A stretch of 64,000 nt of DNA, from assembly GCF_019697375.1 (NCBI RefSeq), contig NZ_JAHCDI010000004.1, forward strand, positions 248,001 through 312,000. The letters are read 5' to 3'. Source of the stretch: Micromonospora tarapacensis. GTDB taxonomy: Bacteria; Actinomycetota; Actinomycetes; Mycobacteriales; Micromonosporaceae. The position numbers were made by a program, and so were the translations under genes. The notes beneath the pieces were generated by a model. That model was not told the origin of the DNA and did no database searches. It worked only from the letters and a program-made list of their open reading frames with translations. This document shows, one piece after another, positions 1 through 64,000 of this stretch (position 1 is its first letter; the number at the start of each line of letters is the position of its first letter).

Positions 1-2
1 AT

Positions 3-3000
3 CTCAGCGACTTCTTCCGCCGCGGCGCCGCCGCCGCGACGCTGCGCCGCGACGACCTGAACACCCGCTTCCTTGGCGACCTCTACCAGGACCTCTCCGC
101 CCACGCCAAGAAGACGTACGCCCTGTTGCAGACCCCCGAGTTCGTCGAGGAATTCATCCTCGACCGCACCTTCGAGCCGGCAGTCAAGGAATTCGGCCTG
201 CCCGCCACCAGCGTCATCGACCCGACCTGCGGCTCCGGCCACTTCCTGCTCGGCGCCTTCCACCGGCTGTTCGACAAGTGGCGCGACCGCGAGCCGGCCA
301 CCGACCCCCGGGTGTTGGCGGAGCGGGCACTCGGCCAGGTCACCGGCGTCGACATCAACCCCTTCGCGGTGGCCATCGCCCGCTTCCGGCTGCTCATCGC
401 CGCCATGAAAGCCTGCCAACTGACCACCCTGGAACGCACCCCCGCCTTCCCCGTCCGGGTAGCCACCGGCGACTCCCTGCTCCCCTGGGGCGCATTCAGC
501 TCCCGCGCCCAGGGCGACCTGCTCGCCGAGCTGGAAGGCAAGGAAATCTTCGCGTACGAGAGCGAAGACGCCGACCTGCTCAAGGACTACCTGGCCGAGA
601 ACCAGTATTCAGTGGTGGTCGGCAACCCGCCCTACATCACGGTCTCCGACAGCGCCCGCAACAAGCTCTACCGAGGGCTCTACGAAACCTGCTCCGGCAA
701 GTACGCCCTCACCGTGCCCTTCGCGGAACGCTTCTTCGCGCTGGCCAAGCGTGGCGACCACGACGGAGATGGTGCCGGCCACGTCGGTCAGATCACCGGC
801 AACGCCTTCATGAAGCGCGAGTTCGGCAAGAAACTGATCAACGAATACTTTGCGAACAGCGTGGAGTTGGCCGAGGTGATCGACACCTCCGGTGCTTATA
901 TCCCTGGCCACGGCACTCCGACCGTGCTCTTGATCGGCCGTAACCGTTTCGTGAGTTCGCGCTATAGCGGCACGATTCGGACCGTGCTTGGTGTCCGCGG
1001 AGAACCATCCACCCCTGACGACCCCTCAGAAGGCAAGGTCTGGCTCGCGATCAAGGCGCAGGTAGATGCACCGGATTCTGAATCCGGATGGGTTAGTGTT
1101 GCCGACTTCGCTCGCGTTCAACTTGCCTCTCACCCATGGAGCCTCAGTGGTGGCGGCGCGCCCGGATTAATGGATGCGATTCAGGGACAAGTCGAAGCCA
1201 GAATCCGTGACCAAGCATCCATGATGGGGTTCGTCGCCATCACCGCAGAGGATGATGCATTTTTCTTGACTAAATCAGCAACTCGACGCCTGGGTGTTGA
1301 GACCACCAGGCCAATGGTTACCGGCGACGTCGTCCGCGACTTTAGAATTGCCGCCGATATTGCCGCGATTTTCCCCTACGAGGGCGATCTCGACGTGGCT
1401 GTGCCAGCCAAACTTCCGCAGATCATGAAGGTGCTGTGGCCAAACCGGCGGGTTCTTCAACGCCGCAAGCGGTTTGGTGTGCTAATCGAAGACATTCCTT
1501 CTCTGCGATGGTATGAGTTCGGTGAGCTTTACCGGGAGAAGTTGCAGACGCCGCTGTCGATTGCGTTTGCGTTTGTGGCTACGCATAACCATTTTGTGTT
1601 GGATCGGGGTGGGAAGGTCTTCAAGCAGTCGGCACCGGTGATCAAGTTGCCGGAGGGGGCGTCGGAGGACGATCACCTGCGGCTGCTCGGGGTGCTGAAC
1701 AGCTCGACCGCCTGCTTCTGGCTCAAGCAGGTCAGCCAGAGCAAGGCAGGTAGCGGGATCGGTCGGGGCATCCAGCCTGAGGCTTGGATGGATCGGTGGG
1801 AGTTCACCGGTACCAAGCTTGAAGAGTTTCCGTTGCCTTCGGCGTACCCGCTTGGGCGGGCGCGGGAGTTGGATGGGCTGGCGCAGCGGCTCGGTAGCTT
1901 GACTCCGGCGGCGGTGGCCGCGTCGGGGGTGCCGAGTCGGCAGCGGCTTGCGGAGGCTGAGGCGGAGTACCACTCGGTGCGGGCGCGGATGATCGCGGTG
2001 CAGGAGGAGTTGGACTGGGAGGTCTACCGGCTCTACGGGCTGATCGACGAGGATCTGACCTGCGCCGACCCGCCGGAGTTGAAGCTGGGGGAGCGGGCCT
2101 TCGAGATCGTGTTGCACACCAGCGGGGCGCAGACCGAGTGGTTCAACCGGCACGGGTCCAAGCCGATCGACCGGCCGAAGGCCGACTGGCCGGCGGAGTA
2201 CCGGTCGCTGGTGGAGCGGCGGATCGCGGTGATCGGGTCCAACCGGCACATCGGGTTGATCGAGCGGCCGGAGTGCAAGCGGCGTTGGTCGACCGACGGA
2301 TGGGAGAAGATGCAGTCGGTCGCGCTGCGGGACTGGCTGCTGGATCGGTTGGAGGCTCCGGAGTTGTGGGGTGGTCAGCCGGGGCCGCTGTCGGTGGCGC
2401 AGCTCGCCGACCGGGTCGGTGGTGACCAGGATTTCCGGGCGGTGCTGGAGCTGTGGGTCGGGCACGACAACTACGAGCTGACGCGGGCGCTCGGCGAGTT
2501 GGTCGCGGACGAGCATGTGCCGTACCTCCCCGCGCAGCGTTACAAGCCGGCCGGGCTGCGCAAGCGGGCGCAGTGGGAGCGGACGTGGGCGTTGCAGCGC
2601 CGGGAGGACGCGGGGGAGCAGGTCACCATCGAGGTGCCGCCGAAGTACAGCTCGGCGGACTTCGTCCGGCCGTCGTACTGGCGGGCGCGCGGCAAGCTGG
2701 ACGTGCCGAAGGAACGCTTCATCTCGTACCCGGGAGCGGGCCGGGACAGCGACGGCAGTGAGCTGCTCGGCTGGGCCGGGTGGGACCACCTGGCGCAGGC
2801 CCAGGCGCTGGCCACCGTCTATCTGGACCGCAAGACCCAGGAGGCGTGGCCGGCGCACCGGCTGTTGCCGCTGCTCGCCGGGCTGGCCGAGACCGAGCCG
2901 TGGCTGCACCAGTGGCACTCCGGCGAGCAACCCGGCTTCCCCGGGTCACCCGCCGAGTTCTTCACCGACTTCATCAACGCCGAGTTGGCCGCCCTCAGCT

Positions 3001-3050
3001 CCGACCGCTCGGCCCTGACCCTGCTGCGGGGTGTGCCCGAGTTGCCGTGA
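3..3050 (+). CDS. pglX: BREX-2 adenine-specific DNA methyltransferase PglX, 5' end outside window
   Basis: PglX is the N6-adenine methyltransferase of the type 2 BREX (phage growth limitation) system; it marks host DNA and is needed for phage restriction. The reading frame is already open at the window edge, so the N-terminus is missing; about 1,015 codons are visible. The SAM-binding motif DPTCGSGHF lies at nt 219-245 and the catalytic NPPY motif at nt 624-635, the signature of gamma-class N6-adenine methylases. The long C-terminal part (nt about 1,500-3,050) is rich in Trp and Arg, as expected for target recognition in this family. Its stop lies 16 nt from that of the convergent gene ending at 3067, with no clear terminator. 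pglW would be expected to the left. Family assignment rests on motifs plus the pglY-pglZ-brxD-brxHI block downstream. Confidence 0.9.
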   Translation, partial: LSDFFRRGAAAATLRRDDLNTRFLGDLYQDLSAHAKKTYALLQTPEFVEEFILDRTFEPAVKEFGLPATSVIDPTCGSGHFLLGAFHRLFDKWRDREPATDPRVLAERALGQVTGVDINPFAVAIARFRLLIAAMKACQLTTLERTPAFPVRVATGDSLLPWGAFSSRAQGDLLAELEGKEIFAYESEDADLLKDYLAENQYSVVVGNPPYITVSDSARNKLYRGLYETCSGKYALTVPFAERFFALAKRGDHDGDGAGHVGQITGNAFMKREFGKKLINEYFANSVELAEVIDTSGAYIPGHGTPTVLLIGRNRFVSSRYSGTIRTVLGVRGEPSTPDDPSEGKVWLAIKAQVDAPDSESGWVSVADFARVQLASHPWSLSGGGAPGLMDAIQGQVEARIRDQASMMGFVAITAEDDAFFLTKSATRRLGVETTRPMVTGDVVRDFRIAADIAAIFPYEGDLDVAVPAKLPQIMKVLWPNRRVLQRRKRFGVLIEDIPSLRWYEFGELYREKLQTPLSIAFAFVATHNHFVLDRGGKVFKQSAPVIKLPEGASEDDHLRLLGVLNSSTACFWLKQVSQSKAGSGIGRGIQPEAWMDRWEFTGTKLEEFPLPSAYPLGRARELDGLAQRLGSLTPAAVAASGVPSRQRLAEAEAEYHSVRARMIAVQEELDWEVYRLYGLIDEDLTCADPPELKLGERAFEIVLHTSGAQTEWFNRHGSKPIDRPKADWPAEYRSLVERRIAVIGSNRHIGLIERPECKRRWSTDGWEKMQSVALRDWLLDRLEAPELWGGQPGPLSVAQLADRVGGDQDFRAVLELWVGHDNYELTRALGELVADEHVPYLPAQRYKPAGLRKRAQWERTWALQRREDAGEQVTIEVPPKYSSADFVRPSYWRARGKLDVPKERFISYPGAGRDSDGSELLGWAGWDHLAQAQALATVYLDRKTQEAWPAHRLLPLLAGLAETEPWLHQWHSGEQPGFPGSPAEFFTDFINAELAALSSDRSALTLLRGVPELP

Positions 3051-3066
3051 GCCTGACTGCGGAGAG

Positions 3067-4395
3067 CTACCCAGGCCGACGGGACACGTTCGCCGGCAGG
3101 GCATAGCCGAGGCTGGTCAGCGCCCGCCGGAAATCCTGCTCCCGGTCGAGGAGTACGGCCAGGTGCTGGTCACCGATCAGCCGGCACAGCGACCGTAGCT
3201 TCCGGTCGTGGCTGATCAGCATGGCCAGCGCCGGATCCGCACAGGTGATGAGGCGCACCGGCCCCAGGTCGGTGAGCCGCCCGGCCCGCTCGGTGATCTC
3301 ATCCAACAACGTCAGCAGCGAACCGGGCAGGTCAGGCTGCGCGGCCCGGGCCCGCAGAAACCCGGCGAGGTCGGCCGGCTGCCGCCCGGCATCGACGGCG
3401 CCGAGCAGACTCTCCCGGCTGACGGTCCAGACGTGGTCACCGGTACGACGGGCGTAGCTCTCCAGCACGAGCGACTCGGCCGGGGAAAGGCGGCCGACGG
3501 CCACGACATCAAGGTTGGGCAGAACCTTCACGGTACGCACCGGCGCCTCTGGCTCAGGCGGAGTGTACGACTTGCGTACGCCGAGCACGTAGGCGCCGAG
3601 GTCGTTGAGGCGGATCGCCCGCAGCCCGTCGTACCGGCTGAGTGCGTCGAAGGAGTCGGCACCCCAGTTTTCGTGGTAGTCGTCGCGGGCGCCGCCCGGC
3701 TCGTCGTAGGCGACGTCGATCAGGCCCAGCGTCGCGGCGTACTCGAAGAGCACCGCCAGGGTGTACCGGCCCTCCAGCAGTTCCCATTCGCCGAATCCGG
3801 CATAGCCGAGGCTGCCGTACTGCGGATCCTCCAGGTACAGCTTCCACAGTGCCCGCTCGCTGCGCGCGACCCGCGGCGACCAGGCGGTCTGCTTCATCTG
3901 CGCGAAGAGATCGTCCACGCCGACCCACTCGCCGAGAGGCTGGGCGGCGAGTGCCTCGGACACCTTCTGTCGCCGTGCCTTCGGCGCGGTCAGCACATTG
4001 GCGGCGCGCTGCCCCTTGATGTTCTCGACCCGACTGAACTCGTCGATCAGACCCTTGGTCAGCCACGACCGCCACAGCGTCTGCACGACTCCAGCGGCCG
4101 GCTTGCCGAGGGCGGCCCGGCCCTTCGCGGTCAGTTGCAGCTTCCCGCCGGTGATCTCGGCGAGGCCGCCCGCCTGCACCAGCAGCGGCCAGGCGAACGC
4201 GGCGATCGGCTCGTCCGGATAGAAGTCACCCGAGGACAAGGTCTTCGCCACCTCGACCACGGTGGCCGCCGCTGGCCGCCGCGTCTTCTCGCTGCACCGC
4301 AGCCGCCCGGAATCACACAACCGCAGCACGGCGTGCACGTCGTCGGCCGCGTACCGCTCGGTCCGGCGTACGAGCCCTGCCACCTGCCCGGCCAC
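3067..4395 (-). CDS. XPB/Ssl2 N-terminal-like (Helicase_C_3) protein in the BREX island
   Basis: A 442-residue protein without Walker motifs, so not itself a helicase. The C-terminal third (from about residue 270: VKVLPNLDVVAVGRLSP, then VSRESLLGAVDAG and a PGSLLTLLDE stretch) matches what I know of the XPB/Ssl2 N-terminal domain (Pfam Helicase_C_3), found in DNA-repair helicases and in stand-alone bacterial proteins. The N-terminal part looks like winged-helix segments (LRLCDSGRLRCSEKTRRP). I chose GTG 4395 because GGAGGA at 4402-4407 sits 6 nt upstream; an ATG at 4458 would overlap the gene ending at 4418. It lies 22 nt behind that gene and is probably cotranscribed. A DNA-binding role in defence is inference from location. 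Confidence 0.65.
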   Translation of the reverse strand: MAGQVAGLVRRTERYAADDVHAVLRLCDSGRLRCSEKTRRPAAATVVEVAKTLSSGDFYPDEPIAAFAWPLLVQAGGLAEITGGKLQLTAKGRAALGKPAAGVVQTLWRSWLTKGLIDEFSRVENIKGQRAANVLTAPKARRQKVSEALAAQPLGEWVGVDDLFAQMKQTAWSPRVARSERALWKLYLEDPQYGSLGYAGFGEWELLEGRYTLAVLFEYAATLGLIDVAYDEPGGARDDYHENWGADSFDALSRYDGLRAIRLNDLGAYVLGVRKSYTPPEPEAPVRTVKVLPNLDVVAVGRLSPAESLVLESYARRTGDHVWTVSRESLLGAVDAGRQPADLAGFLRARAAQPDLPGSLLTLLDEITERAGRLTDLGPVRLITCADPALAMLISHDRKLRSLCRLIGDQHLAVLLDREQDFRRALTSLGYALPANVSRRPG

Positions 4396-4417
4396 GAGCG
4401 TTCCTCCCCAGTTGTCG

Positions 4418-5143
4418 TCAGAACAGAGTTGGGACGACAGTGAAGTGGTAGTTGTCACGGCCGACCGTCCGGTCGAGGGTACGCATGATCCGATCGGGGT
4501 TGTCGTGTGGACCCTGCTGGAAGTAGGGCGTGCCGTTCAGGCCGAAGGTGATCCGGCTCGGCGGCTCCCAGGTGCCGAGGAGCGGTGCGGCGCTGTAGAA
4601 GTCACGATGCGGGTCGAAGCCGAGGCCGCGTGCGTAGTCGACAGCACCGAAGACCAGGTGCCGGGCGAGGTCGATGGGAGCCTCGACCGGCGGTGTGTCG
4701 TAGGCGGCGAAGAACTCGGCCACAAAATGCGGCACCTCGTCGGGATCGGAGGTGGTCGGTGGCAGCGCATTCTTGACGCCGAGACAATAGGTGTCGACCA
4801 GGAAGCCGCAGGTGCTCGCCGCATCGCCGTCCGCACGGGCGACCGCGACGCTGACCAGGCCGGCGCCCATCGCCATCGGCGGCAACTCGGCGTCGTCAAC
4901 CCAGTCCGCCGGTCGGTCGGCCACGCTCAGGCCGTTGCTCCACTGCCGGCTGATCCAGCAGCCCAGCAGCGGCAGCTCCGCCGGGTGCACCCGCCCCGGA
5001 CGTACGACATCGACGCCCCGCACCAGCCGGGTGACCACGGCACGGGTGACCCCGAGGTCGCGGGCGATCTGCTTGGGCGTCTTACCGGCGGCCCGCAGCG
5101 CCTGCGCCCGCTCCTTCAACTCCTTCGATTCCACCCGCGCCAT
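4418..5143 (-). CDS. HTH-domain protein with conserved C-terminal domain of unknown function
   Basis: 241 residues. The N-terminus (residues 3-45, with KTPKQIARDLGVTRAVVTRL) is a resolvase/Hin-like helix-turn-helix. The rest carries motifs I associate with a widespread uncharacterised bacterial domain: FLVDTYCLGVKNALPP, then HLVFGAVDYARGLGFDPHRDF and SRITFGLNGTPYF. The reading frame stays open upstream to 5377, but that part is low-complexity and Arg/Pro-rich; ATG 5143 starts directly before the HTH and is preferred. It is followed after 22 nt by the XPB-N-like gene, so the two probably act together. No enzymatic residues can be assigned. Regulator or DNA-binding defence accessory are both possible. 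Confidence 0.6.
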   Translation of the reverse strand: MARVESKELKERAQALRAAGKTPKQIARDLGVTRAVVTRLVRGVDVVRPGRVHPAELPLLGCWISRQWSNGLSVADRPADWVDDAELPPMAMGAGLVSVAVARADGDAASTCGFLVDTYCLGVKNALPPTTSDPDEVPHFVAEFFAAYDTPPVEAPIDLARHLVFGAVDYARGLGFDPHRDFYSAAPLLGTWEPPSRITFGLNGTPYFQQGPHDNPDRIMRTLDRTVGRDNYHFTVVPTLF

Positions 5144-5187
5144 CCTGCTGTCGCCCCGCCCCACCGTCAACGCCGCCACGCTGGGCG

Positions 5188-5634
5188 TCAGGACGGCTGG
5201 TCCGGCGAGTCGGCGGCACGCTGTTGTGCCACGACCGGGCGGTCCGGTAGCACCAGCAGGATGGCCAGCGCCAGGTTGCCACCCAGCGCGATCACGTTGC
5301 CGACCTGGTCTGCTGGTGGATAGACCCGCAAGTGCAGTGAGTGCCAGAGGAAGTGCACCGCGGTGAAGATCAGCCAAGCGCCGCCGGCCATCCGCAGCGC
5401 GGACGGCGTCGGTCGCCGCCAGGCCATCACGCTGAGCACGAGCAACGCCAGGTAGAGGGCACCGACGTCGTGGGTCAAATGCTCGTTGTACGGCCCGAGC
5501 GCGGAGACCCAGTTGCGCCCCGGCCAGGGAAAATCGGTGTAGAACGACTGAGGATAGGCAGCGGCCCAGACGCCGACGACCGCAGCCGTCACAGCGAGAA
5601 GCCCGACGATCGCACGTTTACTCTTGATGCTCAC
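5188..5634 (-). CDS. Small integral membrane protein, function unknown
   Basis: 148 residues with four likely membrane segments: about residues 7-27 (AIVGLLAVTAAVVGVWAAA), 55-70 (DVGALYLALLVLSVMAW), 80-100 (MAGGAWLIFTAVHFLWHSLHL) and 112-128 (VIALGGNLALAILLVL). Short charged termini and a His-rich third segment (HFLWHSLHLRVYPP) recall small actinobacterial DoxX/DUF-type membrane proteins, but I cannot place it in a named family. It lies 44 nt upstream of the HTH gene on the same strand and could belong to that unit. Confidence 0.6.
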   Translation of the reverse strand: MSIKSKRAIVGLLAVTAAVVGVWAAAYPQSFYTDFPWPGRNWVSALGPYNEHLTHDVGALYLALLVLSVMAWRRPTPSALRMAGGAWLIFTAVHFLWHSLHLRVYPPADQVGNVIALGGNLALAILLVLPDRPVVAQQRAADSPDQPS

Positions 5635-5709
5635 ACCTGCATGACGAGTCGGACCGCCACTTCGTGACGAACGCCGAAGTGCAATGAGTCACGCTCCGAC
5701 CGTGGCGCG

Positions 5710-6357
5710 TCAAATGCTGGCGCGATAGCCGCCGACGATGTTGGCGGAGCCGGTGAGCATCCCGGACGAGTCGTGCACGAGGCCGCGGGCCTCGGACAGC
5801 GTGGCGTCCACGGCCCGAACCACCTCTGGTCGTCCGCCGGCCAGAACCGCGTTGAGGGCGTTCTGGCTGGCCCACATGGTCCGGTGAATCTCGGCGAGCT
5901 GCCGCGAGGCTCGGTCGAGCTGCCCTACCACGTTGTCGAGGCCGCCGATCACCTGCCCTGCGATGCTGGCCGAGCCTCCTCGCGGCCGTGGCGTGGAAAG
6001 GCTTCCGGCTACGCCATTGCTGCCGCTTCTTCGGAGCCATTCTCGATGAGATGCAGCCGCTGCCGTGGCAGCCCTCCTCTGGTCGCGCCGCTCACGAAGG
6101 TGGTCGATGCCAGCCACCACGATCGCCTTGCCCTGCGAGCCGACCATGCCGCCGATGATCGCTCCGCCGGTCGAGGCGACGGCGGGGGACACCGGCATCC
6201 CGTACTTGGCGCCCGCGAGACCGGCCAGCATCCCGACGCCGGCCCCGCCCCACTCGACCAGCCTGCCGAGGGCCTCCTTGGCGCTTTCGTACTTCAACCG
6301 CCGCGCGAACGGCCGCTCGACTTGCTTTCTACGGCGATTGTCCTTACGCCAGCTCAT
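5710..6357 (-). CDS. Hypothetical protein with glycine-rich membrane-active segment (operon gene 3)
   Basis: 215 residues, third gene of a tight operon. A basic N-terminus (MSWRKDNRRRKQVERPFARR) is followed by a Gly/Ala-rich hydrophobic region at residues 36-75 (GGAGVGMLAGLAGAKYGMP and GGAIIGGMVGSQGKAIVVAG), the kind of glycine-zipper segment seen in membrane-inserting or phage-tail-associated proteins. The C-terminal half (about 125-205) is amphipathic helical. ATG 6357 overlaps the TGA of the preceding gene by one base, indicating translational coupling. No family recognised. The first gene of the operon is a WXG100-sized helical protein, which could suggest a secreted or effector-like set, but nothing proves it. 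Confidence 0.6.
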   Translation of the reverse strand: MSWRKDNRRRKQVERPFARRLKYESAKEALGRLVEWGGAGVGMLAGLAGAKYGMPVSPAVASTGGAIIGGMVGSQGKAIVVAGIDHLRERRDQRRAATAAAASHREWLRRSGSNGVAGSLSTPRPRGGSASIAGQVIGGLDNVVGQLDRASRQLAEIHRTMWASQNALNAVLAGGRPEVVRAVDATLSEARGLVHDSSGMLTGSANIVGGYRASI

Positions 6358-6992
6358 CAGGCTGAGGTTGGATCCAGGTAACCGCAGCTTACGGCGATGA
6401 GCAGCGGCAGATGAGCGGCGATGTCGTGGGCGACCTCGGCCGGCGCCGTGCCTGACGGCTCGTCACCCTCCGCAACGTTCTCGGAGTCGTCCGCGTAAAG
6501 GACGCACGCCTGCCATAGATCGGGATCGCGCCATGAGAACGACCAGAGCCCGTAGACGTCCACCGGCACGGCGACCTTGGTTTGGGCAGCGTGGCCGATG
6601 CGGTGGAGGTGGGGCTCCTCGGGAGTGGAGCCGAGCCCTTCTCCGAGGGGGAGGAGTTTGTGGCGGCGGAAGACTGGTTCGAGGTCGCCGTCGGTGTCGA
6701 ACTCCACGAGTAGGCCACGGGCGATCAGGCTGTCGACCAGGCGGGTGGCCTGGGGCTCCGGGTTCGGAGCGGTCTCCAACAGCCGGATCAGTGACTCCCG
6801 GTTGACTTCGAGCTTGGCGTGTCTTTCGGCATCCATGAAGGCTGCTGCCCAGACTGCCGCCTCGGTCTCGGTCAGCTCGATCAGGTCGTCGCCGAGGTGA
6901 ATCTCGTAGCACTCGGGGATCGGGTCCGGCGGGCGGACATAGCGGTAGCGGGGGCCCATGGACAGGCCAACGGGGACGATGACGCGTGGCAT
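6357..6992 (-). CDS. Hypothetical protein (operon gene 2)
   Basis: 211 residues, mostly soluble. It starts MPRVIVPVGLSMGPRYRYV and has two visible parts: an N-terminal domain with LIELTETEAAVWAAAF and a helix-rich segment (ESLIRLLETAPN, LVDSLIARGLLVEF) that looks like a winged-helix fold, and a C-terminal domain with VDVYGLWSFSWRDPDLWQACVLYA. I chose ATG 6992 because AGAGG precedes it and it follows the first gene by 16 nt; the open frame further upstream overlaps that gene. A winged-helix sensor of the kind found in peptide-maturation operons is conceivable but unsupported. Function unknown. Confidence 0.6.
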   Translation of the reverse strand: MPRVIVPVGLSMGPRYRYVRPPDPIPECYEIHLGDDLIELTETEAAVWAAAFMDAERHAKLEVNRESLIRLLETAPNPEPQATRLVDSLIARGLLVEFDTDGDLEPVFRRHKLLPLGEGLGSTPEEPHLHRIGHAAQTKVAVPVDVYGLWSFSWRDPDLWQACVLYADDSENVAEGDEPSGTAPAEVAHDIAAHLPLLIAVSCGYLDPTSA

Positions 6993-7008
6993 GTGGACCT
7001 CTTGGGTG

Positions 7009-7269
7009 TCAGAAGCCGGCGGCGTATCGCTTGGTCGTGTCGACCGCGCCCATCGCGAGCTGTGAAGCCTCGTTGAGCTTGGCCTTGACCTGCTCGATCT
7101 GGCTGATCGCCTGGCCGACCGCAGGGTGACTTGTGCCGGCGGTGACGGCCTGTAGCAGCGCGAGGCTCTGCTCCAGCGAGTCGTGCACCGCGCGGAGCTG
7201 GGTAACACTCTGCTGCGTTTGCTGCCCGAACCGGTTGATGCCGGCCTTGATCTCCTCAATCGACGCCAC
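7009..7269 (-). CDS. Small helical WXG100-sized protein (operon gene 1)
   Basis: 86 residues, almost entirely amphipathic helix (MASIEEIKAGINRFGQQTQQ; a run of SLALLQAVTAG; VGQAISQIEQVKAKLNEASQ). Size and helical-hairpin character resemble WXG100/ESX proteins or small coiled-coil structural proteins, but the WxG turn is absent (a Gly-rich turn TAGTSHPAVG sits mid-protein), so membership is not claimed. First gene of the operon running down to 5710; CDS gaps are 16 nt and -1 nt. The 240 nt upstream (to 7512) carry no gene and should contain the operon promoter and that of the divergent gene at 7531. Confidence 0.55.
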   Translation of the reverse strand: MASIEEIKAGINRFGQQTQQSVTQLRAVHDSLEQSLALLQAVTAGTSHPAVGQAISQIEQVKAKLNEASQLAMGAVDTTKRYAAGF

Positions 7270-7530
7270 CGCGACGACTCCTCCCCCGTAAACATCGAGC
7301 GTGATCGTAGCGACCGTACCGGATCATGTGCTGTGCGTCAGCCCTCGGTCACTCATCTGTCAAGGACGAGTCTCGGCTGGCGGCAAGCTGTGGCTACAGC
7401 GCCAGCGCCACTTCGATGGGCATTGAAACGATCAGATATGTCGGGGTGTCACGAGTTGCAAGCACTCGGAAGTCTGTTGCGATCCCAGTCGTCCGGTCGC
7501 ATCCGCTGACGCATGATCGGAACCCCATCG

Positions 7531-7971
7531 ATGGCGAAGAGTAAGGGACGCCCGCAGAAGGGGCGGCTCGCCGACATGACGATCCGTCCGGCCGGCGATG
7601 ACTGTTACGAGCCGCCGCCGGACGAGGACTGCGAAGAATTTCCGACGGTCATCGACCTTGCGCCGAACGTTCGCATGGGGGTGCGCACGACGTACCTGCG
7701 TGGTACCAGCCGGATGGTCTACTTCGCCATCTGGCAGGCGATCAAGGTTGACGGCAAGTGGGAGAACGTGGCGCGCGTGGACTGCCACCACGGGACGATC
7801 CACCGGCATGACTTCACCCGCCAGGGGGACAACCATGTGGTGGTCCTTGACGTAATACCGGTAGCCGGTGGCGCAAGCGAGGTTCTCGACTCGTGGTGTA
7901 CGCAGGTCGAGTTGATCATGCAGAATGAATGGGAAGACAACCTACGGAGGTGGCGTGGTGACAGGGAGTGA
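7531..7971 (+). CDS. Hypothetical protein, first of a two-gene unit
   Basis: 146 residues from ATG 7531 (an in-frame ATG at 7513 is possible; neither has a strong ribosome binding site). After a basic start (MAKSKGRPQKGRLADM) comes an acidic stretch (PPPDEDCEEFPTVIDL), then a beta-rich region with VYFAIWQAIKVDGKWENVAR and DCHHGTIHRHDF, ending in an aromatic/acidic helix. The His-rich HHGTIHRH segment might bind metal; this is only an observation. Its stop overlaps the next start by 14 nt, so the two are translated together. I recognise no family with certainty. Confidence 0.5.
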   Translation: MAKSKGRPQKGRLADMTIRPAGDDCYEPPPDEDCEEFPTVIDLAPNVRMGVRTTYLRGTSRMVYFAIWQAIKVDGKWENVARVDCHHGTIHRHDFTRQGDNHVVVLDVIPVAGGASEVLDSWCTQVELIMQNEWEDNLRRWRGDRE

Positions 7972-8401
7972 GGTAAAGCCCGTGACGCTGGCCAGTGGCT
8001 TCGACTTCGCGCGTCGCCAGCGTGACCCAAGGTTCCGGGAGTATCTGCATCGCATCGGCTGGACCTCGGAGCATCACGTCGTCGTTGCCGGTGACGACGA
8101 GCCTGTGTCGGCCGTCGTTGCAAGGATCATCAACAACGACACGCCTTCGCCCTGCTTGATCGCCATCCCGCACAGTGGCGAGCCGTTCGGCTTTGGTCTG
8201 ATGTTCCTGGAGGTTACGCACGCGGCCACGCGGCGCAGCCGCCTCTGGCACCGCAGTCGCACGAAGGCACCAGGCGGGATCGTGATCAGCCCTGGCACCA
8301 GCATCGGCATGCTCTACTCGTCGGGCCGGCGCTGCGCCGAATACATCCCCAATGAGTGGACGCGTCCGGTGGTCTTCACACACGTGCCATCGGCGGTCTG
8401 A
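7958..8401 (+). CDS. Hypothetical protein, second of a two-gene unit
   Basis: 147 residues. I chose GTG 7958 because GGAGG at 7946-7950 lies 7 nt upstream; GTG 7955 is an alternative. The protein starts VTGSEVKPVTLASGFDFARR and continues with REYLHRIGWTSEHHVVVAGD, a basic segment ATRRSRLWHRSRTKAPGG and a C-terminal YIPNEWTRPVVFTHVP. No membrane segment or recognisable catalytic motif. Overlap with the 7531 gene suggests partners in one pathway. A GC-rich hairpin follows 12 nt after the stop. Confidence 0.5.
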   Translation: MTGSEVKPVTLASGFDFARRQRDPRFREYLHRIGWTSEHHVVVAGDDEPVSAVVARIINNDTPSPCLIAIPHSGEPFGFGLMFLEVTHAATRRSRLWHRSRTKAPGGIVISPGTSIGMLYSSGRRCAEYIPNEWTRPVVFTHVPSAV

Positions 8402-8412
8402 CCGAACGCGCC

Positions 8413-8450
8413 GCGACAGGCTCGCCCTCGCAGGAGGGCGGGCCTGTCGC
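8413..8450 (+). terminator. Strong GC hairpin terminating the 7531-8401 unit
   Basis: A 17-nt stem (8413-8429 GCGACAGGCTCGCCCTC pairing with 8434-8450) with a 4-nt loop GCAG and a single G-U-type mismatch. It starts 11 nt after the stop of the upstream gene. No T-tract, as is usual for actinomycete terminators. Confidence 0.75.
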
Positions 8451-8498
8451 CTCCGTGTAGATCGCCGCGCTGAGCGCCGCAGGGGCGTGTGCCTGTCC

Positions 8499-8546
8499 GA
8501 GCTTGATTTCACACAGACGTAAATATTTCTGTGTGAAATCAAGCTC
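8499..8546. terminator. Perfect 19-bp AT-rich inverted repeat between convergent genes
   Basis: GAGCTTGATTTCACACAGA at 8499-8517 is repeated in perfect inversion at 8528-8546, with a 10-nt loop containing AAATATT. It lies between the convergent genes ending at 8401 and 8589 and is strikingly AT-rich for this genome. A bidirectional terminator is the simplest reading; a binding site or a trace of an inserted element is possible. Confidence 0.6.
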
Positions 8547-8588
8547 CGGTGACCATGGGTCGCCCCAGGGTCACGTGCCGTGCGCCGG

Positions 8589-8801
8589 CTACTGGCCAGG
8601 TCGGCTGCCGGGCATCTCCTGCTTCACACCGGAGACGAAGGCGGCCCACGCCGCCGGGTGGAACGCGAGGACCGGACCGCTCGGATCCTTGCTGTCTCGT
8701 AGCCCGACAACGCCGATCAGGCCGTCGGCGACCTCCACGCAATCGCCGCCGTTGTTGCTCCGGGTGGACTTACGCCAGGTAGCGCCGGTCAGGTCAGACA
8801 C
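8589..8801 (-). CDS. DUF397 domain protein
   Basis: 70 residues with the typical DUF397 signature: TWRKSTRSNNGGDCVEVAD near the N-terminus, then GVVGLRDSKDPSGPVLAF and a final AWAAFVSGVK. Proteins of this family are almost always encoded next to an XRE/DUF5753 regulator, as here, and several such pairs (the BldB/WhiJ group of Streptomyces) influence development; the small protein is thought to modulate its partner. ATG 8801 overlaps the 3' end of the regulator gene by 8 nt, so they form an operon. Confidence 0.88.
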   Translation of the reverse strand: MSDLTGATWRKSTRSNNGGDCVEVADGLIGVVGLRDSKDPSGPVLAFHPAAWAAFVSGVKQEMPGSRPGQ

Positions 8802-9723
8802 TGGAGTACTCCTCTGCGACTTGCTGGATCAGGCTCTTGGATTCGGGCTCGTTCAGAGCGCGGCTCGACATGTCGGCCCATGTGGTGTTGTAGGCGGCCG
8901 TTTCGTGGGGCTTGTCGAGATAAATCGCGCCGGTCGCTGACTCCAGGTACGCCACGGGTGGCTCTACCTCCTTGCCGCTGCTGTCTTCAGGAAACTCCAG
9001 GATGGAGAAGGCTCCGGACATCGCCCCTGCGTGTAAGCCGGCCGAAAAAGCTAGCACCTGCACCGTCACGTTCGGTAGTTCTGCGGCCTTCAAAATCTGG
9101 TCCAGCTGTTCACGCATGATCGTGGCGTTGCCGACTGGGCGGCGCAACACTGCTTCGTTGAGGATCACGCTCAGTTGCGGCGCGGCGAATCGGGTCAGCA
9201 GGGCTTGTCGCTCGATCCGGAGTTGGATGGCCTGCTCTTGCTCCTCGCTGTCCTCGACGTCGATGGCGCCGCCCGGAACCTGAAAGACCTGCGTGGCGTA
9301 GGCGCGTGTCTGGAGCAAGCCTGGGACCAACTCGGGTTGGTACTTGCGGACCTTTGTGGCCGCGGCTTCGAGTCCGATGTAGAGCTGGAACCAGCGGGGT
9401 AGGCCGGAGCCGATGTAGTCGTGCCACCAGTTCTTGTTCTCGCGGGTCGCGGCGGTCATCGCCAGCAGCAACTCGGCATCCTCAGCGGACGCGCCGTAGA
9501 GGTTCAGCATCTCCTTGACGTCGGCGGCCCGGAAGCGGACGTTCTCCGCGCCGCTTTCGATCCGGTGCAGGGTCGCTCGCGCTCGATCCAGATCCTCGGC
9601 GGCCTGTTCCATGGTGAGGCCGGCCGCTCTGCGGAGGGCTTCGAGCTTCCGGCCGATCTGGCGTCGCAGCATCGTCGTTCCGGTTACCGCCTGTGACACT
9701 CGCACCTCCGCTGTCGTGGCCAT
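8794..9723 (-). CDS. XRE-family regulator with DUF5753 domain
   Basis: 309 residues. HTH at about residues 22-80 (IGRKLEALRRAAGLTMEQAA, RARATLHRIESGAENV), followed by a DUF5753 sensor-like domain from about residue 105 (YIGLEAAATKVRKYQPELVPGL, LLQTRAYATQVF, RIERQALLTRF, LNEAVLRRPVG). This is the WhiJ-type architecture abundant in actinomycetes; such regulators usually act as repressors together with a neighbouring DUF397 protein. AGAGG precedes ATG 9723 and a good promoter lies at 9744-9772. Inside the BREX accessory region it may control local genes or simply be cargo. Confidence 0.88.
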   Translation of the reverse strand: MATTAEVRVSQAVTGTTMLRRQIGRKLEALRRAAGLTMEQAAEDLDRARATLHRIESGAENVRFRAADVKEMLNLYGASAEDAELLLAMTAATRENKNWWHDYIGSGLPRWFQLYIGLEAAATKVRKYQPELVPGLLQTRAYATQVFQVPGGAIDVEDSEEQEQAIQLRIERQALLTRFAAPQLSVILNEAVLRRPVGNATIMREQLDQILKAAELPNVTVQVLAFSAGLHAGAMSGAFSILEFPEDSSGKEVEPPVAYLESATGAIYLDKPHETAAYNTTWADMSSRALNEPESKSLIQQVAEEYSSV

Positions 9724-9743
9724 TGTCGACGTGCCTCTGTGTG

Positions 9744-9772
9744 ATTAAACAGCCACGATGTATCAAAAACAA
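9744..9772 (-). promoter_or_regulatory. Sigma-70-type promoter of the XRE/DUF397 operon
   Basis: On the minus strand, -35 TTGTTT (9772-9767), a 17-bp spacer and -10 TTTAAT (9749-9744), in a locally AT-rich segment. The predicted start lies about 14 nt upstream of ATG 9723, leaving a very short leader. Confidence 0.5.
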
Positions 9773-9951
9773 TAGACATTTCACTGCGCGTGTCCGGGGA
9801 AAGTCATAGCTGATCAGTCGTCGTTTGTTAGACGTTGCATTTCTATCGAGCCGGTGCTTCACTCTCTCCACGGCCACTGTGGAACCGCTGCTCAGCGGCC
9901 ATGTCTGCCCTGTTGCCGTACTGCCGATGAGGGCTGCGGTGGCAGGTGCCG

Positions 9952-9990
9952 GGCGGGTCCGTCGGTGCGCGGCGGGCCGACGGACCCGCC
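9952..9990 (+). terminator. 14-bp perfect hairpin in the leader of the DivIVA-like gene
   Basis: GGCGGGTCCGTCGG at 9952-9965 pairs perfectly with 9977-9990 across an 11-nt loop. It ends 36 nt before ATG 10027. It could be an attenuator in the leader or a terminator protecting the downstream cluster; no antiterminator alternative is evident. Confidence 0.45.
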
Positions 9991-10026
9991 GTCCACATCG
10001 CCAAAGCGAACGAGAGCGAGGCCTGC

Positions 10027-10434
10027 ATGCGCATCCCATTCCGGCGGCGCGCCGGCCGGCACGGCAACCAGCGTGACGAGCGGCACCCCACCGGCACCTG
10101 CTGTCGCTCGACCAGCTATCGCCCGTTGCGGCCGTGGCAGGTGCGCGAGCGGCGGTTCCGGCTGGGCCGGCGCGGCTACCACCCGGCTGAGGTCGCCGAG
10201 TTCCTCGACCGGGTGGCCGGCGACCTGGAGGCCGCGTACCGACAGCTGGCCGAGTCCCACCAAGAGGCGGCTCGGGTCCGAAACGCGCTGCGCCGCTGGC
10301 AGGCCCAACCTCTTGCCGATCATGGTGTTGTGGTGCCAGAAAAGTCAGTAAATGCTCGACTTTGTGAGGTGCCACAAGTCCATGATCGACGCGTAGTGGG
10401 CCGGGGGCCGGTGGGGCAGGGGCGGCAGCGGTGA
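10027..10434 (+). CDS. Small DivIVA-like domain protein
   Basis: 135 residues from ATG 10027. After a basic leader, residues 32-92 carry a DivIVA-like signature (RERRFRLGRRGYHPAEVAEF, then LDRVAGDLEAAYRQLAESHQ and a coiled coil). DivIVA domains bind curved membrane and organise polar growth; short solitary versions in actinomycetes are uncharacterised. The last 38 or so residues are encoded by and beyond the dispersed palindrome at 10318-10387, so the natural C-terminus may have been altered by repeat insertion. The stop overlaps GTG 10431 of the next gene. Probably first gene of a three-gene cluster. Confidence 0.6.
   Translation: MRIPFRRRAGRHGNQRDERHPTGTCCRSTSYRPLRPWQVRERRFRLGRRGYHPAEVAEFLDRVAGDLEAAYRQLAESHQEAARVRNALRRWQAQPLADHGVVVPEKSVNARLCEVPQVHDRRVVGRGPVGQGRQR
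10318..10387. repeat. Dispersed palindrome, copy A
   Basis: Arms 10318-10337 (GATCATGGTGTTGTGGTGCC) and 10368-10387 (inverted: GATCATGGACTTGTGGCACC), 16 of 20 positions pairing, loop 30 nt. It lies inside the 3' part of the DivIVA-like gene. Same family as the copies at 12728, 13811 and 25145. Confidence 0.8.
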
Positions 10435-10691
10435 GCGGGCGGTGGGTCGTGCATCTGCCGGGGGCCGCGTCGGACCTGCTTGGGGCGCAGCGGCTGGCGC
10501 GGGTGGTGGCCCGGTGGGCGTCGGTGCTGCCGCAGGCCGACCCGGGGGACACCACCGTGTCGGCCGAGGACCAGCAGGGCGTACGCCATCGGGTTTTCTG
10601 TGACCTGCGGCTGTCGACCGGCGGGCGGTGCCTGCTGCGGGCCGATCACGACGGCGCGTGCGCCCGCCGGCTGGGTGGTGGTCGCCGATGA
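10431..10691 (+). CDS. Small hypothetical protein between the DivIVA-like and zinc-finger genes
   Basis: 86 residues from GTG 10431, overlapping the previous stop (GTGA) and the next start (ATGA at 10688). Sequence features: WVVHLPGAASDLLGAQRLAR, VARWASVLPQADPGDTTVS, and a C-terminal FCDLRLSTGGRCLLRADHDG in which Cys, His and Asp could form a small metal site. No family recognised. The double overlap indicates coupled translation with both neighbours. Confidence 0.5.
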   Translation: MSGRWVVHLPGAASDLLGAQRLARVVARWASVLPQADPGDTTVSAEDQQGVRHRVFCDLRLSTGGRCLLRADHDGACARRLGGGRR

Positions 10692-12696
10692 GCGTGGTCG
10701 ACTGTGCCGAGTGCTCGGGGCTGGGCTTCGTGGCGCGGCGGTGCTCCTGCACGGACGGCGGTGACCGGCTCGTGGTGGAGGGAGGCGAGTACCGCGACGA
10801 GGCGTACGCCGGGTGCCGGCTCTGTGGTGGGGACGGCAGCGTGGTCGACGGCTGTCACCGGTGCGGGCGAGGTGGGCGGCGGCGGGCACAGCTCGTGGTG
10901 ACCGTGGTCAACCTGGACACCGGGGCGGCGGCGTCGCGGCGGGTGGTGCCCGGCGGGGTGGTGCCGCCGGTCGACGCGGAACGGGTGTGGCGGGCGCAGC
11001 CCGTGCTCGCCGAGCTGAGTGAGGCGGTGGGGGTGCGGGGACTGCGCACACGGTGGGGCCGGCGGGATCCGGACGACACGCTGGGCTGGTTTCCGAAGTC
11101 GTGGCGGCCCGACCTGCCGGAGCGGCAGCGGTGGGCGATGGAGGCGGCGGCCCTGGTCAGGCAGGACTTCGACCCGTGGCGGGTCTACGTGGGACGTGGC
11201 ACCGAGCTGCCGCCACCGCCCGAACCGGGGCGCGAGCTGGCCCGGTTCTGTGGGCTGGCCGACCTGCTGCACCTCGATCTGGTGGTGGAGGTCCGCCGCC
11301 TGCGCGGCTGGCAGATCCGCTACGAGCTGCCCGGCTCGGCGGTGCCGGGCGACGAGCGGGTGGGCGGCTCCGCCGACCTGATGACGGCGGTCGCCGGCAC
11401 CACGGTGGCCAGCGCCATGCTGCTGCTCGACGAGCGGGGGCGGCACGCACCCGCGTACACGGTGCGGGCGGTGCCGGCTGCCGGCGTACCCCCGGCGGTG
11501 GACCTTGACCGGCTCTCCCGGAAGGTTCTCGCGGACCTGGCCGGGGACGCGCCCGGGGCGCAGGCGATCTGGCGTGACGGCCGCTGGTGGCACACCCCGC
11601 TCTGCCCGGCCGGCCGCGTCGAGGAGCTGCACGAGCGGGACACCGGCCAGATCGCCCGGTACGTGCGGGAGACGGTGCGTCGCGTTACCGAACCACCCGA
11701 CCCGGCGTGGTGGGGCGAGCCGATCGGGCACCGGCCCTGCCCGGACTGCCGGCCCGGCACCCGGCTGTGCCGCTGTGACTGTCGGCGCGGCGCTCGGGAG
11801 GCCGACCCGCACTGCCCGGACTGCTCCGGTGCCGGCTTCGCCCCGTCGGCCATGCGGTGCGCGACCTGCAAGGGCAGCCACCGGCTTCCGGCGGCGCTCG
11901 CGGTGACGGTGACCGACCTGCGCCAGGTGAGCCACGAAACCTGGCGGCCCGTCGCGGGGAGCCCGCGCCGGTCGTCGGGCACCAGCCCAACGGCACGCCG
12001 GTGCACCAGTTGGGCGTGCACTGGCGGCTGGCCCGGCGGGCCAGCTCCTTCGGGGTACGCCCGGCCGACCTGACCCTTCTCGACGAGGAGCGGCCGGTCG
12101 ACCAGGACCTGCTCGACGGCACGGTGACCGTCTTCGACCCCGCCGTCGAGCCGGCCCGCCGGCACGTCGAGCGGATCGGCGGCGGGCTGCCCGGGGCGCG
12201 GCTGTTCGTGCTGGCCGCCGCGCCGGACGCGCCGCCGCTGACCGACCTGCTGCGGCTCGCCCACGCGCTCGACCTGACCGCCGTGCTGACCTACTGCGAC
12301 CACCGGCTCGACGCGGGCGACCCGACGAAGATCCAGGGTGAGCGGTGGGACCTGCGGCTGCTGGCGCCCGACGCCGAGGTGGCGGTGGAGTTCCCCTTCT
12401 GCGCCAGCGTCGAGCTGGCCGTGGCCCGTTGCGTCGAGTACCTCGACAGTCACCTGCTCGCCGCCGTGCCCCGCGACCCGGAGCGGCCGATACCCGCACC
12501 GCAGGCGGCACCGTCGCCGCCGATGGTGGACCCGACCGTCCTGCTGCGCCGCGTCGGTCGGCACTACGCCGGCCAGCCGGTGGTGGCCTCGTTCGACCGG
12601 ACGGGCTGCGGGCTCTGGCTGGCCGAGGGCAGCCTCGTCCAGCCGCTCGCCCGGGCCGCCACCCTCGACGACGCCGTGTCCGCCCTGCGCCTGTAA
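10688..12696 (+). CDS. Cys-rich DnaJ-type zinc-finger protein, apparent frameshift
   Basis: Two reading frames together encode one protein of about 669 residues. The first (10688 to about 11956) starts MSVVDCAECSGLGFVARRCS and has CxxCxGxG-like knuckles (CAECSGLG, CRLCGGDG, CHRCGRGG), a central domain of unknown type, then a second set (CPDCRPG, CRCDCRRG, CPDCSGAG, CATCKGS) like the DnaJ zinc-binding region but without a J domain. The second frame continues from about 11960 (EPAPVVGHQPNGTPVHQLGV, WLAEGSLVQPLARA) to 12696. The switch falls at GGGG 11956-11959; one more G joins the frames. Likely an undercalled base, otherwise a pseudogene. The cluster may act in protein binding or RNA/DNA binding; unknown. 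Confidence 0.6.
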
Positions 12697-12727
12697 CCCG
12701 GCCGCCGCGCGCCCGCCGAGCGGCGTC

Positions 12728-12795
12728 GATCATGGAGTTGTGGCATGGGATAAGTCGCTTGTGCGGCTTTCGTGAACGGCCACGGCTCCATGATC
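12728..12795. repeat. Dispersed palindrome, copy B
   Basis: Left arm 12728-12745 (GATCATGGAGTTGTGGCA), right arm 12778-12795 (inverted: GATCATGGAGCCGTGGCC), loop 32 nt. It starts 31 nt after the stop of the zinc-finger gene, where a terminator would be expected. The 10 nt before the left arm are nearly the same as those before copy C (CGAGCGGCGT type). Confidence 0.82.
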
Positions 12796-12796
12796 G

Positions 12797-12842
12797 GCCG
12801 GGGTGGGGTGGGGGTGGGGTGGGGTGGGGGTGGGTAGCAGGT
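12797..12842. repeat. G-rich low-complexity tract next to copy B
   Basis: Irregular GGGGT/GGGGGT repeats directly to the right of the palindrome. Several runs of four or five G at short spacing could form a G-quadruplex on the plus strand. Confidence 0.7.
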
Positions 12843-12939
12843 AGGAGCTTGATCGGGGGTTTTGCACAGGGGGATTGGTTGTCCACAGGGGAGGGCTTGC
12901 GGGTGGGGGTGGGGGTGGAGGGCGGCAGCATCGGGGAGC

Positions 12940-13812
12940 GTGGCCGAAAAACTGTTTCGCTACCCCGAACTTCTGCGTGCCGGCAGTTCGCGCGGTGCCG
13001 TTCGTCATGCGGTCGAGGTCGGTCGGCTCCGGCGGGTGGGCCGTGGGATCTATGCAGCCGCGGCGCCTGATTTCGGCGAGGATCTGCGGGCGACGCTCCT
13101 GCGGCTGCCGCCCGAGGCGGTGTTCGGGTTTCACACCGGAGCCCGGCTGCACGGGTTCGGTGACGTGCCGCAGGCTTCGCTGCACGTCATCGTTCCGGCC
13201 AGCTCGGTCGTACCGAAGATCAGTGGCTTGATCGCCCATGAGTCGGTGCTGCCGGTGCGCGACCAGGTGCTGCTCGCCGATGTGCCGGTTGCCTCGGCCG
13301 CGCGGTGCGCCGTCGACCTGGCCCGCACCCTGCCCCGGATGGATGCCCTTCCGCTGCTCGACCTGGCCCTGCGATGCGGTGCGTGTCAGCCGGCCGACCT
13401 GCGCCGCGAGACGGCGCGACACGCCGGGCTACGTGGGGTGTGCCAGGCCCGCCAGTTGGTGCGACTGGCGGATGCCCGGTCGGAGTGCCGCCAGGAAAGC
13501 CAACTGCGTCTGGTCCTCGTCGACGGTGGTCTGCCCCCGCCCGAGCCACAGATCTGGGTTCACGACGAGTGGGGAAATGCGGTCGTCCGGCTCGACCTGG
13601 GCTACCAGGAGAGCAAGGTCGGCATCGAGTACGACGGCAGGTCCCACCTGACCAGGGAGCGCCTCCGCACGGACCGAGCAAGGATGAACTGGCTCTCCGC
13701 CCAAGGCTGGACCATGCGCCACTTCACCGCCCGCGACCTATACCACCGCCCCCGGTACGTGGTCGACCAAACCCGCCAAGCCCTCTCCTCCCGCCGCCCC
13801 GAGCGGCGTTGA
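12940..13812 (+). CDS. AbiEi-like antitoxin/regulator fused to a DUF559 (Vsr-like) domain
   Basis: 290 residues from GTG 12940 (start VAEKLFRYPELLRAG). Residues 5-50 (LRAGSSRGAVRHAVEVGRL, RRVGRGIYA) form the winged helix of AbiEi type IV antitoxins; the middle (FGFHTGARLHGFGDVP) is the usual AbiEi-family body. The C-terminal 100 residues (VRLDLGYQESKVGIEYDGRS, TMRHFTARDLY) match DUF559/Vsr-like endonuclease-fold domains with an E-x-D-G type motif. No AbiEii nucleotidyltransferase toxin is adjacent, as is common for this actinobacterial architecture. The start is uncertain: GGGGAG is only 1 nt away. The stop codon lies at the left end of palindrome copy C. Confidence 0.7.
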   Translation: MAEKLFRYPELLRAGSSRGAVRHAVEVGRLRRVGRGIYAAAAPDFGEDLRATLLRLPPEAVFGFHTGARLHGFGDVPQASLHVIVPASSVVPKISGLIAHESVLPVRDQVLLADVPVASAARCAVDLARTLPRMDALPLLDLALRCGACQPADLRRETARHAGLRGVCQARQLVRLADARSECRQESQLRLVLVDGGLPPPEPQIWVHDEWGNAVVRLDLGYQESKVGIEYDGRSHLTRERLRTDRARMNWLSAQGWTMRHFTARDLYHRPRYVVDQTRQALSSRRPERR

Positions 13813-13878
13813 TCATGGAGTTATGGCGCCCAGTTTGTCGGCTACACGCCTTTTGTCAAGCGCCACAACTCCATGATC
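13811..13878. repeat. Dispersed palindrome, copy C
   Basis: Left arm 13811-13828 (GATCATGGAGTTATGGCG), right arm 13861-13878 (inverted: GATCATGGAGTTGTGGCG), 17 of 18 pairing, loop 32 nt. It overlaps the stop codon of the AbiEi-like gene and precedes pglY by 76 nt. A G-rich tract (13883-13951) follows. Confidence 0.85.
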
Positions 13879-13954
13879 GACGGCAGGGGGTGGGGGACGG
13901 CCTAGGATCGGCGGGGTGGTGGGGGCGGCGGGGTGAGGAGGGTGAGGAGGGGTG

Positions 13955-16900
13955 ATGGGTCTGCTGCGGGACGTGATCGAGATTCCGACCTCGGTTGGGG
14001 ACGGCGATTTTGTCGTCCGGGCGGCGGAGGGTGCCGACCTGCGGCGGTACGTGGTCACCGAGCAACTGCGGGAGAACTTCGCCGAGGCGCTGCGGCGGAT
14101 CGGGCACGCCGTCACCACCGGGCGTTCCCAGGCGATGTTCCTGCACGGCTCGTTCGGCTCCGGCAAGTCGCACTTCATGGCGGTGCTGCGGGAGATCCTC
14201 CAGCACAACCCGGACGCGCGGCAGATCCGGGGGCTGGCCGAGCCGGTGCTCGCCGCCGACCCGTGGCTACGCGACCGCAAGCTGCTCACCCTCACCTTCC
14301 ACATGCTCGACGCGCGCTCCGTCGAGCAGGCCGTCCTGGAGGGTTACCTCAACCAGATCACCGCCCTGCATCCCGAGGCGCCGGTGCCCGCCGTACACCG
14401 GTCGGACGCGCTGCTGGACGACGCGGCCCGGCTGCGCGGGCGGATGGGCGACGAGGCGTTCTTCGCCGCGCTGCACGACGGCGGCAGCGCGCCGGTGGCC
14501 AGCGGCGCCGGGCTGGCCGCACACGTCACCAGGGCGGCCGGCTGGACGGCGGAGCGTTACGCCGCCGCTGCCGCCGAAGCCCCCGGCACCGAGCAGCGGG
14601 ACCTGCTGGTCAGCGCCCTGACCAGCACGTTCTTCACCGGGGCGGTACGCAGCGGGGAATACCTCGACCTGGACACCGGCCTCGCGGTGATCACCCGGCA
14701 TGCCAAGGCCCTCGGCTATGACGCCCTGGTGCTCTTTCTCGACGAGCTGATCCTCTGGCTCTCCACCAAGCTCAGCGACCACGTCTTCGTCAACACCGAG
14801 GGCGCCAAGCTCAACAAGCTCGTGGAGTCCGCCGACGCCACCCGGCCGCTGCCGCTGATCTCCCTCGTCGCCCGGCAGCGCAACCTGGAGGACTTCCTCG
14901 GCCCGCAGGTCGGCGGCACCGAGCGGGAGGCCCTCGCCCACGTCATGCGCAGCGTGCAGGGCCGCTTCGGCGAGATCGCCCTCGCCGACACCAACCTGCC
15001 CGAGATCACCGAGAAGCGGCTGCTCAAGCCGCTCACCGACGAGGGGAGGGCGGTGCTCGACAACGCCTTCGCCGCGGTCAGGGGCAACCGGGAGGTGTGG
15101 GACACCCTGCTGCTCGGCGCACAGTACGGCGACGCCGGCATCGGCTCCGACGCCGCCGCCTTCCGCAAGCTGTACCCGTTCTCGCCGGCCCTGGTCGCCA
15201 CGCTGGTGGCGCTGTCACAGGCGTTGCAGCGGGAGCGGACCGCGCTCAAGGTGATGACCGAGCTGCTGGTGGCCCGCCGGGACACCCTGAAGGTCAACGA
15301 CCTGATCGGCGTGGCCGCCCTCTTCGACCCGCTGGTGCTGCACGGCGAGTTGCCCGACCGGCTCAAGCTCAAGCAGCTGTTCCAGTCCGCCCGGGTGCTG
15401 TACACGCAGAAGCTGCGCCCGATCCTGCTCAACCTCAACAACATCACCGAGGAGCAGGCGGCCGGGCACCAGCAGTTCCAGCTCGACGACAAGCTGATCA
15501 AGACGGTGCTGCTCGGCGCGCTGGTGCCCGAGGTGCCGGCCCTGCACAACCTCACCGCCGCCAAGCTGCACGCGCTCAACTTCGGCTCGATCACCTCGCC
15601 GATCCCCGGCTACGAGCGGCAGATCGTGCTCAACCGGCTCAACCGGGTGGCCGACAGCGCCGGGGAACTGCACCTCACCAAGGCGCCCGACCCGGTCGTC
15701 TCGCTCAAGCTGCACGCCGTCGACTACGACAGGTTGCTCGACCTGGTGCCCGACGAGGAAACCACCACCACCGGGGTACGGCAGCAGCTCATCCGCGAGA
15801 TGGTCACCGCCGAGATGGGCATCACCGGCGCCGACGGCCAGCTCGGTGAGCTGCTGCACCCGCGTGACTGGCGCGGCCGGCGGCACACCGTCCAGGTCAA
15901 GTTCGGCAACGTACGCGACCCCGACACCATGCCGGTCTCGGCGCTGCTCGCCACCGGGGAAGCCTGGCGGGTGGTCGTCGACTATCCGTTCGACCTCCAG
16001 GGCTACGAGCGCACCGCCGACCGGGCCCGGATCGAGAGCCTGGAACGCGGTTCCCGAACGGTCTTCTGGCTGCCGTTCTTCCTGACCGACGAGATGATGG
16101 CGAAGGTCGGGCAGCTCGCGAAGATCAATTATTTGCTCGGCAACGGCACCGGCGACCGCCTCAACTCGCTTGCCGCCGACTGGTCCCTCGCCGACCGGCA
16201 GCAGGGCCGCGTCTACCTCCAGCAACGGCAGTCGCAGCTACGCAGCACCCTGCTCGGCGCGCTGATGCAGGCGTACGGGTCGGCCACCTCGCGCGGCTCG
16301 GACGTGCGGGACGACAGCGTCGGGGTGTTCCACACCCTCGCCGAGGGCCTGCACCTCGGCGACCCGCGCGGCGGCACCCTCGCGGAGGCGTTCCACCACC
16401 TCACCGGTGAACTCCTCGGCTGGTCCTACCCGGGCCGCCCGGCCATGCCCGACGAGGAGAAGCCGGTCAGCCGTGCAGAGCTGGCCAAGATCCTGGAGTA
16501 CGCCACCCGCGCCGCCGCCGACCCGGCCCGGGGCGTCAGCGTGGCCAACCCGGCCGACCAGCGCACCCTGCGTCGCGTCTGCAACAACCTCGGCCTCGGC
16601 GAGCTGGTCGACGGCCGGTACGTGCTCACCACCTCCACCTGCCGGTGGAGCCGCCATCTGCTCCAGGCCGCCGCCGACCAGGGCTACACCGACCACTTCC
16701 CGGTGGACCTGCTGCGCCGGCTCGTCGACGTGCCGGCACCGTTCGGTTTCGACCGGGAACTCCAGAACCTGATCATCCTCGTGTTCGGGCTGGAGCAGCA
16801 ACTCGCCTGGTATCAGCACAGCGGCAAGATCGACGTGGGCAGCGTGCTCGCCGTGCGGGACGACCTGGAGTTACGGCATCCGCCGATGCCCGACGAACAG

Positions 16901-17947
16901 GCATGGTCGGACGCGGTGCACCGGGGCGCCAGGCTCTTCGGCAGGGTGCTGCCCGGCTGGCGTACCCCGGCCAATCTGGGCACCCTCGCCGGCACGCTGC
17001 GCGAGGCGGCGGCGCAGCGCCATCCGGCCGCCGCCGACCTGGTGGACGCGCTGACCGCGCACGCCGAGCTGCTGGGGCTGGACGCCGCAGCGCCGGTCGG
17101 ACGGCTCGCGACCGCCCGACGGGCGGCCCGATTCGTCGCCGACATCGCGGGTGAGCGGGACGACGTCGTGCTCGTCGAATCCGTCGCCGCCGTCGACTTC
17201 GGCGACATCGACGACGAGGCTGTCAGCGAGGTGCTCAGCCGGGCCGGTGGGCTCAGCCGGGCGCTCCAGCAGGACAACCAGTGGCCGCTGCTCAGCGCCG
17301 TCTCGGCCCGCGCCGCCCACGACGAGCAGGCGCGTCAGATCATCGGTGAGCTGCGTGGCGTCGTCCAGCACGAGCAGCACGGACAGGACCTTCTCGACGC
17401 CATCCGGACAGCGGTCCGCCGGTCCACCGCGCTGCTCGCCGGCACTGCCCCGGCCCAGCCCGGCGTGGTCGGCACTGCCCCGGCCCAGCCCGGCGTGGTC
17501 GGCACTGCCCCGGCCCAGCCCGGCGTGGCCGGCACGGATTCGCCGCGGCAACGGCCGAACGACGGCGGGCCGGCGACGGGCGGCGAGGTCGTGGCCGGCG
17601 GCAGTGCCGCGGTGGCGGGCAGCGGCATCGCGCTGCCCGGTCACCGGCGGCCCGGTGAGGACCGTCCGGTCGAGGGCGGCAGCCTCGTCGAGGCGGCTGG
17701 AACCGCGATGTCGCCGGAGGGTGCCGGACCCCCGGGCCGGCGGCACCGGCACCGGAGTCGGCACCGGCACCGGAGTCGGCGTCGGGCGGCGGCACGAGGT
17801 CACGGACGTGGCCACCTGGAAGGAGGTCGCCGCCGAGATCGAGGCGGCGGTCGCCGCCGGCCGGCGGGTCACCATCAGCTGGGAGACCCGGTGACGGCGA
17901 GTCCGCGCGCAGCGGCTGGGGCGGTCGCGGTGGGTGTGGTGCCGTGA
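13955..17947 (+). CDS. pglY: BREX-2 ATPase PglY, apparent C-terminal frameshift
   Basis: PglY is the large P-loop ATPase of BREX-2, required with PglZ for phage exclusion. ATG 13955 follows GAGGAGG. Walker A (GSFGSGKSHF) is at residues 66-75; a Walker B-like segment (ALVLFLDELILWLS) is near residue 260. The frame shown ends at 17947 in an Arg/His-rich tail, but another frame ending at 17894 carries a conserved-looking end (VATWKEVAAEIEAAVAAGRR then VTISWETR). Both are joined by two added bases, one likely in CCCCC 17729-17733 and one near 17786-17794, giving about 1,313 residues. The region before it is a low-complexity linker with two tandem repeats. The true end is probably 17894, 50 nt before pglZ. 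Confidence 0.88.
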   Translation: MGLLRDVIEIPTSVGDGDFVVRAAEGADLRRYVVTEQLRENFAEALRRIGHAVTTGRSQAMFLHGSFGSGKSHFMAVLREILQHNPDARQIRGLAEPVLAADPWLRDRKLLTLTFHMLDARSVEQAVLEGYLNQITALHPEAPVPAVHRSDALLDDAARLRGRMGDEAFFAALHDGGSAPVASGAGLAAHVTRAAGWTAERYAAAAAEAPGTEQRDLLVSALTSTFFTGAVRSGEYLDLDTGLAVITRHAKALGYDALVLFLDELILWLSTKLSDHVFVNTEGAKLNKLVESADATRPLPLISLVARQRNLEDFLGPQVGGTEREALAHVMRSVQGRFGEIALADTNLPEITEKRLLKPLTDEGRAVLDNAFAAVRGNREVWDTLLLGAQYGDAGIGSDAAAFRKLYPFSPALVATLVALSQALQRERTALKVMTELLVARRDTLKVNDLIGVAALFDPLVLHGELPDRLKLKQLFQSARVLYTQKLRPILLNLNNITEEQAAGHQQFQLDDKLIKTVLLGALVPEVPALHNLTAAKLHALNFGSITSPIPGYERQIVLNRLNRVADSAGELHLTKAPDPVVSLKLHAVDYDRLLDLVPDEETTTTGVRQQLIREMVTAEMGITGADGQLGELLHPRDWRGRRHTVQVKFGNVRDPDTMPVSALLATGEAWRVVVDYPFDLQGYERTADRARIESLERGSRTVFWLPFFLTDEMMAKVGQLAKINYLLGNGTGDRLNSLAADWSLADRQQGRVYLQQRQSQLRSTLLGALMQAYGSATSRGSDVRDDSVGVFHTLAEGLHLGDPRGGTLAEAFHHLTGELLGWSYPGRPAMPDEEKPVSRAELAKILEYATRAAADPARGVSVANPADQRTLRRVCNNLGLGELVDGRYVLTTSTCRWSRHLLQAAADQGYTDHFPVDLLRRLVDVPAPFGFDRELQNLIILVFGLEQQLAWYQHSGKIDVGSVLAVRDDLELRHPPMPDEQAWSDAVHRGARLFGRVLPGWRTPANLGTLAGTLREAAAQRHPAAADLVDALTAHAELLGLDAAAPVGRLATARRAARFVADIAGERDDVVLVESVAAVDFGDIDDEAVSEVLSRAGGLSRALQQDNQWPLLSAVSARAAHDEQARQIIGELRGVVQHEQHGQDLLDAIRTAVRRSTALLAGTAPAQPGVVGTAPAQPGVVGTAPAQPGVAGTDSPRQRPNDGGPATGGEVVAGGSAAVAGSGIALPGHRRPGEDRPVEGGSLVEAAGTAMSPEGAGPPGRRHRHRSRHRHRSRRRAAARGHGRGHLEGGRRRDRGGGRRRPAGHHQLGDPVTASPRAAAGAVAVGVVP
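17441..17530 (+). repeat. Three 30-bp tandem repeats inside pglY
   Basis: Units 17441-17470, 17471-17500 and 17501-17530 are identical except near the end of the last. Each encodes GTAPAQPGVV, making a Pro/Ala linker. A second tandem pair of 18-bp units lies at 17742-17759 and 17760-17777. In-frame length means copy number can vary without breaking the gene. Confidence 0.9.
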
Positions 17948-20646
17948 TGAGACACCCGGTGAGCGCCGCGACGCCCGATGCGGTCCGGCGCAAGGTCGAG
18001 GCGTGGCTGGGCGAGAACGACCCGGCGTACGCCATCGCGCTGGCCGCCCGCCCGGAGTGGCCCGCCGATCCGGTGCTCAGCGTGGGCGAAGCCCGGATCC
18101 GGGTGGTGCCCTGCCCGACACCCCTGGCCGCCCGCGCCGCCCTGCACGACCGGGTCGCCGGTGAACGGCTGGTCCTGCTCACCGAGTTGGGCGAGAGCGA
18201 CCTGGGCGACGGACTGCTCGCCCACCTCAGCAAGCAGACCATCCGCAAGATCGACCGCTGGGAGCTGGTCCGGCAGTTGTTCCGCGGGGTGGCCGGCCTG
18301 GACCCGACCCTGGTCCGGACCGGACGGTGGGTCGCGGACGCGCTCAGCGACCACGCCCCGCCCGGGGGGTGGCCGGCGCCATCCGGCACGATCCTCACCC
18401 GCGACCACGCGCTGCGCAGCCTCACCGCCGAACTACTCGGCCTGCCGGCCGGTGAACTGGACGACAGTGGCCTGGTGCAGTGGACCACCGTGGCCGACAG
18501 GCAACAGCGGTTCATCGGCGCGTCGGAAGCCGTGGCGGAGGGCATCACCGCGTACCTGACCGGCATCGCCGGCCGGGCCGCCGCCGGCATCATGGCCGCG
18601 GTGCGGGCCGGGCACGGGGTCGACGTCATCCCGGTGGGACTGCTGGTCGGGCTGCTCTGGTCCGGTACGGGTAGCAGCGAGGTCGCCGCGGCGGTCGGCC
18701 GGACCCGGCTGGAGCCGAAGTTCGGCGGGCTGTCGTTGACCGCTGACCAGGCCGAGGCGTTGCACCAGGCCGCAGAGGCATGGGTCTACCGGACGGTTGA
18801 CACCGGCGTCGACGGTCGCGCCGAGGCGATGCGGATGCTGCGCCGAGCCGAGGCGATCGCCGCGGAGATCGGCATCACCGAGCTGCTCGGCGCGTCGACC
18901 GTCCTGCCCAGCGGTTTCGTCCAGCGGCTGCGGGCCTTCGCCGACGCCGTGCGCCTCGCCCTGCCGGCCGGCGGCCCCGCGCTGCCGGCCGCTGTGAACC
19001 GGGCGCAGGCGGCGCTCGCGACCGTGGAAGCACACCGGGCACATGAGCCGCGCCGGCAAGAAGCGGCCAGGATGGCACTGCGCCTGCTGCGCTGGCTCAG
19101 CATCCCCGAGACCGGCGCACCGGCCACCCTGCTCGACGCGCTGCACCGGCAGGTCCGGCAGGACGGGTGGGTCGACCGCGCCCGGCTCGACATCTTCGCC
19201 GGCGACCCCGACCCGCAGGTCGGTGCGGCGTACCGGCTGCTGCACCAGGCGGTGGACGGCCGCCGATCCCGGCACGACCAGCAGTTTGCCGACCTGCTCG
19301 CCGCCACCACCGGTGCGGAGAGCGAACCCGGTGCCCTGCTGCGCGTGGAGGACGTCCTCGACCGGGTGGTCCAGCCGATCCTCGACCAGCGGCGGCGGGT
19401 GCTGCTGCTGGTGCTCGACGGGATGGGTGTCGCGGCGGCGACCGAGGTGGCCGAGTCGGTCACCCGTCGAGGTGCGTGGGTGGAACTCACCCCCGGCGGT
19501 GGAAACCGCACGGGCATCCTGGCGGCACTGCCCACCGTGACCGAGGTCAGCCGGTGCAGCCTGCTGAGCGGACGGATCACCACCGGCGGTCAGCAGGCGG
19601 AGCGGACGGCATTCCGGCAGCGGTTCCCCACCGGGCTGCTGCTGCACAAGGCGTCACTGCGTGCCGGTGCCGGGATGGCGCTCGACGTGGAGGTGCGGGC
19701 GGCCGTCGACGACCCCTCGGTCCCGGTGGTGGCCGCCGTGGTCAACACCATCGACGACGCGCTCGATCGCAGCGATCCGGGCACCACCGTCTGGGGGACG
19801 GACACCCTCACCGCCGTCGACGACCTGCTGGCGTCGGTGACCGACCGGGTGGTGGTGGTGGTGGTCTCCGATCACGGCCATGTCGTCGACCGCGGGCCGG
19901 AGGCGGTCGTCCTGCCCAGCCCCAGCAGCGAGAACCGGTGGCGGCCGGCCACCGTGCCAGCCGGAGACGGCGAGGTCAGGCTGGCCGGCAGCCGGGTGGC
20001 GCTCGCAGGTGGCGAGATCGTCGTGCCCTGGCGTGAGGAGGTGCGGTACGGGCCGCGCAAGGCCGGCTACCACGGCGGTGCCGCCGCGGCCGAGGCGGTG
20101 ATCCCGCTGCTCGTGCTGGCCCCCGGTGACGATCTCACCGTGCCAGGTTGGGGCGGTGCTCCGGTGGCCAGCCCGGACTGGTGGCGCGAGCCGCTGCCCG
20201 AGACGTCCGATCCACCGGCCGAGCCGGCCCCGCCAGCCCGCCGCCGTCTCCGCCGCCCGGTCGAGCACCAGCCCGAAGGGCTTTTCGATCTGATGGCCGC
20301 CGCCCCGCCTGCCGCCGCCCCGGTGCCCGGTCCGGCGGCCGACCTGGTGACCGCGCTGTTGGCCAGCGACCGGTACGCCCAACGGCGTGACCCCCGGCTG
20401 CCGCTCGCCGACGAACGGGTCGCCGCGCTGCTGCGTACCCTGCTCGCCAACGGTGACCGGGCGACCCTCGACACCCTCGCCGCGCGGGCCCGGATCCCCG
20501 CGCACCGCATCACCGGCACGCTCACGGCGCTGCGCCGACTGCTCCAGGTCGAGGGCTATCCCGTGCTCAACGTCGATCCGGACGGGCGGACGGTGCACCT
20601 CAACCGCACCTTGTTGATCGAGCAGTTCGAGCTGGGGCCGCAGTGA
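17944..20646 (+). CDS. pglZ: BREX-2 alkaline-phosphatase-fold protein PglZ
   Basis: 900 residues (GTG 17944 or ATG 17947). PglZ is the hallmark BREX protein of the alkaline phosphatase superfamily. The metal-binding core is visible: LLLVLDGMG near residue 488, the LPTVTEVSRCSLLSG segment near 530 and VVVVSDHGH near 642, followed by YHGGAAAAEAVIPLLVL near 708, which closes the domain. The N-terminal 450 residues are helical, and a Pro-rich linker (about 745-800) precedes a C-terminal winged-helix-like region. It follows pglY by 49 nt if pglY ends at 17894 and overlaps the start of brxD (GTGA). Confidence 0.93.
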   Translation: MMRHPVSAATPDAVRRKVEAWLGENDPAYAIALAARPEWPADPVLSVGEARIRVVPCPTPLAARAALHDRVAGERLVLLTELGESDLGDGLLAHLSKQTIRKIDRWELVRQLFRGVAGLDPTLVRTGRWVADALSDHAPPGGWPAPSGTILTRDHALRSLTAELLGLPAGELDDSGLVQWTTVADRQQRFIGASEAVAEGITAYLTGIAGRAAAGIMAAVRAGHGVDVIPVGLLVGLLWSGTGSSEVAAAVGRTRLEPKFGGLSLTADQAEALHQAAEAWVYRTVDTGVDGRAEAMRMLRRAEAIAAEIGITELLGASTVLPSGFVQRLRAFADAVRLALPAGGPALPAAVNRAQAALATVEAHRAHEPRRQEAARMALRLLRWLSIPETGAPATLLDALHRQVRQDGWVDRARLDIFAGDPDPQVGAAYRLLHQAVDGRRSRHDQQFADLLAATTGAESEPGALLRVEDVLDRVVQPILDQRRRVLLLVLDGMGVAAATEVAESVTRRGAWVELTPGGGNRTGILAALPTVTEVSRCSLLSGRITTGGQQAERTAFRQRFPTGLLLHKASLRAGAGMALDVEVRAAVDDPSVPVVAAVVNTIDDALDRSDPGTTVWGTDTLTAVDDLLASVTDRVVVVVVSDHGHVVDRGPEAVVLPSPSSENRWRPATVPAGDGEVRLAGSRVALAGGEIVVPWREEVRYGPRKAGYHGGAAAAEAVIPLLVLAPGDDLTVPGWGGAPVASPDWWREPLPETSDPPAEPAPPARRRLRRPVEHQPEGLFDLMAAAPPAAAPVPGPAADLVTALLASDRYAQRRDPRLPLADERVAALLRTLLANGDRATLDTLAARARIPAHRITGTLTALRRLLQVEGYPVLNVDPDGRTVHLNRTLLIEQFELGPQ

Positions 20647-21947
20647 CCGCGGAGATCTCCGCCCGCCGCCGTCGGGACATCATCGACGCCCTGCGCCGTG
20701 GCGTGGTGCCGAGCAGCGGTCTGGACGCGCTCGCCGTCGGGTTGGACCGGTTCGCCGCCGCACTCGACGACGACCTCGACCGGGTCGCCGGCGGTGGCAG
20801 CGTCTTCAAGGCGGTACGTGGCGAGTACGGCGCCGGCAAGACCTTCTTCACCCGCTGGCTGGCCGAGCGAGCCAAGCGACGCGGCTTCGCCGCCGCCGAG
20901 GTGCAGATCTCGGAGCTGGAAACCCCGCTGCACCGGATGGAGACGGTCTACCGCCGCCTGGTCGAGCACCTCAGCACCGAGCAGTTCGCGCCCAGCGCCT
21001 TCCGCCCCGTCCTCGACGGTTGGATCTTCGCCCTGGAGGAGGACGTGCTGGCCGGCGGCGCTGTCGCCGAGGACGACGCGGACGCCCTCGACCGGGCGGT
21101 GAACGACCTGTTGGAGCGCCGGTTGGGGGACATCTCCCGGAACACCCCCGGTTTCGCGGCTGCGCTGCGCGGCTACCGGGCCGCCGGCGCGGGTGCCGAC
21201 CACGCCACCGCGGACGGCCTCGCGGCCTGGCTGGGCGGCCAGCCACACGTCGCCGCGGCGGCGCGTCGGGCGGCCGGCGTCAAGGGCGACCTCGACCACT
21301 ACGGCGCGTTGAGCTTCCTGCGCGGGTTGCTGACCGTGCTGCGAGACAGCGGGCACCCGGGGCTGCTGCTGGTGCTCGACGAGGTCGAGACCCTGCAACG
21401 GGTACGCTCCGATGCCCGCGACAAGGCCCTCAACTCACTGCGTCAACTCATCGACGAGGTCCACGCCGACCGCTTTCCGGGCCTGCTCGTGCTGATCACC
21501 GGCACGCCCGCGTTCTATGACGGCCCGCAGGGAGTGCAGCGGCTCGCGCCGCTCGCCCAGCGACTCGCCACCGACTTCGGCCCGGAGCCGCGCTGGGACA
21601 ACCCGCGCGCCACCCAGCTGCGACTGCCGGGCTTCACCACCGACGCGCTCGTCGACCTGGGCCAACGGGTACGCGCGATCTACGCCAGCCCGGAGGTCGA
21701 TTCCCGGGTCGACGACGAATACCTGGCTCTGCTGGCGGTGGCCGTCACCGGTGCGCTGGGTGGCCAGGTCGGCGTGGCACCCCGGATCTACCTGAAGAAA
21801 CTGGTCGCGGACGTCTTCGACCGGGTCGACCAGTTCGCCGACTGGAATCCGCGCCGGCACTACCAGCTGACCCTGCGGGTCGACGAACTGACCGACGTGG
21901 AACGTAACGCCGCCGCGTCCGCCGACGACCTCGAACTGCCGATCTGA
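20643..21947 (+). CDS. brxD: BREX system ATPase BrxD
   Basis: 434 residues. BrxD is the AAA-type ATPase of type 2 BREX. Walker A (GEYGAGKTFF) is at about residues 60-69, Walker B (LLLVLDEVETL) near 241-252, and a sensor-like LLVLITGTPAFYDGP near 282; the C-terminus (GVAPRIYLKKLVADVFDR) resembles other BREX/archaeal-type ATPases that load helicases. The start GTG 20643 overlaps the pglZ stop; ATG of brxHI follows one nt after the brxD stop. Tight coupling to a helicase gene fits a loader-helicase pair, which is inference. Confidence 0.92.
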   Translation: MTAEISARRRRDIIDALRRGVVPSSGLDALAVGLDRFAAALDDDLDRVAGGGSVFKAVRGEYGAGKTFFTRWLAERAKRRGFAAAEVQISELETPLHRMETVYRRLVEHLSTEQFAPSAFRPVLDGWIFALEEDVLAGGAVAEDDADALDRAVNDLLERRLGDISRNTPGFAAALRGYRAAGAGADHATADGLAAWLGGQPHVAAAARRAAGVKGDLDHYGALSFLRGLLTVLRDSGHPGLLLVLDEVETLQRVRSDARDKALNSLRQLIDEVHADRFPGLLVLITGTPAFYDGPQGVQRLAPLAQRLATDFGPEPRWDNPRATQLRLPGFTTDALVDLGQRVRAIYASPEVDSRVDDEYLALLAVAVTGALGGQVGVAPRIYLKKLVADVFDRVDQFADWNPRRHYQLTLRVDELTDVERNAAASADDLELPI

Positions 21948-21948
21948 G

Positions 21949-24048
21949 ATGCCGCTCGACCTCGATCCGGTCGTGGTGCACCACCTGGTCAACACCCTCG
22001 GCTGGCGGGACCTGCGGCCGATGCAGCGCGCCGCGATCGGGCCGGTGCGCGGCGGCGCGGACGTGCTGCTGCTGGCGCCCACCGCGGGCGGAAAGACGGA
22101 GGCCGTGCTGTTTCCGCTGCTGACCCGGATGGCGGAGCAGCGGTGGGCCGGCACCTCGGTGCTCTACCTGGCACCACTCAAGGCGCTGCTCAACAACCTG
22201 CAACCCCGCGTCGAGCAGTACGCCGGATGGCTCGGACGGCGGGCCGCCGTCTGGCACGGCGACGTCACTGCGTCCCGACGCCGGGCGGTGCTTCACGAAC
22301 GACCCGACATCCTGCTCACCACGCCCGAATCGCTGGAATCCATGCTGGTCGGCACGAAGGTCGACCACGGGACCTTCTTCGCCGGACTGCGCGCCGTGGT
22401 GGTGGACGAGGTGCACGCCTTCGCCGGGGACGACCGCGGCTGGCATCTGCTGGCCGTGCTGGAACGGCTGACCCGGGTGGCCGGGCGCCCCCTGCAACGG
22501 GTCGGGCTCTCCGCCACCGTGGGCAATCCGGGCCAGTTGCTCACCTGGCTCCAGGGCGCGGGAGCGGGCGACCGGCCGGCGGAGGTCGTCGCTCCGGAGC
22601 TGGCCACAGTGCTCGACCGCCCGCCACCCGGCGACATCGAGCTGGACCATGTCGGCTCGCTGGTCAACGCCGCGACGGTGATCGCCGGCCTGCACCGGGG
22701 GGAGAAGCGGCTGGTCTTCTGCGAATCCCGGCAGGCCGTCGAGGAACTCGGCCAACTGCTGCGGGCGAAGGGGGTGACCACGTTCCTGTCGCATGCCTCG
22801 CTCTCCGTCGACGAGCGGCGTCGCGCCGAGCAGGCGTTCAGCGAGGCGCGGGACTGCGTCATCGTCTCCACCAGCACGCTGGAACTCGGCATCGACGTCG
22901 GTGACCTGGACCGGGTGATCCAGATCGACGCGCCAGCCACCGTCGCGTCGTTCCTCCAGCGGCTCGGCCGCACGGGTCGCCGGGCCGGCAGCAGTCGCAA
23001 CTGCCTGTTCCTGACCCTCGACGGTGCGGCACTGACCGAGGCGGCCGCGCTGCTGCTGCTCTGGTCACGCGGCTGGGTCGAGCCGGTCGTCGCCCCGCCG
23101 GAGCCCCGGCACATCGTCGCCCAGCAACTGCTCGCCCTGTGCCTACAGGAACACCGGGTGGGTGACCAGCTGTGGGTGGACGCATGGAACGGGCTGTCTC
23201 CGTTCGGGGAAGCCGCCCGGCCCATCGTCCGTCACCTCGTCGAGCACGGTTACCTCGACCGGGACGCGGGAATGCTCTTCATCGGCCCGGCCGCCGAGGC
23301 GCGCTTCGGCCGGCGGCACTTCATGGACATGACGGCGGTCTTCACCGGGCCGCCGGAGTTCACCGTCCTGCTCGGGCGCACCGAGTTGGGGCGGATCGAC
23401 CCCAGCCTGCTCACCGAGGAGGTCCGGGGCGAACGTCGGCTGCTGCTGACCGGCCGCAGCTGGCGGGTCACCTACATCGACTGGCGGCGGCGGCGTTGCT
23501 TCGTCGAGCCTGCCGACGGCGGCGGCCGTGCCCGCTGGTCCGGCACCGGTTGGGCATACCAGGGCTTTGCGTTGACCCGTGCGGTGCGTGAGGCCCTGCT
23601 CGGTGTGGATCCGCCGGTGCGGCTCACCCGTCGCGCGGTCGAGCGGCTCGCCCGGGAGCGGGAGGAGAGAGCGCACCTGGTGCATCCCGGCGGCACCGTG
23701 GTGCTTCGGGAGGACGGTGGGGACCTGCGTTGGTGGACCTGGGCCGGCGTACGGGCGAACGCGACGCTGGCCGCGACCCTCGGTGAGGTCGTCGACCCGG
23801 TGGCCCGGTTCGACGACCACAGCATCCGGCTGCGGGAGAACCTGACGCCGTCCGCGTGGCGGGCGCTGACCGCCGACGCCGGCCAGCGGCTCTGCCTGCC
23901 CGAGGTCGACGAGAAGGCGCTCGACGGCCTGAAGTTCAGCGTCGCGCTGCCGAAGCGGCTCGCCGCGGCGACCCTCTCCGCCCGCCTCGCCGATCTGGCG
24001 GCGGCAGCCACCGTGCTGGGCGAACCGGTCCGGTTCGTCGTGACCTGA
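21949..24048 (+). CDS. brxHI: BREX-2 DEAD/DEAH-type helicase BrxHI
   Basis: 699 residues, superfamily 2 helicase related to Lhr. Motif I APTAGGKTEA at about residue 43, Ib TTPESLESML near 124, motif II VVVDEVHAF (DEVH) near 149, motif III GLSATVG near 185, motif VI QRLGRTGRRAG near 340, then an Lhr-like C-terminal region. In BREX-2 loci this gene usually closes the operon, as here. A 9-bp hairpin follows the stop and the next gene is convergent. Confidence 0.92.
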   Translation: MPLDLDPVVVHHLVNTLGWRDLRPMQRAAIGPVRGGADVLLLAPTAGGKTEAVLFPLLTRMAEQRWAGTSVLYLAPLKALLNNLQPRVEQYAGWLGRRAAVWHGDVTASRRRAVLHERPDILLTTPESLESMLVGTKVDHGTFFAGLRAVVVDEVHAFAGDDRGWHLLAVLERLTRVAGRPLQRVGLSATVGNPGQLLTWLQGAGAGDRPAEVVAPELATVLDRPPPGDIELDHVGSLVNAATVIAGLHRGEKRLVFCESRQAVEELGQLLRAKGVTTFLSHASLSVDERRRAEQAFSEARDCVIVSTSTLELGIDVGDLDRVIQIDAPATVASFLQRLGRTGRRAGSSRNCLFLTLDGAALTEAAALLLLWSRGWVEPVVAPPEPRHIVAQQLLALCLQEHRVGDQLWVDAWNGLSPFGEAARPIVRHLVEHGYLDRDAGMLFIGPAAEARFGRRHFMDMTAVFTGPPEFTVLLGRTELGRIDPSLLTEEVRGERRLLLTGRSWRVTYIDWRRRRCFVEPADGGGRARWSGTGWAYQGFALTRAVREALLGVDPPVRLTRRAVERLAREREERAHLVHPGGTVVLREDGGDLRWWTWAGVRANATLAATLGEVVDPVARFDDHSIRLRENLTPSAWRALTADAGQRLCLPEVDEKALDGLKFSVALPKRLAAATLSARLADLAAAATVLGEPVRFVVT

Positions 24049-24049
24049 C

Positions 24050-24087
24050 GGTCCGGCCAACGAATCGGGTGGCCCGGCGGCCGGACC
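24050..24087. terminator. Hairpin after brxHI
   Basis: GGTCCGGCC (24050-24058) pairs perfectly with 24079-24087 across a 20-nt loop, between the convergent brxHI and L,D-transpeptidase genes. Probably the BREX operon terminator. Confidence 0.5.
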
Positions 24088-24102
24088 TGTCCCGGCTGCG
24101 GG

Positions 24103-25029
24103 TCAGGCGGTCGGGGGTGGGGCGGGCAGTTCGTCGACGACCACCACCGGGGTGCCCGGTCGGATCTCCTCCAGCAGCAGCCGCTGGCCGCTGGCGGTCA
24201 GCCGGATGCAGCCGTTGGTGGTCTGCTGGCCCAGCTCACCGTCGTGGTACCAGGTGTGCACCCCGATGTGTGCGCCGCGCAGGCCGGTCGGTACGGAGTC
24301 CGGGTCGTCGGGGATCGAGCCGAGGGCGAAGATGTCCACCCCGCCGTAGACGGACTCCGGTGGTGGCGTGCGGCCCAGCACGAAGGTGCGGCCGAGCGGG
24401 GTTTCCTGGCCGCGCTGGCCCAGGCTGATCCGCCAGGATCGCTGTGCGGTGCCGTCGCGGTACCAGGTGAGCCGGAACGGTGCCCGCTCCACCACGATCT
24501 GGTCGGGTAGGTCGACGGCGCGGAAGCCGCCGGGTGGCAGCCAGGCCAGCTTGCGGTTGGCCGAAGGGAGCAGCACGGCGGTCCAGCCGGCCTCGCGGCG
24601 GGCGATCGGCACGGTCAGTTCGACGCCGCTGATGGTTGGCATCAGAAAGGCCAGCGGGCGGCCGCCGGGTGCGTCGTAGGCGGCGATCCTGCGGGTCGGG
24701 TGCAGGCCGCGGGTCAGCGGCATGGTGTCGAGGGCGTCCGGGTCGTCGGGGAAGCCGGCCGGCGCCGGGTCGTAGTCGATCTCCGGCAGCCCGTCCGGTG
24801 CGGGCGCGGCCGGCGGCACCGGCTCGACCTCGGCGACGGACGGTGCCGGCATCCCCGCCGTCGGCGTCACCGCCCCGTCGCCCGGCCCGGCGACCGACGC
24901 CGGCCCGGGCGCGGGAGTCAGTGCCCAGCCGGTGTACGCGGCCCCGCCCATCAGCACGGCCACGCCCAGCGCGACGGCAACCCCTCGCCGCCCCCGCAAC
25001 CCCACGATCCGGTCAGCCACCACCCCCAC
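24103..25029 (-). CDS. Membrane-anchored or secreted L,D-transpeptidase (YkuD)
   Basis: 308 residues. An N-terminal membrane segment (about 16-38, VAVALGVAVLMGGAAYTGWA) is followed by a Pro-rich linker, an SH3-like segment, and a YkuD domain over the last 130 residues. The catalytic motif reads HIGVHTWYH then TTNGCIRLT: His and Cys expected for an L,D-transpeptidase making 3-3 peptidoglycan cross-links, with Thr-Asn in place of the more usual Ser before GC. Acts outside the membrane. Transcribed toward brxHI; upstream lie the C-rich tract and palindrome copy D. Confidence 0.88.
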   Translation of the reverse strand: MGVVADRIVGLRGRRGVAVALGVAVLMGGAAYTGWALTPAPGPASVAGPGDGAVTPTAGMPAPSVAEVEPVPPAAPAPDGLPEIDYDPAPAGFPDDPDALDTMPLTRGLHPTRRIAAYDAPGGRPLAFLMPTISGVELTVPIARREAGWTAVLLPSANRKLAWLPPGGFRAVDLPDQIVVERAPFRLTWYRDGTAQRSWRISLGQRGQETPLGRTFVLGRTPPPESVYGGVDIFALGSIPDDPDSVPTGLRGAHIGVHTWYHDGELGQQTTNGCIRLTASGQRLLLEEIRPGTPVVVVDELPAPPPTA

Positions 25030-25140
25030 ACTCTAACCCCCTAATCCCCCCAATCCCCCCATTCCCCCCACCCCCACCGCCCACCCCCACCCCCCACCCC
25101 CACCGCCCACCCCCACCCCCACCGCCCACCCCGGCTCCAC
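25030..25140. repeat. C-rich low-complexity tract
   Basis: Irregular repeats of CCCCCA/CCCCCACC on the plus strand (G-rich on the minus strand), upstream of the transpeptidase and left of palindrome copy D. G-quadruplex potential on the minus strand. A shorter G-rich tract follows copy D at 25203-25240. Confidence 0.75.
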
Positions 25141-25144
25141 GGTC

Positions 25145-25199
25145 GATCATGAGGTTGGCGGGGGTTTTGATCTCCAAATGTCCCGCTAACTTCATGATC
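25145..25199. repeat. Dispersed palindrome, copy D (short variant)
   Basis: Left arm 25145-25162 (GATCATGAGGTTGGCGGG), right arm 25182-25199 (inverted: GATCATGAAGTTAGCGGG), 16 of 18 pairing, loop 19 nt. The outer half matches copies A-C, the inner half differs, so it is a diverged subfamily. It lies 25 nt downstream of the alpha-amylase stop. Confidence 0.78.
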
Positions 25200-25224
25200 A
25201 ACCTGTGGGGGGTGGGGTGGAGGT

Positions 25225-26673
25225 TTAGGGGAGGCGGGCGGAGAGGTGGATGGCTATGGCGTCGTGGGCGGGGACGTTGGCGGCGAACCAGCCGTTGGCG
25301 TCGACGGTGATGACCGGGCCGGTGCAGGTGCCACCGGCGAACGTGCCGTGGATGACGTCGCAGTAGCGGCCGGCCGGCAGGCCGGTGTGGTAGGAGCGGC
25401 CGTTGACCGCGAAGTCCTCGTCGTTGATGGTGATGAAGCCCCGGCCGGTGCGGCTGAAGGCGATGTGCTGGTAGCCGTTGTCGTACCAGTTGCTGACCCC
25501 GGCGCCCTCGGTGGCGTTGCGGAAGCCCACCATGTTCGCGATCACCGGCCAGCGGTGCTCGCACTCCCAGCCGGAGTAGCAGGTGGTGCTGAGCGTCTTG
25601 TTGTTGCCGTCCGAGGGTGGGCCGGCGTCGCGCCCGCTGAAGGTGTAACTCGACATCACCGTGGGCGAGCCGTACGGCCAGGCCAGCATGAAGGCGTTGG
25701 CCAGCGCGTAGATTCCCCGGTCGCGGTAGGTGAGCACCCCGCCGTCGTCGCGCTGGGTGTCGTGGTTGTCCACGAAGACCGATGACACGTTGCTGGGCAG
25801 GTGCCCCCAGCCCTCGCCGAAGTTGCGCAGGTAGGCCAGGCGCTCGGAGCGGAACACCCGGGCCAGGTCCTTGCCGTAGCGGAACTCGTGCACGTCGCCG
25901 TTGCCGGTGTACTCGGTCGGCGTGATCGGCTCACCGGCGCCGTGGATGACCTCCTGCACGAGGTAGGCCGGGCGGGAGAGCCGAGCCCTGATCGCGGCGA
26001 CGTCGGCGGCCGGCATGTGCTTGCTGGCGTCCAGCCGGAAGCCGTCCACGCCGAGCGACAGCAGGTCGTTGAGGTACGCGGCCAGCCGGGAGCGGACGTA
26101 GTCGGACTCCGTCCTCAGGTCGGCCAGGTTGACCAACTCGCAGTTCTGCACCTCGTAGCGGTCGTGGTAGTCGACGATGTCGTTGTTGCCGTTGCGTCCG
26201 CAGTAGTGGAAGTCCTGCCCCTGGTAGATGCCGGGATAGGCGTGGTGCTGGTAGGACGAGCCGGCCCAGCCGGTGCCGCCGTTTGCCTGGCCCGACATGT
26301 GGTTCACCACGGCGTCGACGATCACCTTCACGCCGGCCGCGTGGCAGCCGTCGACCATGGACTCGAACTGGGCGCGGGTCCCCTTGCGGGACTCGATCCG
26401 GTAGCTGACCGGCTGGTACGCCACCCACCACTGGTTGCCGCGTACGTGCTCCTGCGGCGGCGAGACCTGGACGTAGCCGTAGCCCTTCGGACCCAGCGTG
26501 CTGGCGCACTCGCTGGCGACCGAGGGCCAGTTCCACTCGAAGAGATTGGCGATGACCTTCTTGCCGCCCGCCGGCGCGGCGACGGCCGGGGGTGCCGTCA
26601 CGGTGCCGGAGGCGAGCAGACTGGCGATCACGGCGAGGGTGAGGACCGCCGGGCGGAGTCGACGTCGATGCAT
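25225..26673 (-). CDS. Secreted alpha-amylase (GH13)
   Basis: 482 residues from ATG 26673, preceded by AGGAG 7 nt upstream. A signal peptide (MHRRRLRPAVLTLAVIASLL, cleavage after AVAAPA) is followed by a GH13 barrel. Catalytic residues are visible in GVDGFRLDASKHM (Asp nucleophile), YLVQEVIHGAGEP (Glu acid/base) and FVDNHDTQR (Asp stabiliser); VNHMSG is the conserved region I. Length and the C-terminal beta domain fit Streptomyces-type alpha-amylases that hydrolyse internal alpha-1,4 bonds of starch. No starch-binding module follows. A well-formed promoter with an overlapping operator-like motif precedes it (26738-26782). Confidence 0.93.
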   Translation of the reverse strand: MHRRRLRPAVLTLAVIASLLASGTVTAPPAVAAPAGGKKVIANLFEWNWPSVASECASTLGPKGYGYVQVSPPQEHVRGNQWWVAYQPVSYRIESRKGTRAQFESMVDGCHAAGVKVIVDAVVNHMSGQANGGTGWAGSSYQHHAYPGIYQGQDFHYCGRNGNNDIVDYHDRYEVQNCELVNLADLRTESDYVRSRLAAYLNDLLSLGVDGFRLDASKHMPAADVAAIRARLSRPAYLVQEVIHGAGEPITPTEYTGNGDVHEFRYGKDLARVFRSERLAYLRNFGEGWGHLPSNVSSVFVDNHDTQRDDGGVLTYRDRGIYALANAFMLAWPYGSPTVMSSYTFSGRDAGPPSDGNNKTLSTTCYSGWECEHRWPVIANMVGFRNATEGAGVSNWYDNGYQHIAFSRTGRGFITINDEDFAVNGRSYHTGLPAGRYCDVIHGTFAGGTCTGPVITVDANGWFAANVPAHDAIAIHLSARLP

Positions 26674-26737
26674 CGGGTGCTCCTGGGGTGCCGGGGGAAG
26701 GGGTGGTGGTACGGCTGCCCGGATCTTGCAGTCCTGG

Positions 26738-26782
26738 CTGAAAATTTCGGCAAGATTACAAGTTCGTTTCATCGTCTGTCAA
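26738..26782 (-). promoter_or_regulatory. Alpha-amylase promoter with operator-like motif
   Basis: On the minus strand: -35 TTGACA (26782-26777), a 16-bp spacer and -10 TGTAAT (26760-26755). Directly downstream, over the predicted start, is CTTGCCGAAATTTTCAG (26754-26738), with a further TGCAAG inverted copy at 26730-26725. Repressor sites of LacI-type maltose regulators in actinomycetes are built from CTTGCAG-like units, so a MalR/Reg1-like operator is plausible. A similar GCCGAGATTTTTTC occurs on the plus strand at 26861-26874. Confidence 0.6.
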
Positions 26783-26967
26783 TGGATGGGGTTGGATGGC
26801 TGCCGCCGGCCAGCCCGAACACCGTCATACGCGCCGGACGGCGGGGCGGTTCGACAACTCGCCGAGATTTTTTCTTACGACACTGATCCGACCGGAGCCG
26901 CGCTGCGTACTGAGATGGGGAACAGGGTCGGCCGGCGGTGCGCCGCCGCGAGACGATCGGGGAGCAC

Positions 26968-28539
26968 ATGGCCCGGGCTACGCAGCACGAGAAGGCGCCT
27001 GCCGTCCGCACCAGCACCAGCACTCGAGGGGTCCGGGTATGGTCCCGCGGCCAGATCATGGCGCTCTCCGCGTCCGGGCTCGCCGCCCTGTGGGCGTTGA
27101 CCATGCTCACCGGCGTGGGCCAGCAGGCGTACGCGATGGGCTTCTTCTTCACCGAGTTCTTCGCCGGTGTGATCGCCCTGGTCGCGCTGAGCCTCACGGT
27201 GATGATGGGGCTGCTGGCCACCGACCGCCTGGTGCTGCTGATCCGGCACCGGGTGCTGTTGCAGTCCGCGCACCGGGCCACCGGCATCCTCGGCGTCGCC
27301 GGCCTGGTCTTCCACGTCATCACGAAGATCGCCAGCGGCCGGGCGGGGATCACCGACGCCGCCGTGCCGTTCGTCGGCGGCCGGGGCCTCTATGTCGGGC
27401 TGGGCACCGTCGCCGCGTTGCTGATGGTCAGCGTGCTCTGGACCGGCATCATCCGGGCCCGCTTCGCCGACGTCGGCCCGCGGTGGTTGTGGCGTGCCCT
27501 GCACTCCTTGGCGTATGTGGCCTGGCCCTTCGGCATCTTCCACGGTCTCGGCGCCGGCCGCCCACCCGCCACCTGGGTCAGCGTCAGCTACGTCGCCTGC
27601 GTCCTGCTCGTCGTGATGGCGCTGATGGTCCGTCTCTCGGTCACCCTCCAGCGGCGGTCCCGCGAGCAGCAGCAGGCCGCCGCCCTCAACGAGGCCATGA
27701 CCGGCAGCAGGTCCACCGAGGAGACCCGGGGCAAGTCGCTTCTCGGCAACCTGACCGGCCGGCGTGGCGAGGCCGACGACGGCCGCGAGAAGCGCGTCCG
27801 CCGGGACACCAGCTGGGCCGACAGCACCTCCGGCACCTGGGCCAGCCCGACCATCCGGCGCAACGATCCGGAACGGTTCACCGTGCCGGTCGTTCCGGAG
27901 CCCGGCACGCTGCGCGAGCCCGTCCGGGCCGGCCGGGACCACCGCGACGAGGAGTTCGAGCCGGTGGTCCGGCGCTCGCGGCGCGAGGAGGAGCCGGCCC
28001 GGCGACGGTCCGAGTACCGCGAGTCCGACCGGGAGCCGGTCGGCCGTCGTTCGACCCGCCAGGACGAGGACCGGCTGGAATCCGACCGTGAGCCGTCCCG
28101 CCGGCGCCGCCGCGACGACGCGGAGATCGGCCGCTCCCGGCGGTCCCGGATGGACGACGACGCCGGCAGCCGTTACTCGTCCCCGCCGCAGCGGGTGGCG
28201 GCCGAGCCGGAGGAGCCCTGGGACAGCCCGCGCCGCTGGGAGCCGGACGCGCCGATCTCCGCCGGTCCGATCTCCGGTGCGCCGATCTCCGCGGATCCGC
28301 GCGGCAGCGGTGGGCGACACAGCGCCGCGGACGAGCTGCCGGCAGCCGAGGCCGACTACTGGCGCCCGCCGGCGCGCTACGCCCCGGAGGACGTGGCCGA
28401 CGACGACACGCCGACGCTGGTCGACCTCGCCGCCCGACGCGCCCGCCGGGCGTCGGCCGACAGCCGGCGCCGCCGCCGGGCCGACCCGGACTCGGTCGAC
28501 GGAGCATACTGGGCCGGGCTGCGGGGCGAGGCCAAGTGA
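26968..28539 (+). CDS. Haem-b ferric-reductase-like membrane protein with long disordered tail
   Basis: 523 residues from ATG 26968 (GGGGAG 3 nt upstream; GTG 26938 is an alternative). Residues about 30-220 contain six hydrophobic segments with conserved His in SAHRATGILG, LVFHVITK, LHSLAYVAWPFGIFHGL: the His pattern of ferric-reductase/cytochrome-b-like domains that bind two haems b. From about residue 225 to the end the protein is highly charged, Arg/Glu/Asp-rich and low complexity, presumably cytoplasmic and disordered. It overlaps the following NuoF-like gene by 4 nt, so haem and Fe-S flavoprotein are probably one electron-transfer unit. Confidence 0.75.
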   Translation: MARATQHEKAPAVRTSTSTRGVRVWSRGQIMALSASGLAALWALTMLTGVGQQAYAMGFFFTEFFAGVIALVALSLTVMMGLLATDRLVLLIRHRVLLQSAHRATGILGVAGLVFHVITKIASGRAGITDAAVPFVGGRGLYVGLGTVAALLMVSVLWTGIIRARFADVGPRWLWRALHSLAYVAWPFGIFHGLGAGRPPATWVSVSYVACVLLVVMALMVRLSVTLQRRSREQQQAAALNEAMTGSRSTEETRGKSLLGNLTGRRGEADDGREKRVRRDTSWADSTSGTWASPTIRRNDPERFTVPVVPEPGTLREPVRAGRDHRDEEFEPVVRRSRREEEPARRRSEYRESDREPVGRRSTRQDEDRLESDREPSRRRRRDDAEIGRSRRSRMDDDAGSRYSSPPQRVAAEPEEPWDSPRRWEPDAPISAGPISGAPISADPRGSGGRHSAADELPAAEADYWRPPARYAPEDVADDDTPTLVDLAARRARRASADSRRRRRADPDSVDGAYWAGLRGEAK

Positions 28540-30002
28540 CGATGCGGACTACCGTTCCCCCGGTGGCCTGCGTCGGAGAGCCCCGGCTCACCGCCGGGTT
28601 CGCCGAGTTCGGCCGGCTCGACCTGCGCGCCCACGAGATGGTGCACGGCCCGATCAGCCCGCTGGAACCGTCCAACCTGCTGCGCCTCGCCGAGGGCATC
28701 CAGCTCAAGGGCAAGGGCGGCGCCGGCTTCCCGATCGCCAAGAAGCTGCGGGCGGTGCTGGAGTCCTGCGAACGCCAGGACCTGCCACCCGTGGTGGTGG
28801 TCAACGCCACCGAGGGGGAGCCGGCCAGCTGGAAGGACAAGGTGCTGCTCACCCGGGCACCGCACCTGATCCTCGACGGTGCCGCGCTGGCCGCGTTCGC
28901 CCTGGACGCCGAGGAGATCGTGGTCTGCGTGGCCGACGACCTGGTCGGCCGGGACTCCCTCATGGAGGCGCTGGACGAGCGCCGGATGCCGGTGCCGACC
29001 AGTGTCGTGACGGTGCCGCACCGGTTCATCAGCGGGGAGGGTGGTGCGCTGGTCAACGGGATCAACGGGCTGCCGCACATCCCGCCCGGCACCAAGAAGC
29101 GCTCCAGCGACTCCGGGGTCGGCGGGCTGCCCACCCTGCTCTCCAACGCCGAGACGTACGCCCAGCTCGCGGTGGCCGCCCGGCTCGGCCCGTACGAGTA
29201 CGCGGCGCTCGGCACCGACGACGAGCCCGGCACCGTGCTGCTCAGCGTGACCGGCGCGGCGGAGCGTCACGCGGTGGTCGAGTGCGCGGCCGGCACTCCG
29301 CTGGCCGAGATCCTCGAACTCTGCGAGGTGCCCGACGGTCCGGGCATCCTGATGGGTGGCTATCACGGCAAGTGGATCACCAGGGAGGCGGCGGAGAGGG
29401 CCGAGGTCTCGCGCAAGGGCCTCGCCGCGGTCGGCGGCACACTCGGTGCCGGCATCATCGTCCCGCTCGCCGACGACACCTGCCCGCTGGGCGAGGCCGC
29501 CCAGGTGGTGCGCTACCTGTCCGGTGAGTCCGCCGGGCAGTGCGGCCCGTGCAAGCGAGGGCTGCCCGACCTGGCCCGCGCCGTCGACCTGGCGGTCTCC
29601 GGCAGCGCGCCGGTGGAGATCGTCCGGGCCGCCGCCGGCGATGTCAAGGGACGTGGCGCGTGCAGCCACCCGGACGGTACGTCCCGGTTCGCGCTGTCGG
29701 CGATGGAGGTCTTCGCCGACGACCTGAAGAGGCACACCACCGGCGAGGGTTGTGGCCGGCGGGTCAAGGGCATGATGGGCCTGCCCGGCGCGCCCGACCC
29801 CGACCCGCAGAAGCTGGTGCTGGACTGGTCCCGGTGCGACGGGCACGGCCTCTGCGCCCACGTGGTGCCGGACTTCATCCGGCTCGACCAGAACGGATAC
29901 CCCGCGTTCCCGCCCACCCCCGTGCCGACCTGGCTGCGGGAGGGTGCGGCGAAGGCGGTCAAGGTGTGCCCGTCGCTCGCGCTGCGGCTGACGAGAGCCT
30001 GA
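28536..30002 (+). CDS. NuoF-like Fe-S flavoprotein with C-terminal ferredoxin domain
   Basis: 488 residues. GKGGAGFPIAKKL (about 54-66) and NATEGEPASWKDK are the FMN/NADH-site motifs of NuoF (complex I 51-kDa subunit). GESAGQCGPCKRG with a later Cys is the [4Fe-4S] site. The C-terminal 65 residues are a small ferredoxin (CDGHGLCAHVVPDF ... KVCPSLAL), with the CxxHGxC/CP pattern of actinobacterial [3Fe-4S] ferredoxins. No NuoE or NuoG is adjacent, so this is not complex I. The overlap with the haem-b gene suggests NAD(P)H-to-haem electron transfer at the membrane. That role is inference. Confidence 0.8.
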   Translation: MTMRTTVPPVACVGEPRLTAGFAEFGRLDLRAHEMVHGPISPLEPSNLLRLAEGIQLKGKGGAGFPIAKKLRAVLESCERQDLPPVVVVNATEGEPASWKDKVLLTRAPHLILDGAALAAFALDAEEIVVCVADDLVGRDSLMEALDERRMPVPTSVVTVPHRFISGEGGALVNGINGLPHIPPGTKKRSSDSGVGGLPTLLSNAETYAQLAVAARLGPYEYAALGTDDEPGTVLLSVTGAAERHAVVECAAGTPLAEILELCEVPDGPGILMGGYHGKWITREAAERAEVSRKGLAAVGGTLGAGIIVPLADDTCPLGEAAQVVRYLSGESAGQCGPCKRGLPDLARAVDLAVSGSAPVEIVRAAAGDVKGRGACSHPDGTSRFALSAMEVFADDLKRHTTGEGCGRRVKGMMGLPGAPDPDPQKLVLDWSRCDGHGLCAHVVPDFIRLDQNGYPAFPPTPVPTWLREGAAKAVKVCPSLALRLTRA

Positions 30003-30016
30003 CGAAGGAGACGTGG

Positions 30017-30625
30017 ATGGGGTCGGCCCGGGCGACGAGACGTTCCACCGGCACGCTGGCCGCCGCCCTGCTCGTCGCGGTGCTGCTCGGCTCGGGCTGC
30101 GGCACCGACCCGGACGCCGGGGCGACCCGGCCGGCCGGCACGTCGCCCACCGCGACCCCGGCGGTCGAGGCCACCGCGACCCCGTCGACCGGGCCGGCCG
30201 GCCCGGTGCCGGAGACCCTCCGGTTCACCGGCACGACGCTGGACGGTGCGAGGTTCGACGCGGCCACCCTCGCCGGCCGGCCGGTGGTGCTGTGGTTCTG
30301 GGCGCCCTGGTGCGCCACCTGCGCGAGTCAGGCGTGGACGATCGCCGAGATCGAGCCCGGGTTCCGGGAGACCGTGCCGATCGTCGGGATCGCGGGGCTC
30401 GGTGAGCACCAGGCGATGACCGACTTCGTCACCGAGTTCGAACTGGGCCCGATGCCGCAGATCGAGGACCGGGACGGGACGCTCTGGCGGCGCTTCGAGG
30501 TCGTCGAGCAGAGCACCTTCGTGATCATCGACCGGGACGGGCGCGTGATCCACCAGGGCTGGCTGGACGGCGAGGACCTCACCCGGCAACTCACCGCCCT
30601 GGCCGCCGGGTCAGCGGGGGGTTAG
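30017..30625 (+). CDS. TlpA/DsbE-like thioredoxin-fold lipoprotein
   Basis: 202 residues from ATG 30017 with AAGGAG 6 nt upstream. A lipoprotein signal (LLVAVLLGSGC, Cys at about 29) and a Thr/Pro linker precede a thioredoxin fold with WFWAPWCATCASQ; CATC is the redox motif. The cis-Pro region reads VEQSTFVIID. It lies 14 nt after the NuoF-like gene, so the trio (haem b protein, flavoprotein, extracytoplasmic thiol protein) probably works together, perhaps passing electrons outward for disulfide reduction. The 3' end overlaps that of convergent serS by 15 nt. Confidence 0.82.
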   Translation: MGSARATRRSTGTLAAALLVAVLLGSGCGTDPDAGATRPAGTSPTATPAVEATATPSTGPAGPVPETLRFTGTTLDGARFDAATLAGRPVVLWFWAPWCATCASQAWTIAEIEPGFRETVPIVGIAGLGEHQAMTDFVTEFELGPMPQIEDRDGTLWRRFEVVEQSTFVIIDRDGRVIHQGWLDGEDLTRQLTALAAGSAGG

Positions 30626-31891
30626 GCGGTCGGTGGCTAGGCGGTCGCGGAGGACCTCGGGCACCAGGACCGATCCGTCGGGCTGCTGGAACTGCTCCAG
30701 GATGGCCGGGAAGAGGCGGCTGGTGGCCAGGGCCGAGCCGTTGAGGGTGTGCACGAAACGGGTCTGCTTGCCGCCCGGCTCGCGGTAGCGGATCGCCGCC
30801 CGGCGGGCCTGGTAGTCACCGCCCCAGGAGACCGACGAGACCTCCTTGTACTTCCCGGTGCTCGGCATCCAGACCTCGATGTCGAGGGTCTTGCGCATCG
30901 ACGCGCTGGCGTCGCCGGCCGCGAGCAGGCTGCGCTGGTAGTGCAGGCCCAGCGCCTCGACCAGGCTCTCCGCATGGCCGACCATCTGCTCCAGCGCGGC
31001 GTCGGCCTGCTCGGGCAGGGCGAACTGGAAGATCTCCACCTTGTTGAACTGGTGGCCGCGGACGGTGCCCCGCTCGTCGGAGTGCGAGCCGGCCGCCTCG
31101 CGCCGGTAGCACGGGGTGTACGCGAACACCCGCAGCGGCAGCTTCGCGGTCTCCAGGATCTCGTCCTGGTACGCCCCGAGGATCGCCGTCTCCGCCGTCG
31201 GCAACAGGAACTGCCCACGCGGCGCGGACTCCCTGTCCAGGTGGTAGACGTCGTCGTAGAACTTCGGGAACTGACCGGCGGCGAAGCCGGCGCTGTCCAG
31301 CAGCAGGTGCGGCGGGAGGAGGAATTCGTAGCCGGCCTCGACGTTGCGCTCGATCAACCAGTTGACCAGCGCCCACTCCAGCCGGGCACCCAGGCCGGTG
31401 TACATCCAGAAGCCGGAGCCGCCGAGCTTGACCCCGCGCTCGTGGTCGACCAGGCCCAGCATCCGGCTCAGCTCGACATGGTCGCGGACCTTCTCGATGG
31501 CCGGTGGCTCACCGAAGGTCTTCACCACCCGGTTGGCCTCCTTGCCCCCGGGGACCACGTCGTCGGCGGGCAGGTTGGGCAGCTCGCTCATGGTGGTGCG
31601 CAGCCGCGCCTGCACCTCGTCGAGCTCGGCCTCCAACTCGGCGATCTGCTTGCGGCCGGCCTCGGAACTCACCTCCGGCTCGACACCGGCCCGCTTCGCC
31701 TGCGCGTACGCCCGGGCCTCGGCCTTGCGACGCTGGCGCTCCCCGTCGATCTCAGTGATCAGCCGGCGACGCTCCCGATCGAGCTGCTGGATCTCGTCCA
31801 GCGCCCGGTCGACCTCGGCCGCGTCCAGCCGCTTGGCCAGCGCGATCGCCACCGCGTCGCGATCCTTCCGGATCAACTCCATGTCGAGCAT
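30611..31891 (-). CDS. serS: Seryl-tRNA synthetase, divergent type
   Basis: 426 residues, normal length. It has the N-terminal coiled-coil arm (about 30-110) and class II motifs: motif 2 YRREAAGSHSDERGTVRGHQ then FNKVEIFQF, motif 3 TLNGSALATSRLFPAILEQFQ region. The segment before motif 3 reads TLDIEVWMPSTGKYKEVSSV then SWGGDYQARRAAIRYR; most bacterial enzymes have S-C/T-S-N in place of SVSW, and the actinobacterial housekeeping form I remember has FDCEAW and TSTSN. It may therefore be a second, possibly inhibitor-tolerant copy. Whether another serS exists cannot be seen here. Confidence 0.85.
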   Translation of the reverse strand: MLDMELIRKDRDAVAIALAKRLDAAEVDRALDEIQQLDRERRRLITEIDGERQRRKAEARAYAQAKRAGVEPEVSSEAGRKQIAELEAELDEVQARLRTTMSELPNLPADDVVPGGKEANRVVKTFGEPPAIEKVRDHVELSRMLGLVDHERGVKLGGSGFWMYTGLGARLEWALVNWLIERNVEAGYEFLLPPHLLLDSAGFAAGQFPKFYDDVYHLDRESAPRGQFLLPTAETAILGAYQDEILETAKLPLRVFAYTPCYRREAAGSHSDERGTVRGHQFNKVEIFQFALPEQADAALEQMVGHAESLVEALGLHYQRSLLAAGDASASMRKTLDIEVWMPSTGKYKEVSSVSWGGDYQARRAAIRYREPGGKQTRFVHTLNGSALATSRLFPAILEQFQQPDGSVLVPEVLRDRLATDRLTPR

Positions 31892-32005
31892 GCTGCTCCG
31901 TATGCCTCCGTCCGGGCTCGGGTGGACCTCCAGATGCTACCGCCGCACCCGTACCGCCCCGCCGGGCGCATCGGCACCGCCCCGCCGGTCGCACCCCGCA
32001 CCCGG

Positions 32006-33103
32006 TCAGAGGCGGATCGGCATCAGGATGGAGAAGGCGCCCTCGTCGTCCTGCCGGCGGATCGCCAGCGGCGTGATCGGGTCGTCCAGCTCCAGCACCA
32101 GGCGTGGCCCGCCGGCCGCGCCCAGCGCGTCGAGCAGGTACTCGCCGTTGACGCCGACGCGCAGCTCGGTGCCGCCGGGGTCGCCCGGGCAGCTGAGGTC
32201 GTCCGGGCCGAGCAGGCGCAGCGCGTCCCGGCCGCCCAGGCCGAGCACGGTCACCGGCAGGGCCCCGCCCCCGTACTCCCGGGTGAGGGTCGGCCTACCC
32301 GCCCGCAGCGCGCCGACCAACCACTCGGCGTCGACCGGAACCCGTCGCGCCGGCTGGTCGCCGCCCACGCCGGGCAGCAGGGCGTGGTAGTCCGGGAAGT
32401 CGTACGGCAGGGTCGTGGCCCGCAGCCGACGCCCGGCGACGTCGGCGACGACCTGCCGCCCCACCACGGTCAGCCGCACCTGGTGGCCGGCGGGGGCCGG
32501 GCCGGCCAGCAGCCGCCGCAGCCCGTCCGCCGCGGCCACCGGCAGCAGCGCCCGGACCGCCGGGCCGTGCACCGCGGCGTCGGCCGTCGCCACCGCCAGG
32601 CGGTGCCGGTCGGTCGCCACCAGCCGCACGCCGTCGCCGGCCACGTCGAGCAGGACGCCGGCCAGCGCCGGCAGGTCCGGGTCGGTGCCGACCGCGAACC
32701 GGACCGCGTCCACGGCTGCCGCCAGGTCCTTCCCGGCCAGCAGGAGCCGGGTGGCCACCGGTGGCTGGTCGGCCGGCAGCAGGGACCGGATCCGGGCGAC
32801 CTCGCGGCGCGCGTCGGCCAGGCCGTCCGCCAGCCGCCGCAGGTGCTCGTCGAGCAGCCGGTGCACCACCGCGGGTTCCGCGCGCACCGCCCGGGCGATC
32901 TCGACCACCGGCAGGCCGACCCGGCGCAACCCGGCCACCAGCCGGGCCGGCGCCACCTGGTCGTCGGTGTACCGGCGGTACCCGGTGACCGGGTCGACCC
33001 GGGCGGGGACCAGCACCCCGGCGGTGTCGTAGAACCGCAGGGCGCTCACCGTCAGACCGCTGGCCCGGGCCAGCTCGCCGATGCTGCGCAGTTCGCTCTT
33101 CAC
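32006..33103 (-). CDS. MerR-family regulator fused to a DnaN-like sliding-clamp domain
   Basis: 365 residues. Residues 5-75 form a MerR winged helix (SIGELARASGLTVSALRFYD, DPVTGYRRYTDDQV) with a coiled-coil to about 110. The rest resembles the second and third domains of the DNA polymerase III beta clamp: FAVGTDPDLPALAGVLLDV, VRLVATDRHRLAVATA (compare the clamp's ATDxxRLA) and a C-terminal VGVNGEYLLDALGA ... SILMPIRL (compare the clamp's N-x-x-YLLD and final MPxRL). Such fusions occur in actinobacteria; their clamp part is too short to form a standard ring alone. DNA damage sensing or effector binding are guesses. Confidence 0.8.
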   Translation of the reverse strand: MKSELRSIGELARASGLTVSALRFYDTAGVLVPARVDPVTGYRRYTDDQVAPARLVAGLRRVGLPVVEIARAVRAEPAVVHRLLDEHLRRLADGLADARREVARIRSLLPADQPPVATRLLLAGKDLAAAVDAVRFAVGTDPDLPALAGVLLDVAGDGVRLVATDRHRLAVATADAAVHGPAVRALLPVAAADGLRRLLAGPAPAGHQVRLTVVGRQVVADVAGRRLRATTLPYDFPDYHALLPGVGGDQPARRVPVDAEWLVGALRAGRPTLTREYGGGALPVTVLGLGGRDALRLLGPDDLSCPGDPGGTELRVGVNGEYLLDALGAAGGPRLVLELDDPITPLAIRRQDDEGAFSILMPIRL

Positions 33104-33136
33104 GCCGTGATCCTGCCGCCTCGACCTGGTCGAGGG

Positions 33137-34324
33137 TCAAGCGGTCGCGGTCTCCTCCAGCACCCGGAAGGTGATGCCGGCGGCGGTGAGGCGGCCCAGC
33201 AGGGCGTCGCCCATCGCGGTGACCGGGGTGACCTGGCCCGAGGTCACCGGAAGGTCGTCCAGGGCCAGGCAGAGGCTCGACTCGGCGAGCATCTTGGCGG
33301 TCTCGTCGTACCCGGGGTCGCCGCCGGCGACCTCGGTCACCACCCGCCGGCCACCGCCCGAGCCGACGAACCGCACCGTGAACCACGACCTGGCTCGCCG
33401 CTCGGCGTCCGGCCCCTGCCCGGAGGAGAGCCGGCCGAGCAGCCAGCGCCGGGTCGGCGGCAGCTTCACCAGCCCGATCAGGGCGGCCAGCACCGCGCCG
33501 GCGGTCAGCACCGTCGGCAGCCGCCGCACGGACGCGAAGTGCCGGTAGCGGAAGTCCGGCCCGTACTCGGGTCGGGCCGCCGCCGAGCGGCGGACCACCT
33601 GCGGATCGATGGTCGGCAGCGGCACCGCCCAGCCGGGCAGGTCCCGCGAGCGGGCCAGCCGCCCCCGCTCGGCCCGGACCCGGCGGTCGGCCGGGCGGGG
33701 TTCGGCGGTGCGGCGCTCGCGGGCCGCCCGCGACGCCGCCTCGGTGCGCGAGAAGGAGATCAACGCCGAGTGGTACGTGCCGGCGGAGAACCGGCCCCCG
33801 GCTCGCACGTGTCCGTCCACCGTGATCGGCACGTCGGCGGGCAGTCGGTTGACGGTGAACCAGACGCCCAGGTCGTGCGGGATCGAGTCGAAGCCGCAGG
33901 CGTGCACCAACCGGGCACCGGTGCGGACCGCCTCGGCGTGGTGACGCAGGTACGTCAGGTCGACGAACTCCGGCTCGCCGGTGATGTCGAGGTAGTCGGT
34001 GCCGGCGGCGGCGCACGCGGCCACCAGCGGTTCCCCGTGACGGACGTACGGCCCGACGGTGCTGGCGATCACCCGGGTGCCCTCGGCCACCGCGCGCAAC
34101 GAGGCGGGGTCGGTGACATCGGCGGTGAGCAGCGGCAGCCCGGCCAGCGCCGGATCGATCGCGGCGAGCCGGTCGCGGACCGCGGCCAGCTTGCCGGGAT
34201 TGCGGCCGGCGATCGTCCAGCGCAGCCCCGGCGGGGCATGCCGGGCGAGGTACTCCGCGGTGAGCCCGCCGGTGAACCCGGTCGCCCCGAACAGCACGAC
34301 GTCGTACGACCGTTGCACAGCCAT
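33137..34324 (-). CDS. Saccharopine dehydrogenase-like NAD(P)-binding reductase
   Basis: 395 residues. The N-terminal Rossmann fold (DVVLFGATGFTGGLTAEYLA) and TVGPYVRHGEPLVAACAAAG then TDYLDITGE are typical of the saccharopine dehydrogenase-like family that includes the mycobacterial trans-acting enoyl reductase. A hydrophobic segment near 275-290 (TVLTAGAVLAALIGLVKL) is also usual. The substrate is unknown; lipid-related reduction is known for some members. Single gene, no operon partner, separated from the LuxR regulator by a divergent intergenic region. Confidence 0.82.
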   Translation of the reverse strand: MAVQRSYDVVLFGATGFTGGLTAEYLARHAPPGLRWTIAGRNPGKLAAVRDRLAAIDPALAGLPLLTADVTDPASLRAVAEGTRVIASTVGPYVRHGEPLVAACAAAGTDYLDITGEPEFVDLTYLRHHAEAVRTGARLVHACGFDSIPHDLGVWFTVNRLPADVPITVDGHVRAGGRFSAGTYHSALISFSRTEAASRAARERRTAEPRPADRRVRAERGRLARSRDLPGWAVPLPTIDPQVVRRSAAARPEYGPDFRYRHFASVRRLPTVLTAGAVLAALIGLVKLPPTRRWLLGRLSSGQGPDAERRARSWFTVRFVGSGGGRRVVTEVAGGDPGYDETAKMLAESSLCLALDDLPVTSGQVTPVTAMGDALLGRLTAAGITFRVLEETATA

Positions 34325-34432
34325 CCCGTGATCATGCCACCGCCCGCGGTGAACCCGGCTCCCCCCGAAGGGGTGAACCGGCGTGGGCGGGGTAACCGCC
34401 GGCCGCAGGACCGGGGGAGGAGGTACGCGTCC

Positions 34433-37331
34433 GTGGGGGTGGACCGGATGCCGGATGACCGCAGCACCGTCCGGGTCGAGGCGGCGGTCCGTACGCCGGC
34501 CGGACCGCCCCTGCTGGCGTCCCGGCTGACGCCCGCGGTGCCGCCCGAACCGGTGGTGCTGCGGCCCCGGCTGGCCCGGTTGCTCGACGAGGGGTGGCCC
34601 GCCCGGTCACCCTGGTCCGGGCCCCCGCGGGGTGGGGCAAGACCACGCTGCTCGCCGCCTGGCGCCGGGCGGTGGGCGAGGCCGCCCCCGACGCCCCGGC
34701 ACCGGCCTGGGTGTCGGTCGAGGTGGGCGACGACACCGACCGCCTCTGGTGGTACCTCACCGCCGCCCTGCGTTCGGTCACGGACCCGGCCGGGCCGCCG
34801 GTGCCCGACCGGGCGCCGCGCCCGGACGAACTGGAGGTGCTCGCCGCCACCCTGGCCGCCCGGGATCGGCCGGTGGTGCTGATCGTGGACGACCTGCACC
34901 GGATCACCGAACCGGCGGCGCTGGCCGGGCTGGAATTCCTGTTGCGTCACACCGAGCAGCGGCTGCGGCTGGTGGCGGCCGGTCGGACCGGCCTGCCGTT
35001 GGCGGTGCACCGGCTGCGGCTGGCCGGTGAACTCACCGAGATCGGCCCGGACGAGCTGGCGTTCACCGGCGACGAGACCGCCGATCTGCTCACCGCGCAC
35101 GGGGTGGCGGTACCGGTCGCCGCGGTGCGCCGGCTGCGGCAGCGGACCGAGGGCTGGGCGGCGGCGCTGCGGATCGCCGCGCTCGCGCTGCGCAACCAGC
35201 CGGACCCGGACCGCTGGATCACCCGGCTCGGTGGCGACCAGCCGGAGATCGCCGGCTACCTGCGGGCGGAGGTCCTCGCCGGGCTGGCACCGCCGGAGAT
35301 CGACCTGCTGCGCCGCACCGCCGTCGCCGACACCGTCTGCGCCGGTCTCGCGGGTGCGCTGACCGGCGACACGGATGCCGAGGGGCGCCTGAGTGGTCTC
35401 GCGCAGGACGCCGGCCTGCTCCGCCACGACGGTGGCCAGCCGGTCTGGTACCGGTGCCATCCACTCCTCGCCGACCTGCTGCACCGCGAGTTGGGTCGGC
35501 TGCCCGCCGACGAGCTGCACGACCTGCACCTGCGTGCGGCCGGGTGGTACGCCGGCAACGGCCGTCCCGCCGATGCGCTGCGGCACGCCCTGGCCGCTTC
35601 GGACTGGGTGCGGGCCGCCGACCTGTTCGTGGCCGGCTGGCCGGAACTCGTGCCGTACGAACCGGTCGCCGCTGGCGAGACCGCGCCGCCGCCGCCCGCG
35701 CCGGACCTGGTGGAGCGCGACCCGGAGCTCGGGTTGGCCTGCGCCGCGCAGCGCGCCCTGTGCGGCGACGCCGAGGGGGCGGGCGGCTACCTGCGGCTCG
35801 CCGCCGGGCACGCCGGCCGGCTGCCCGAGCCGCGCCGAACCCGGTTCGGGCGGCTGGTCGCCGCGGTCGAGCTCACGCTGGCCCGGCTGGCGGGCGAACC
35901 CGCCGCCGTCCGTTCCGCCGCCGTCCGCCTGCTCGCCACCGGCGGCGGGAACCGACCCGGCGTGCCCGACACGGACCCCACCGGAGCGCCCAGCACCGGC
36001 CGGGTGCCCGCCGGCCCGGATCCGGTGCCCGCGGGGACGGAGGGTCTGGTCGCCGGAGCGTCCGCGACCGGCTCTGCCGCGGGGCCGCGAGGGGACGCCG
36101 GTGGCGAGGCCGACGTGCGGGCGGTGGCCGGTACCGCGCTGGCGTCGCTCGCGCTGGACGCGGGAGACCTGGCCGTGGCGGCGACCGGGTTCGTGGCGGC
36201 GCTGGCCGCCGCCCGGGACGCGGGCCGGCCGCGCACGGAGCTGGTCTGCGCCAGCCGGTGGGCCCTGCTCGTGGCGCTGCGCGGCCAGCTGCGCACGGCC
36301 GAGGAGGCGGCCTGGGCGGCGCTGGCGCTGCCGCCCTGCCAGGGCTGGTCGGCGCAGCTCGACTGCGGGTACGCCCACCTGGCGTTGGCCGTCGTCGCGT
36401 TGCACCGGGACCAGCCGGCGGAGGCCGAGGCGAACCTGGCGCTGGCCGCACCGGCGGGCGGGGATCCGCCGGCCGCCGCGGTGGCGGCCTGGTGCCGGGC
36501 CCAGCTGCGCTCCGACGAGGGGAGCTGAGCACGGCCCACCGGCTGCTGGTGGAGGCCCGGACCGGGTGGGCCGGCCGCGCCGGCGAGTTGGGGTCGTTGC
36601 TGATCGCCGCCGAGGTCGCCCTGCACGGCGTCCGGGATGACGTGCGGACCGCCCGGGAGCTGGCCGGTGACCGCCCGGCCGGGCCGGTGTCGGAGGCGAC
36701 GTCGGCGCCGGTGCCCGGGACGGCGGCCCCGCCGGCGGTCGCCGCCCCGCTGGCCGTCGCGGCGGCCCGGGTCGAACTGCGCGCCGGTGATCGGCGTGCC
36801 GCCGGGCACCTGCTGCCGGACTGGTCCGCGGGGCCGGCGGCCGACTGGGCGCTGCCGGTACGCCTCGACGCCGCGCTGCTCGCCGCGCTGCTCGCCGCGC
36901 GCGACGGCGACCACCGGCGGGCCGGCCGGACGCTGGAGCAGGCGCTCGAACTGGCCGCCCCGGACGGCTACCGCCGCCCGTTCACCCAAGCCGAGCCGGA
37001 GCTGCGGGACCTGCTCACCGCGCACCTCGACTCCGGTACGGCGCACTGGTCGCTGGTGAGCGACCTGGTCCGGACCGCCGACGCACCACCCGGGCCGGCG
37101 ACCACCGCGACGCCGGGCGCACCGGTGGCGCCGCTCGACGAACCGCTGACCGAGCGGGAGCTGACCATCCTGCGGTACCTGCAGAGCATCCTGTCCAACG
37201 TGGAGATCGCCGCCGAACTGTCGGTCTCGGTCAACACGATCAAGACCCACGTCCGCAACATCTACCGCAAGCTCGACGCCACCCGCCGCCGCGACGCCGT
37301 CCGTCGCGCCCGCCAACTCCACCTGATCTGA
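34433..37331 (+). CDS. Large LuxR-family (LAL) regulator with two apparent frameshifts
   Basis: Three frames join into about 966 residues: frame one from GTG 34433 (GGAGG 9 nt upstream; GPPLLASRLTP ... RLARLLDEG), frame two with the P-loop (TLVRAPAGWGKTTLLAAW) to about 36,520, frame three to 37331. The last carries a TPR-like region and a LuxR HTH (LTERELTILRYLQSILSNVE, VNTIKTHVRNIYRKLDATRR). MalT/LAL regulators bind ATP and an inducer and activate transcription. Junctions are at GGGG 34591-34594 and GGGG 36519-36522; one extra G at each restores a continuous family-like sequence (DEGVARPVTL; SDEGELSTAHRL). Undercalled bases are more likely than a pseudogene, but the latter is not excluded. 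Confidence 0.75.
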
Positions 37332-37383
37332 CCGCCGCCGCAGCGTGGGGCTGGCTGGGTGGGTGGTGGGGTTCGGGTTCGCG

Positions 37384-37944
37384 TCAGGGGGTGGCCGCGG
37401 CGTCGACGGCGGTCAGCAGGGTGGCCAGGTCGAAGTCACCGTCGTGGCGGACACCGTTGACGAACAGGGTGGGGGTGGCGTCCACCCCGCTGCGGATGGC
37501 GCCGACGAAGTCGTGCCGGATCCGGTCCCCGTGGGCGTGCCGTGCGATCTCCGCCTCCACCTCGTCCACCGGCAGGCCGAACTGCTCGACGCCGAGGGTC
37601 AGGTGCACCGGGTCGAGCTGGTCCTGGTGTTCGTAGAGCCAGTCGTGCATCTCCCAGAACCGGCCCCGCCGGCCGGCGGCCTCGGCGGCCTCGGCGGCGC
37701 GTTCCGCGTACGGGTGGAGGTTCGCGATCGGGAAGTGGCGATAGGCGAGGCGTACGGTCTCGGACCGCTGCCGCAGCACCTCCCGCAGATTGGCGTGCGC
37801 CAGACCGCAGAACGGGCACTGGAAGTCGCCGTACTGGACGAGCGTCACCGGGGCGTCCACCGGGCCCCGGAGGTGGTCGTGCTCCGTGACGGGTGTGCGC
37901 AGTCGCGCAGTGACCTGCAGTGGCGTGGTCAGCCGATCGGTCAT
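37384..37944 (-). CDS. DsbA-family thiol-disulfide oxidoreductase-like protein
   Basis: 186 residues from ATG 37944 (an in-frame ATG is at 37950). Thioredoxin fold with LVQYGDFQCPFCGLAH, active site CPFC, a helical insertion, and the cis-Pro loop GVDATPTLFVNG. No signal peptide is visible, so a cytoplasmic DsbA/FrnE-like role is more likely than a secreted one. In actinomycetes such proteins often sit beside Na+/H+ antiporters or stress genes; here the next gene on the strand encodes BON domains. Confidence 0.85.
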   Translation of the reverse strand: MTDRLTTPLQVTARLRTPVTEHDHLRGPVDAPVTLVQYGDFQCPFCGLAHANLREVLRQRSETVRLAYRHFPIANLHPYAERAAEAAEAAGRRGRFWEMHDWLYEHQDQLDPVHLTLGVEQFGLPVDEVEAEIARHAHGDRIRHDFVGAIRSGVDATPTLFVNGVRHDGDFDLATLLTAVDAAATP

Positions 37945-38022
37945 ACCCACCAGCCTCGTACCGGGCCGGGTGAACGCGGCTCACCCGGCCCGGGTGGTTC
38001 GCCCCCGGCCCGGCCTTGCCTC

Positions 38023-38712
38023 TCAGCGCAGCACCGGGGCGACCGCGATGTGGTTCTGCACCTCGCGGATGCCCGGGGCGGACCAGACGACCCGTTCCAC
38101 CTCGGCACGTTCGGGCATCGAGTGCACCAGCCCGCTCAGCAGCACCGTGTCGCCGTGGATGCGTACCGTCACCTGCTCCGCGTCGGTGGCACGGTTGCGG
38201 GCGAGCGCGTCGACGATGCGCTGGGCCAGGACCGCGCCGTCCGGGCGTACCGGTGGCCGTACGGTGATGCCGTTGCTGACCCCGCGTACGCCGTTGAGCC
38301 GGCCGACCGCCTGTTCGGCGGCGCGGCGCTGGTACTCCCACTCGACCTCGCCGTGCAGGGTGACCCAGCCCTGTGAGACCGTCACGTCCAGCTCGTCCAC
38401 CGGCACGAACGCCTGCCACTGCAGGGCGTGCTCGACCGCGGCGGCGATCTCCGGGTCGGTGCGTTCCGCGCCGCTGACCAGCCGAACCGCGAGGTCGTTG
38501 GCGACCGCCCGGACCCGGGCGACCCGGTGCGCGGCCCGCTCCGCCGCCCATTTCTTGGCGTAGCTGTCCACCCGCCCGGTCAGCGTCACCACGCCCTCGG
38601 CGACGGTCACCCCGATCTCGTGCGGCCGCAGCCGGGGCTCCCAGTCGAGTTCGTCGAGCACCGCGGACCGGATGTCCTGATCGGCGTGGTTGATCGTCGA
38701 GATGCTGGCCAT
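38023..38712 (-). CDS. Triple BON-domain protein
   Basis: 229 residues from ATG 38712 (GGGAG 6 nt upstream). Three BON domains of about 65 residues: IRSAVLDELDWEPRL then GVVTLTGRVDSYAKKWAAER; IAAAVEHALQW then GWVTLHGEVEWEYQRRAAEQ; LAQRIVDALARN then DTVLLSGLVHSMPERAEVER. BON domains bind phospholipid in periplasmic proteins (OsmY), but cytoplasmic versions without signal peptide, as here, are common in stress regulons of actinomycetes. Near the DsbA-like gene in the same direction. Confidence 0.9.
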   Translation of the reverse strand: MASISTINHADQDIRSAVLDELDWEPRLRPHEIGVTVAEGVVTLTGRVDSYAKKWAAERAAHRVARVRAVANDLAVRLVSGAERTDPEIAAAVEHALQWQAFVPVDELDVTVSQGWVTLHGEVEWEYQRRAAEQAVGRLNGVRGVSNGITVRPPVRPDGAVLAQRIVDALARNRATDAEQVTVRIHGDTVLLSGLVHSMPERAEVERVVWSAPGIREVQNHIAVAPVLR

Positions 38713-38967
38713 CGGTCGCTCCCTTCTCGCCGGGTGGCGCGGACCGGGGCCGGGTCCGCAGCATGGTGGTCCGCCCGGCACGCACCGAGCCTGGCGGCCG
38801 TTCGGATGACTCGGCCCCACCTGGATCGGGTGAGACCCGCGCGTCCCCGGCGGTGGGCTCGGTATCGCCGCCTGCGGCCCCCGAGGCCCGGCCCAAGGCC
38901 AGCACGGCGGGGGCCCCGTCCGACCGCCATGGTCGGGCGGGGCCCGTCGAGGTGCCGCCGACCGTCG

Positions 38968-39381
38968 TCAGCTGGCGGGGTTGGTGGGGTCGGCGGGGGA
39001 GTCGGGCCGCTCCAGGTCGACGAACTCGATGTCGTCCGCAGCCCGGTCGCGGCTGCCGGCGGCCCGCGCGGCCGTGCCGGCGGCCCAGCCGACCGCGGCG
39101 CCGACCAGGGCCGCGCCGATCAGCAACGTCCAGGGCAGGGCGGGGCGGCGCCCGGCGAGGGCGTCGAGTGCGCGGGTGGCCCGGGTACGGGCCTCGTCGG
39201 CGGCCGATCCCACCACGTCGCCGGCCTCGTCGGCCAGGCCGGCTGAGCCGTGGCGGGCGGAGCGAGCGGTGTCGCGGATGCTGTCTCCGGCGGTGCTCAC
39301 CGCTGAGACGAGGTGTTGCCATGCCTGATCCGCGATCCGTTCCGGCTTGCTGCGGTGCTCCAGCACTTTGATTCCGAACAT
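38968..39381 (-). CDS. Membrane-anchored stress-type protein with Ala-rich helix
   Basis: 137 residues from ATG 39381, with an excellent GAGGAGG 8 nt upstream. A charged helical N-terminus (KVLEHRSKPERIADQAWQHL) and an amphipathic repeat region (DTARSARHGSAGLADEAGDV) precede a single membrane helix (about 88-112, TLLIGAALVGAAVGWAAGTA). YtxH/DUF-like general-stress membrane proteins look similar. Gap of 255 nt to the BON gene downstream. Confidence 0.6.
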   Translation of the reverse strand: MFGIKVLEHRSKPERIADQAWQHLVSAVSTAGDSIRDTARSARHGSAGLADEAGDVVGSAADEARTRATRALDALAGRRPALPWTLLIGAALVGAAVGWAAGTAARAAGSRDRAADDIEFVDLERPDSPADPTNPAS

Positions 39382-39530
39382 GGTGGTTACCTCCTCGACG
39401 GTGCCGAAGCCGCTGCGCTGCTCAACGTCGGCGGCGTTGCCTGGCGTGTGGCGGTTCGCCATCGGGGGCTGTGCCCCGACCGATGGCGCCACAAACCACC
39501 TGGTAGCCGTTCTGCGACCAGGTGGTGTGA

Positions 39531-39677
39531 TCAGTGGGAAACGACCGCGGCGACGGCCCCTCGGGCGAAGTCGTCGTCATCGTCGTCATCGTCGTCGCCC
39601 CCGCCGCCGAACCCGCAGGCCAGCATGAGGGCGAGCAGGGCACTGACGCCGGCCAGCGCAGCGAGTCTACGGAGCAT
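39531..39677 (-). CDS. 48-residue lipoprotein with poly-aspartate stretch
   Basis: 48 codons from ATG 39677 (GAGGA upstream). It starts MLRRLAALAGVSALLALMLA and has a lipobox LMLAC with Cys at 21, then GFGGGG, nine consecutive Asp, and FARGAVAAVVSH. The Asp run suggests a surface-exposed cation-binding or low-complexity tail. Short length and low complexity make it uncertain, but start signal, lipobox and stop fit together. Confidence 0.5.
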   Translation of the reverse strand: MLRRLAALAGVSALLALMLACGFGGGGDDDDDDDDDFARGAVAAVVSH

Positions 39678-40012
39678 TCGTGCCGTCCTCTCGTTGTACG
39701 GTCACCCGTGATGCTAGGCACACCGCGCCACCGGCGCCCGTCGAGCGGCGTCGGGAAGTTGTCGAACGGCACGCCGGGCGGGCGGGGATCTGGGCGGGCC
39801 GGCGTCGGCCCGGTACCCTGGTTCGGCGACGCCGGCCCGGCCGGGCGTCGAGCGATATGGCAGATAAAGTGCGGATAGGGGCGATTTGGCGCGCCAGTGT
39901 CCGTGAATTGCTCATCCCGAGGGGTGGCGACCGAGGCCGTCGGAGGAATACTCTCGGTCGCGGCCCGCGTACTGATGAGGCGCCCGTCGTACGGGCGAGT
40001 GGAGGTGCTCGC
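39678..40012. other. Divergent intergenic region upstream of the STAS gene
   Basis: 335 nt between the small lipoprotein and the STAS gene. It should hold both promoters. The segment 39850-39910 is less GC-rich than its surroundings (GATATGGCAGATAAAGTGCG) and is the best place for the plus-strand promoter. No supportable gene. Confidence 0.4.
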
Positions 40013-40378
40013 GTGAGCCTGACGATCCTGCAGACGGTTCGGCCCGGTGGTGTCATCGAGATCGCCCCGCGGGGCGAGATCGACGTCGACACCGCGTACG
40101 AGGTGAAAGAGGCCATTGCCGAAGTGCTGGCCAAGGGGCGTCCGGCCCGGATCGAGCTCAACATGCGGCTGGTCACCTTCATCGATTCGGTGGGCATCAG
40201 CGCGATGGTCGCCGGCTTCCAGACCGCCGAGGTCAGCGGCGTGAAACTGGTCGTCATCGAGCCGAGCCGGTTCGTGCACCGGCAGCTCTGGGTGACCGGC
40301 CTGCTCGGCCTCTTCGGTGCGCCCGAGCCGTACTACGCCGGTGCCGCCGCGGCTCGCGAGGTGCTCCCCGGCGCCTGA
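40013..40378 (+). CDS. STAS-domain anti-sigma factor antagonist
   Basis: 121 residues from GTG 40013 with GGAGG 7 nt upstream. A complete STAS domain: IEIAPRGEIDVDTAYEVKEA, then RLVTFIDSVGISAMVAGFQT, where the Ser of DSVGIS is the expected phosphorylation site. Such proteins release sigma factors by binding RsbW-like kinases when dephosphorylated. No kinase or sigma gene is adjacent, so the partner is encoded elsewhere. Confidence 0.88.
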   Translation: MSLTILQTVRPGGVIEIAPRGEIDVDTAYEVKEAIAEVLAKGRPARIELNMRLVTFIDSVGISAMVAGFQTAEVSGVKLVVIEPSRFVHRQLWVTGLLGLFGAPEPYYAGAAAAREVLPGA

Positions 40379-40415
40379 GCGTGCCGGCGCCCGACCGGGG
40401 CCGCAGCCCGCGGTC

Positions 40416-41255
40416 CTAGGGCGTGCGTGGAAGTCCCTGGCCGAGGTCGGACAGGTCGACGTCGGCCACCTCGGTGATCGCCCGGACCGCGGTCACCGTT
40501 GCGTAACCGGCGGCGAGCAGGGCCAGGTCCGTGCCGGGCTGCGCCGCCTGGCCGGGCTCCTCCAGCGAGGTGCGTACGAAGCCGTGGCCGGATTCGGCGA
40601 CGGTCATCTGCACCTGGCCGAACGTCGCCAGGGTGGCCCGGCGCACCCCCCGAAGCCGGCCGAGCGGCAGATCCGGCGAGTTGACGTTGAGCACGCTCTC
40701 CCCGGGCCGGTCGGTCAACCGGGGGAGCAGGTCGAGGGCGACCCGGGCGGCGGTGGCCCAGTTCCGTTCGGCGTCGCGGACGAGGGCGGCGGCGGCCACG
40801 GCGGCGCCCCCGCTGGCCGCGGTGGCCTCGCCGGCCGAGAGTACGTCCAGCGACACCGCCATGGCCCGGCACCCGTTGGCGGCGGCGGTGAAGGCGGCAC
40901 CCACCGTGCCGGAGTGCAGCACCGCCCGCCCCGCGTTGGCGCCCCGGTTGATGCCGGAGAGCAGCACGGACGGCGGCGGCCCGAACGCGCCGTGCACGGC
41001 GATGAGCGCGATGAAACCGGGCGAGCCGCCGACGCCGAACGCCGGTACCCCGTCGAGTCCGGGCAGCGGGTGCTCGTGGACCACCACCTGCCCGTCCTGC
41101 TCCACGGCGCTCATCGCGGCGCTGGTGCCGCTCGCTTCCTCGATGGGGGCGGCCACCACCACGTCCAGTCCCCGGTCCACCGCGGCCCGGGCCAGTGCCT
41201 GGATGCCGGGCGCGGCGATCCCGTCGTCATTGGTGATCAGCACCCGTAGCGTCAT
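40416..41255 (-). CDS. surE: 5'/3'-nucleotidase SurE
   Basis: 279 residues. SurE removes phosphate from nucleoside monophosphates and needs a divalent metal. The N-terminal metal site is VLITNDDGIAAPGIQAL (two Asp), then SGTSAAMS and SVLLSGINRGANAG with the metal Asn; HSGTVGAAF completes the active site. Start overlaps the stop of the PfkB gene by 4 nt (ATGA), a pairing that suggests nucleotide or sugar-phosphate salvage. Confidence 0.93.
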   Translation of the reverse strand: MTLRVLITNDDGIAAPGIQALARAAVDRGLDVVVAAPIEEASGTSAAMSAVEQDGQVVVHEHPLPGLDGVPAFGVGGSPGFIALIAVHGAFGPPPSVLLSGINRGANAGRAVLHSGTVGAAFTAAANGCRAMAVSLDVLSAGEATAASGGAAVAAAALVRDAERNWATAARVALDLLPRLTDRPGESVLNVNSPDLPLGRLRGVRRATLATFGQVQMTVAESGHGFVRTSLEEPGQAAQPGTDLALLAAGYATVTAVRAITEVADVDLSDLGQGLPRTP

Positions 41256-42232
41256 CGCCCGCCCGCCCGCTGGGCCAGTTCGTCGGGGGTGGTGCGCTCC
41301 TGCGCCCGGCTGCCCGCCGGCTCCAGCCGGACCCGGTCCACCAGGCCGGTGATCGAATCGAGCCGGCCGGTACCCAGTCCGTGCCGGGTGACGTTCAGCG
41401 CGCCGGCCGCCGCGCCGGTGCGGATCGCCGTGCGTACGTCGCCGCCCCCGGCGACCACGGCGGCCACACCGGCGGTCATCGAGTCGCCCGCGCCCCGTGG
41501 GTCGGCCGCCTCCAACCGGGGCATCCGCACCTCGAATGCCTCGCCGTCGACAAGCGCCAACGCCGGCTGGTCGGCCCGGCTCACCAGGACGTTCTCGGCA
41601 CCGGAGGCGTGCAGGTCGTACATCGCGCGGGTGAGCTGCTCCTCGTCGTCGCCGGCCGCCCGGCCGTCGGCGATCAGTTCCTCGTGGCTGACCTTGAGGA
41701 AGAAGACGCCGGCGTCCAGGACTGCCGTGAGGTGCTCGCCGGAGAGGTCCACCACCACCCGTCCGCCGTTGGTGGCCAGGTCGGCGGCGAAACGCCGGTA
41801 GAGGTCCGCGGGGACCAGCGTGGGGTCGTTCGGCCCGCTCAGCACGCTCACCGGCGCGCGCAGCCCCTCGCCGAGCGCCAGGTTGTACAACTCGTCGAGC
41901 TCATGGCGGCTCAGCGGCTGCCCCACCACGTCGACGACCTCGCGGCGGCTGCCCTCGCGGCGGTCGTGCACGTAACCACCGCTCCCGCCGGAGTCGCGTG
42001 CCACCGCCTTGAGGTGGACCCCCTCGCTGGCCAGCAACGGCTCCAGCACCTGTCCGATCTCGCCGCCGAGCGCCGTGCACAGCACGACGTCGACGCCGAG
42101 CGAGAGCACCATCCGGGCCTGCCAGATCCCCTGCCCGCCGGGATGCAGGTGCAGTTCCGGCGCGTCGTTCGGCTGCTCGATCGTGACGGTCAGCTGTGGG
42201 GTCGGTGCGAAGACCATGACGTGCCCGCTCAC
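41252..42232 (-). CDS. PfkB-family carbohydrate kinase
   Basis: 326 residues from GTG 42232, preferred because it precedes the conserved start (VSGHVMVFAPTPQLTVTIE); upstream in-frame codons are Arg-rich and unlikely. PfkB motifs: LHLHPGGQGIWQARMVLSLG near the N-terminus and DPRGAGDSMTAGVAAVVAGG with the catalytic Asp of GAGD. The first part (PTPQLTVTIEQP; GGQGIWQA) resembles 1-phosphofructokinase/tagatose-6-phosphate kinase-type enzymes. Coupled to surE. Substrate unknown. Confidence 0.85.
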   Translation of the reverse strand: MSGHVMVFAPTPQLTVTIEQPNDAPELHLHPGGQGIWQARMVLSLGVDVVLCTALGGEIGQVLEPLLASEGVHLKAVARDSGGSGGYVHDRREGSRREVVDVVGQPLSRHELDELYNLALGEGLRAPVSVLSGPNDPTLVPADLYRRFAADLATNGGRVVVDLSGEHLTAVLDAGVFFLKVSHEELIADGRAAGDDEEQLTRAMYDLHASGAENVLVSRADQPALALVDGEAFEVRMPRLEAADPRGAGDSMTAGVAAVVAGGGDVRTAIRTGAAAGALNVTRHGLGTGRLDSITGLVDRVRLEPAGSRAQERTTPDELAQRAGGR

Positions 42233-42386
42233 CCGGCGTACCCGCGCATTCCGACGTCCCTCGGTCCGTCCATGCCCGTTCCTCCTGTTCGCGGCGAATG
42301 TCCGCTCCCCTGCTCGACGGTAACCAGGGAGGCGCGACGGCGCGCGCCGGAGGGAGGATGCCCCGCCGGGCAACGGTGGAAACGCG

Positions 42387-42425
42387 GCACGGGGGTGGAC
42401 CGCCGACGGCAGCCCACCCCGGTGC
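42387..42425 (-). terminator. Hairpin after the peptidoglycan hydrolase gene
   Basis: Arms 42387-42398 and 42414-42425 pair over 12 bp with one mismatch (GCACGGGGGTGG type), loop 15 nt. It lies 8 nt beyond the stop at 42433 on the minus strand. Confidence 0.5.
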
Positions 42426-42432
42426 CGTGGGG

Positions 42433-43529
42433 TCAGTACACCGACAGGTGAACGTGGTTGGTGTGGTCGCTGGACGGGTCACCGCGGGCGCCGCTGTACG
42501 ACTTCCACCCGCTGCTGGGCAGCCAGATCTGTCTGTACCAGATCACGTAGAGCACGGCGAGTCGGTCGGCGTTGTTCACGAAGTACGCCGCCAGGTTGTT
42601 GCCGTACGTCCGGTCGCCACCCGTGGCGTCGCCGCCGAAGCCCTTCTTCTGGGCCGCGAAGTCGCAGGCCCGGCCCTTGGGGTGCTCGCCCGAACCGCCG
42701 GAGCGGTAGCAGGAGACGTACCGGGTGAAGCCGTCCGCCTTGGCCTGCTTGAGCGCGTGCAGCGTGCGGGGGGTGATGCAGCCGTTGGCCGGGGTGGGGT
42801 CGTTGACGCTGCACGACTCCGACGGCCACGAGCCGTCGGAGTTGCGGGGTGCGGGCTTGGCCGTCGGGCTGGACCCGCTGCTGCGGGAGGTCGAACGGTT
42901 CGCCCGCTCGGCCGCCTCGGCCCGCTCCGCCGCCTCGGCCCGCTCGTTGGCCACCGTCAACGCCCGTTCGGCCTGGTCCTTGCGCTTGGCCATCACGGCC
43001 ACCTGCTTGCGCTGTTCCTGGACCTCGACGTCCAGGGCCTGTTTGGTCCTGCTGACCTCGTCGCGGGTGACCTGGAGTTCGCGCAGCGCACGGTCCTCGT
43101 TCGCGGCCACCGCGTCCAGCGCCGCCGCCCGGTCCATGAAGCCGGCCGGGGACCCGCTGTGCAGCAGTGCCGACGCGGCGCTCAGCCGTCCGGTGCGGTA
43201 CGCCTGCGCGGCGATCTCGGCGACCTTGGTGCCCCGCTCGGCGAGTTGACTCTCGGTCGTCTTGAGCTGCTCGGCGAGTTGCTTCTGGCGCTTGACCGAG
43301 CGGTCCAGCGCGGTCCTGGCGTCGAGGTAGCCCTTGCTGGCGGCCTCCAGTTGGGCGCGGAGTGCCGGCGTGCCACCCTCGTCGTCCACGTCGCCGGGGG
43401 CCGCGCGCAGTCCCTGCGGTGCCGCGGCGGCGGGGCGGGGGCGAGCGCGACGCCCAGGGCGAGGGCGAGGGCGGCGGCGATCAGGGCCGCGGGAAGGGCG
43501 GCCGGTCTCACGGTTGCCACTGCTGGCAT
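42433..43529 (-). CDS. Secreted coiled-coil M15-like peptidoglycan hydrolase, apparent frameshift, under riboswitch control
   Basis: About 365 residues. The start ATG 43529 (AAGGA 7 nt upstream) leads a signal peptide in one frame (MPAVATVRPAALPAALIAAA); after GGGGG 43437-43441 (plus strand) the rest lies in another frame. One added base joins them. A long coiled coil (about 40-200) precedes a C-terminal domain with GEHPKGRACDF and SDHTNHVHLSVY, the Zn-ligand pattern of LAS/M15-type peptidases. The leader is a c-di-AMP riboswitch, the usual controller of such hydrolases. The frameshift most likely reflects a base-calling error. Confidence 0.8.
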
Positions 43530-43544
43530 GCACATGTCCTTCCG

Positions 43545-43670
43545 TCAGCCGCCGACCGGGTTAGCTGACGGGTTCGGGACGGAAGATCCCTACCGCTGAC
43601 GCGGATGCACCCCAGGAACGTGGTTCCCCGGTTCGCCCTGGCGGGCGATTAGGCGGCGGCCGCCGCCGGC
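43545..43670 (-). promoter_or_regulatory. Cyclic di-AMP (ydaO/yuaA) riboswitch
   Basis: The minus-strand leader matches conserved ydaO elements in order: GAACCGGGGAACC near 43636-43622, TTCCTGGGGTGCATCCGCG near 43619-43601, GTAGGGATCTTCCG near 43594-43581, CCGAACCCGTCAGCTAACC near 43576-43558, and GAAGGAC just before the start. In actinomycetes these riboswitches sit upstream of peptidoglycan hydrolases and resuscitation-type proteins and turn expression off when c-di-AMP is high. Outer boundaries are approximate. Confidence 0.9.
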
Positions 43671-43817
43671 ACCGGTGGGTGCCGCCTGGCGGAGGCCGGG
43701 TCCGAGCGTACCGGTGCTGCTGTGACCGGTGCAGCTGATGTGACTCATGGTGTTCGCTTGTTGACTAGTAAACCAGGTCAAATCGGTGCAATGGGTCCGT
43801 TTGTTCAGGGCCGCCCG

Positions 43818-44735
43818 CTACCACTCGACGGCCCCGCAGTTCCCGGGGTTCGCTCGCGGCTCGATCTGGAGGGTGGCGTGCTCGATCCGGAAGTCCTCCA
43901 GCAGGGCCGCCCGGGCCGCCGCCAGGACCGTGCCGACGTCCGCGCCGGGCGTGACGATCAGGTGTGCCGAGGCCACCTCCATGCCGGAGGTCAGTGTCCA
44001 GACGTGCAGGTCATGGACGCCGGCCACGCCGGGCACCGCGGCCAGCCGGTCGTGTACCGCGGTGACCTGGAGGTGCTCCGGGGCGGCCTGCACCAGGATC
44101 CGCACCGCCGCCCGACCCAGGCGCCACGTCCGGGGCAGGATGAACCCGCCGATCGCCACCGCCACCAGCGGATCGGCCCACCACCAGTCGGTTGCCGCGA
44201 TCAGCAGCGCCGCCCCGATCACACCGAGTGAACCGAGCAGGTCCGCCAGCACCTCCAGGTACGCGCCCCGCAGGTTGATGCTCTCCCGGGCACCCGGCCG
44301 CAGCAGCGCGAACGCGGCCACGTTGGCGAGCAGGCCGAGCGTCGCCACCACCAACACCGGCCCCGCCGGCACCTCGGGTGGGTCGCCGAACCGGCGCACC
44401 GCCTCGATCAGCACGTACACCGCGACACCGGAGAGCAGCGTGGCGTTGGCCAGCGCGGCGAGCACCTCCAGCCGGTAGAGCCCGAAGGTGCGCTGCGGAT
44501 CGGTGTCCGCCCGGCGGGTGGCGGCGACGGCGGCGAGTGCCATGCCGATGCCCAGCACATCGGTGAACATGTGCCCGGCGTCGGAGAGCAGGGCCAGCGA
44601 GCCGGTCCGCAGGGCGGTCGCCGCCTCGGCCACCATCAGGGCGCTGAGCAGGGCGAAAGCCGCCCACAGCCGGCCGGAGTGGCGGTGTGCGGCGTTCGAC
44701 ACCGCGGCGTGGTGGTGGTCGTGACCCGCGCCCAC
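43818..44735 (-). CDS. CDF-family metal cation efflux protein (CzcD/ZitB-like)
   Basis: 305 residues. A His-rich start (MGAGHDHHHAAV) is followed by six membrane segments (about 24-212). The metal site is in LSDAGHMFTDVLG (HxxxD) and VLADLLGSLGVIG (DxxxS/D type). The C-terminal cytoplasmic domain (GVAGVHDLHVWTLTSGMEVA) is the ferredoxin-like metal-sensing domain of cation diffusion facilitators, exporting Zn2+ or similar ions in exchange for protons. It lies downstream of HelR by 93 nt. Confidence 0.92.
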   Translation of the reverse strand: MGAGHDHHHAAVSNAAHRHSGRLWAAFALLSALMVAEAATALRTGSLALLSDAGHMFTDVLGIGMALAAVAATRRADTDPQRTFGLYRLEVLAALANATLLSGVAVYVLIEAVRRFGDPPEVPAGPVLVVATLGLLANVAAFALLRPGARESINLRGAYLEVLADLLGSLGVIGAALLIAATDWWWADPLVAVAIGGFILPRTWRLGRAAVRILVQAAPEHLQVTAVHDRLAAVPGVAGVHDLHVWTLTSGMEVASAHLIVTPGADVGTVLAAARAALLEDFRIEHATLQIEPRANPGNCGAVEW

Positions 44736-44828
44736 CCAGACACCTTCCGCCGTCCGCCCGGCCGGGGTCAGACCTATGCCAACATCGCTATGTGTGCAAC
44801 CGTTGGCGCGACCCGGCGGGAGGCGAGC

Positions 44829-46943
44829 TCAGCCGGCCGGGTCGATCGTGGTCAGTCGCTGGGTGGCCCGGGACAGCGCGACATAGAGGGTGCGTACGCC
44901 GGCGCCCGGCTCCGCGCGGATCTCGCCCGGTGCGACCAGGACCACCCCGTCGTACTCCAGGCCCTTGGCCTCCAGGCTGTCCACCACCTGGAGGCGATCC
45001 CCGCCGAGCCGGCCGAGCCAGGCCGCGACCTCGCCCCGGCGCGGCGCCGGGGTGATCACTCCGACGGTGCCCTCGACCTGCCCGAGCAGGGCGCTGGTGG
45101 CCGTCACGACCGTGGCCTCCAGTTCGTTTGCCGGCACCACCAGCTGGACCGGGTCGACCCCGGTGGAGCGGACGGCGGTGGGCAGCGCGAGATCCGGGTA
45201 CGCCCGCCGGATCTCGGCCGCCGCCACCGCGAAGATCTCCGCCGAGTTGCGGTAGTTCGTGGTGAGCGTGAAGCGGTGCCGCCGACGGCGACCCAGCGCC
45301 TGGTCGCGGGCCCGGTCCAGCTCCTGCGGATCCCCCGTCCACGCCGTCTGCGCCGGGTCACCCACCACCGTCCACGACGCCAGCCGCCCGCGCCGGCCGA
45401 TCATCCGCCACTGCATCGGTGACACGTCCTGCGACTCGTCGACCACCACGTGGGCGTAGTCGCGGTAGTCCTCGGGGCGTTCCCGGGCCGCCTGCCGGGC
45501 GGCCCGCTGCCGGTCGGTGAAGGTGCTCAGCTCGCGCACCCCGCCGGCCAGCTGGAACGGGTCCCGCCTGGCCCGGGCCGGCCGCATCGGCTTGCCGAGC
45601 AGCGCGTCCAACTCGTCGAGGAGCGCGATGTCGGCGACGCTCGGCCCGTCGGCGGCCAGCACCCTGTAGGCCTGCCCGAGCAGCCGGATCTCGGCGCCGG
45701 AGAGGAGGCCGCTGGCGTACCGGCGCAGCCGCTGCGGATCGGCCAACCAGCCGAGCACGTGCCGGGGGTGCAACCGTGGCCACCAGGCCTTGAGGAAGTC
45801 GCGGAAATCCGTCCGGTCGATCAGCTCGTCCTCGAAGGCGCGCTGCTCGGGCAGGTGCGAGATGCCGAGGCGGCGGGCCTGCGCCCAGAGCGCGGCGAGC
45901 ACGCCGTCGAAGCCGGCCCGGCGCACCTCGTTACGCCGGGCGCCGCGGGGCAGCGCCCGGTCCCGGATGGCATCCAGCTCGGCCCGCTCCAGCCGCAGCA
46001 GCTGCCCCCGGTACAGCAGACGCAACTCGGTCGGGGAGCCGGGCACCGCGTCCCGGGTTGCCCGTTCCAGCACCCGGCGCATCCGCAGCGAGCCCTTGAC
46101 CGCGGCCACCTCGGGCGGATCGGTGCGGGTGGCGGTCGACCCGGGGAAGAGAGTGCCCAGGGAGTGCAGGGTGGCGGTGTCCTCGCCCAGCGACGGCAGC
46201 ACCGAGGCGATGTACTCGACGAAGACCGAGGACGGGCCGATCACCAGGATGCCGCCGCCGGCGTACCGGCTGCGGTCGGCGTAGAGCAGGTACGCGGCCC
46301 GGTGCAGCGCCACCGCCGTCTTGCCGGTGCCCGGACCGCCGGAGACGATCGTGACCCCCGAACCGGGGGAGCGGATCGCCTCGTCCTGCTCGCGCTGGAT
46401 CGTCGCCACGATGTCGCGCATGCCCCGACCGGTGGTCCGGGACAGGGTGGCCAGCAGCGCGCCGTCGCCGACCACCGCCATGTCCGGCGGCGCGGCGTCC
46501 GGGTCGAGCAGGTCGTCCTCGATCCGGGTGACCCGCTCCCCGCTGGACTGGATCGTCCGGCGCCGGACCACGCCCAACGGCTCGGCGGGGGTCGCCCGGT
46601 AGAACGCGGCGGCGGCCGGGGCCCGCCAGTCCACCACCAGGGTGCCGGCGTGCTCGTCGCGGATGCCGAGCCGGCCCACGTGGAGAACCTGCCCGTCGTG
46701 CAGGTCGAGCCGGCCGAAGACCAGCCCCTCGTACTCCGCGTCGAGCAGGTGGCGTCGCTGCGCGGCGTGGAAGACCATCGCGTCGCGTTCGACCAGGGCG
46801 CCGAAGTTGCCGACCCGGGCGAGCCGGTAACCGTCCCGTTCCGCGCGGACCGCCCAGCGGCGCAGCTCGGCCAGCCGTGCGTACACCCGGTCGAGATGCC
46901 GTTGCTCGGCGGCGATCTCCTGATCCAGGGTGCTCTGGTCCAC
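44829..46943 (-). CDS. helR: HelD/HelR-type RNA polymerase recycling ATPase
   Basis: 704 residues, superfamily 1 fold. N-terminal coiled-coil arm (LDQEIAAEQRHLDRVYARLA), Walker A GGPGTGKTAVALHRAAYLLY, insertion region, then VVVDESQDVSPMQWRMIGRR (motif II) and TTNYRNSAEIF, and a C-terminal LYVALSRATQRL. HelD proteins insert into RNA polymerase and release it from stalled complexes; actinobacterial HelR also removes rifamycin. Length and motifs fit HelR. No rifamycin-associated palindrome is recognisable upstream. Confidence 0.82.
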   Translation of the reverse strand: MDQSTLDQEIAAEQRHLDRVYARLAELRRWAVRAERDGYRLARVGNFGALVERDAMVFHAAQRRHLLDAEYEGLVFGRLDLHDGQVLHVGRLGIRDEHAGTLVVDWRAPAAAAFYRATPAEPLGVVRRRTIQSSGERVTRIEDDLLDPDAAPPDMAVVGDGALLATLSRTTGRGMRDIVATIQREQDEAIRSPGSGVTIVSGGPGTGKTAVALHRAAYLLYADRSRYAGGGILVIGPSSVFVEYIASVLPSLGEDTATLHSLGTLFPGSTATRTDPPEVAAVKGSLRMRRVLERATRDAVPGSPTELRLLYRGQLLRLERAELDAIRDRALPRGARRNEVRRAGFDGVLAALWAQARRLGISHLPEQRAFEDELIDRTDFRDFLKAWWPRLHPRHVLGWLADPQRLRRYASGLLSGAEIRLLGQAYRVLAADGPSVADIALLDELDALLGKPMRPARARRDPFQLAGGVRELSTFTDRQRAARQAARERPEDYRDYAHVVVDESQDVSPMQWRMIGRRGRLASWTVVGDPAQTAWTGDPQELDRARDQALGRRRRHRFTLTTNYRNSAEIFAVAAAEIRRAYPDLALPTAVRSTGVDPVQLVVPANELEATVVTATSALLGQVEGTVGVITPAPRRGEVAAWLGRLGGDRLQVVDSLEAKGLEYDGVVLVAPGEIRAEPGAGVRTLYVALSRATQRLTTIDPAG

Positions 46944-47054
46944 CGTTCGTTCTCCTCGTGACGCCGCCCGGCCAACCGCACGAGATTACGCCCCCGTGCC
47001 CACGCTGCGCGGACGGGCACCTCGTGCACGCCAGCGGCGGGCGGGTGCCCGCCG

Positions 47055-47978
47055 TCAGCCGTCGACGTGGTGCCGGGCGGCAACGGCGTCGAGGACCCGG
47101 TGCAGCACGCCGTGCAGGGCGGAGTTGACCTCGTCGGGGCGCTCCATCATCAGCATGTGTCCGGCGCCACGGCAGACGGTCAGCTCGGTGGCCGGCAGGG
47201 CGGCGGCGATCGACTCCGCGCACGGCGGCGGGGTGAGGCGGTCCTTGTCGCCGACCAGGGCCGCGGCCGGCAGGTGGGCCAGCGCGGCGAGCGTGGCCAG
47301 CCGGTGGTGGGTGCCGATCGAGGCCCGGAAGCCACCGATCGAACGCAGCGAGGCACGGGCCACCGCGGAGGTCACCAGCCGGATGTCGGTCGGCTCGCAG
47401 CGGTCGCCGAAGAGCATCCAGCGGATGCTGGGTCGCAGCGCGCGCAGCAGGGCGCGGGGCGGGCGCCAGGCGCCGCAGCGGGCCAGTACCCCCGCGCCGG
47501 TGGTCTCGGCCAGCCGGATGATCCGGGCGATCCGGGGCGACAGGCCGTAGACGGTGTGCGTGTGCCCCTCGGCGGTGGTGGAGACGAAGACCAGTCCGGC
47601 GGTGCGTCGGGAGAAGTGCCCGGGGTGACGGTGCGCGTACTCCATGATCGTCATGCCGCCCATCGAGTGGCCGACCAGCACCACCCGGCCGGCGGGCACC
47701 ACGGCGTCCAGCACCGCGGCGAGGTCGTCGCCGAGCTGGGACAGGGTCGCCGTGGGCAGCGCCATGCAGCTGGAACGACCATGCCCCCGCGCGTCGTAGG
47801 TGAGCACCCGGACCGATCCGAACGTTTCCCGCAGGGCGGCCACCTGCCGGTGCCAGCTGCGCCCGTCCAGCGTCCAGCCGTGCAACAGCACGGCGGTGAC
47901 CTCGGCGTCCGCCGGACCGGTGGTCTCCACGTGCAGGCGTACCTCGTCGCCCATCCGCACCTCGATCGGCTCCGGCAT
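47055..47978 (-). CDS. Alpha/beta-hydrolase
   Basis: 307 residues from ATG 47978 (GGGAGGTGG upstream). Motifs: LLHGWTLDGRSW (oxyanion region), GHSMGGMT with the nucleophile Ser, ALVGDKDRLTPP with the acidic residue, and GAGHMLMMERPDEV with the catalytic His. Substrate unknown; esterase/lipase-like fold. Monocistronic, 111 nt upstream of the divergently oriented carbonic anhydrase direction change. Confidence 0.85.
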   Translation of the reverse strand: MPEPIEVRMGDEVRLHVETTGPADAEVTAVLLHGWTLDGRSWHRQVAALRETFGSVRVLTYDARGHGRSSCMALPTATLSQLGDDLAAVLDAVVPAGRVVLVGHSMGGMTIMEYAHRHPGHFSRRTAGLVFVSTTAEGHTHTVYGLSPRIARIIRLAETTGAGVLARCGAWRPPRALLRALRPSIRWMLFGDRCEPTDIRLVTSAVARASLRSIGGFRASIGTHHRLATLAALAHLPAAALVGDKDRLTPPPCAESIAAALPATELTVCRGAGHMLMMERPDEVNSALHGVLHRVLDAVAARHHVDG

Positions 47979-48125
47979 CGCCACCTCCCACGACCGCACC
48001 GATGCGTAACGCCGGGGATACCCGGTGGTAACACCAGCTACCCGTCATGAGACCACGCGAACCGGGGCGCTGAGAAGATCCCGGCAACCGCTCCGCGCCG
48101 GCCACGGCACGGTCAGGCTGAGGAC

Positions 48126-48773
48126 ATGTCAGTGTCACGGGACGTGCCCGGCCGCCCGGCGCCGGGCGGCCGGGCACCCGGAGGGACACCCCGGGTGGCC
48201 CTCGCCGAACTGCTCGCGGGCAACCGGCGCTTCGTCAGCGGCCAGCCGGTGCACGGGCACGACGTGACCGCGGCCGCCGCCAGCGCCTCCGGCGACCAGC
48301 AGCCGTACGCCGTCCTGCTGGGCTGCATCGACTCGCGGGTGCCGCTGGAGGCGATCTTCGACCAGACCTTCGGGTCGATCTGCGTGATCCGAACCGGCGG
48401 CCACGTGCTGGACCGGGCGGTCCTCGGCTCGATCGAGTACGTGGTCGAGGTGCTGGGCGTACCGCTGGTGATGGTGCTGGGGCACGAGCGCTGCGGCGCG
48501 GTCGAGGCGACGGTCGAGTCGCTGCGCACCGGCCGGCGACCGGCTGGCGCGCTGGCCCACCTGGTCGACCGGATCGCACCCGCGGTGACCGAGGTGGGCG
48601 TCAACGACCCGGAGGTGCAACCGCTGGCCGTCCGCCGGCACGTCGCCCGCACGGTGGCCGCGCTACGCGCCGACCCCCTCCTGGCGACCCCCGTGGACAC
48701 CGGCCGGATCGCCGTCACCGGCGCCCTCTACGACCTCTCCACCGGCCAGGTCACCCTCCTCGACCCCCGCTGA
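48126..48773 (+). CDS. Beta-class carbonic anhydrase
   Basis: 215 residues. Zinc ligands are visible in LLGCIDSRVP (Cys, with the Asp-Arg pair) and LGHERCGAVEA (His and Cys). Interconverts CO2 and bicarbonate in the cytoplasm. A short N-terminal Pro/Gly-rich extension (residues 1-22) precedes the domain. A strong hairpin follows the stop by 33 nt. Confidence 0.93.
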   Translation: MSVSRDVPGRPAPGGRAPGGTPRVALAELLAGNRRFVSGQPVHGHDVTAAAASASGDQQPYAVLLGCIDSRVPLEAIFDQTFGSICVIRTGGHVLDRAVLGSIEYVVEVLGVPLVMVLGHERCGAVEATVESLRTGRRPAGALAHLVDRIAPAVTEVGVNDPEVQPLAVRRHVARTVAALRADPLLATPVDTGRIAVTGALYDLSTGQVTLLDPR

Positions 48774-48806
48774 CCAACGCCGATCGCGGAGTTCTGGGGA
48801 AACGGG

Positions 48807-48838
48807 GAACGCCCGCCGGGGTGGGCCGGCGGGCGTTC
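48807..48838. terminator. 13-bp perfect hairpin between convergent genes
   Basis: GAACGCCCGCCGG (48807-48819) pairs perfectly with 48826-48838 across a 6-nt loop. It lies between the carbonic anhydrase stop (48773) and the convergent gene ending at 48869, so it can serve both. Confidence 0.8.
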
Positions 48839-48868
48839 GCTGGTGGTGCGTGATCGGGAGTGGCGGGA

Positions 48869-49198
48869 TCAGCCCTCGAAGACGCCGGCCTCGACCAGGC
48901 GCTTCTCGGTGGCGTCCCAGCCGTCACCCGGGTGGGTGTCGTTGAGGCCGTTGATCTCCGCCCGAATCTTGGCGGCGTGGCCGGCGGCGGCCAGCACCCG
49001 GATCTCCTCGACGAAGGCCTCGGAGTCGGTGCGCAGGTGCGCCGTCTTGCCGTTGGTCAGGTTCCGCACGTAGGCGTGCTTGCCGCCGTTGAGCGGGATC
49101 AGGTACTTGAACTCGCCCAGCACGCTGAGGGCGCCACCCTGGCCAGCCTGGCCGGCCCGGACTGACGCGCGCGCGGTCTTAGAGGTGTTGCTCGCCAC
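48869..49198 (-). CDS. Small conserved actinobacterial protein
   Basis: 109 residues from GTG 49198 (AGGAG upstream). After a Ser/Thr/Ala-rich lead (ASNTSKTARASVRAGQAGQG) it has LGEFKYLIPLNGGKHAYVRN, LTNGKTAHLRTDSEAFVEEI and a C-terminal DGWDATEKRLVEAGVFEG. Looks like a conserved compact domain of unknown function; I cannot name it. Monocistronic. Confidence 0.6.
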   Translation of the reverse strand: MASNTSKTARASVRAGQAGQGGALSVLGEFKYLIPLNGGKHAYVRNLTNGKTAHLRTDSEAFVEEIRVLAAAGHAAKIRAEINGLNDTHPGDGWDATEKRLVEAGVFEG

Positions 49199-49510
49199 GG
49201 AGGTACTCCTTGCAAGACGTACGGAGGACGAAACGTCCGGGGGCTGTTGCGGGGCGGCACCGGATGGGTGCGACCCGCAGAGGCTTACGCGGCACAGGCC
49301 GCCGATGGAACTGTACACGACCCACGATGCCAGGCGGTCATCGCGGCGCCACGAGGTGGAACGGCAGTCACCTGTCCGGGTATTCCGGCCGGCGGATTTG
49401 CCGATTCCCTGGCGCACCATCCGTCACACCAGTCATCATGTGTTGCAGCAACGCACCCGGCTCGGACGAGGTCGTAGGGGAAGACGCACCTCGCACTCCG
49501 GGAGGTCACC
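49199..49510. other. Divergent intergenic region
   Basis: 312 nt between the GTG at 49198 and the DUF3145 gene. No supportable gene. The moderately AT-rich part at 49395-49450 may hold the plus-strand promoter. Confidence 0.4.
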
Positions 49511-50002
49511 GTGCCAACGCGTGGCGTCGTATATGTCCACTCGACCCCGCTCGCCGTGTGCTCACACGTCGAGTGGGCGATCGCGCGCGTCCTCGCCGCG
49601 CCGGTCAACCTGCAGTGGACGGCCCAGCCCGTCGATCCCGGTGCCCGCCGGGCCGAGTGCGGGTGGTCCGGTCGCCCCGGAACGGGCGCCGAGCTGGCCG
49701 CTGCCCTCCGGCAGTGGCCTATGATCCGTTTCGAGGTCACCGAGGAGCCCAGTCCGGGCGCCGACGGCGAACGCTTCATGCACGTCCCGGGCCGGGGGTT
49801 GTTCCGGGCGACCGTCGGCGCCGCCGGGGACATCCAGCTCGGCGAGGACCGGTTGCGCAGCATCATGGCCGGTGCGCGGGCGCCCGAGGCCCTGGCGCAC
49901 GCCCTGGACAAGGCGCTCGGCACCGCCTGGGACGCCGAACTGGAGCCGTACCGCTACGCCGGTGACGGCGCGCCGGTGACCCTGCTCACCAGGGTCGGTT
50001 GA
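49511..50002 (+). CDS. DUF3145 domain protein
   Basis: 163 residues from GTG 49511 with GGGAGG 5-8 nt upstream. The start RGVVYVHSTPLAVCSHVEWA, RAECGWSGRPGTGAELAAAL and the C-terminal DAELEPYRYAGDGAPVTLL are characteristic of DUF3145, a family restricted to actinobacteria and without known function. Single gene. Confidence 0.85.
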   Translation: MPTRGVVYVHSTPLAVCSHVEWAIARVLAAPVNLQWTAQPVDPGARRAECGWSGRPGTGAELAAALRQWPMIRFEVTEEPSPGADGERFMHVPGRGLFRATVGAAGDIQLGEDRLRSIMAGARAPEALAHALDKALGTAWDAELEPYRYAGDGAPVTLLTRVG

Positions 50003-50065
50003 CCGGACCGGTGTCGGGTGAGGCGACGAAGGTCGAGTTGCCCCGATACGCGGTGAGCTGGTGGG

Positions 50066-51796
50066 ATGGTCGGCGTGTCGACCACCCCTCGGCGCGTCGC
50101 CGCCGCGCTCGCCGTGACCGCACTGCTCGCCGCCGGCTGCTCCGACCCCGGGCAGCGGCCCGGATCAGGTCCGACGCCGGCACCGGCCCCGGAGGTGCCG
50201 CCGCCGTCGAGCGCCCCGCCGGAGGACCCGGCGACCCGGGCCGCCGCCCTGGTCGCCGAACTCGCCGACGAGGACCTGGTCGGTCAGGTGCTGATGCCGT
50301 ACGCGTACGGCGACCAGGCGACGACGGTCTCGGCCGGCTCGGCGGCCGGCAACCAGGCCCTCGGCGGGGTGGACACGCCGGCCGAAATGATCGAGAAGTA
50401 CCGGCTCGGCGGGCTGATCCTGGTGGGCTTCAGCGCGGACGACCCCACCCGGGGCAACCAGGTGACCACCAACGTCGACAACCCGAAGCAGGTCCGGAAG
50501 CTGACCACCGGGCTGCGCGAGGCCGCCGCGAGGCTGCCCACCGCGACGGCGCCCTTCCTGATCGGCACCGACCAGGAGCACGGCGTGGTCACCCGGATCA
50601 TCGACGGGGTGACCATGCTGCCCAGCGCGCTCGGCGCCGGAGCCGCCGGTGACCCGGCGTTGACCGAGGCCGCCTGGCATGCCGCCGGCACCGAACTGGC
50701 CGCCATGGGCATCAACCTCGACTTCGCGCCCGTCGCCGACGTGCTGGTCACCCGCAGCACCGTGATCGGATCCCGGTCGTTCGGCGCGGATCCGCAACGC
50801 GCGGCGGACCAGGTCGGCGGCGCGGTCCGCGGGCTGCAGACCGCCGGGGTGGCGGCCACGCTCAAGCACTTCCCGGGGCACGGCCACAGCGCCGCCGACT
50901 CGCACCGGGACCTGCCCGTCCTCGACCAGTCCCGGGGCAGGCTGGCCGCCGAGGCGTGGCCACCGTTCACCGCCGGCATCGAGGCCGGTGCGCTGGCCGT
51001 GATGTCCGCCCACCTCGACGTACGCTCGGTCGACCCGGGTGTGCCGGCCACCTTCTCGGACAAGCTGCTCACCGACGTGCTGCGCGGCGAACTCGGCTTC
51101 CAGGGTGTGGTGATCACCGACGGGATGAACATGCCGCCGGCCCGCCGCTGGGGACCCGGCGAGGCGGCGGTCCGCGCCCTCAAGGCCGGCAACGACCTGA
51201 TCCTCATGCCCCCGCACGTCGGTCAGGCCCACGACGGGCTGTTGACGGCGCTGCGGGACGGTTCGTTGCCCCGGGCCAGGCTGGTGGAGGCGGCCACCCG
51301 CGTGCTGACCATGAAGTTCAGCCTGGCCGACCGGGGCACGCCGGAGTTGTCCACGTTGGGCGTCCCGGCCCACCGCGCGGCGGCGCAGGCGCTGGCCGCA
51401 GGCGCGGTCACGGTGCTGCGCGGCCGGTGCGACGCCAGCGGGGTCGGTGGCCCGGTCACGGTCACCTCCTCGGGCGGTCGGGCACACACCCGGGCGGCGT
51501 TGACCGAGGCGTTGACCTCGGCCGGGATGACGGTGGTGCCCAGCGGTGGCACGCTGGTCCACCTGGTCGGGTACGGCGACGGCGCTGACGACCTACGGGC
51601 CGACGCCGCCGTCACGGTCGCCATGGACACCCCGTACCTGCTGGCCCGGGCGTCCTCACCGACCCTGCTGGCCACCTACTCGTCGAGCCGGGCCTCGATG
51701 GCCGCCCTCGCCGACGTGCTCGCCGGTAAGGCCCGCCCGTCCGGACGCTCCCCGGTCAAGGTGAGCGGGCTGCCGGCCACCACCTGCTCGGGCTGA
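50066..51796 (+). CDS. GH3-family beta-N-acetylhexosaminidase-like lipoprotein
   Basis: 576 residues. A lipoprotein signal (RRVAAALAVTALLAAGC) and Pro linker precede a GH3 domain: FLIGTDQEHGVVTRIIDGVT, LKHFPGHGHSAADSHRDLP (conserved His of NagZ-type enzymes) and GVVITDGMNMPP (Asp nucleophile). The last 180 residues form a GH3 C-terminal domain. Likely acts on cell-wall or chitin-derived GlcNAc outside the membrane. Start is ATG 50066 or GTG 50075. A near-perfect palindrome follows. Confidence 0.88.
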   Translation: MVGVSTTPRRVAAALAVTALLAAGCSDPGQRPGSGPTPAPAPEVPPPSSAPPEDPATRAAALVAELADEDLVGQVLMPYAYGDQATTVSAGSAAGNQALGGVDTPAEMIEKYRLGGLILVGFSADDPTRGNQVTTNVDNPKQVRKLTTGLREAAARLPTATAPFLIGTDQEHGVVTRIIDGVTMLPSALGAGAAGDPALTEAAWHAAGTELAAMGINLDFAPVADVLVTRSTVIGSRSFGADPQRAADQVGGAVRGLQTAGVAATLKHFPGHGHSAADSHRDLPVLDQSRGRLAAEAWPPFTAGIEAGALAVMSAHLDVRSVDPGVPATFSDKLLTDVLRGELGFQGVVITDGMNMPPARRWGPGEAAVRALKAGNDLILMPPHVGQAHDGLLTALRDGSLPRARLVEAATRVLTMKFSLADRGTPELSTLGVPAHRAAAQALAAGAVTVLRGRCDASGVGGPVTVTSSGGRAHTRAALTEALTSAGMTVVPSGGTLVHLVGYGDGADDLRADAAVTVAMDTPYLLARASSPTLLATYSSSRASMAALADVLAGKARPSGRSPVKVSGLPATTCSG

Positions 51797-51819
51797 CCGC
51801 CCCGGCCGGGCCGGGGCGG
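51797..51819. terminator. GC palindrome between the GH3 gene and fabF
   Basis: CCGCCCCGGCC and its inverted copy with a 1-nt centre, directly after the stop of the GH3 gene and before the convergent fabF end at 51841. A bidirectional terminator stem. Confidence 0.6.
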
Positions 51820-51840
51820 CGAGACTGTCGGCGCCGCGGG

Positions 51841-53067
51841 TCAGGCCCGGGTGAAGACGAGAGCCACGTTGTGGCCGCCGAAACCGAACGAGTTGTTCAG
51901 CGCGGCGGGCACGTCCAGGTGCCGGGACTTGTTGACGACCACGTCCAGGGTGAGGCCGTCGTCCGGGTCGTCCAGATTGATCGTCGGCGGGACCACGCTG
52001 TCGCGGATGGCCAGGATGCAGGCGATCGACTCGAGGGCGCCGGCGGCACCGAGCAGATGACCGGACATGGACTTGGTGGCGGTGAGCACCGCGTGGTCGC
52101 CCAGCGCGGTACGCAGCGCCGTGATCTCCGCGATGTCGCCCACCGGCGTCGAGGTGGCGTGGGCGTTGACGTGGGTGATGTCGGTCCTCGCCACGCCCGC
52201 GTCGGCGATGGCCTTCGCGATGGCCCGGATCGCGCCGGCGCCCTCCGGGTGCGGCTGGACGATGTCGAAGCCGTCGGAGGTGATGCCCGCGCCGGCCAGC
52301 CGCGCGTACACCCGGGCGCCCCGGGCGGCGGCGTGCTCGGCCCGTTCCAGCACCACGATGCCGGAACCCTCGCCGAGGACGAAGCCGTCCCGGCCCTTGT
52401 CCCACGGCCGGGAGGCCCGCTCCGGCTCGTCGTTGCGGGTGGACATGGCCCGCATCGAGGCGAAGCCGGCGATCGGCAGCGGGTGGATCACCGCCTCGGT
52501 GCCGCCGGCCACCACCACGTCGGCGCGGCCGGCCCGGATCATGTCCAGGCCCAGCGCGATCGCCTCGGCGCCGGTGGCGCAGGCGCTGGCCACCGAGTGC
52601 ACGCCCGCCTGCGCGCGGAGCTCCAGGCCCACCCAGGCGGCCGGGCCGTTGGGCATCAACATGGGCACGGTGTGCGGGGACACCCGGCGGGGGCCGGAGG
52701 CCTCCAGGATGTCGTCCTGGGCGAGCAGGGTGACCGCGCCACCGATGCCGGAGCCGATGCTGACTCCCAGCCGTTCCGGGTCGAGCCCGGCGTCGGCCAG
52801 GCCGGCGTCCGCCCAGGCCTGGTGGGCGGCGATCAACGCGATCGCCTCCGAGCGGTCCAGCCGGCGCAGCTTCACCCGGTCCAGCACGGTCGAGGGATCG
52901 ACCGCCAGTTGGGCGGCGATCCGGACGGGCAGTTGCCCGGCCCACTCCTGGGTGAGCGGACTCACCCCGGAGCGGCCGGCGAGCATGGCGTCCCAGGTCG
53001 ACGCGACGTCCCCGCCCAGCGGGGTGGTCGCGCCGAGCCCGGTGACGACGACGTCGATGCGACTCAT
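51841..53067 (-). CDS. fabF: Beta-ketoacyl-ACP synthase II (FabF)
   Basis: 408 residues. The elongating condensing enzyme of type II fatty acid synthesis. Catalytic triad: Cys in VASACATGAEAI, His in NAHATSTPVGD, His in MSGHLLGAAG; GFGGHN near the C-terminus. Last gene of the fabD-fabH-acpP-fabF operon, 2 nt after acpP. Confidence 0.96.
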   Translation of the reverse strand: MSRIDVVVTGLGATTPLGGDVASTWDAMLAGRSGVSPLTQEWAGQLPVRIAAQLAVDPSTVLDRVKLRRLDRSEAIALIAAHQAWADAGLADAGLDPERLGVSIGSGIGGAVTLLAQDDILEASGPRRVSPHTVPMLMPNGPAAWVGLELRAQAGVHSVASACATGAEAIALGLDMIRAGRADVVVAGGTEAVIHPLPIAGFASMRAMSTRNDEPERASRPWDKGRDGFVLGEGSGIVVLERAEHAAARGARVYARLAGAGITSDGFDIVQPHPEGAGAIRAIAKAIADAGVARTDITHVNAHATSTPVGDIAEITALRTALGDHAVLTATKSMSGHLLGAAGALESIACILAIRDSVVPPTINLDDPDDGLTLDVVVNKSRHLDVPAALNNSFGFGGHNVALVFTRA

Positions 53068-53069
53068 GA

Positions 53070-53309
53070 TCAGGACTGCGCCTCGATGTAGCTGACGGCG
53101 TCCCCGACGGTCTTGAGGTTCTGCACCTCGTTGTCGGGGATCTTGACGCCGAACTTCTCCTCGGCCGCCACCACGACCTCCACCATGGAGAGCGAGTCGA
53201 CGTCCAGGTCGTCGGTGAAGGACTTCCCCTCGGCCACGTCGTCCGGGTTCACCCCGGCAACCTCTTCGAGGATCTCGGCGAGGCCGGCGGTGATCTCGTC
53301 ACGGGTCAT
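53070..53309 (-). CDS. acpP: Acyl carrier protein
   Basis: 79 residues, acidic. The phosphopantetheine attachment Ser lies in DLDVDSLSMVEVV. Carries growing acyl chains for the Fab enzymes around it. ATG 53309 follows fabH by 84 nt, with GAGAGGA upstream. Confidence 0.96.
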   Translation of the reverse strand: MTRDEITAGLAEILEEVAGVNPDDVAEGKSFTDDLDVDSLSMVEVVVAAEEKFGVKIPDNEVQNLKTVGDAVSYIEAQS

Positions 53310-53393
53310 TGCGGTGGGTTCCTCTCATCGGGTTCTCTCGACGGGGCGGCGACGCCACCCGTCGTTCCCCGGCGCCACGGCGCCGAGGGGGTA

Positions 53394-54338
53394 TCAGGGG
53401 CAGCGGACGACCTGACCGGCATAGGTCAGGCCCCCGCCGAAGCCGAACAGCAGCACCGGCGCACCCGAGGTCACCTCGCGCCGCTCGACGAGCTTGGACA
53501 GCGCCAGCGGGATGCTGGCCGCCGAGGTGTTGCCGGACTCGACGATGTCCTTGGCGATGATCGCCTGCGGGATGTTCAGCCGCTTGGCGATCCCGTCGAT
53601 GATTCGGGAGTTGGCCTGGTGCGGGACGAACGCGGCCAGCTCGGAGGGGTCGACCCCGGCCCGCTCGCACGCCTGCACGGCCAGCGGCGCCAACGCGGTG
53701 GTGGCCCAGCGGAACACCGTCTGGCCCTCCTGGGCGACGTACGGCCGCCAGCCTTCGATGCGCACCGCGTCGCCGCGCTCGGGCACCGAGCCCCACACCA
53801 CCGGGCCGACGCCGGCCGGCTCGCCCTCGGCGGCGGCGGTGACCACGGCCGCTCCGGCGCCGTCGCCGAAGATGATGCAGGTGGAACGGTCGGTCCAGTC
53901 GGTGAAGTCGGAGAGCTTCTCCGCGCCGATCACGATGGCGTTGCGCGAGGCACCGGCCCGGATCGCGTGGTCGACGGTGCCCAGCGCGTACGCGAAACCG
54001 GAGCAGGCGGTGTTGACGTCGAACGCCCCGGGCGCGTTGATGCCCAACGTGGCGGCGACCCGGCAGGCCACGTTCGGACTGCGGTCGATCGAGGTGCAGG
54101 TGGCCACCACGACCAGGTCGATGTCGGCGGCGGTCAGGCCGGAGTTGGCCAGCGCCTTGTCGGCGGCGGCGGCGGCCATGTCGGCGACCGTCTCGTCACC
54201 GGCGATCCGCCGGGTCACGACGCCGACCCGGTCGCGGATCCACTCGTCGCTGGTCTCCACCAGTTGGGCGATGTCGTCGTTGGTCACCACCCGGGACGGC
54301 TGGTAGTGCCCCAGGGACAGGATGCGGCTGCCCGTCAC
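53394..54338 (-). CDS. fabH: Beta-ketoacyl-ACP synthase III (FabH)
   Basis: 314 residues. Starts fatty acid chains by condensing acyl-CoA with malonyl-ACP; in actinomycetes it prefers branched starters. Active-site Cys in FDVNTACSGFAYALG, His in FVPHQANSRII, Asn in ESGNTSAAS. Start overlaps the fabD stop by 4 nt. Confidence 0.96.
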   Translation of the reverse strand: MTGSRILSLGHYQPSRVVTNDDIAQLVETSDEWIRDRVGVVTRRIAGDETVADMAAAAADKALANSGLTAADIDLVVVATCTSIDRSPNVACRVAATLGINAPGAFDVNTACSGFAYALGTVDHAIRAGASRNAIVIGAEKLSDFTDWTDRSTCIIFGDGAGAAVVTAAAEGEPAGVGPVVWGSVPERGDAVRIEGWRPYVAQEGQTVFRWATTALAPLAVQACERAGVDPSELAAFVPHQANSRIIDGIAKRLNIPQAIIAKDIVESGNTSAASIPLALSKLVERREVTSGAPVLLFGFGGGLTYAGQVVRCP

Positions 54339-55333
54339 GACGAGGCCCCCCTACGGTCGGTCTCGCCACGAGACGTGTTCGGATTGTCGTCGGTGTGCTG
54401 CGCCCGGCCGGATGCCACGCCGTGCCGGGCGATCAGGTCGCGGGCGGCGGGCAGGCCGTCGGGGGTGTTCAGGGTGACGATCTCCGGGGCACCCGCGCCC
54501 TTGAGCTCGCGCTTGACCAGCCCGGCGAGCGTGCCGGCGGGCGGCAGCTCGATCACGCCGGTGACGCCGAGGTCGGCGAGGGTGGCCATGCAGAGGTCCC
54601 AGCGGACCGGGGCGGTCACCTGGCGGACCAGCCGCTGGAGCAGTTCCCCGCCGTGGTCCACGGGTGACCCGTCGAGGTTGGACAACAGCATCCGGGTCGG
54701 GTCGCTCGGGGTGACCCCGGCCGCGACCGTGGCCAGCGCCGCCTCCGCCGGGGCCATGTACGGGGTGTGGAACGCGCCCGCCACCTGTAGCCGGATGACC
54801 CGCGCCCGGGCCGGCGGCTCGGCGGCGAGCTTCTCCAGCCCGGCGACCTCGCCGGCGGCGACGATCTGACCGGTGCCGTTGCGGTTCGCGGCGTGCAGCC
54901 CGTGCCCGCTGATCGAGGCGATCACCTCGTCCGGATCGCCGCCGAGCACGGCGGCCATGCCGGTCGGCTCCACCGAACAGGCGGCGGCCATCTCCCGGCC
55001 GCGTACGCCGGCGAGGGTGATCGCGGCATCCGCCGGCAGCGCCCCGGCCAGTGCCGCCGCACCGAGCTCGCCGACGCTGTGCCCGGCGGTCAGCGAGACG
55101 TCGTGCATCGGCAGGTGCTCGGCGGCGAGCAGCGACGCGGCGACCAGCAGCGGCTGGGTACGGGCGGTGTCCCGGATCTCGTCGGCGTCGGCGTCGGTGC
55201 CCAGGTGCACGAGGTCGACCCCGGCCAGCGCGGACCACGAGCGCAGTCGGGCTTCGGTGCCGGGCAGGTCGAGCCAGGGAGTCAGGAAGCCGGGTTTCTG
55301 GGAACCCTGGCCGGGGCAGAGTACGGCGAGCAC
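54335..55333 (-). CDS. fabD: Malonyl-CoA:ACP transacylase (FabD)
   Basis: 332 residues from GTG 55333 (AGGAGAG upstream). Transfers malonyl from CoA to ACP. Motifs: LCPGQGSQ, GHSVGELGAAAL with the nucleophile Ser, and GAFHTPYM with the catalytic His. First gene of the fab operon, 78 nt downstream of fasR. Confidence 0.95.
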   Translation of the reverse strand: MLAVLCPGQGSQKPGFLTPWLDLPGTEARLRSWSALAGVDLVHLGTDADADEIRDTARTQPLLVAASLLAAEHLPMHDVSLTAGHSVGELGAAALAGALPADAAITLAGVRGREMAAACSVEPTGMAAVLGGDPDEVIASISGHGLHAANRNGTGQIVAAGEVAGLEKLAAEPPARARVIRLQVAGAFHTPYMAPAEAALATVAAGVTPSDPTRMLLSNLDGSPVDHGGELLQRLVRQVTAPVRWDLCMATLADLGVTGVIELPPAGTLAGLVKRELKGAGAPEIVTLNTPDGLPAARDLIARHGVASGRAQHTDDNPNTSRGETDRRGASS

Positions 55334-55400
55334 GTCTATGACTCTCCTGGATACCCACGGGTTGCGCTGTGCCGGCTGGCACCAAACCGCACTAGGACAG

Positions 55401-55417
55401 TTGGAGGGATCCTACAA
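55401..55417. promoter_or_regulatory. Candidate FasR/fab control element
   Basis: Imperfect palindrome TTGTAGG-N3-CCTCCAA on the minus strand, overlapping the fasR stop codon and 68 nt upstream of fabD. FasR of Streptomyces binds in front of fabD, so a regulatory site here is expected; this particular motif is my inference. Confidence 0.35.
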
Positions 55418-56659
55418 AGATTGGTGCTGATCATCGCCGCTCTGTGATCTTTTACCGATGGGTGGGGCCAATGTCGGGGTCGGTCCCACCGGGTCCAGCC
55501 GGCCGACGGTCAGTGCGACCCGGAGCGCGAAGGCGTCCCGGGGGGCCAGCGGGCTGAATCCGGTGACGTCGGAGATCCGCCGCAGCCGGTAGCGAACGGT
55601 GTTCGGATGCACGTACAGCGCCCGGGCGGCGCTCTCCAGCGTGCCGCCCGCGGCAAAGAAGGCGTCCAGCGTCTCCAGCAGCTCACCACCGGCCCGGACC
55701 AGCACCGCGTACACGTCGTGACGCAGCCGCCGGCGGGCCTCGGCGTCGCCGGCGAGAGCCCGCTCGGGCAGCAGGTCGCCGGCGTGGACCGGCCGGGGCG
55801 CGGCGGGCCAGGCCGGCGCCGCCCGGTACCCGGCGAGCGCCGCCCGGGCGGACTCGGTGGCCTCGTCCAGGCTCGGCACCGCCGGACCGACGACCACCGG
55901 CCCCTCGCCGAAGGCGGTCAGCAGCTTGCCGGTCGCCGCGACCGGGTCGGCCGCCCCGCCGAGCACGATCACCAGGCGGTCGCCGTGCACACCGCCGATG
56001 ACCTCGACCCCGATCCGCCGGGCCTGCCGGTAGACGGTGTGCAGCACGACGGAGACCTCGCCGCCGGGGGAGGGACCGACCGCCACCGACACCGGTGGTG
56101 CGTCCGTCCAGCCGAGCGCGGCGGCGCGGCTGGCCAGCACGTCCGGGGAGTCGCCGCGCAGCAGCGCGTCCACCAGCAGTGCCTGGAGGCGGGCGTCCCA
56201 GGAGCCGCGAGACTCGGCGGCCCGGGCGTACACCCGGGCGGCGGCGAAAGCGATCTCCCGGGAGAACCGCAACACCGCCTCGCGCAACTGCGGCTCCTCG
56301 CCCGGGGCGGCGAGCTCGCCGACCTGCTCCTCCACCACGTCGATCGTGACCTTGATCAGTGCGACGGTCTGCTGGAGGGTGATCGAGCGGGCCAGGGCCT
56401 GCGGTGCGGTGGCGAACACCTCGTCGGACACCTCCTGGGTGCCCTCGCCCGTTCCGCTGCCGGAGCGCAACCACTGGACCAGGGACCGGGCGCCGGCCTG
56501 GGCCACGAGCATCACCCACGAGCGCTGGTCGGCCGGCAGTTCCCGGAACCAGGGCAGGGTGTCGTCCATCCGGGCCACGCTCGCGGTGGCCAGCGCCCCG
56601 GCGGCCCGTTCGATCCGGCGCAGCGTGGCCGTCAGGTCCGTCCCGCCCGACTCGCTCAC
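55412..56659 (-). CDS. fasR: Fatty acid synthesis activator FasR (PucR/CdaR-type)
   Basis: 415 residues from GTG 56659 (start VSESGGTDLTATLRRIERAA); the longer upstream frame is Arg/Pro-rich and rejected. The C-terminus is a PucR-type HTH: ARALYVHPNTVRYRLRRISD then FSPLAPRDAFALRVAL. The middle is a GGDEF-like regulatory domain of the CdaR group. In Streptomyces, FasR directly activates the fabDHPF operon; gene order here is the same. Confidence 0.9.
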   Translation of the reverse strand: MSESGGTDLTATLRRIERAAGALATASVARMDDTLPWFRELPADQRSWVMLVAQAGARSLVQWLRSGSGTGEGTQEVSDEVFATAPQALARSITLQQTVALIKVTIDVVEEQVGELAAPGEEPQLREAVLRFSREIAFAAARVYARAAESRGSWDARLQALLVDALLRGDSPDVLASRAAALGWTDAPPVSVAVGPSPGGEVSVVLHTVYRQARRIGVEVIGGVHGDRLVIVLGGAADPVAATGKLLTAFGEGPVVVGPAVPSLDEATESARAALAGYRAAPAWPAAPRPVHAGDLLPERALAGDAEARRRLRHDVYAVLVRAGGELLETLDAFFAAGGTLESAARALYVHPNTVRYRLRRISDVTGFSPLAPRDAFALRVALTVGRLDPVGPTPTLAPPIGKRSQSGDDQHQSL

Positions 56660-56827
56660 CGGCCTAGCCTGACATGTCCTCACCTGGACCTCGACGGCAG
56701 GCGTCGCCGGCGCCCCGGCGGGCCGACCGGGGTACGCGCCGCACGGCCCGTCGGATGCGGCCAGTACGGTGACAGAGCACGTCGGGTGGGCGCCGACGGG
56801 TGAGGGCGAGAGGGTGAGGAGACGCCG

Positions 56828-57076
56828 ATGGCGTACGGGGAGGCCGACCACGGCTGCGCCCAGGGGGAGGACGTCACGCCCGCCTCGCTCCGGGGCGTCG
56901 AGGCGTCGGTGCCCCGTCAACGCGCCGCGGAGCCGCCGGCTCCCGGGCAACCCGAGCCGGCGACCGGTGGCTGCCTGAGCGAGCTGCCCGGCTGGGCCGG
57001 GGCGCACCGGCACGGACCGGTCCGCCCGGCGCACCGCAACGTCCGGCGGGAGCGCCCACCGCGCCGCTGGTGCTGA
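56828..57076 (+). CDS. Small hypothetical protein
   Basis: 82 residues from ATG 56828 with GAGGAG 6 nt upstream. Composition: MAYGEADHGCAQGEDVTPAS, a Pro/Arg-rich middle, GGCLSELPGWAGAHRHG and a terminal RRWC. No family recognised. The good ribosome binding site favours a real gene; low-complexity composition argues against. Confidence 0.4.
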   Translation: MAYGEADHGCAQGEDVTPASLRGVEASVPRQRAAEPPAPGQPEPATGGCLSELPGWAGAHRHGPVRPAHRNVRRERPPRRWC

Positions 57077-57091
57077 GCGGGGTGGGGCGGC

Positions 57092-57739
57092 TCAGCGGGT
57101 ACGGCGGCGGATCAGCAGCGCGATCCCGGCGAGGCCGATGGTGATCACCAGCATCACCGCCACGTTCAACAGGAGCAGGCGACGCAGCTCGCTGAACGCC
57201 TCGTCGATGTCCTGAGCCGGGTTGAGCGCGTCCTCCGGGATGATGCGTTCGCCCCCGCCCGCCCCGCCGCTGACCGCCTCGTACGTCCGCTCCAGCGGCA
57301 CGCCGGCGGTCCGCAACGTCTCGGACATGCTGACCCGCCCCAGGTACCAGGCTGGGGAGATCTTGCGGTCCGGCTGCTTGGCCGGCCGGAAGACCCGCGG
57401 CCCGCCGACCGCCTTCGGGTATAGGACGTAGGTCTGCTTCGGAACGTCGCCCGCGAGCACCACGACCGTGTACTTCGGACCGAGGTCGGCCTTCTTCGGG
57501 CCGCCCGACTGACGGACGAGGCCACGGTGGTTGACCTGCTCGATGACGGCCACGACGTACTCCGGGTGGGAGGCCGCGCGCAGCCGCAACGGCTCGTCCA
57601 GCCCGTGCCCGGTAATGTCCACCCCGGCCGGCGGCGTCTTCGGCGCGGCCGTGGCCGCCCCGGCGAAGGTGAGCACCAGCAGCAGGGCCGCGAAGCCGCC
57701 GACCACCGTCGAAATCAGTCGCCTCATCCGTCGGACCAT
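57092..57739 (-). CDS. Secreted, C-terminally membrane-anchored protein of unknown function
   Basis: 215 residues from ATG 57739 (GAGGAGG upstream). Signal peptide (MRRLISTVVGGFAALLLVLT, cleavage after ATAAP), a compact extracellular domain (GHGLDEPLRLRAASHPEYVV, KYTVVVLAGDVPKQTYVLYP, AWYLGRVSMSETLRTAGVPL), and a C-terminal membrane helix (about 186-208, LLLLNVAVMLVITIGLAGIA) with a basic tail. Type I membrane topology. Function unknown. Confidence 0.7.
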   Translation of the reverse strand: MVRRMRRLISTVVGGFAALLLVLTFAGAATAAPKTPPAGVDITGHGLDEPLRLRAASHPEYVVAVIEQVNHRGLVRQSGGPKKADLGPKYTVVVLAGDVPKQTYVLYPKAVGGPRVFRPAKQPDRKISPAWYLGRVSMSETLRTAGVPLERTYEAVSGGAGGGERIIPEDALNPAQDIDEAFSELRRLLLLNVAVMLVITIGLAGIALLIRRRTR

Positions 57740-58435
57740 GCCGCCTCCTCGCCCCGTTCGATGGCTGGCTGTGCTGCAGGGGTCACACGCTGGAAGGCTG
57801 ACGGTGGTGACCGTGCCCTCAGGACGGGTGCCCACCTCAAAGACTCCACGGAACGTCGATCGGTTGCAGCTGATGGAACACTAATTGGAACTATCTGCGA
57901 TCGCGACTCGACCAACGACCGCCTGGACCAGTGGGCGGATCTTACCGTGCGGAGGCCATGATGGGGGGCGGGACGCGACGCCGGGACAACGCCGATGCGC
58001 TCGGCGGGCCGCCACGCCTCTCCGGCAAGCTGGTCAGCGTGCCGCTCACGCCCGGATGGTCAGCCGATCGCCGGCGAGATCCGGTTCATCCTGACCACCG
58101 GGACGACGGTCCGGCCGGCGTGGTCGGCCGGGTGGTCGATCGCTCGGGCTTCGATCGGGAGGGACTCGTTCCCCTCGCGCCCTGTCGAGCTGAACCGGCG
58201 GCGCTATCGCCGCCCGCCGCCCGCCGCCCGCCGGGTTGGGTGATCCGTCTGCGCTATCAGCTCGACAGGGCGGACAGGTGGATTCGTGACCCGGCCCGGC
58301 ATCGCCCCGCAGTTCGGCGTTGCGCCAGCCGGTGTCGTCGTCCCCGCGGGGACGGGGTTCCCGGCAGCCCGGTGGGGCCCGGCAGCCCGGTGGGGGCATC
58401 GTCGCCGGGGGCGGTGCCGCAACAGGCTGCGGCGC
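57740..58435. other. Long region without a recognised gene
   Basis: 696 nt between divergent-side genes (57739 start, gltX stop 58436). Several overlapping open frames exist on both strands but all have Arg/Pro-rich composition and no start signals. AT-richer at 57870-57900 (ACTAATTGGAACTATCTG), which could be a promoter. A short tandem repeat of CAGCCCGGTGGGG occurs near 58362-58396. No tRNA found. Confidence 0.5.
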
Positions 58436-59845
58436 TCAGATCAGGCGTACCCGGGCGGCGCGCATCCGGGTCAGGGCGCGCTCGGGGCCGAGCACCTCCA
58501 GCGACTCGAACAGCGGCAACCCGACGGTGCGTCCGGTGACCGCGACGCGTACCGGCGCCTGGGCCTTGCCGAGCTTGAGGCCGCGCGCCGCGCCGACCGC
58601 CTCAAGGGTGGCCTTGAGCGTCTCAGCGTCCCACGACTCGATGGTCTCGAAGGCGGCGATGGCGTCGTCCAGCAGCTCGGCCGAGCCTGCCTTCATCGCC
58701 TTGGCCCAGGCTGCCTCGTCGATCAGCGGCGAGGCGACGAAGAGGAAGTCGACATTCGGCACGATCTCGCTGAGCACCGCGATCCGGGTCTGTGCCAGTG
58801 GCGCCACGGCGGCGAACGCGGCCGGGTCGAACTCCTCCGGCCGCCAGGGTGGCGGTGCGATGGTGCCGGTGCCGGTCAGCCACGGCTGGCAGACCTCGAC
58901 GAACTCCTCGACCGGGAGCGCCCGGATGTACTCCCCGTTGAACGCGCGCAGCTTCTTCTCGTCGAAGAAGGCCGGTGACGGGTTGACCTCCGCCAGCCGG
59001 AACTCCTCCTCGATGACCGGCCAGGGCACGATCTCCCGATCGCCCGAGGGTGCCCAGCCGAGCAGCATCAGGTAGTTGCGCATCGCCGCGGCGAGGTAGC
59101 CCTCGTCCCGGTACGCCTCCAGGGCGACCTTGTCGCGGCGCTTGGACAGCTTCTGCCGCTTCTCGTTCACCACCACCGGCACGTGTGCCCAGACCGGTGG
59201 TTTCACCCCGAGCGCGTCCCAGAGCAGTTGTTGCTTCGGGGTGTTGGGCAGGTGCTCCTCGGCCCGGATCACGTGGGTGATCCCCATCGTCATGTCGTCC
59301 ACCACGTTGGCCAGCAGGAACACCGGCGAGCCGTCGCCCCGGGCGATGACGAAGTCCTCGATGAGCCTGTTCTCGAAGGTCGGCTCACCCCGGATCAGGT
59401 CGGTGACCACCGTCGAACCCTCGTCCGGGGTGCGGAAACGCAGGGCCCGGCCCTCGCCGGGCGGCAGCCCCCGGTCGCGGCAGTAGCCGTCGTAGCCGGT
59501 GTACTGGGAGCCGGTGCGGGCCTGCACCGCCTCCCGGGTGCAGTCGCAGTAGTACGCCCGGCCCGAGTCGTGCAGTCGCCGCGCGGCGGCGCGATGCTCG
59601 TCGGCGTAGGAGGACTGGAAGTAGGGGCCCTCGTAGCTGCTCCGCTCGATGCCGATCCAGTCCAGCGCCGACAGGATGCCCTCGGTCCACTCCGGCTTGT
59701 TGCGCGCCGCGTCGGTGTCCTCGATGCGCAGCACGAACACCCCGCCCTGCTGCTTGGCGTAGATCCAGTTCTGCAGCGCCGAGCGGGCACCACCGACGTG
59801 GAACATGCCGGTCGGGGAAGGGGCGAAGCGCACACGTACCGTCAC
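58436..59845 (-). CDS. gltX: Glutamyl-tRNA synthetase
   Basis: 469 residues, class I. The HIGH-equivalent is [16 protein letters not shown] (HVGG, residues 16-19), and the KMSKS-equivalent KLSKRRDK lies near 240. Cys pairs ([19 protein letters not shown]) form the zinc knuckle of some GluRS. Charges tRNA-Glu (and tRNA-Gln where the amidotransferase route is used, as in most actinobacteria). Confidence 0.95.
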
Positions 59846-59894
59846 GGCCTCCAGACTACGGCCGTCCGCGTTCGCGTTCGGCGAGGGGTACGGC

Positions 59895-61166
59895 TCAGGG
59901 CACCGAGCGGATCTTCAGGACCAGGACGCTGCCGAGCAGGGTCACCGCGGCGGTGGTCGCGTACAGCGCCGGGTAGCCCCCCAGGTACACCACGATCGGC
60001 GCGGAGATGGCCGGGCCGAGCACCTGCGGCGCCGAGTTGGCGATGTTGATCACGCCGAGATCCTTGGCCCGGTCGGTGGCCCTCGGTAGCACCTGGGTGA
60101 TCAGGGCGGCGTCGACCGACAGGTACACCCCGTAGCCGGCGCCGAGCAGCACCGCGGCGGCCACCGCCATCGGCCAGGTGGGCGCCGCGGCCAGCAGCAG
60201 TGCCGCCACCGCGATCACCACCCCGGCGGCGATCACGAAGATCTTCCGCTTGCCGGAGCGGTCCGAGAGTCGCCCGGCTACCACCGTGGTGGCCATCAAC
60301 CCGGCGGTGTAGAGCAAGATCAGCACCAGCAGCCCACCCTCGGGGTCGGCCACCCGCACCTCGTCGGTGAGGAAGTAGAGCAGGTACAGGGTGCCGAGGG
60401 CGTTGCCGAGCTGGACCAGGAACCGGGTGATCCAGGCCCAGCCGAAGTCCGGGTACCGGCGCGGTGACACCCACATCCCCGCGAGCAGGCCCCGCAGCGA
60501 CGGGCGGTGCGCGCGTGGCAGTGGGTCGTCGGTCGTACGCAGGGCGAACGGCAGCGCGAACAGCAGCACGGCCGCGGCGATGGCCAGGTAGCCGGCGGCG
60601 GTGCCGGTGACCACCGCCGTGACCAGCACGACGCCGAGGACCAGCCCCAGCGCCTGGGGGATGCCGACCCAGCCGGAGACGCCGCCGCGCTGCGTGACCG
60701 GGACCCGGTCCGGCACGGCGGCGGTCAGGCTGGCCAGCATCGCGTTGAAGCAGACCTGCGCGGCGACCCAGCCGACCGCCACCCCTACGACGCTGCTCGC
60801 CTGCGCGAGCAGCACCAGCGCCAGCGCGCCGAGCACCGCACCGCCGAGGGTCCAGACGTGCCGGCGGCCGAACTCCCACCGGCCCAGGCGCAGGCAGGTC
60901 CGGTCCGACAGGGCGCCGGCGAGCGGGTTGGCGAGCACCGCGGCCAGGGCGCCGAATCCGGTGACCACCGCCAGCATGGTCTCCTTGTTCGCCGGCGCGA
61001 TCTGCCCGAGCTGCTGTGGCAGCAGCACCTGGATCGGGGTGAAGAAGGCCATCCAGACGCCGAGGTTGGCGGCGAACAGCAGCGCGATCCAGCCCCGCCG
61101 GACCGGCAGGCTCGGCTCGGCGAGCGCGGCCGGCAGCGACGTCGGGGTGGGGTCGACGGTGGTCAC
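59895..61166 (-). CDS. MFS sugar-type transporter
   Basis: 423 residues from GTG 61166, overlapping the GH1 stop by 4 nt. Twelve membrane segments; the loop [20 protein letters not shown] resembles GPH/sucrose-type MFS transporters (DRT..R.GRR), and [13 protein letters not shown] is the symmetric loop in the second half. Coupled to a beta-glucosidase, so it probably imports a beta-glucoside or its disaccharide. Confidence 0.85.
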
Positions 61167-62512
61167 CGGACCGGTTCCGGCCGGGCCGTGGCGATCACGT
61201 CCCGCAACCAGGCGTACGACGACTTGGGCGTGCGGTGTCCGCTGCCGAAGTCGACGTGGACGAGGCCGAAGCGTTTGGTGAGGCCCTCGGCCCACTCCCA
61301 GTTGTCCAGCAGGGACCAGACGAAGTAGCCGGTCACGTCGATTCCGTCGTCGATCGCGGCCCGGACCGCCCGCAGGTGGCCGTCCAGGTAGTCGATCCGC
61401 TCCGGGTCGTGCACCCGCCCGGCGGCGTCCGGCGCGTCGTCGTAGGCGCAGCCGCTCTCGGTGATCTGCACCGGCGGCAGGTCCGCCCCGTAGCGGCGGT
61501 GCAGCCAGCCGAGCAGTTCGTGCAGCCCCTCCGGGACCACCGGCCAGTCGAAGGCGGTACGCGGGTAGCCGGTGAGCGGCACCAGGTCGAAGGGGAGCGG
61601 GGCGCCCTCCTCGGGCGCGCGTACGGCGGTGGGGTGGTAGTAGTTGACGCCGAGCACGTCGATCGGGGCGGCGATCACGTCGAGGTCGCCGTCGCGCACC
61701 ACGGTGGTGTCGAAGCCCAGCTCGGGCGGGTACCCACGGCCGAGCAGCGGGTCGGTGAACAGCCGGTTGTGCAGCGCCTCGTAGGCCGCCGCCGCGGTGG
61801 CGTCGGGCCGGCTGCCGCCGACGGTACGCACCGGCGAGTAGTTGTTGGCGATGGCGACCTGGCTGGTGCTGCCGGCGCGCAGCGCGGCGACCGCGAGACC
61901 GTGGCCGAGTAGTTGGTGGTGGGCCACCGGGAAGGCGTCGAAGAGCAGCATCCGGCCCGGCGCGTGTACGCCCATGCCGTGCCCGAGGCTCATGTGGATG
62001 AACGGCTCGTTGAGGGTGATCCAGAGCTTGACCCGGTCGCCGAGGCGGGCCGCCATCAGGTCGGCGTAGTCGGCGAAACGGTGTGCGGTGTCGCGGTTCA
62101 GCCAGCCGCCGGCGTCCTCCAGCGTCTGGGGGAGGTCCCAGTGGAAGAGGGTGGCGACGGGGTCGATGCCGTGGTCGAGCAGTTCGTCGACCAGCCGTTC
62201 GTAGAAGTCCAGCCCGACGGGGTTGACCGTACCGGTGCCGGTCGGCAGCACCCGGGGCCAGGCGATCGAGAAGCGGTACGCGGTGACGCCCAGCCCGGCC
62301 ATCAGGGCGACGTCCTCGGCGTACCGGTGGTAGTGGTCGCAGGCCACGTCGCCGGTGCTGCCGTCGATGATCCGACCGGGTGAGCCGGCGAAGGTGTCCC
62401 AGATGGACGGGCCGCGTCCGCCGGTCCGGGCGGCGCCCTCGATCTGGTACGCGGACGTGGAGACACCCCAGCGAAATCCGGTGGGGAACTCGGGCATCGG
62501 TGCGGTCGGCAT
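61163..62512 (-). CDS. GH1 beta-glucosidase
   Basis: 449 residues, cytoplasmic. Motifs: FRWGVSTSAYQIEGA at the N-terminus, WITLNEPFIHMSLG (acid/base Glu), VLGVNYYHPTAV, and QITESGCAYDD (nucleophile Glu; ITESG in place of the usual ITENG), and FVWSLLDNWEWAEG. Hydrolyses beta-glucosides such as cellobiose. GGGAGAG lies upstream of ATG 62512. First gene of a two-gene operon with the MFS transporter; no LacI regulator follows. Confidence 0.94.
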   Translation of the reverse strand: MPTAPMPEFPTGFRWGVSTSAYQIEGAARTGGRGPSIWDTFAGSPGRIIDGSTGDVACDHYHRYAEDVALMAGLGVTAYRFSIAWPRVLPTGTGTVNPVGLDFYERLVDELLDHGIDPVATLFHWDLPQTLEDAGGWLNRDTAHRFADYADLMAARLGDRVKLWITLNEPFIHMSLGHGMGVHAPGRMLLFDAFPVAHHQLLGHGLAVAALRAGSTSQVAIANNYSPVRTVGGSRPDATAAAAYEALHNRLFTDPLLGRGYPPELGFDTTVVRDGDLDVIAAPIDVLGVNYYHPTAVRAPEEGAPLPFDLVPLTGYPRTAFDWPVVPEGLHELLGWLHRRYGADLPPVQITESGCAYDDAPDAAGRVHDPERIDYLDGHLRAVRAAIDDGIDVTGYFVWSLLDNWEWAEGLTKRFGLVHVDFGSGHRTPKSSYAWLRDVIATARPEPVR

Positions 62513-62698
62513 GCGCTCTCCCGGGAAACGCGAGACGTGTTCGGAACTCTAGGGCGAGTCGCGGCGGGGCGCCATAGGCTCCCGGGCCGCAGAGAGCAAT
62601 ACCTTTCGGCGTGTCTTCGGCGAACACGTCCATATACGTCCGTTTTTGCGCATACAGTTCCAAATATTGTGGGATGTCCTCACTGGAGGAAGACGGAA

Positions 62699-63145
62699 AT
62701 GATCCTCGTGGAACGCAGCGCGCACGTGGCGGCGCCGGTGGAAGCGGTCTGGGATGTGGTGCAACGGGCCGAGCAGTTGCCGGCCTGGCTGGCCGGGGTC
62801 CGCGCGGCCGAGGTCCTCTCGGGGGAGGGCTTCGGCCGGCGGCAGCTGGTCCAGGCCGGCCGCGGTGCCGCGCATGAGGCCGAGGTGATCGCCTACCAGG
62901 AGCCGGGCCTGATCGGTTGGCGCGAGCGCGCCAAGGGCGCCGGTGCCCGGGCGGAGGCGCGCACCGAGATATACGTCCAGCTCACCCCCGACGAGGAGGA
63001 GGGTGGGACGGTCGTCCGGCTGATCGTCGTGCGCTGGCCGGCCGGCCCGGTCAAGGCCGCCCTGCTCCGGCTCGGCCTGCGTCGGGTCGGCGCCGACCTG
63101 GAGGACTCGCTGGCCCGGCTGACCGACCTGGCCGCCGTCGGCTGA
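62699..63145 (+). CDS. SRPBCC (polyketide cyclase/START-like) protein
   Basis: 148 residues from ATG 62699 (GGAGGA 8 nt upstream). Begins MILVERSAHVAAPVEAVWDV, the typical first strand and helix of SRPBCC proteins; GTVVRLIVVRWPAGPVKAAL and LEDSLARLTDLAAV end the fold. Binds a hydrophobic ligand in this family. The 186 nt upstream is AT-rich (62,600-62,680) and shared with the divergent GH1 operon. Confidence 0.8.
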   Translation: MILVERSAHVAAPVEAVWDVVQRAEQLPAWLAGVRAAEVLSGEGFGRRQLVQAGRGAAHEAEVIAYQEPGLIGWRERAKGAGARAEARTEIYVQLTPDEEEGGTVVRLIVVRWPAGPVKAALLRLGLRRVGADLEDSLARLTDLAAVG

Positions 63146-63242
63146 CGGATCGCGTCCCTGGCGTCACCCGCGACGGTGGCGGCCCGGTGTCCCTTCCAGG
63201 TGCACCCGGGCCGCCACCGCTGTCCGCCACCCGGGCCGGTCC

Positions 63243-63753
63243 TCACACCACCACGGTGAACGCGGCGACGCGTACCTCGTCGAGGTGCCGGAACTCGAAG
63301 GACAGCCGGTAGGTGCCGGCCGACGGCACGGTGACGCCGAACGCCACCACCGAGCTGGGTTGGCTCGCCGCCGCGGGGTGCACGTGCAGGTACGCCAGGT
63401 CGCCGTGGCGCAACGCCACCAGGTGCCCGTACGCGCCCAGGTGCCGTTGCAGGTCGTTCACCGGCCGCCCGTCGCGGCCGAGCCAGACGAGCACCTGGTG
63501 GGACTCGCCCGCGCGCAGCCCTCCGTCGAGCGTGATCGTGTACCCGTCCGACCAGGCCGGTCTCCTCGGGCGGGGCGAGCGGGCCGGCGGCGTACCGGCC
63601 GGGGACCGGCAGGTCGACGCCCAGGGTGACGCCCGCCGGTGCGCCCGCAGGCCAGAAGTCGGCGATGGCTCGCAGCGGGCCGGGTGCCGCCGGGGTGACC
63701 GTCACCCGCCAGGTGCCGTCCGCACGCGAACGGCCCGGCACGGTGGAGAACAC
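63243..63753 (-). pseudogene. Broken secreted-protein gene (frameshifted, N-terminus missing)
   Basis: Two frames: 63753-63550 with TWRVTVTPAAPGPLRAIADF then LPVPGRYAAGP, and about 63549-63243 with YTITLDGGLRAGESHQVLVW then VNDLQRHLGAYGHLVALRHG and YLHVHPAA. Together they look like the C-terminal 170 residues of a secreted actinobacterial protein with a DLQ..LGAYGHLVALR..DLAYLHVHP motif. Removing one base near 63548-63549 joins them. No signal peptide or start signal is visible, and the aceE stop lies just upstream, so the 5' half has probably been lost. Confidence 0.6.
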
Positions 63754-63785
63754 CGCGCCGGGCCCTGGTCGGGCGGACGTCCTGG

Positions 63786-64000
63786 CTAGCTGTCGCCGCC
63801 GGTCTCGCCGACCGGCGCGGCGTTGACGTCGTCGATGGCGTACTTCTTGGCCGCCTCGGCCGGTACGTGCGCCGGCACCGCCCCGCGCAGCGCGAGCTGC
63901 CGCAGCGTCGCGACCGCGATCGACTCGGCGTCGACGTGGAAGTGCCGCCGCAGCGCGTGCCGGGTGTCCGACAGGCCGAAGCCGTCGGTGCCCAGCGAGG
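63786..64000 (-). CDS. aceE: Pyruvate dehydrogenase E1 (AceE), C-terminus only
   Basis: The window's right edge contains only the last 71 codons, ending TAG 63786-63788. The sequence (SLGTDGFGLSDTRHALRRHF, HVDAESIAVATLRQLALRG, PAEAAKKYAIDD) is the C-terminal domain of the homodimeric pyruvate dehydrogenase E1 of actinobacteria. The rest lies to the right. Confidence 0.88.
   Translation of the reverse strand, partial: SLGTDGFGLSDTRHALRRHFHVDAESIAVATLRQLALRGAVPAHVPAEAAKKYAIDDVNAAPVGETGGDS

Follow-up and report, generated by a model that had tools for sequence, protein, structure and literature searches.

In Streptomyces coelicolor, the genes of the type 2 BREX (Pgl) system, pglW, pglX, pglY and pglZ, form two separated operons, which lie 6 kbp apart according to an excerpt of PMC4365076. 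PARIS is a defence system of two adjacent genes, one for an OLD-type ATPase (AriA) and one for a protein with a TOPRIM fold (AriB), and can stand inside BREX. It occurs embedded in type 1 BREX of Salmonella, where it was not activated in the tests covered by the excerpt of PMC11341690. The classes of OLD proteins are treated in PMC10568477 (in the excerpt available). A BREX survey (PMC12839542, in part) records OLD-ABC/TOPRIM and GmrSD modules in the neighbourhood of BREX genes generally; its main text mentions neither DUF262, Micromonospora nor "pglW and pglX". No published function of PDC-M55 and no paper on BREX in Micromonospora were found in a search of an open-access library.

The window analysed here is a stretch of 64,000 nucleotides from Micromonospora tarapacensis (C4:248001-312000, on a contig of 5.64 Mb), in which genes were called as open frames by a codon-GC rule. 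As in S. coelicolor, pglW, pglX, pglY and pglZ lie in two separated groups. The locus differs from the S. coelicolor one in the size of the gap (10.9 kb), in the presence of dpdE and three PDC-M55 genes between pglW and pglX, and in the frames of pglW and pglY, which are disrupted in this assembly. It is probably best understood as a full type 2 BREX set in a chromosomal hotspot, with two operons most likely acting in trans; the gap would be mostly independent cargo, and the BREX accessory would be PDC-M55ABC in the first operon, a PARIS-like and BrxU-like back-up. Attention thus shifts from the suspicious-looking gap, which is mostly neighbourhood, to a module within the BREX operon.

Layout of the type 2 BREX genes

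The core genes of type 2 BREX match their PADLOC models at about 671-1471 bits. pglX (1..3050, + strand; PglX, 1470.7 bits; DUF7008, E 6e-149) begins 453 nt to the left of the window and encodes 1167 aa. Beyond the gap, and also on the + strand, are pglY (brxC; 13952..17947; BrxC/PglY, 1372.8 bits), pglZ (17944..20646; PglZ, 920.9 bits), brxD (20643..21947; BrxD, 670.2 bits) and brxHI (21949..24048; BrxHI, 1059.4 bits). The Pfam PglZ family (PF08665) has zero matches in a whole-genome scan of the source genome; scanned directly, the pglZ protein scores 26.1 bits, the cut-off being 25. The first-pass annotation had recognised a type 2 BREX locus in which about a dozen genes separate pglX from pglY-pglZ-brxD-brxHI. 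Pfam and PADLOC matches to the full gene set bear this out, and 14 genes are counted in the gap; the precedent claimed for split Pgl genes in S. coelicolor agrees with the excerpt of PMC4365076. The ends given for pglX (3050) and brxHI (24048) stand, whereas the start of pglY is 13952 and not 13955, a shift of 3 nt.

pglW, for which a search to the left had been advised and whose absence from the genome would have spoken against the proposal, is present at C4:236055-240208 on the strand of pglX. Pfam and PADLOC identify its NERD and kinase domains, spread in this assembly over two overlapping frames (PglW, 1049 and 436 bits). Between pglW and pglX, all left of the window and on the same strand, are genes for a DpdE-like SNF2 helicase (C4:240282-243590), M55A (C4:243615-244949), M55B (C4:244939-245778) and M55C (C4:245791-247512). 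The spacers from pglW to pglX are, in order, 73, 24, -11, 12 and 34 nt. With such spacing on one strand, pglW-[dpdE-M55A-M55B-M55C]-pglX is likely to be transcribed as a single operon. Its products and those of pglY-pglZ-brxD-brxHI would most likely cooperate in trans, as proposed by analogy with the Pgl system of S. coelicolor. The DpdE-like helicase of this likely operon is a solitary one; it is also found in the BREX loci of genomes G153 and G113.

It is conceivable, though not the favoured reading, that the locus is decaying in this strain and that BREX is inactive through breakage of pglW, pglY and g13. The pglW gene is a single frame in relatives and is disrupted here by comparison with 5/5 aligned relatives; g13, a gap gene, is disrupted by comparison with 4/4, and the C-terminal tail of pglY differs in frame from the copy in G040. 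Intact copies of all three genes are present in relatives, and BREX relics exist in the genus. Against decay, the frames of pglX, pglZ, brxD, brxHI and M55ABC are open, and three short disruptions could be assembly errors. Remnants of BREX-2 elsewhere include pglW without pglX or pglY at L200 (G021) and L202 (G025, which also has a brxHI-like fragment); at L201 (G017), part of pglX is left.

The genes between pglX and pglY

The gap contains 15 open frames by the codon-GC rule; these are counted as 14 genes, since two overlapping frames represent one disrupted gene (g13). Genes g1-g6 and g9-g10 run opposite to BREX, on the - strand: g1 (3067..4458) encodes 463 aa with a Helicase_C_3 domain, g2 (4418..5152) has weak HTH matches and no assigned function, g3 (5188..5634) has a weak DUF4345 match, and g4 (5710-6357), g5 (6357-7010) and g6 (7009-7269) have no assigned function. 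A DUF397 protein (g9) and an XRE/DUF5753 regulator (g10) are encoded as a pair at 8589..9723. The remaining genes have the orientation of BREX: g7 (DUF7718) and g8 (function unassigned) at 7513..8401, g11 (DivIVA domain) and g12 (86 aa, a genus-wide family) at 9946..10691, g13 (about 700 aa in relatives) at 10688..12696, and g14 (AbiEi_4 with a DUF559/MTES_1575-like part) at 12862..13812. PADLOC, run on g1, g2, g4, g5, g7, g10, g13 and g14, gives nothing beyond the AbiEi-like g14 and a weak XRE match. The g14 protein fuses an antitoxin-like AbiEi_4 part to a nuclease-like DUF559/MTES_1575 part, and no AbiEii-type partner is recognised adjoining it. The g10/g9 pair resembles the XRE-DUF397 pairs of Streptomyces, in which an HTH_31+DUF5753 gene is followed by a DUF397 gene, and differs from them in its place at a hotspot beside BREX. 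Fourteen S. coelicolor pairs are described as regulators, none of them toxin-antitoxin, in an excerpt of PMC10364602; g10/g9 is most likely a small, independent regulator pair.

Of the 160 genomes of the genus, 42 have a PglY match at full strength (E 0), and 45 have any match at E 0.001. The 41 other PglY loci were compared over as much as 20 kb surrounding pglY and upstream of it. They are divided here into groups A, B and C, labels of our own, by identity to the pglY of the window and by the pglX-pglY distance. Group A comprises 18 loci (pglY 68-92% identical; distance 2.9-12.3 kb, 17 measured), group B another 18 (36-39%; 3.9-15.0 kb, 17 measured) and group C five (37-39%; 45-590 nt). DUF397 and XRE are present in 16 of the 18 group A gaps, g12 in 15, g13 in 11 and g11 in 10; g2 and g6 are found in 3, g4 and g5 in 2, and g1 in 1. 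The DUF397 and XRE genes are present in 1/18 group B gaps, and a short g1 match in 1/5 group C gaps. None of the 41 other loci has g3, g7, g8 or g14.

Most gap content is not shared. The 254 open frames of the census (called by the GC rule, with no trained gene finder; 15 from the window, the remainder from those of the 41 loci with pglX in the stretch) fall into 123 clusters, of which 79 are singletons. The 115 cluster representatives from outside the window matched 70 PADLOC families at 1e-8. Among the matches listed, 25 families have one member each, including PDC-S11, AbiLi, Orf5, ShosA, QatC, type IV REase, HEC-05 and HEC-06; the gap position thus takes defence genes in other species. Group B gaps (L053-L068) have recurrent families of their own, for example an unnamed protein of 1074 aa (8 genomes) and an HEC-05-like GmrSD_N protein (4 genomes).

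The two BREX operons appear to share a hotspot bounded on the left by a gene for an M50 peptidase with CBS domains, next to pglW, and on the right (24103..26772, - strand) by a YkuD gene (24103-25029) and an amylase-domain gene (25225-26772). The M50-peptidase/CBS gene and the amylase-domain gene served as left and right markers. Among the matches listed there are 148 left and 124 right markers, right matches of up to 609 bits having been dropped as probable paralogues, and 113 genomes have both. Again among the matches listed, the markers are collinear on one contig in 110/113 genomes, 94 nt to 45 kb apart, and on different contigs in 3; the five intervals longer than 20 kb (G040, G061, G000, G070 and G153) all carry BREX, and none of the remaining 105 exceeds 19.2 kb. 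A sixth genome with BREX at the hotspot is G133. Eight genomes with group A BREX elsewhere (G033, G050, G065, G119, G098, G075, G008 and G012) have hotspot intervals of 0.4-9.3 kb. In a tree of the right marker (19 rows), 3 changes are required to account for the presence of BREX at the hotspot, and the BREX carrier G040 is sister to G140, which lacks it.

Sixty-nine intervals without BREX were searched, namely the 60 longest remaining and 9 chosen earlier, a set in which short intervals are under-represented. M55A, M55B, M55C, pglX, pglZ and brxD are absent from all 69. XRE, DUF397 and g12 occur together in 25, and dpdE in 4. Remnants consist of pglW matches in 2 intervals (nearly whole in G073), a pglY match in 1 and brxHI matches in 2; occasional loss of BREX from the hotspot is suggested by the relics in G073 and G002.

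Comparison with empty sites decides between the gap and the operon module as the place of BREX-linked genes. Genes g1-g6 and g9-g13 have the same order and the same chromosomal spot in congeners with neither BREX block there. In the nucleotide alignment with G126, the left flank extends to -12066 and is followed by 445 nt and then by g1 from 3092; at the other end, g13 (to 12689) is followed by 48 nt and then by the right flank from 24103. Both pglW-pglX and g14-brxHI are thus missing from G126, and the gap genes are present. The second block is also missing from G120, G117, G140, G097 and G082, where at most 879 nt remain at the site. No match to pglW, M55 or pglX is found in the intervals of G120, G140, G097 and G082 or in the G117 stretch; G097 and G082 retain the DpdE-like helicase, and G082 carries group B BREX elsewhere.

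These sites also bear on the rather unlikely alternative that BREX was once contiguous and the gap genes are a later mobile island. It would suit the short pglX-pglY distances of group C, the fact that in G143, G116 and G055 all or part of g4-g13 lies outside the hotspot, and the lower GC (0.63-0.67) at 6-10 kb of the window, although parts of pglX are equally low. Against it, strains without BREX at the hotspot carry the gap genes in this very position, between the same flanks, and no integrase or transposase is seen among these genes.

The first-pass annotation had proposed the gap as a good place to look for BREX partners, an idea that would fail if its genes were conserved equally in strains without BREX. 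To a large extent they are. In addition to the ordered recurrence of g1-g6 and g9-g13, g12 matches in 160/160 genomes of the genus (1-15 per genome), and g13, present in 55/160, is found in 37 of the 118 outside the 42 with full-strength PglY. Around 16 g13 copies, XRE is present in 14, the DivIVA-like g11 in 15 and g12 in 16/16, with g1-g6 in several. "Equally" is not quite right. Besides the 16 of 18 group A gaps with DUF397 and XRE, this pair is commoner at the hotspot with BREX (5/6 vs 25/69, p 0.035), and g13 is commoner in genomes with the BREX subtype of the window (15/20 vs 40/140, p 9e-5, uncorrected for ancestry). One of these 20, G118, is included by profile matches of its second copy and not by measured identity; without it the count is 15/19. 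The figures for DUF397 and XRE count against treating the gap as independent cargo, and together with those for g13 they favour some association, so a regulatory link remains a rival.

The XRE module does not follow BREX at the hotspot; trees mix copies from places with and without BREX. The label changes 9 times in a first tree of 47 rows (7 forced) and 10 times in a second of 51 rows (6 forced), from which copies covering less than 80% and 75% of the query, respectively, were omitted. "No BREX" here means none at the place, with BREX elsewhere in G055, G082, G012, G008, G034, G043, G019 and G099. Labels in the second tree show some clustering (of 500 shuffles, 5 to 7 are as low), and it has G272a and G033 on long branches, with a warning of false joins. 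The XRE of the window groups with those of G082, G120 and G117, which are BREX-free at the spot (support 96/94 in the first tree, 98/73 in the second), and that of G040 with G140 and G097 (99/93, second tree). Copies from seven BREX loci elsewhere form one subclade, which includes one free-standing copy (G053). XRE genes of different subfamilies occupy the same place.

That XRE, DUF397, the DivIVA-like g11 and g12, perhaps with g13, are a true regulatory partner of BREX-2, XRE controlling a divergent promoter that reads into pglY-pglZ-brxD-brxHI, fits the group A counts (which hold even with BREX elsewhere on the chromosome), the g13 counts and the orientation of g11-g14 towards pglY, and is nevertheless unlikely in view of the module in BREX-free intervals, the mixed tree with its different subfamilies at one place, the ubiquity of g12, and strong hairpins in the intergenic spaces that separate g14 from g13 and from pglY. 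The gap genes do not show conservation with BREX and absence without it. The empty sites, the BREX-free intervals and the XRE tree mostly tell against them as BREX partners; because relatives without BREX carry them too, they are probably not partners. Most of them would be hotspot cargo, in all likelihood functionally independent.

The PDC-M55ABC module

The stronger BREX-linked candidate is PDC-M55ABC, between pglW and pglX and outside the interval first singled out. M55A, M55B and M55C are adjacent, and all three match their PADLOC PDC-M55 models strongly (597.8, 305.8 and 819.2 bits). M55C is found at E 1e-40 in 26/160 genomes of the genus, 11 of them at 685-837 bits and the others at 288 bits or less. 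All 11 strong copies lie beside pglX or pglW in BREX-2 loci, 9 oriented as pglX and 2 reversed (G043 and G081). The strong copies all fall within the 42/160 BREX genomes, with a chance of 1.4e-7 if genomes were independent, which they are not. M55 is missing from 31 of the 42 BREX-2 genomes, and that most BREX-2 loci lack it counts against an accessory role in BREX.

Among 330 genomes of the family, M55B is matched in 30, of which 25 are strong (16 outside the genus, with 17 loci) and 5 weak. Seven of the 17 loci outside the genus are between pglW and pglX (2 reversed). At the other 10, the roughly 10 kb examined on each side contain no BREX-2 core gene, which likewise counts against such a role; M55C is not detected in 4 of these 10. 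In a tree of M55A and M55B (27 rows, with the G043 module left out and a partial M55A in G062), the 14 forward-embedded copies, under five genus labels, group as a single, fully supported clade. The 3 reversed copies are in the other half, among free copies. This implies that the same slot received the module at least twice. M55B shows 41% identity between the window and G153, pglY 85%; M55 thus changes fast or is swapped.

M55A has AAA_15/AAA_21 domains and the features of an OLD-type ABC ATPase, and it matches PADLOC AriA at E 2.8e-20. The structure model of M55B has a putative OLD-type TOPRIM domain. Adjacent, separate genes for an ATPase and a putative TOPRIM-fold protein inside BREX are the likeness to PARIS as described in the PMC11341690 excerpt. 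NsnB ranks above AriA in the PADLOC matches of M55A (142.9 vs 71.5 bits), which weakens the parallel. M55C has a DUF262 (GmrSD_N) domain (Pfam E 3e-22) with DGHQR, of the form DGxQR, in 10/10 sequences. It resembles BrxU/GmrSD in this domain and, according to a low-confidence model, in overall predicted structure; it differs in that the sequence match is confined to residues 17-67. Of the putative HNH residues, Asn is present in 10/10 and His in 5/10, the latter a point against a BrxU-like nuclease. To the PDC-M55 candidate of PADLOC, the present analysis adds its location within BREX-2 loci and the interpretation of M55B as a TOPRIM protein.

By analogy with AriA/AriB of PARIS, which responds to anti-restriction proteins such as Ocr, M55A might keep M55B, as a TOPRIM nuclease, inactive and release it upon the arrival of a phage product that blocks BREX; M55C might attack modified phage DNA. 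A bolder and tentative proposal sees PDC-M55ABC as a composite guard dedicated to type 2 BREX in Micromonosporaceae, made up of an OLD ATPase/TOPRIM pair and a BrxU-like protein within the pglW-pglX operon. The module would have entered the operon on at least two occasions, in opposite orientations; in its forward form it would have been inherited together with BREX across genera as a single clade, and its sequence would change fast. Its task would be to sense that a phage is inhibiting PglX or PglW and to set off a nucleolytic back-up. Such a guard would combine two kinds of accessory that are known from type 1 BREX islands, each by itself, and type 2 BREX would come with a back-up of its own against phage inhibitors, as seems to be the case for some type 1 islands. 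The Salmonella case speaks against an active back-up, since PARIS within BREX showed no activity there and defence against one phage rose about tenfold when its genes were deleted (PMC11341690, in the excerpt).

Intergenic repeats

An intergenic palindrome of about 75 bp is present at 10316-10389, 12726-12797 and 13809-13880, the second and third copies flanking g14 and folding strongly (z -5.7 and -6.5). It belongs to a genome-wide family, with 43 forward and 43 reverse arm matches at up to 3 mismatches, against 1 and 0 for a control. A perfect 19-nt inverted repeat 3' of g8 (8499-8546; folding z -8.7) is probably a terminator.
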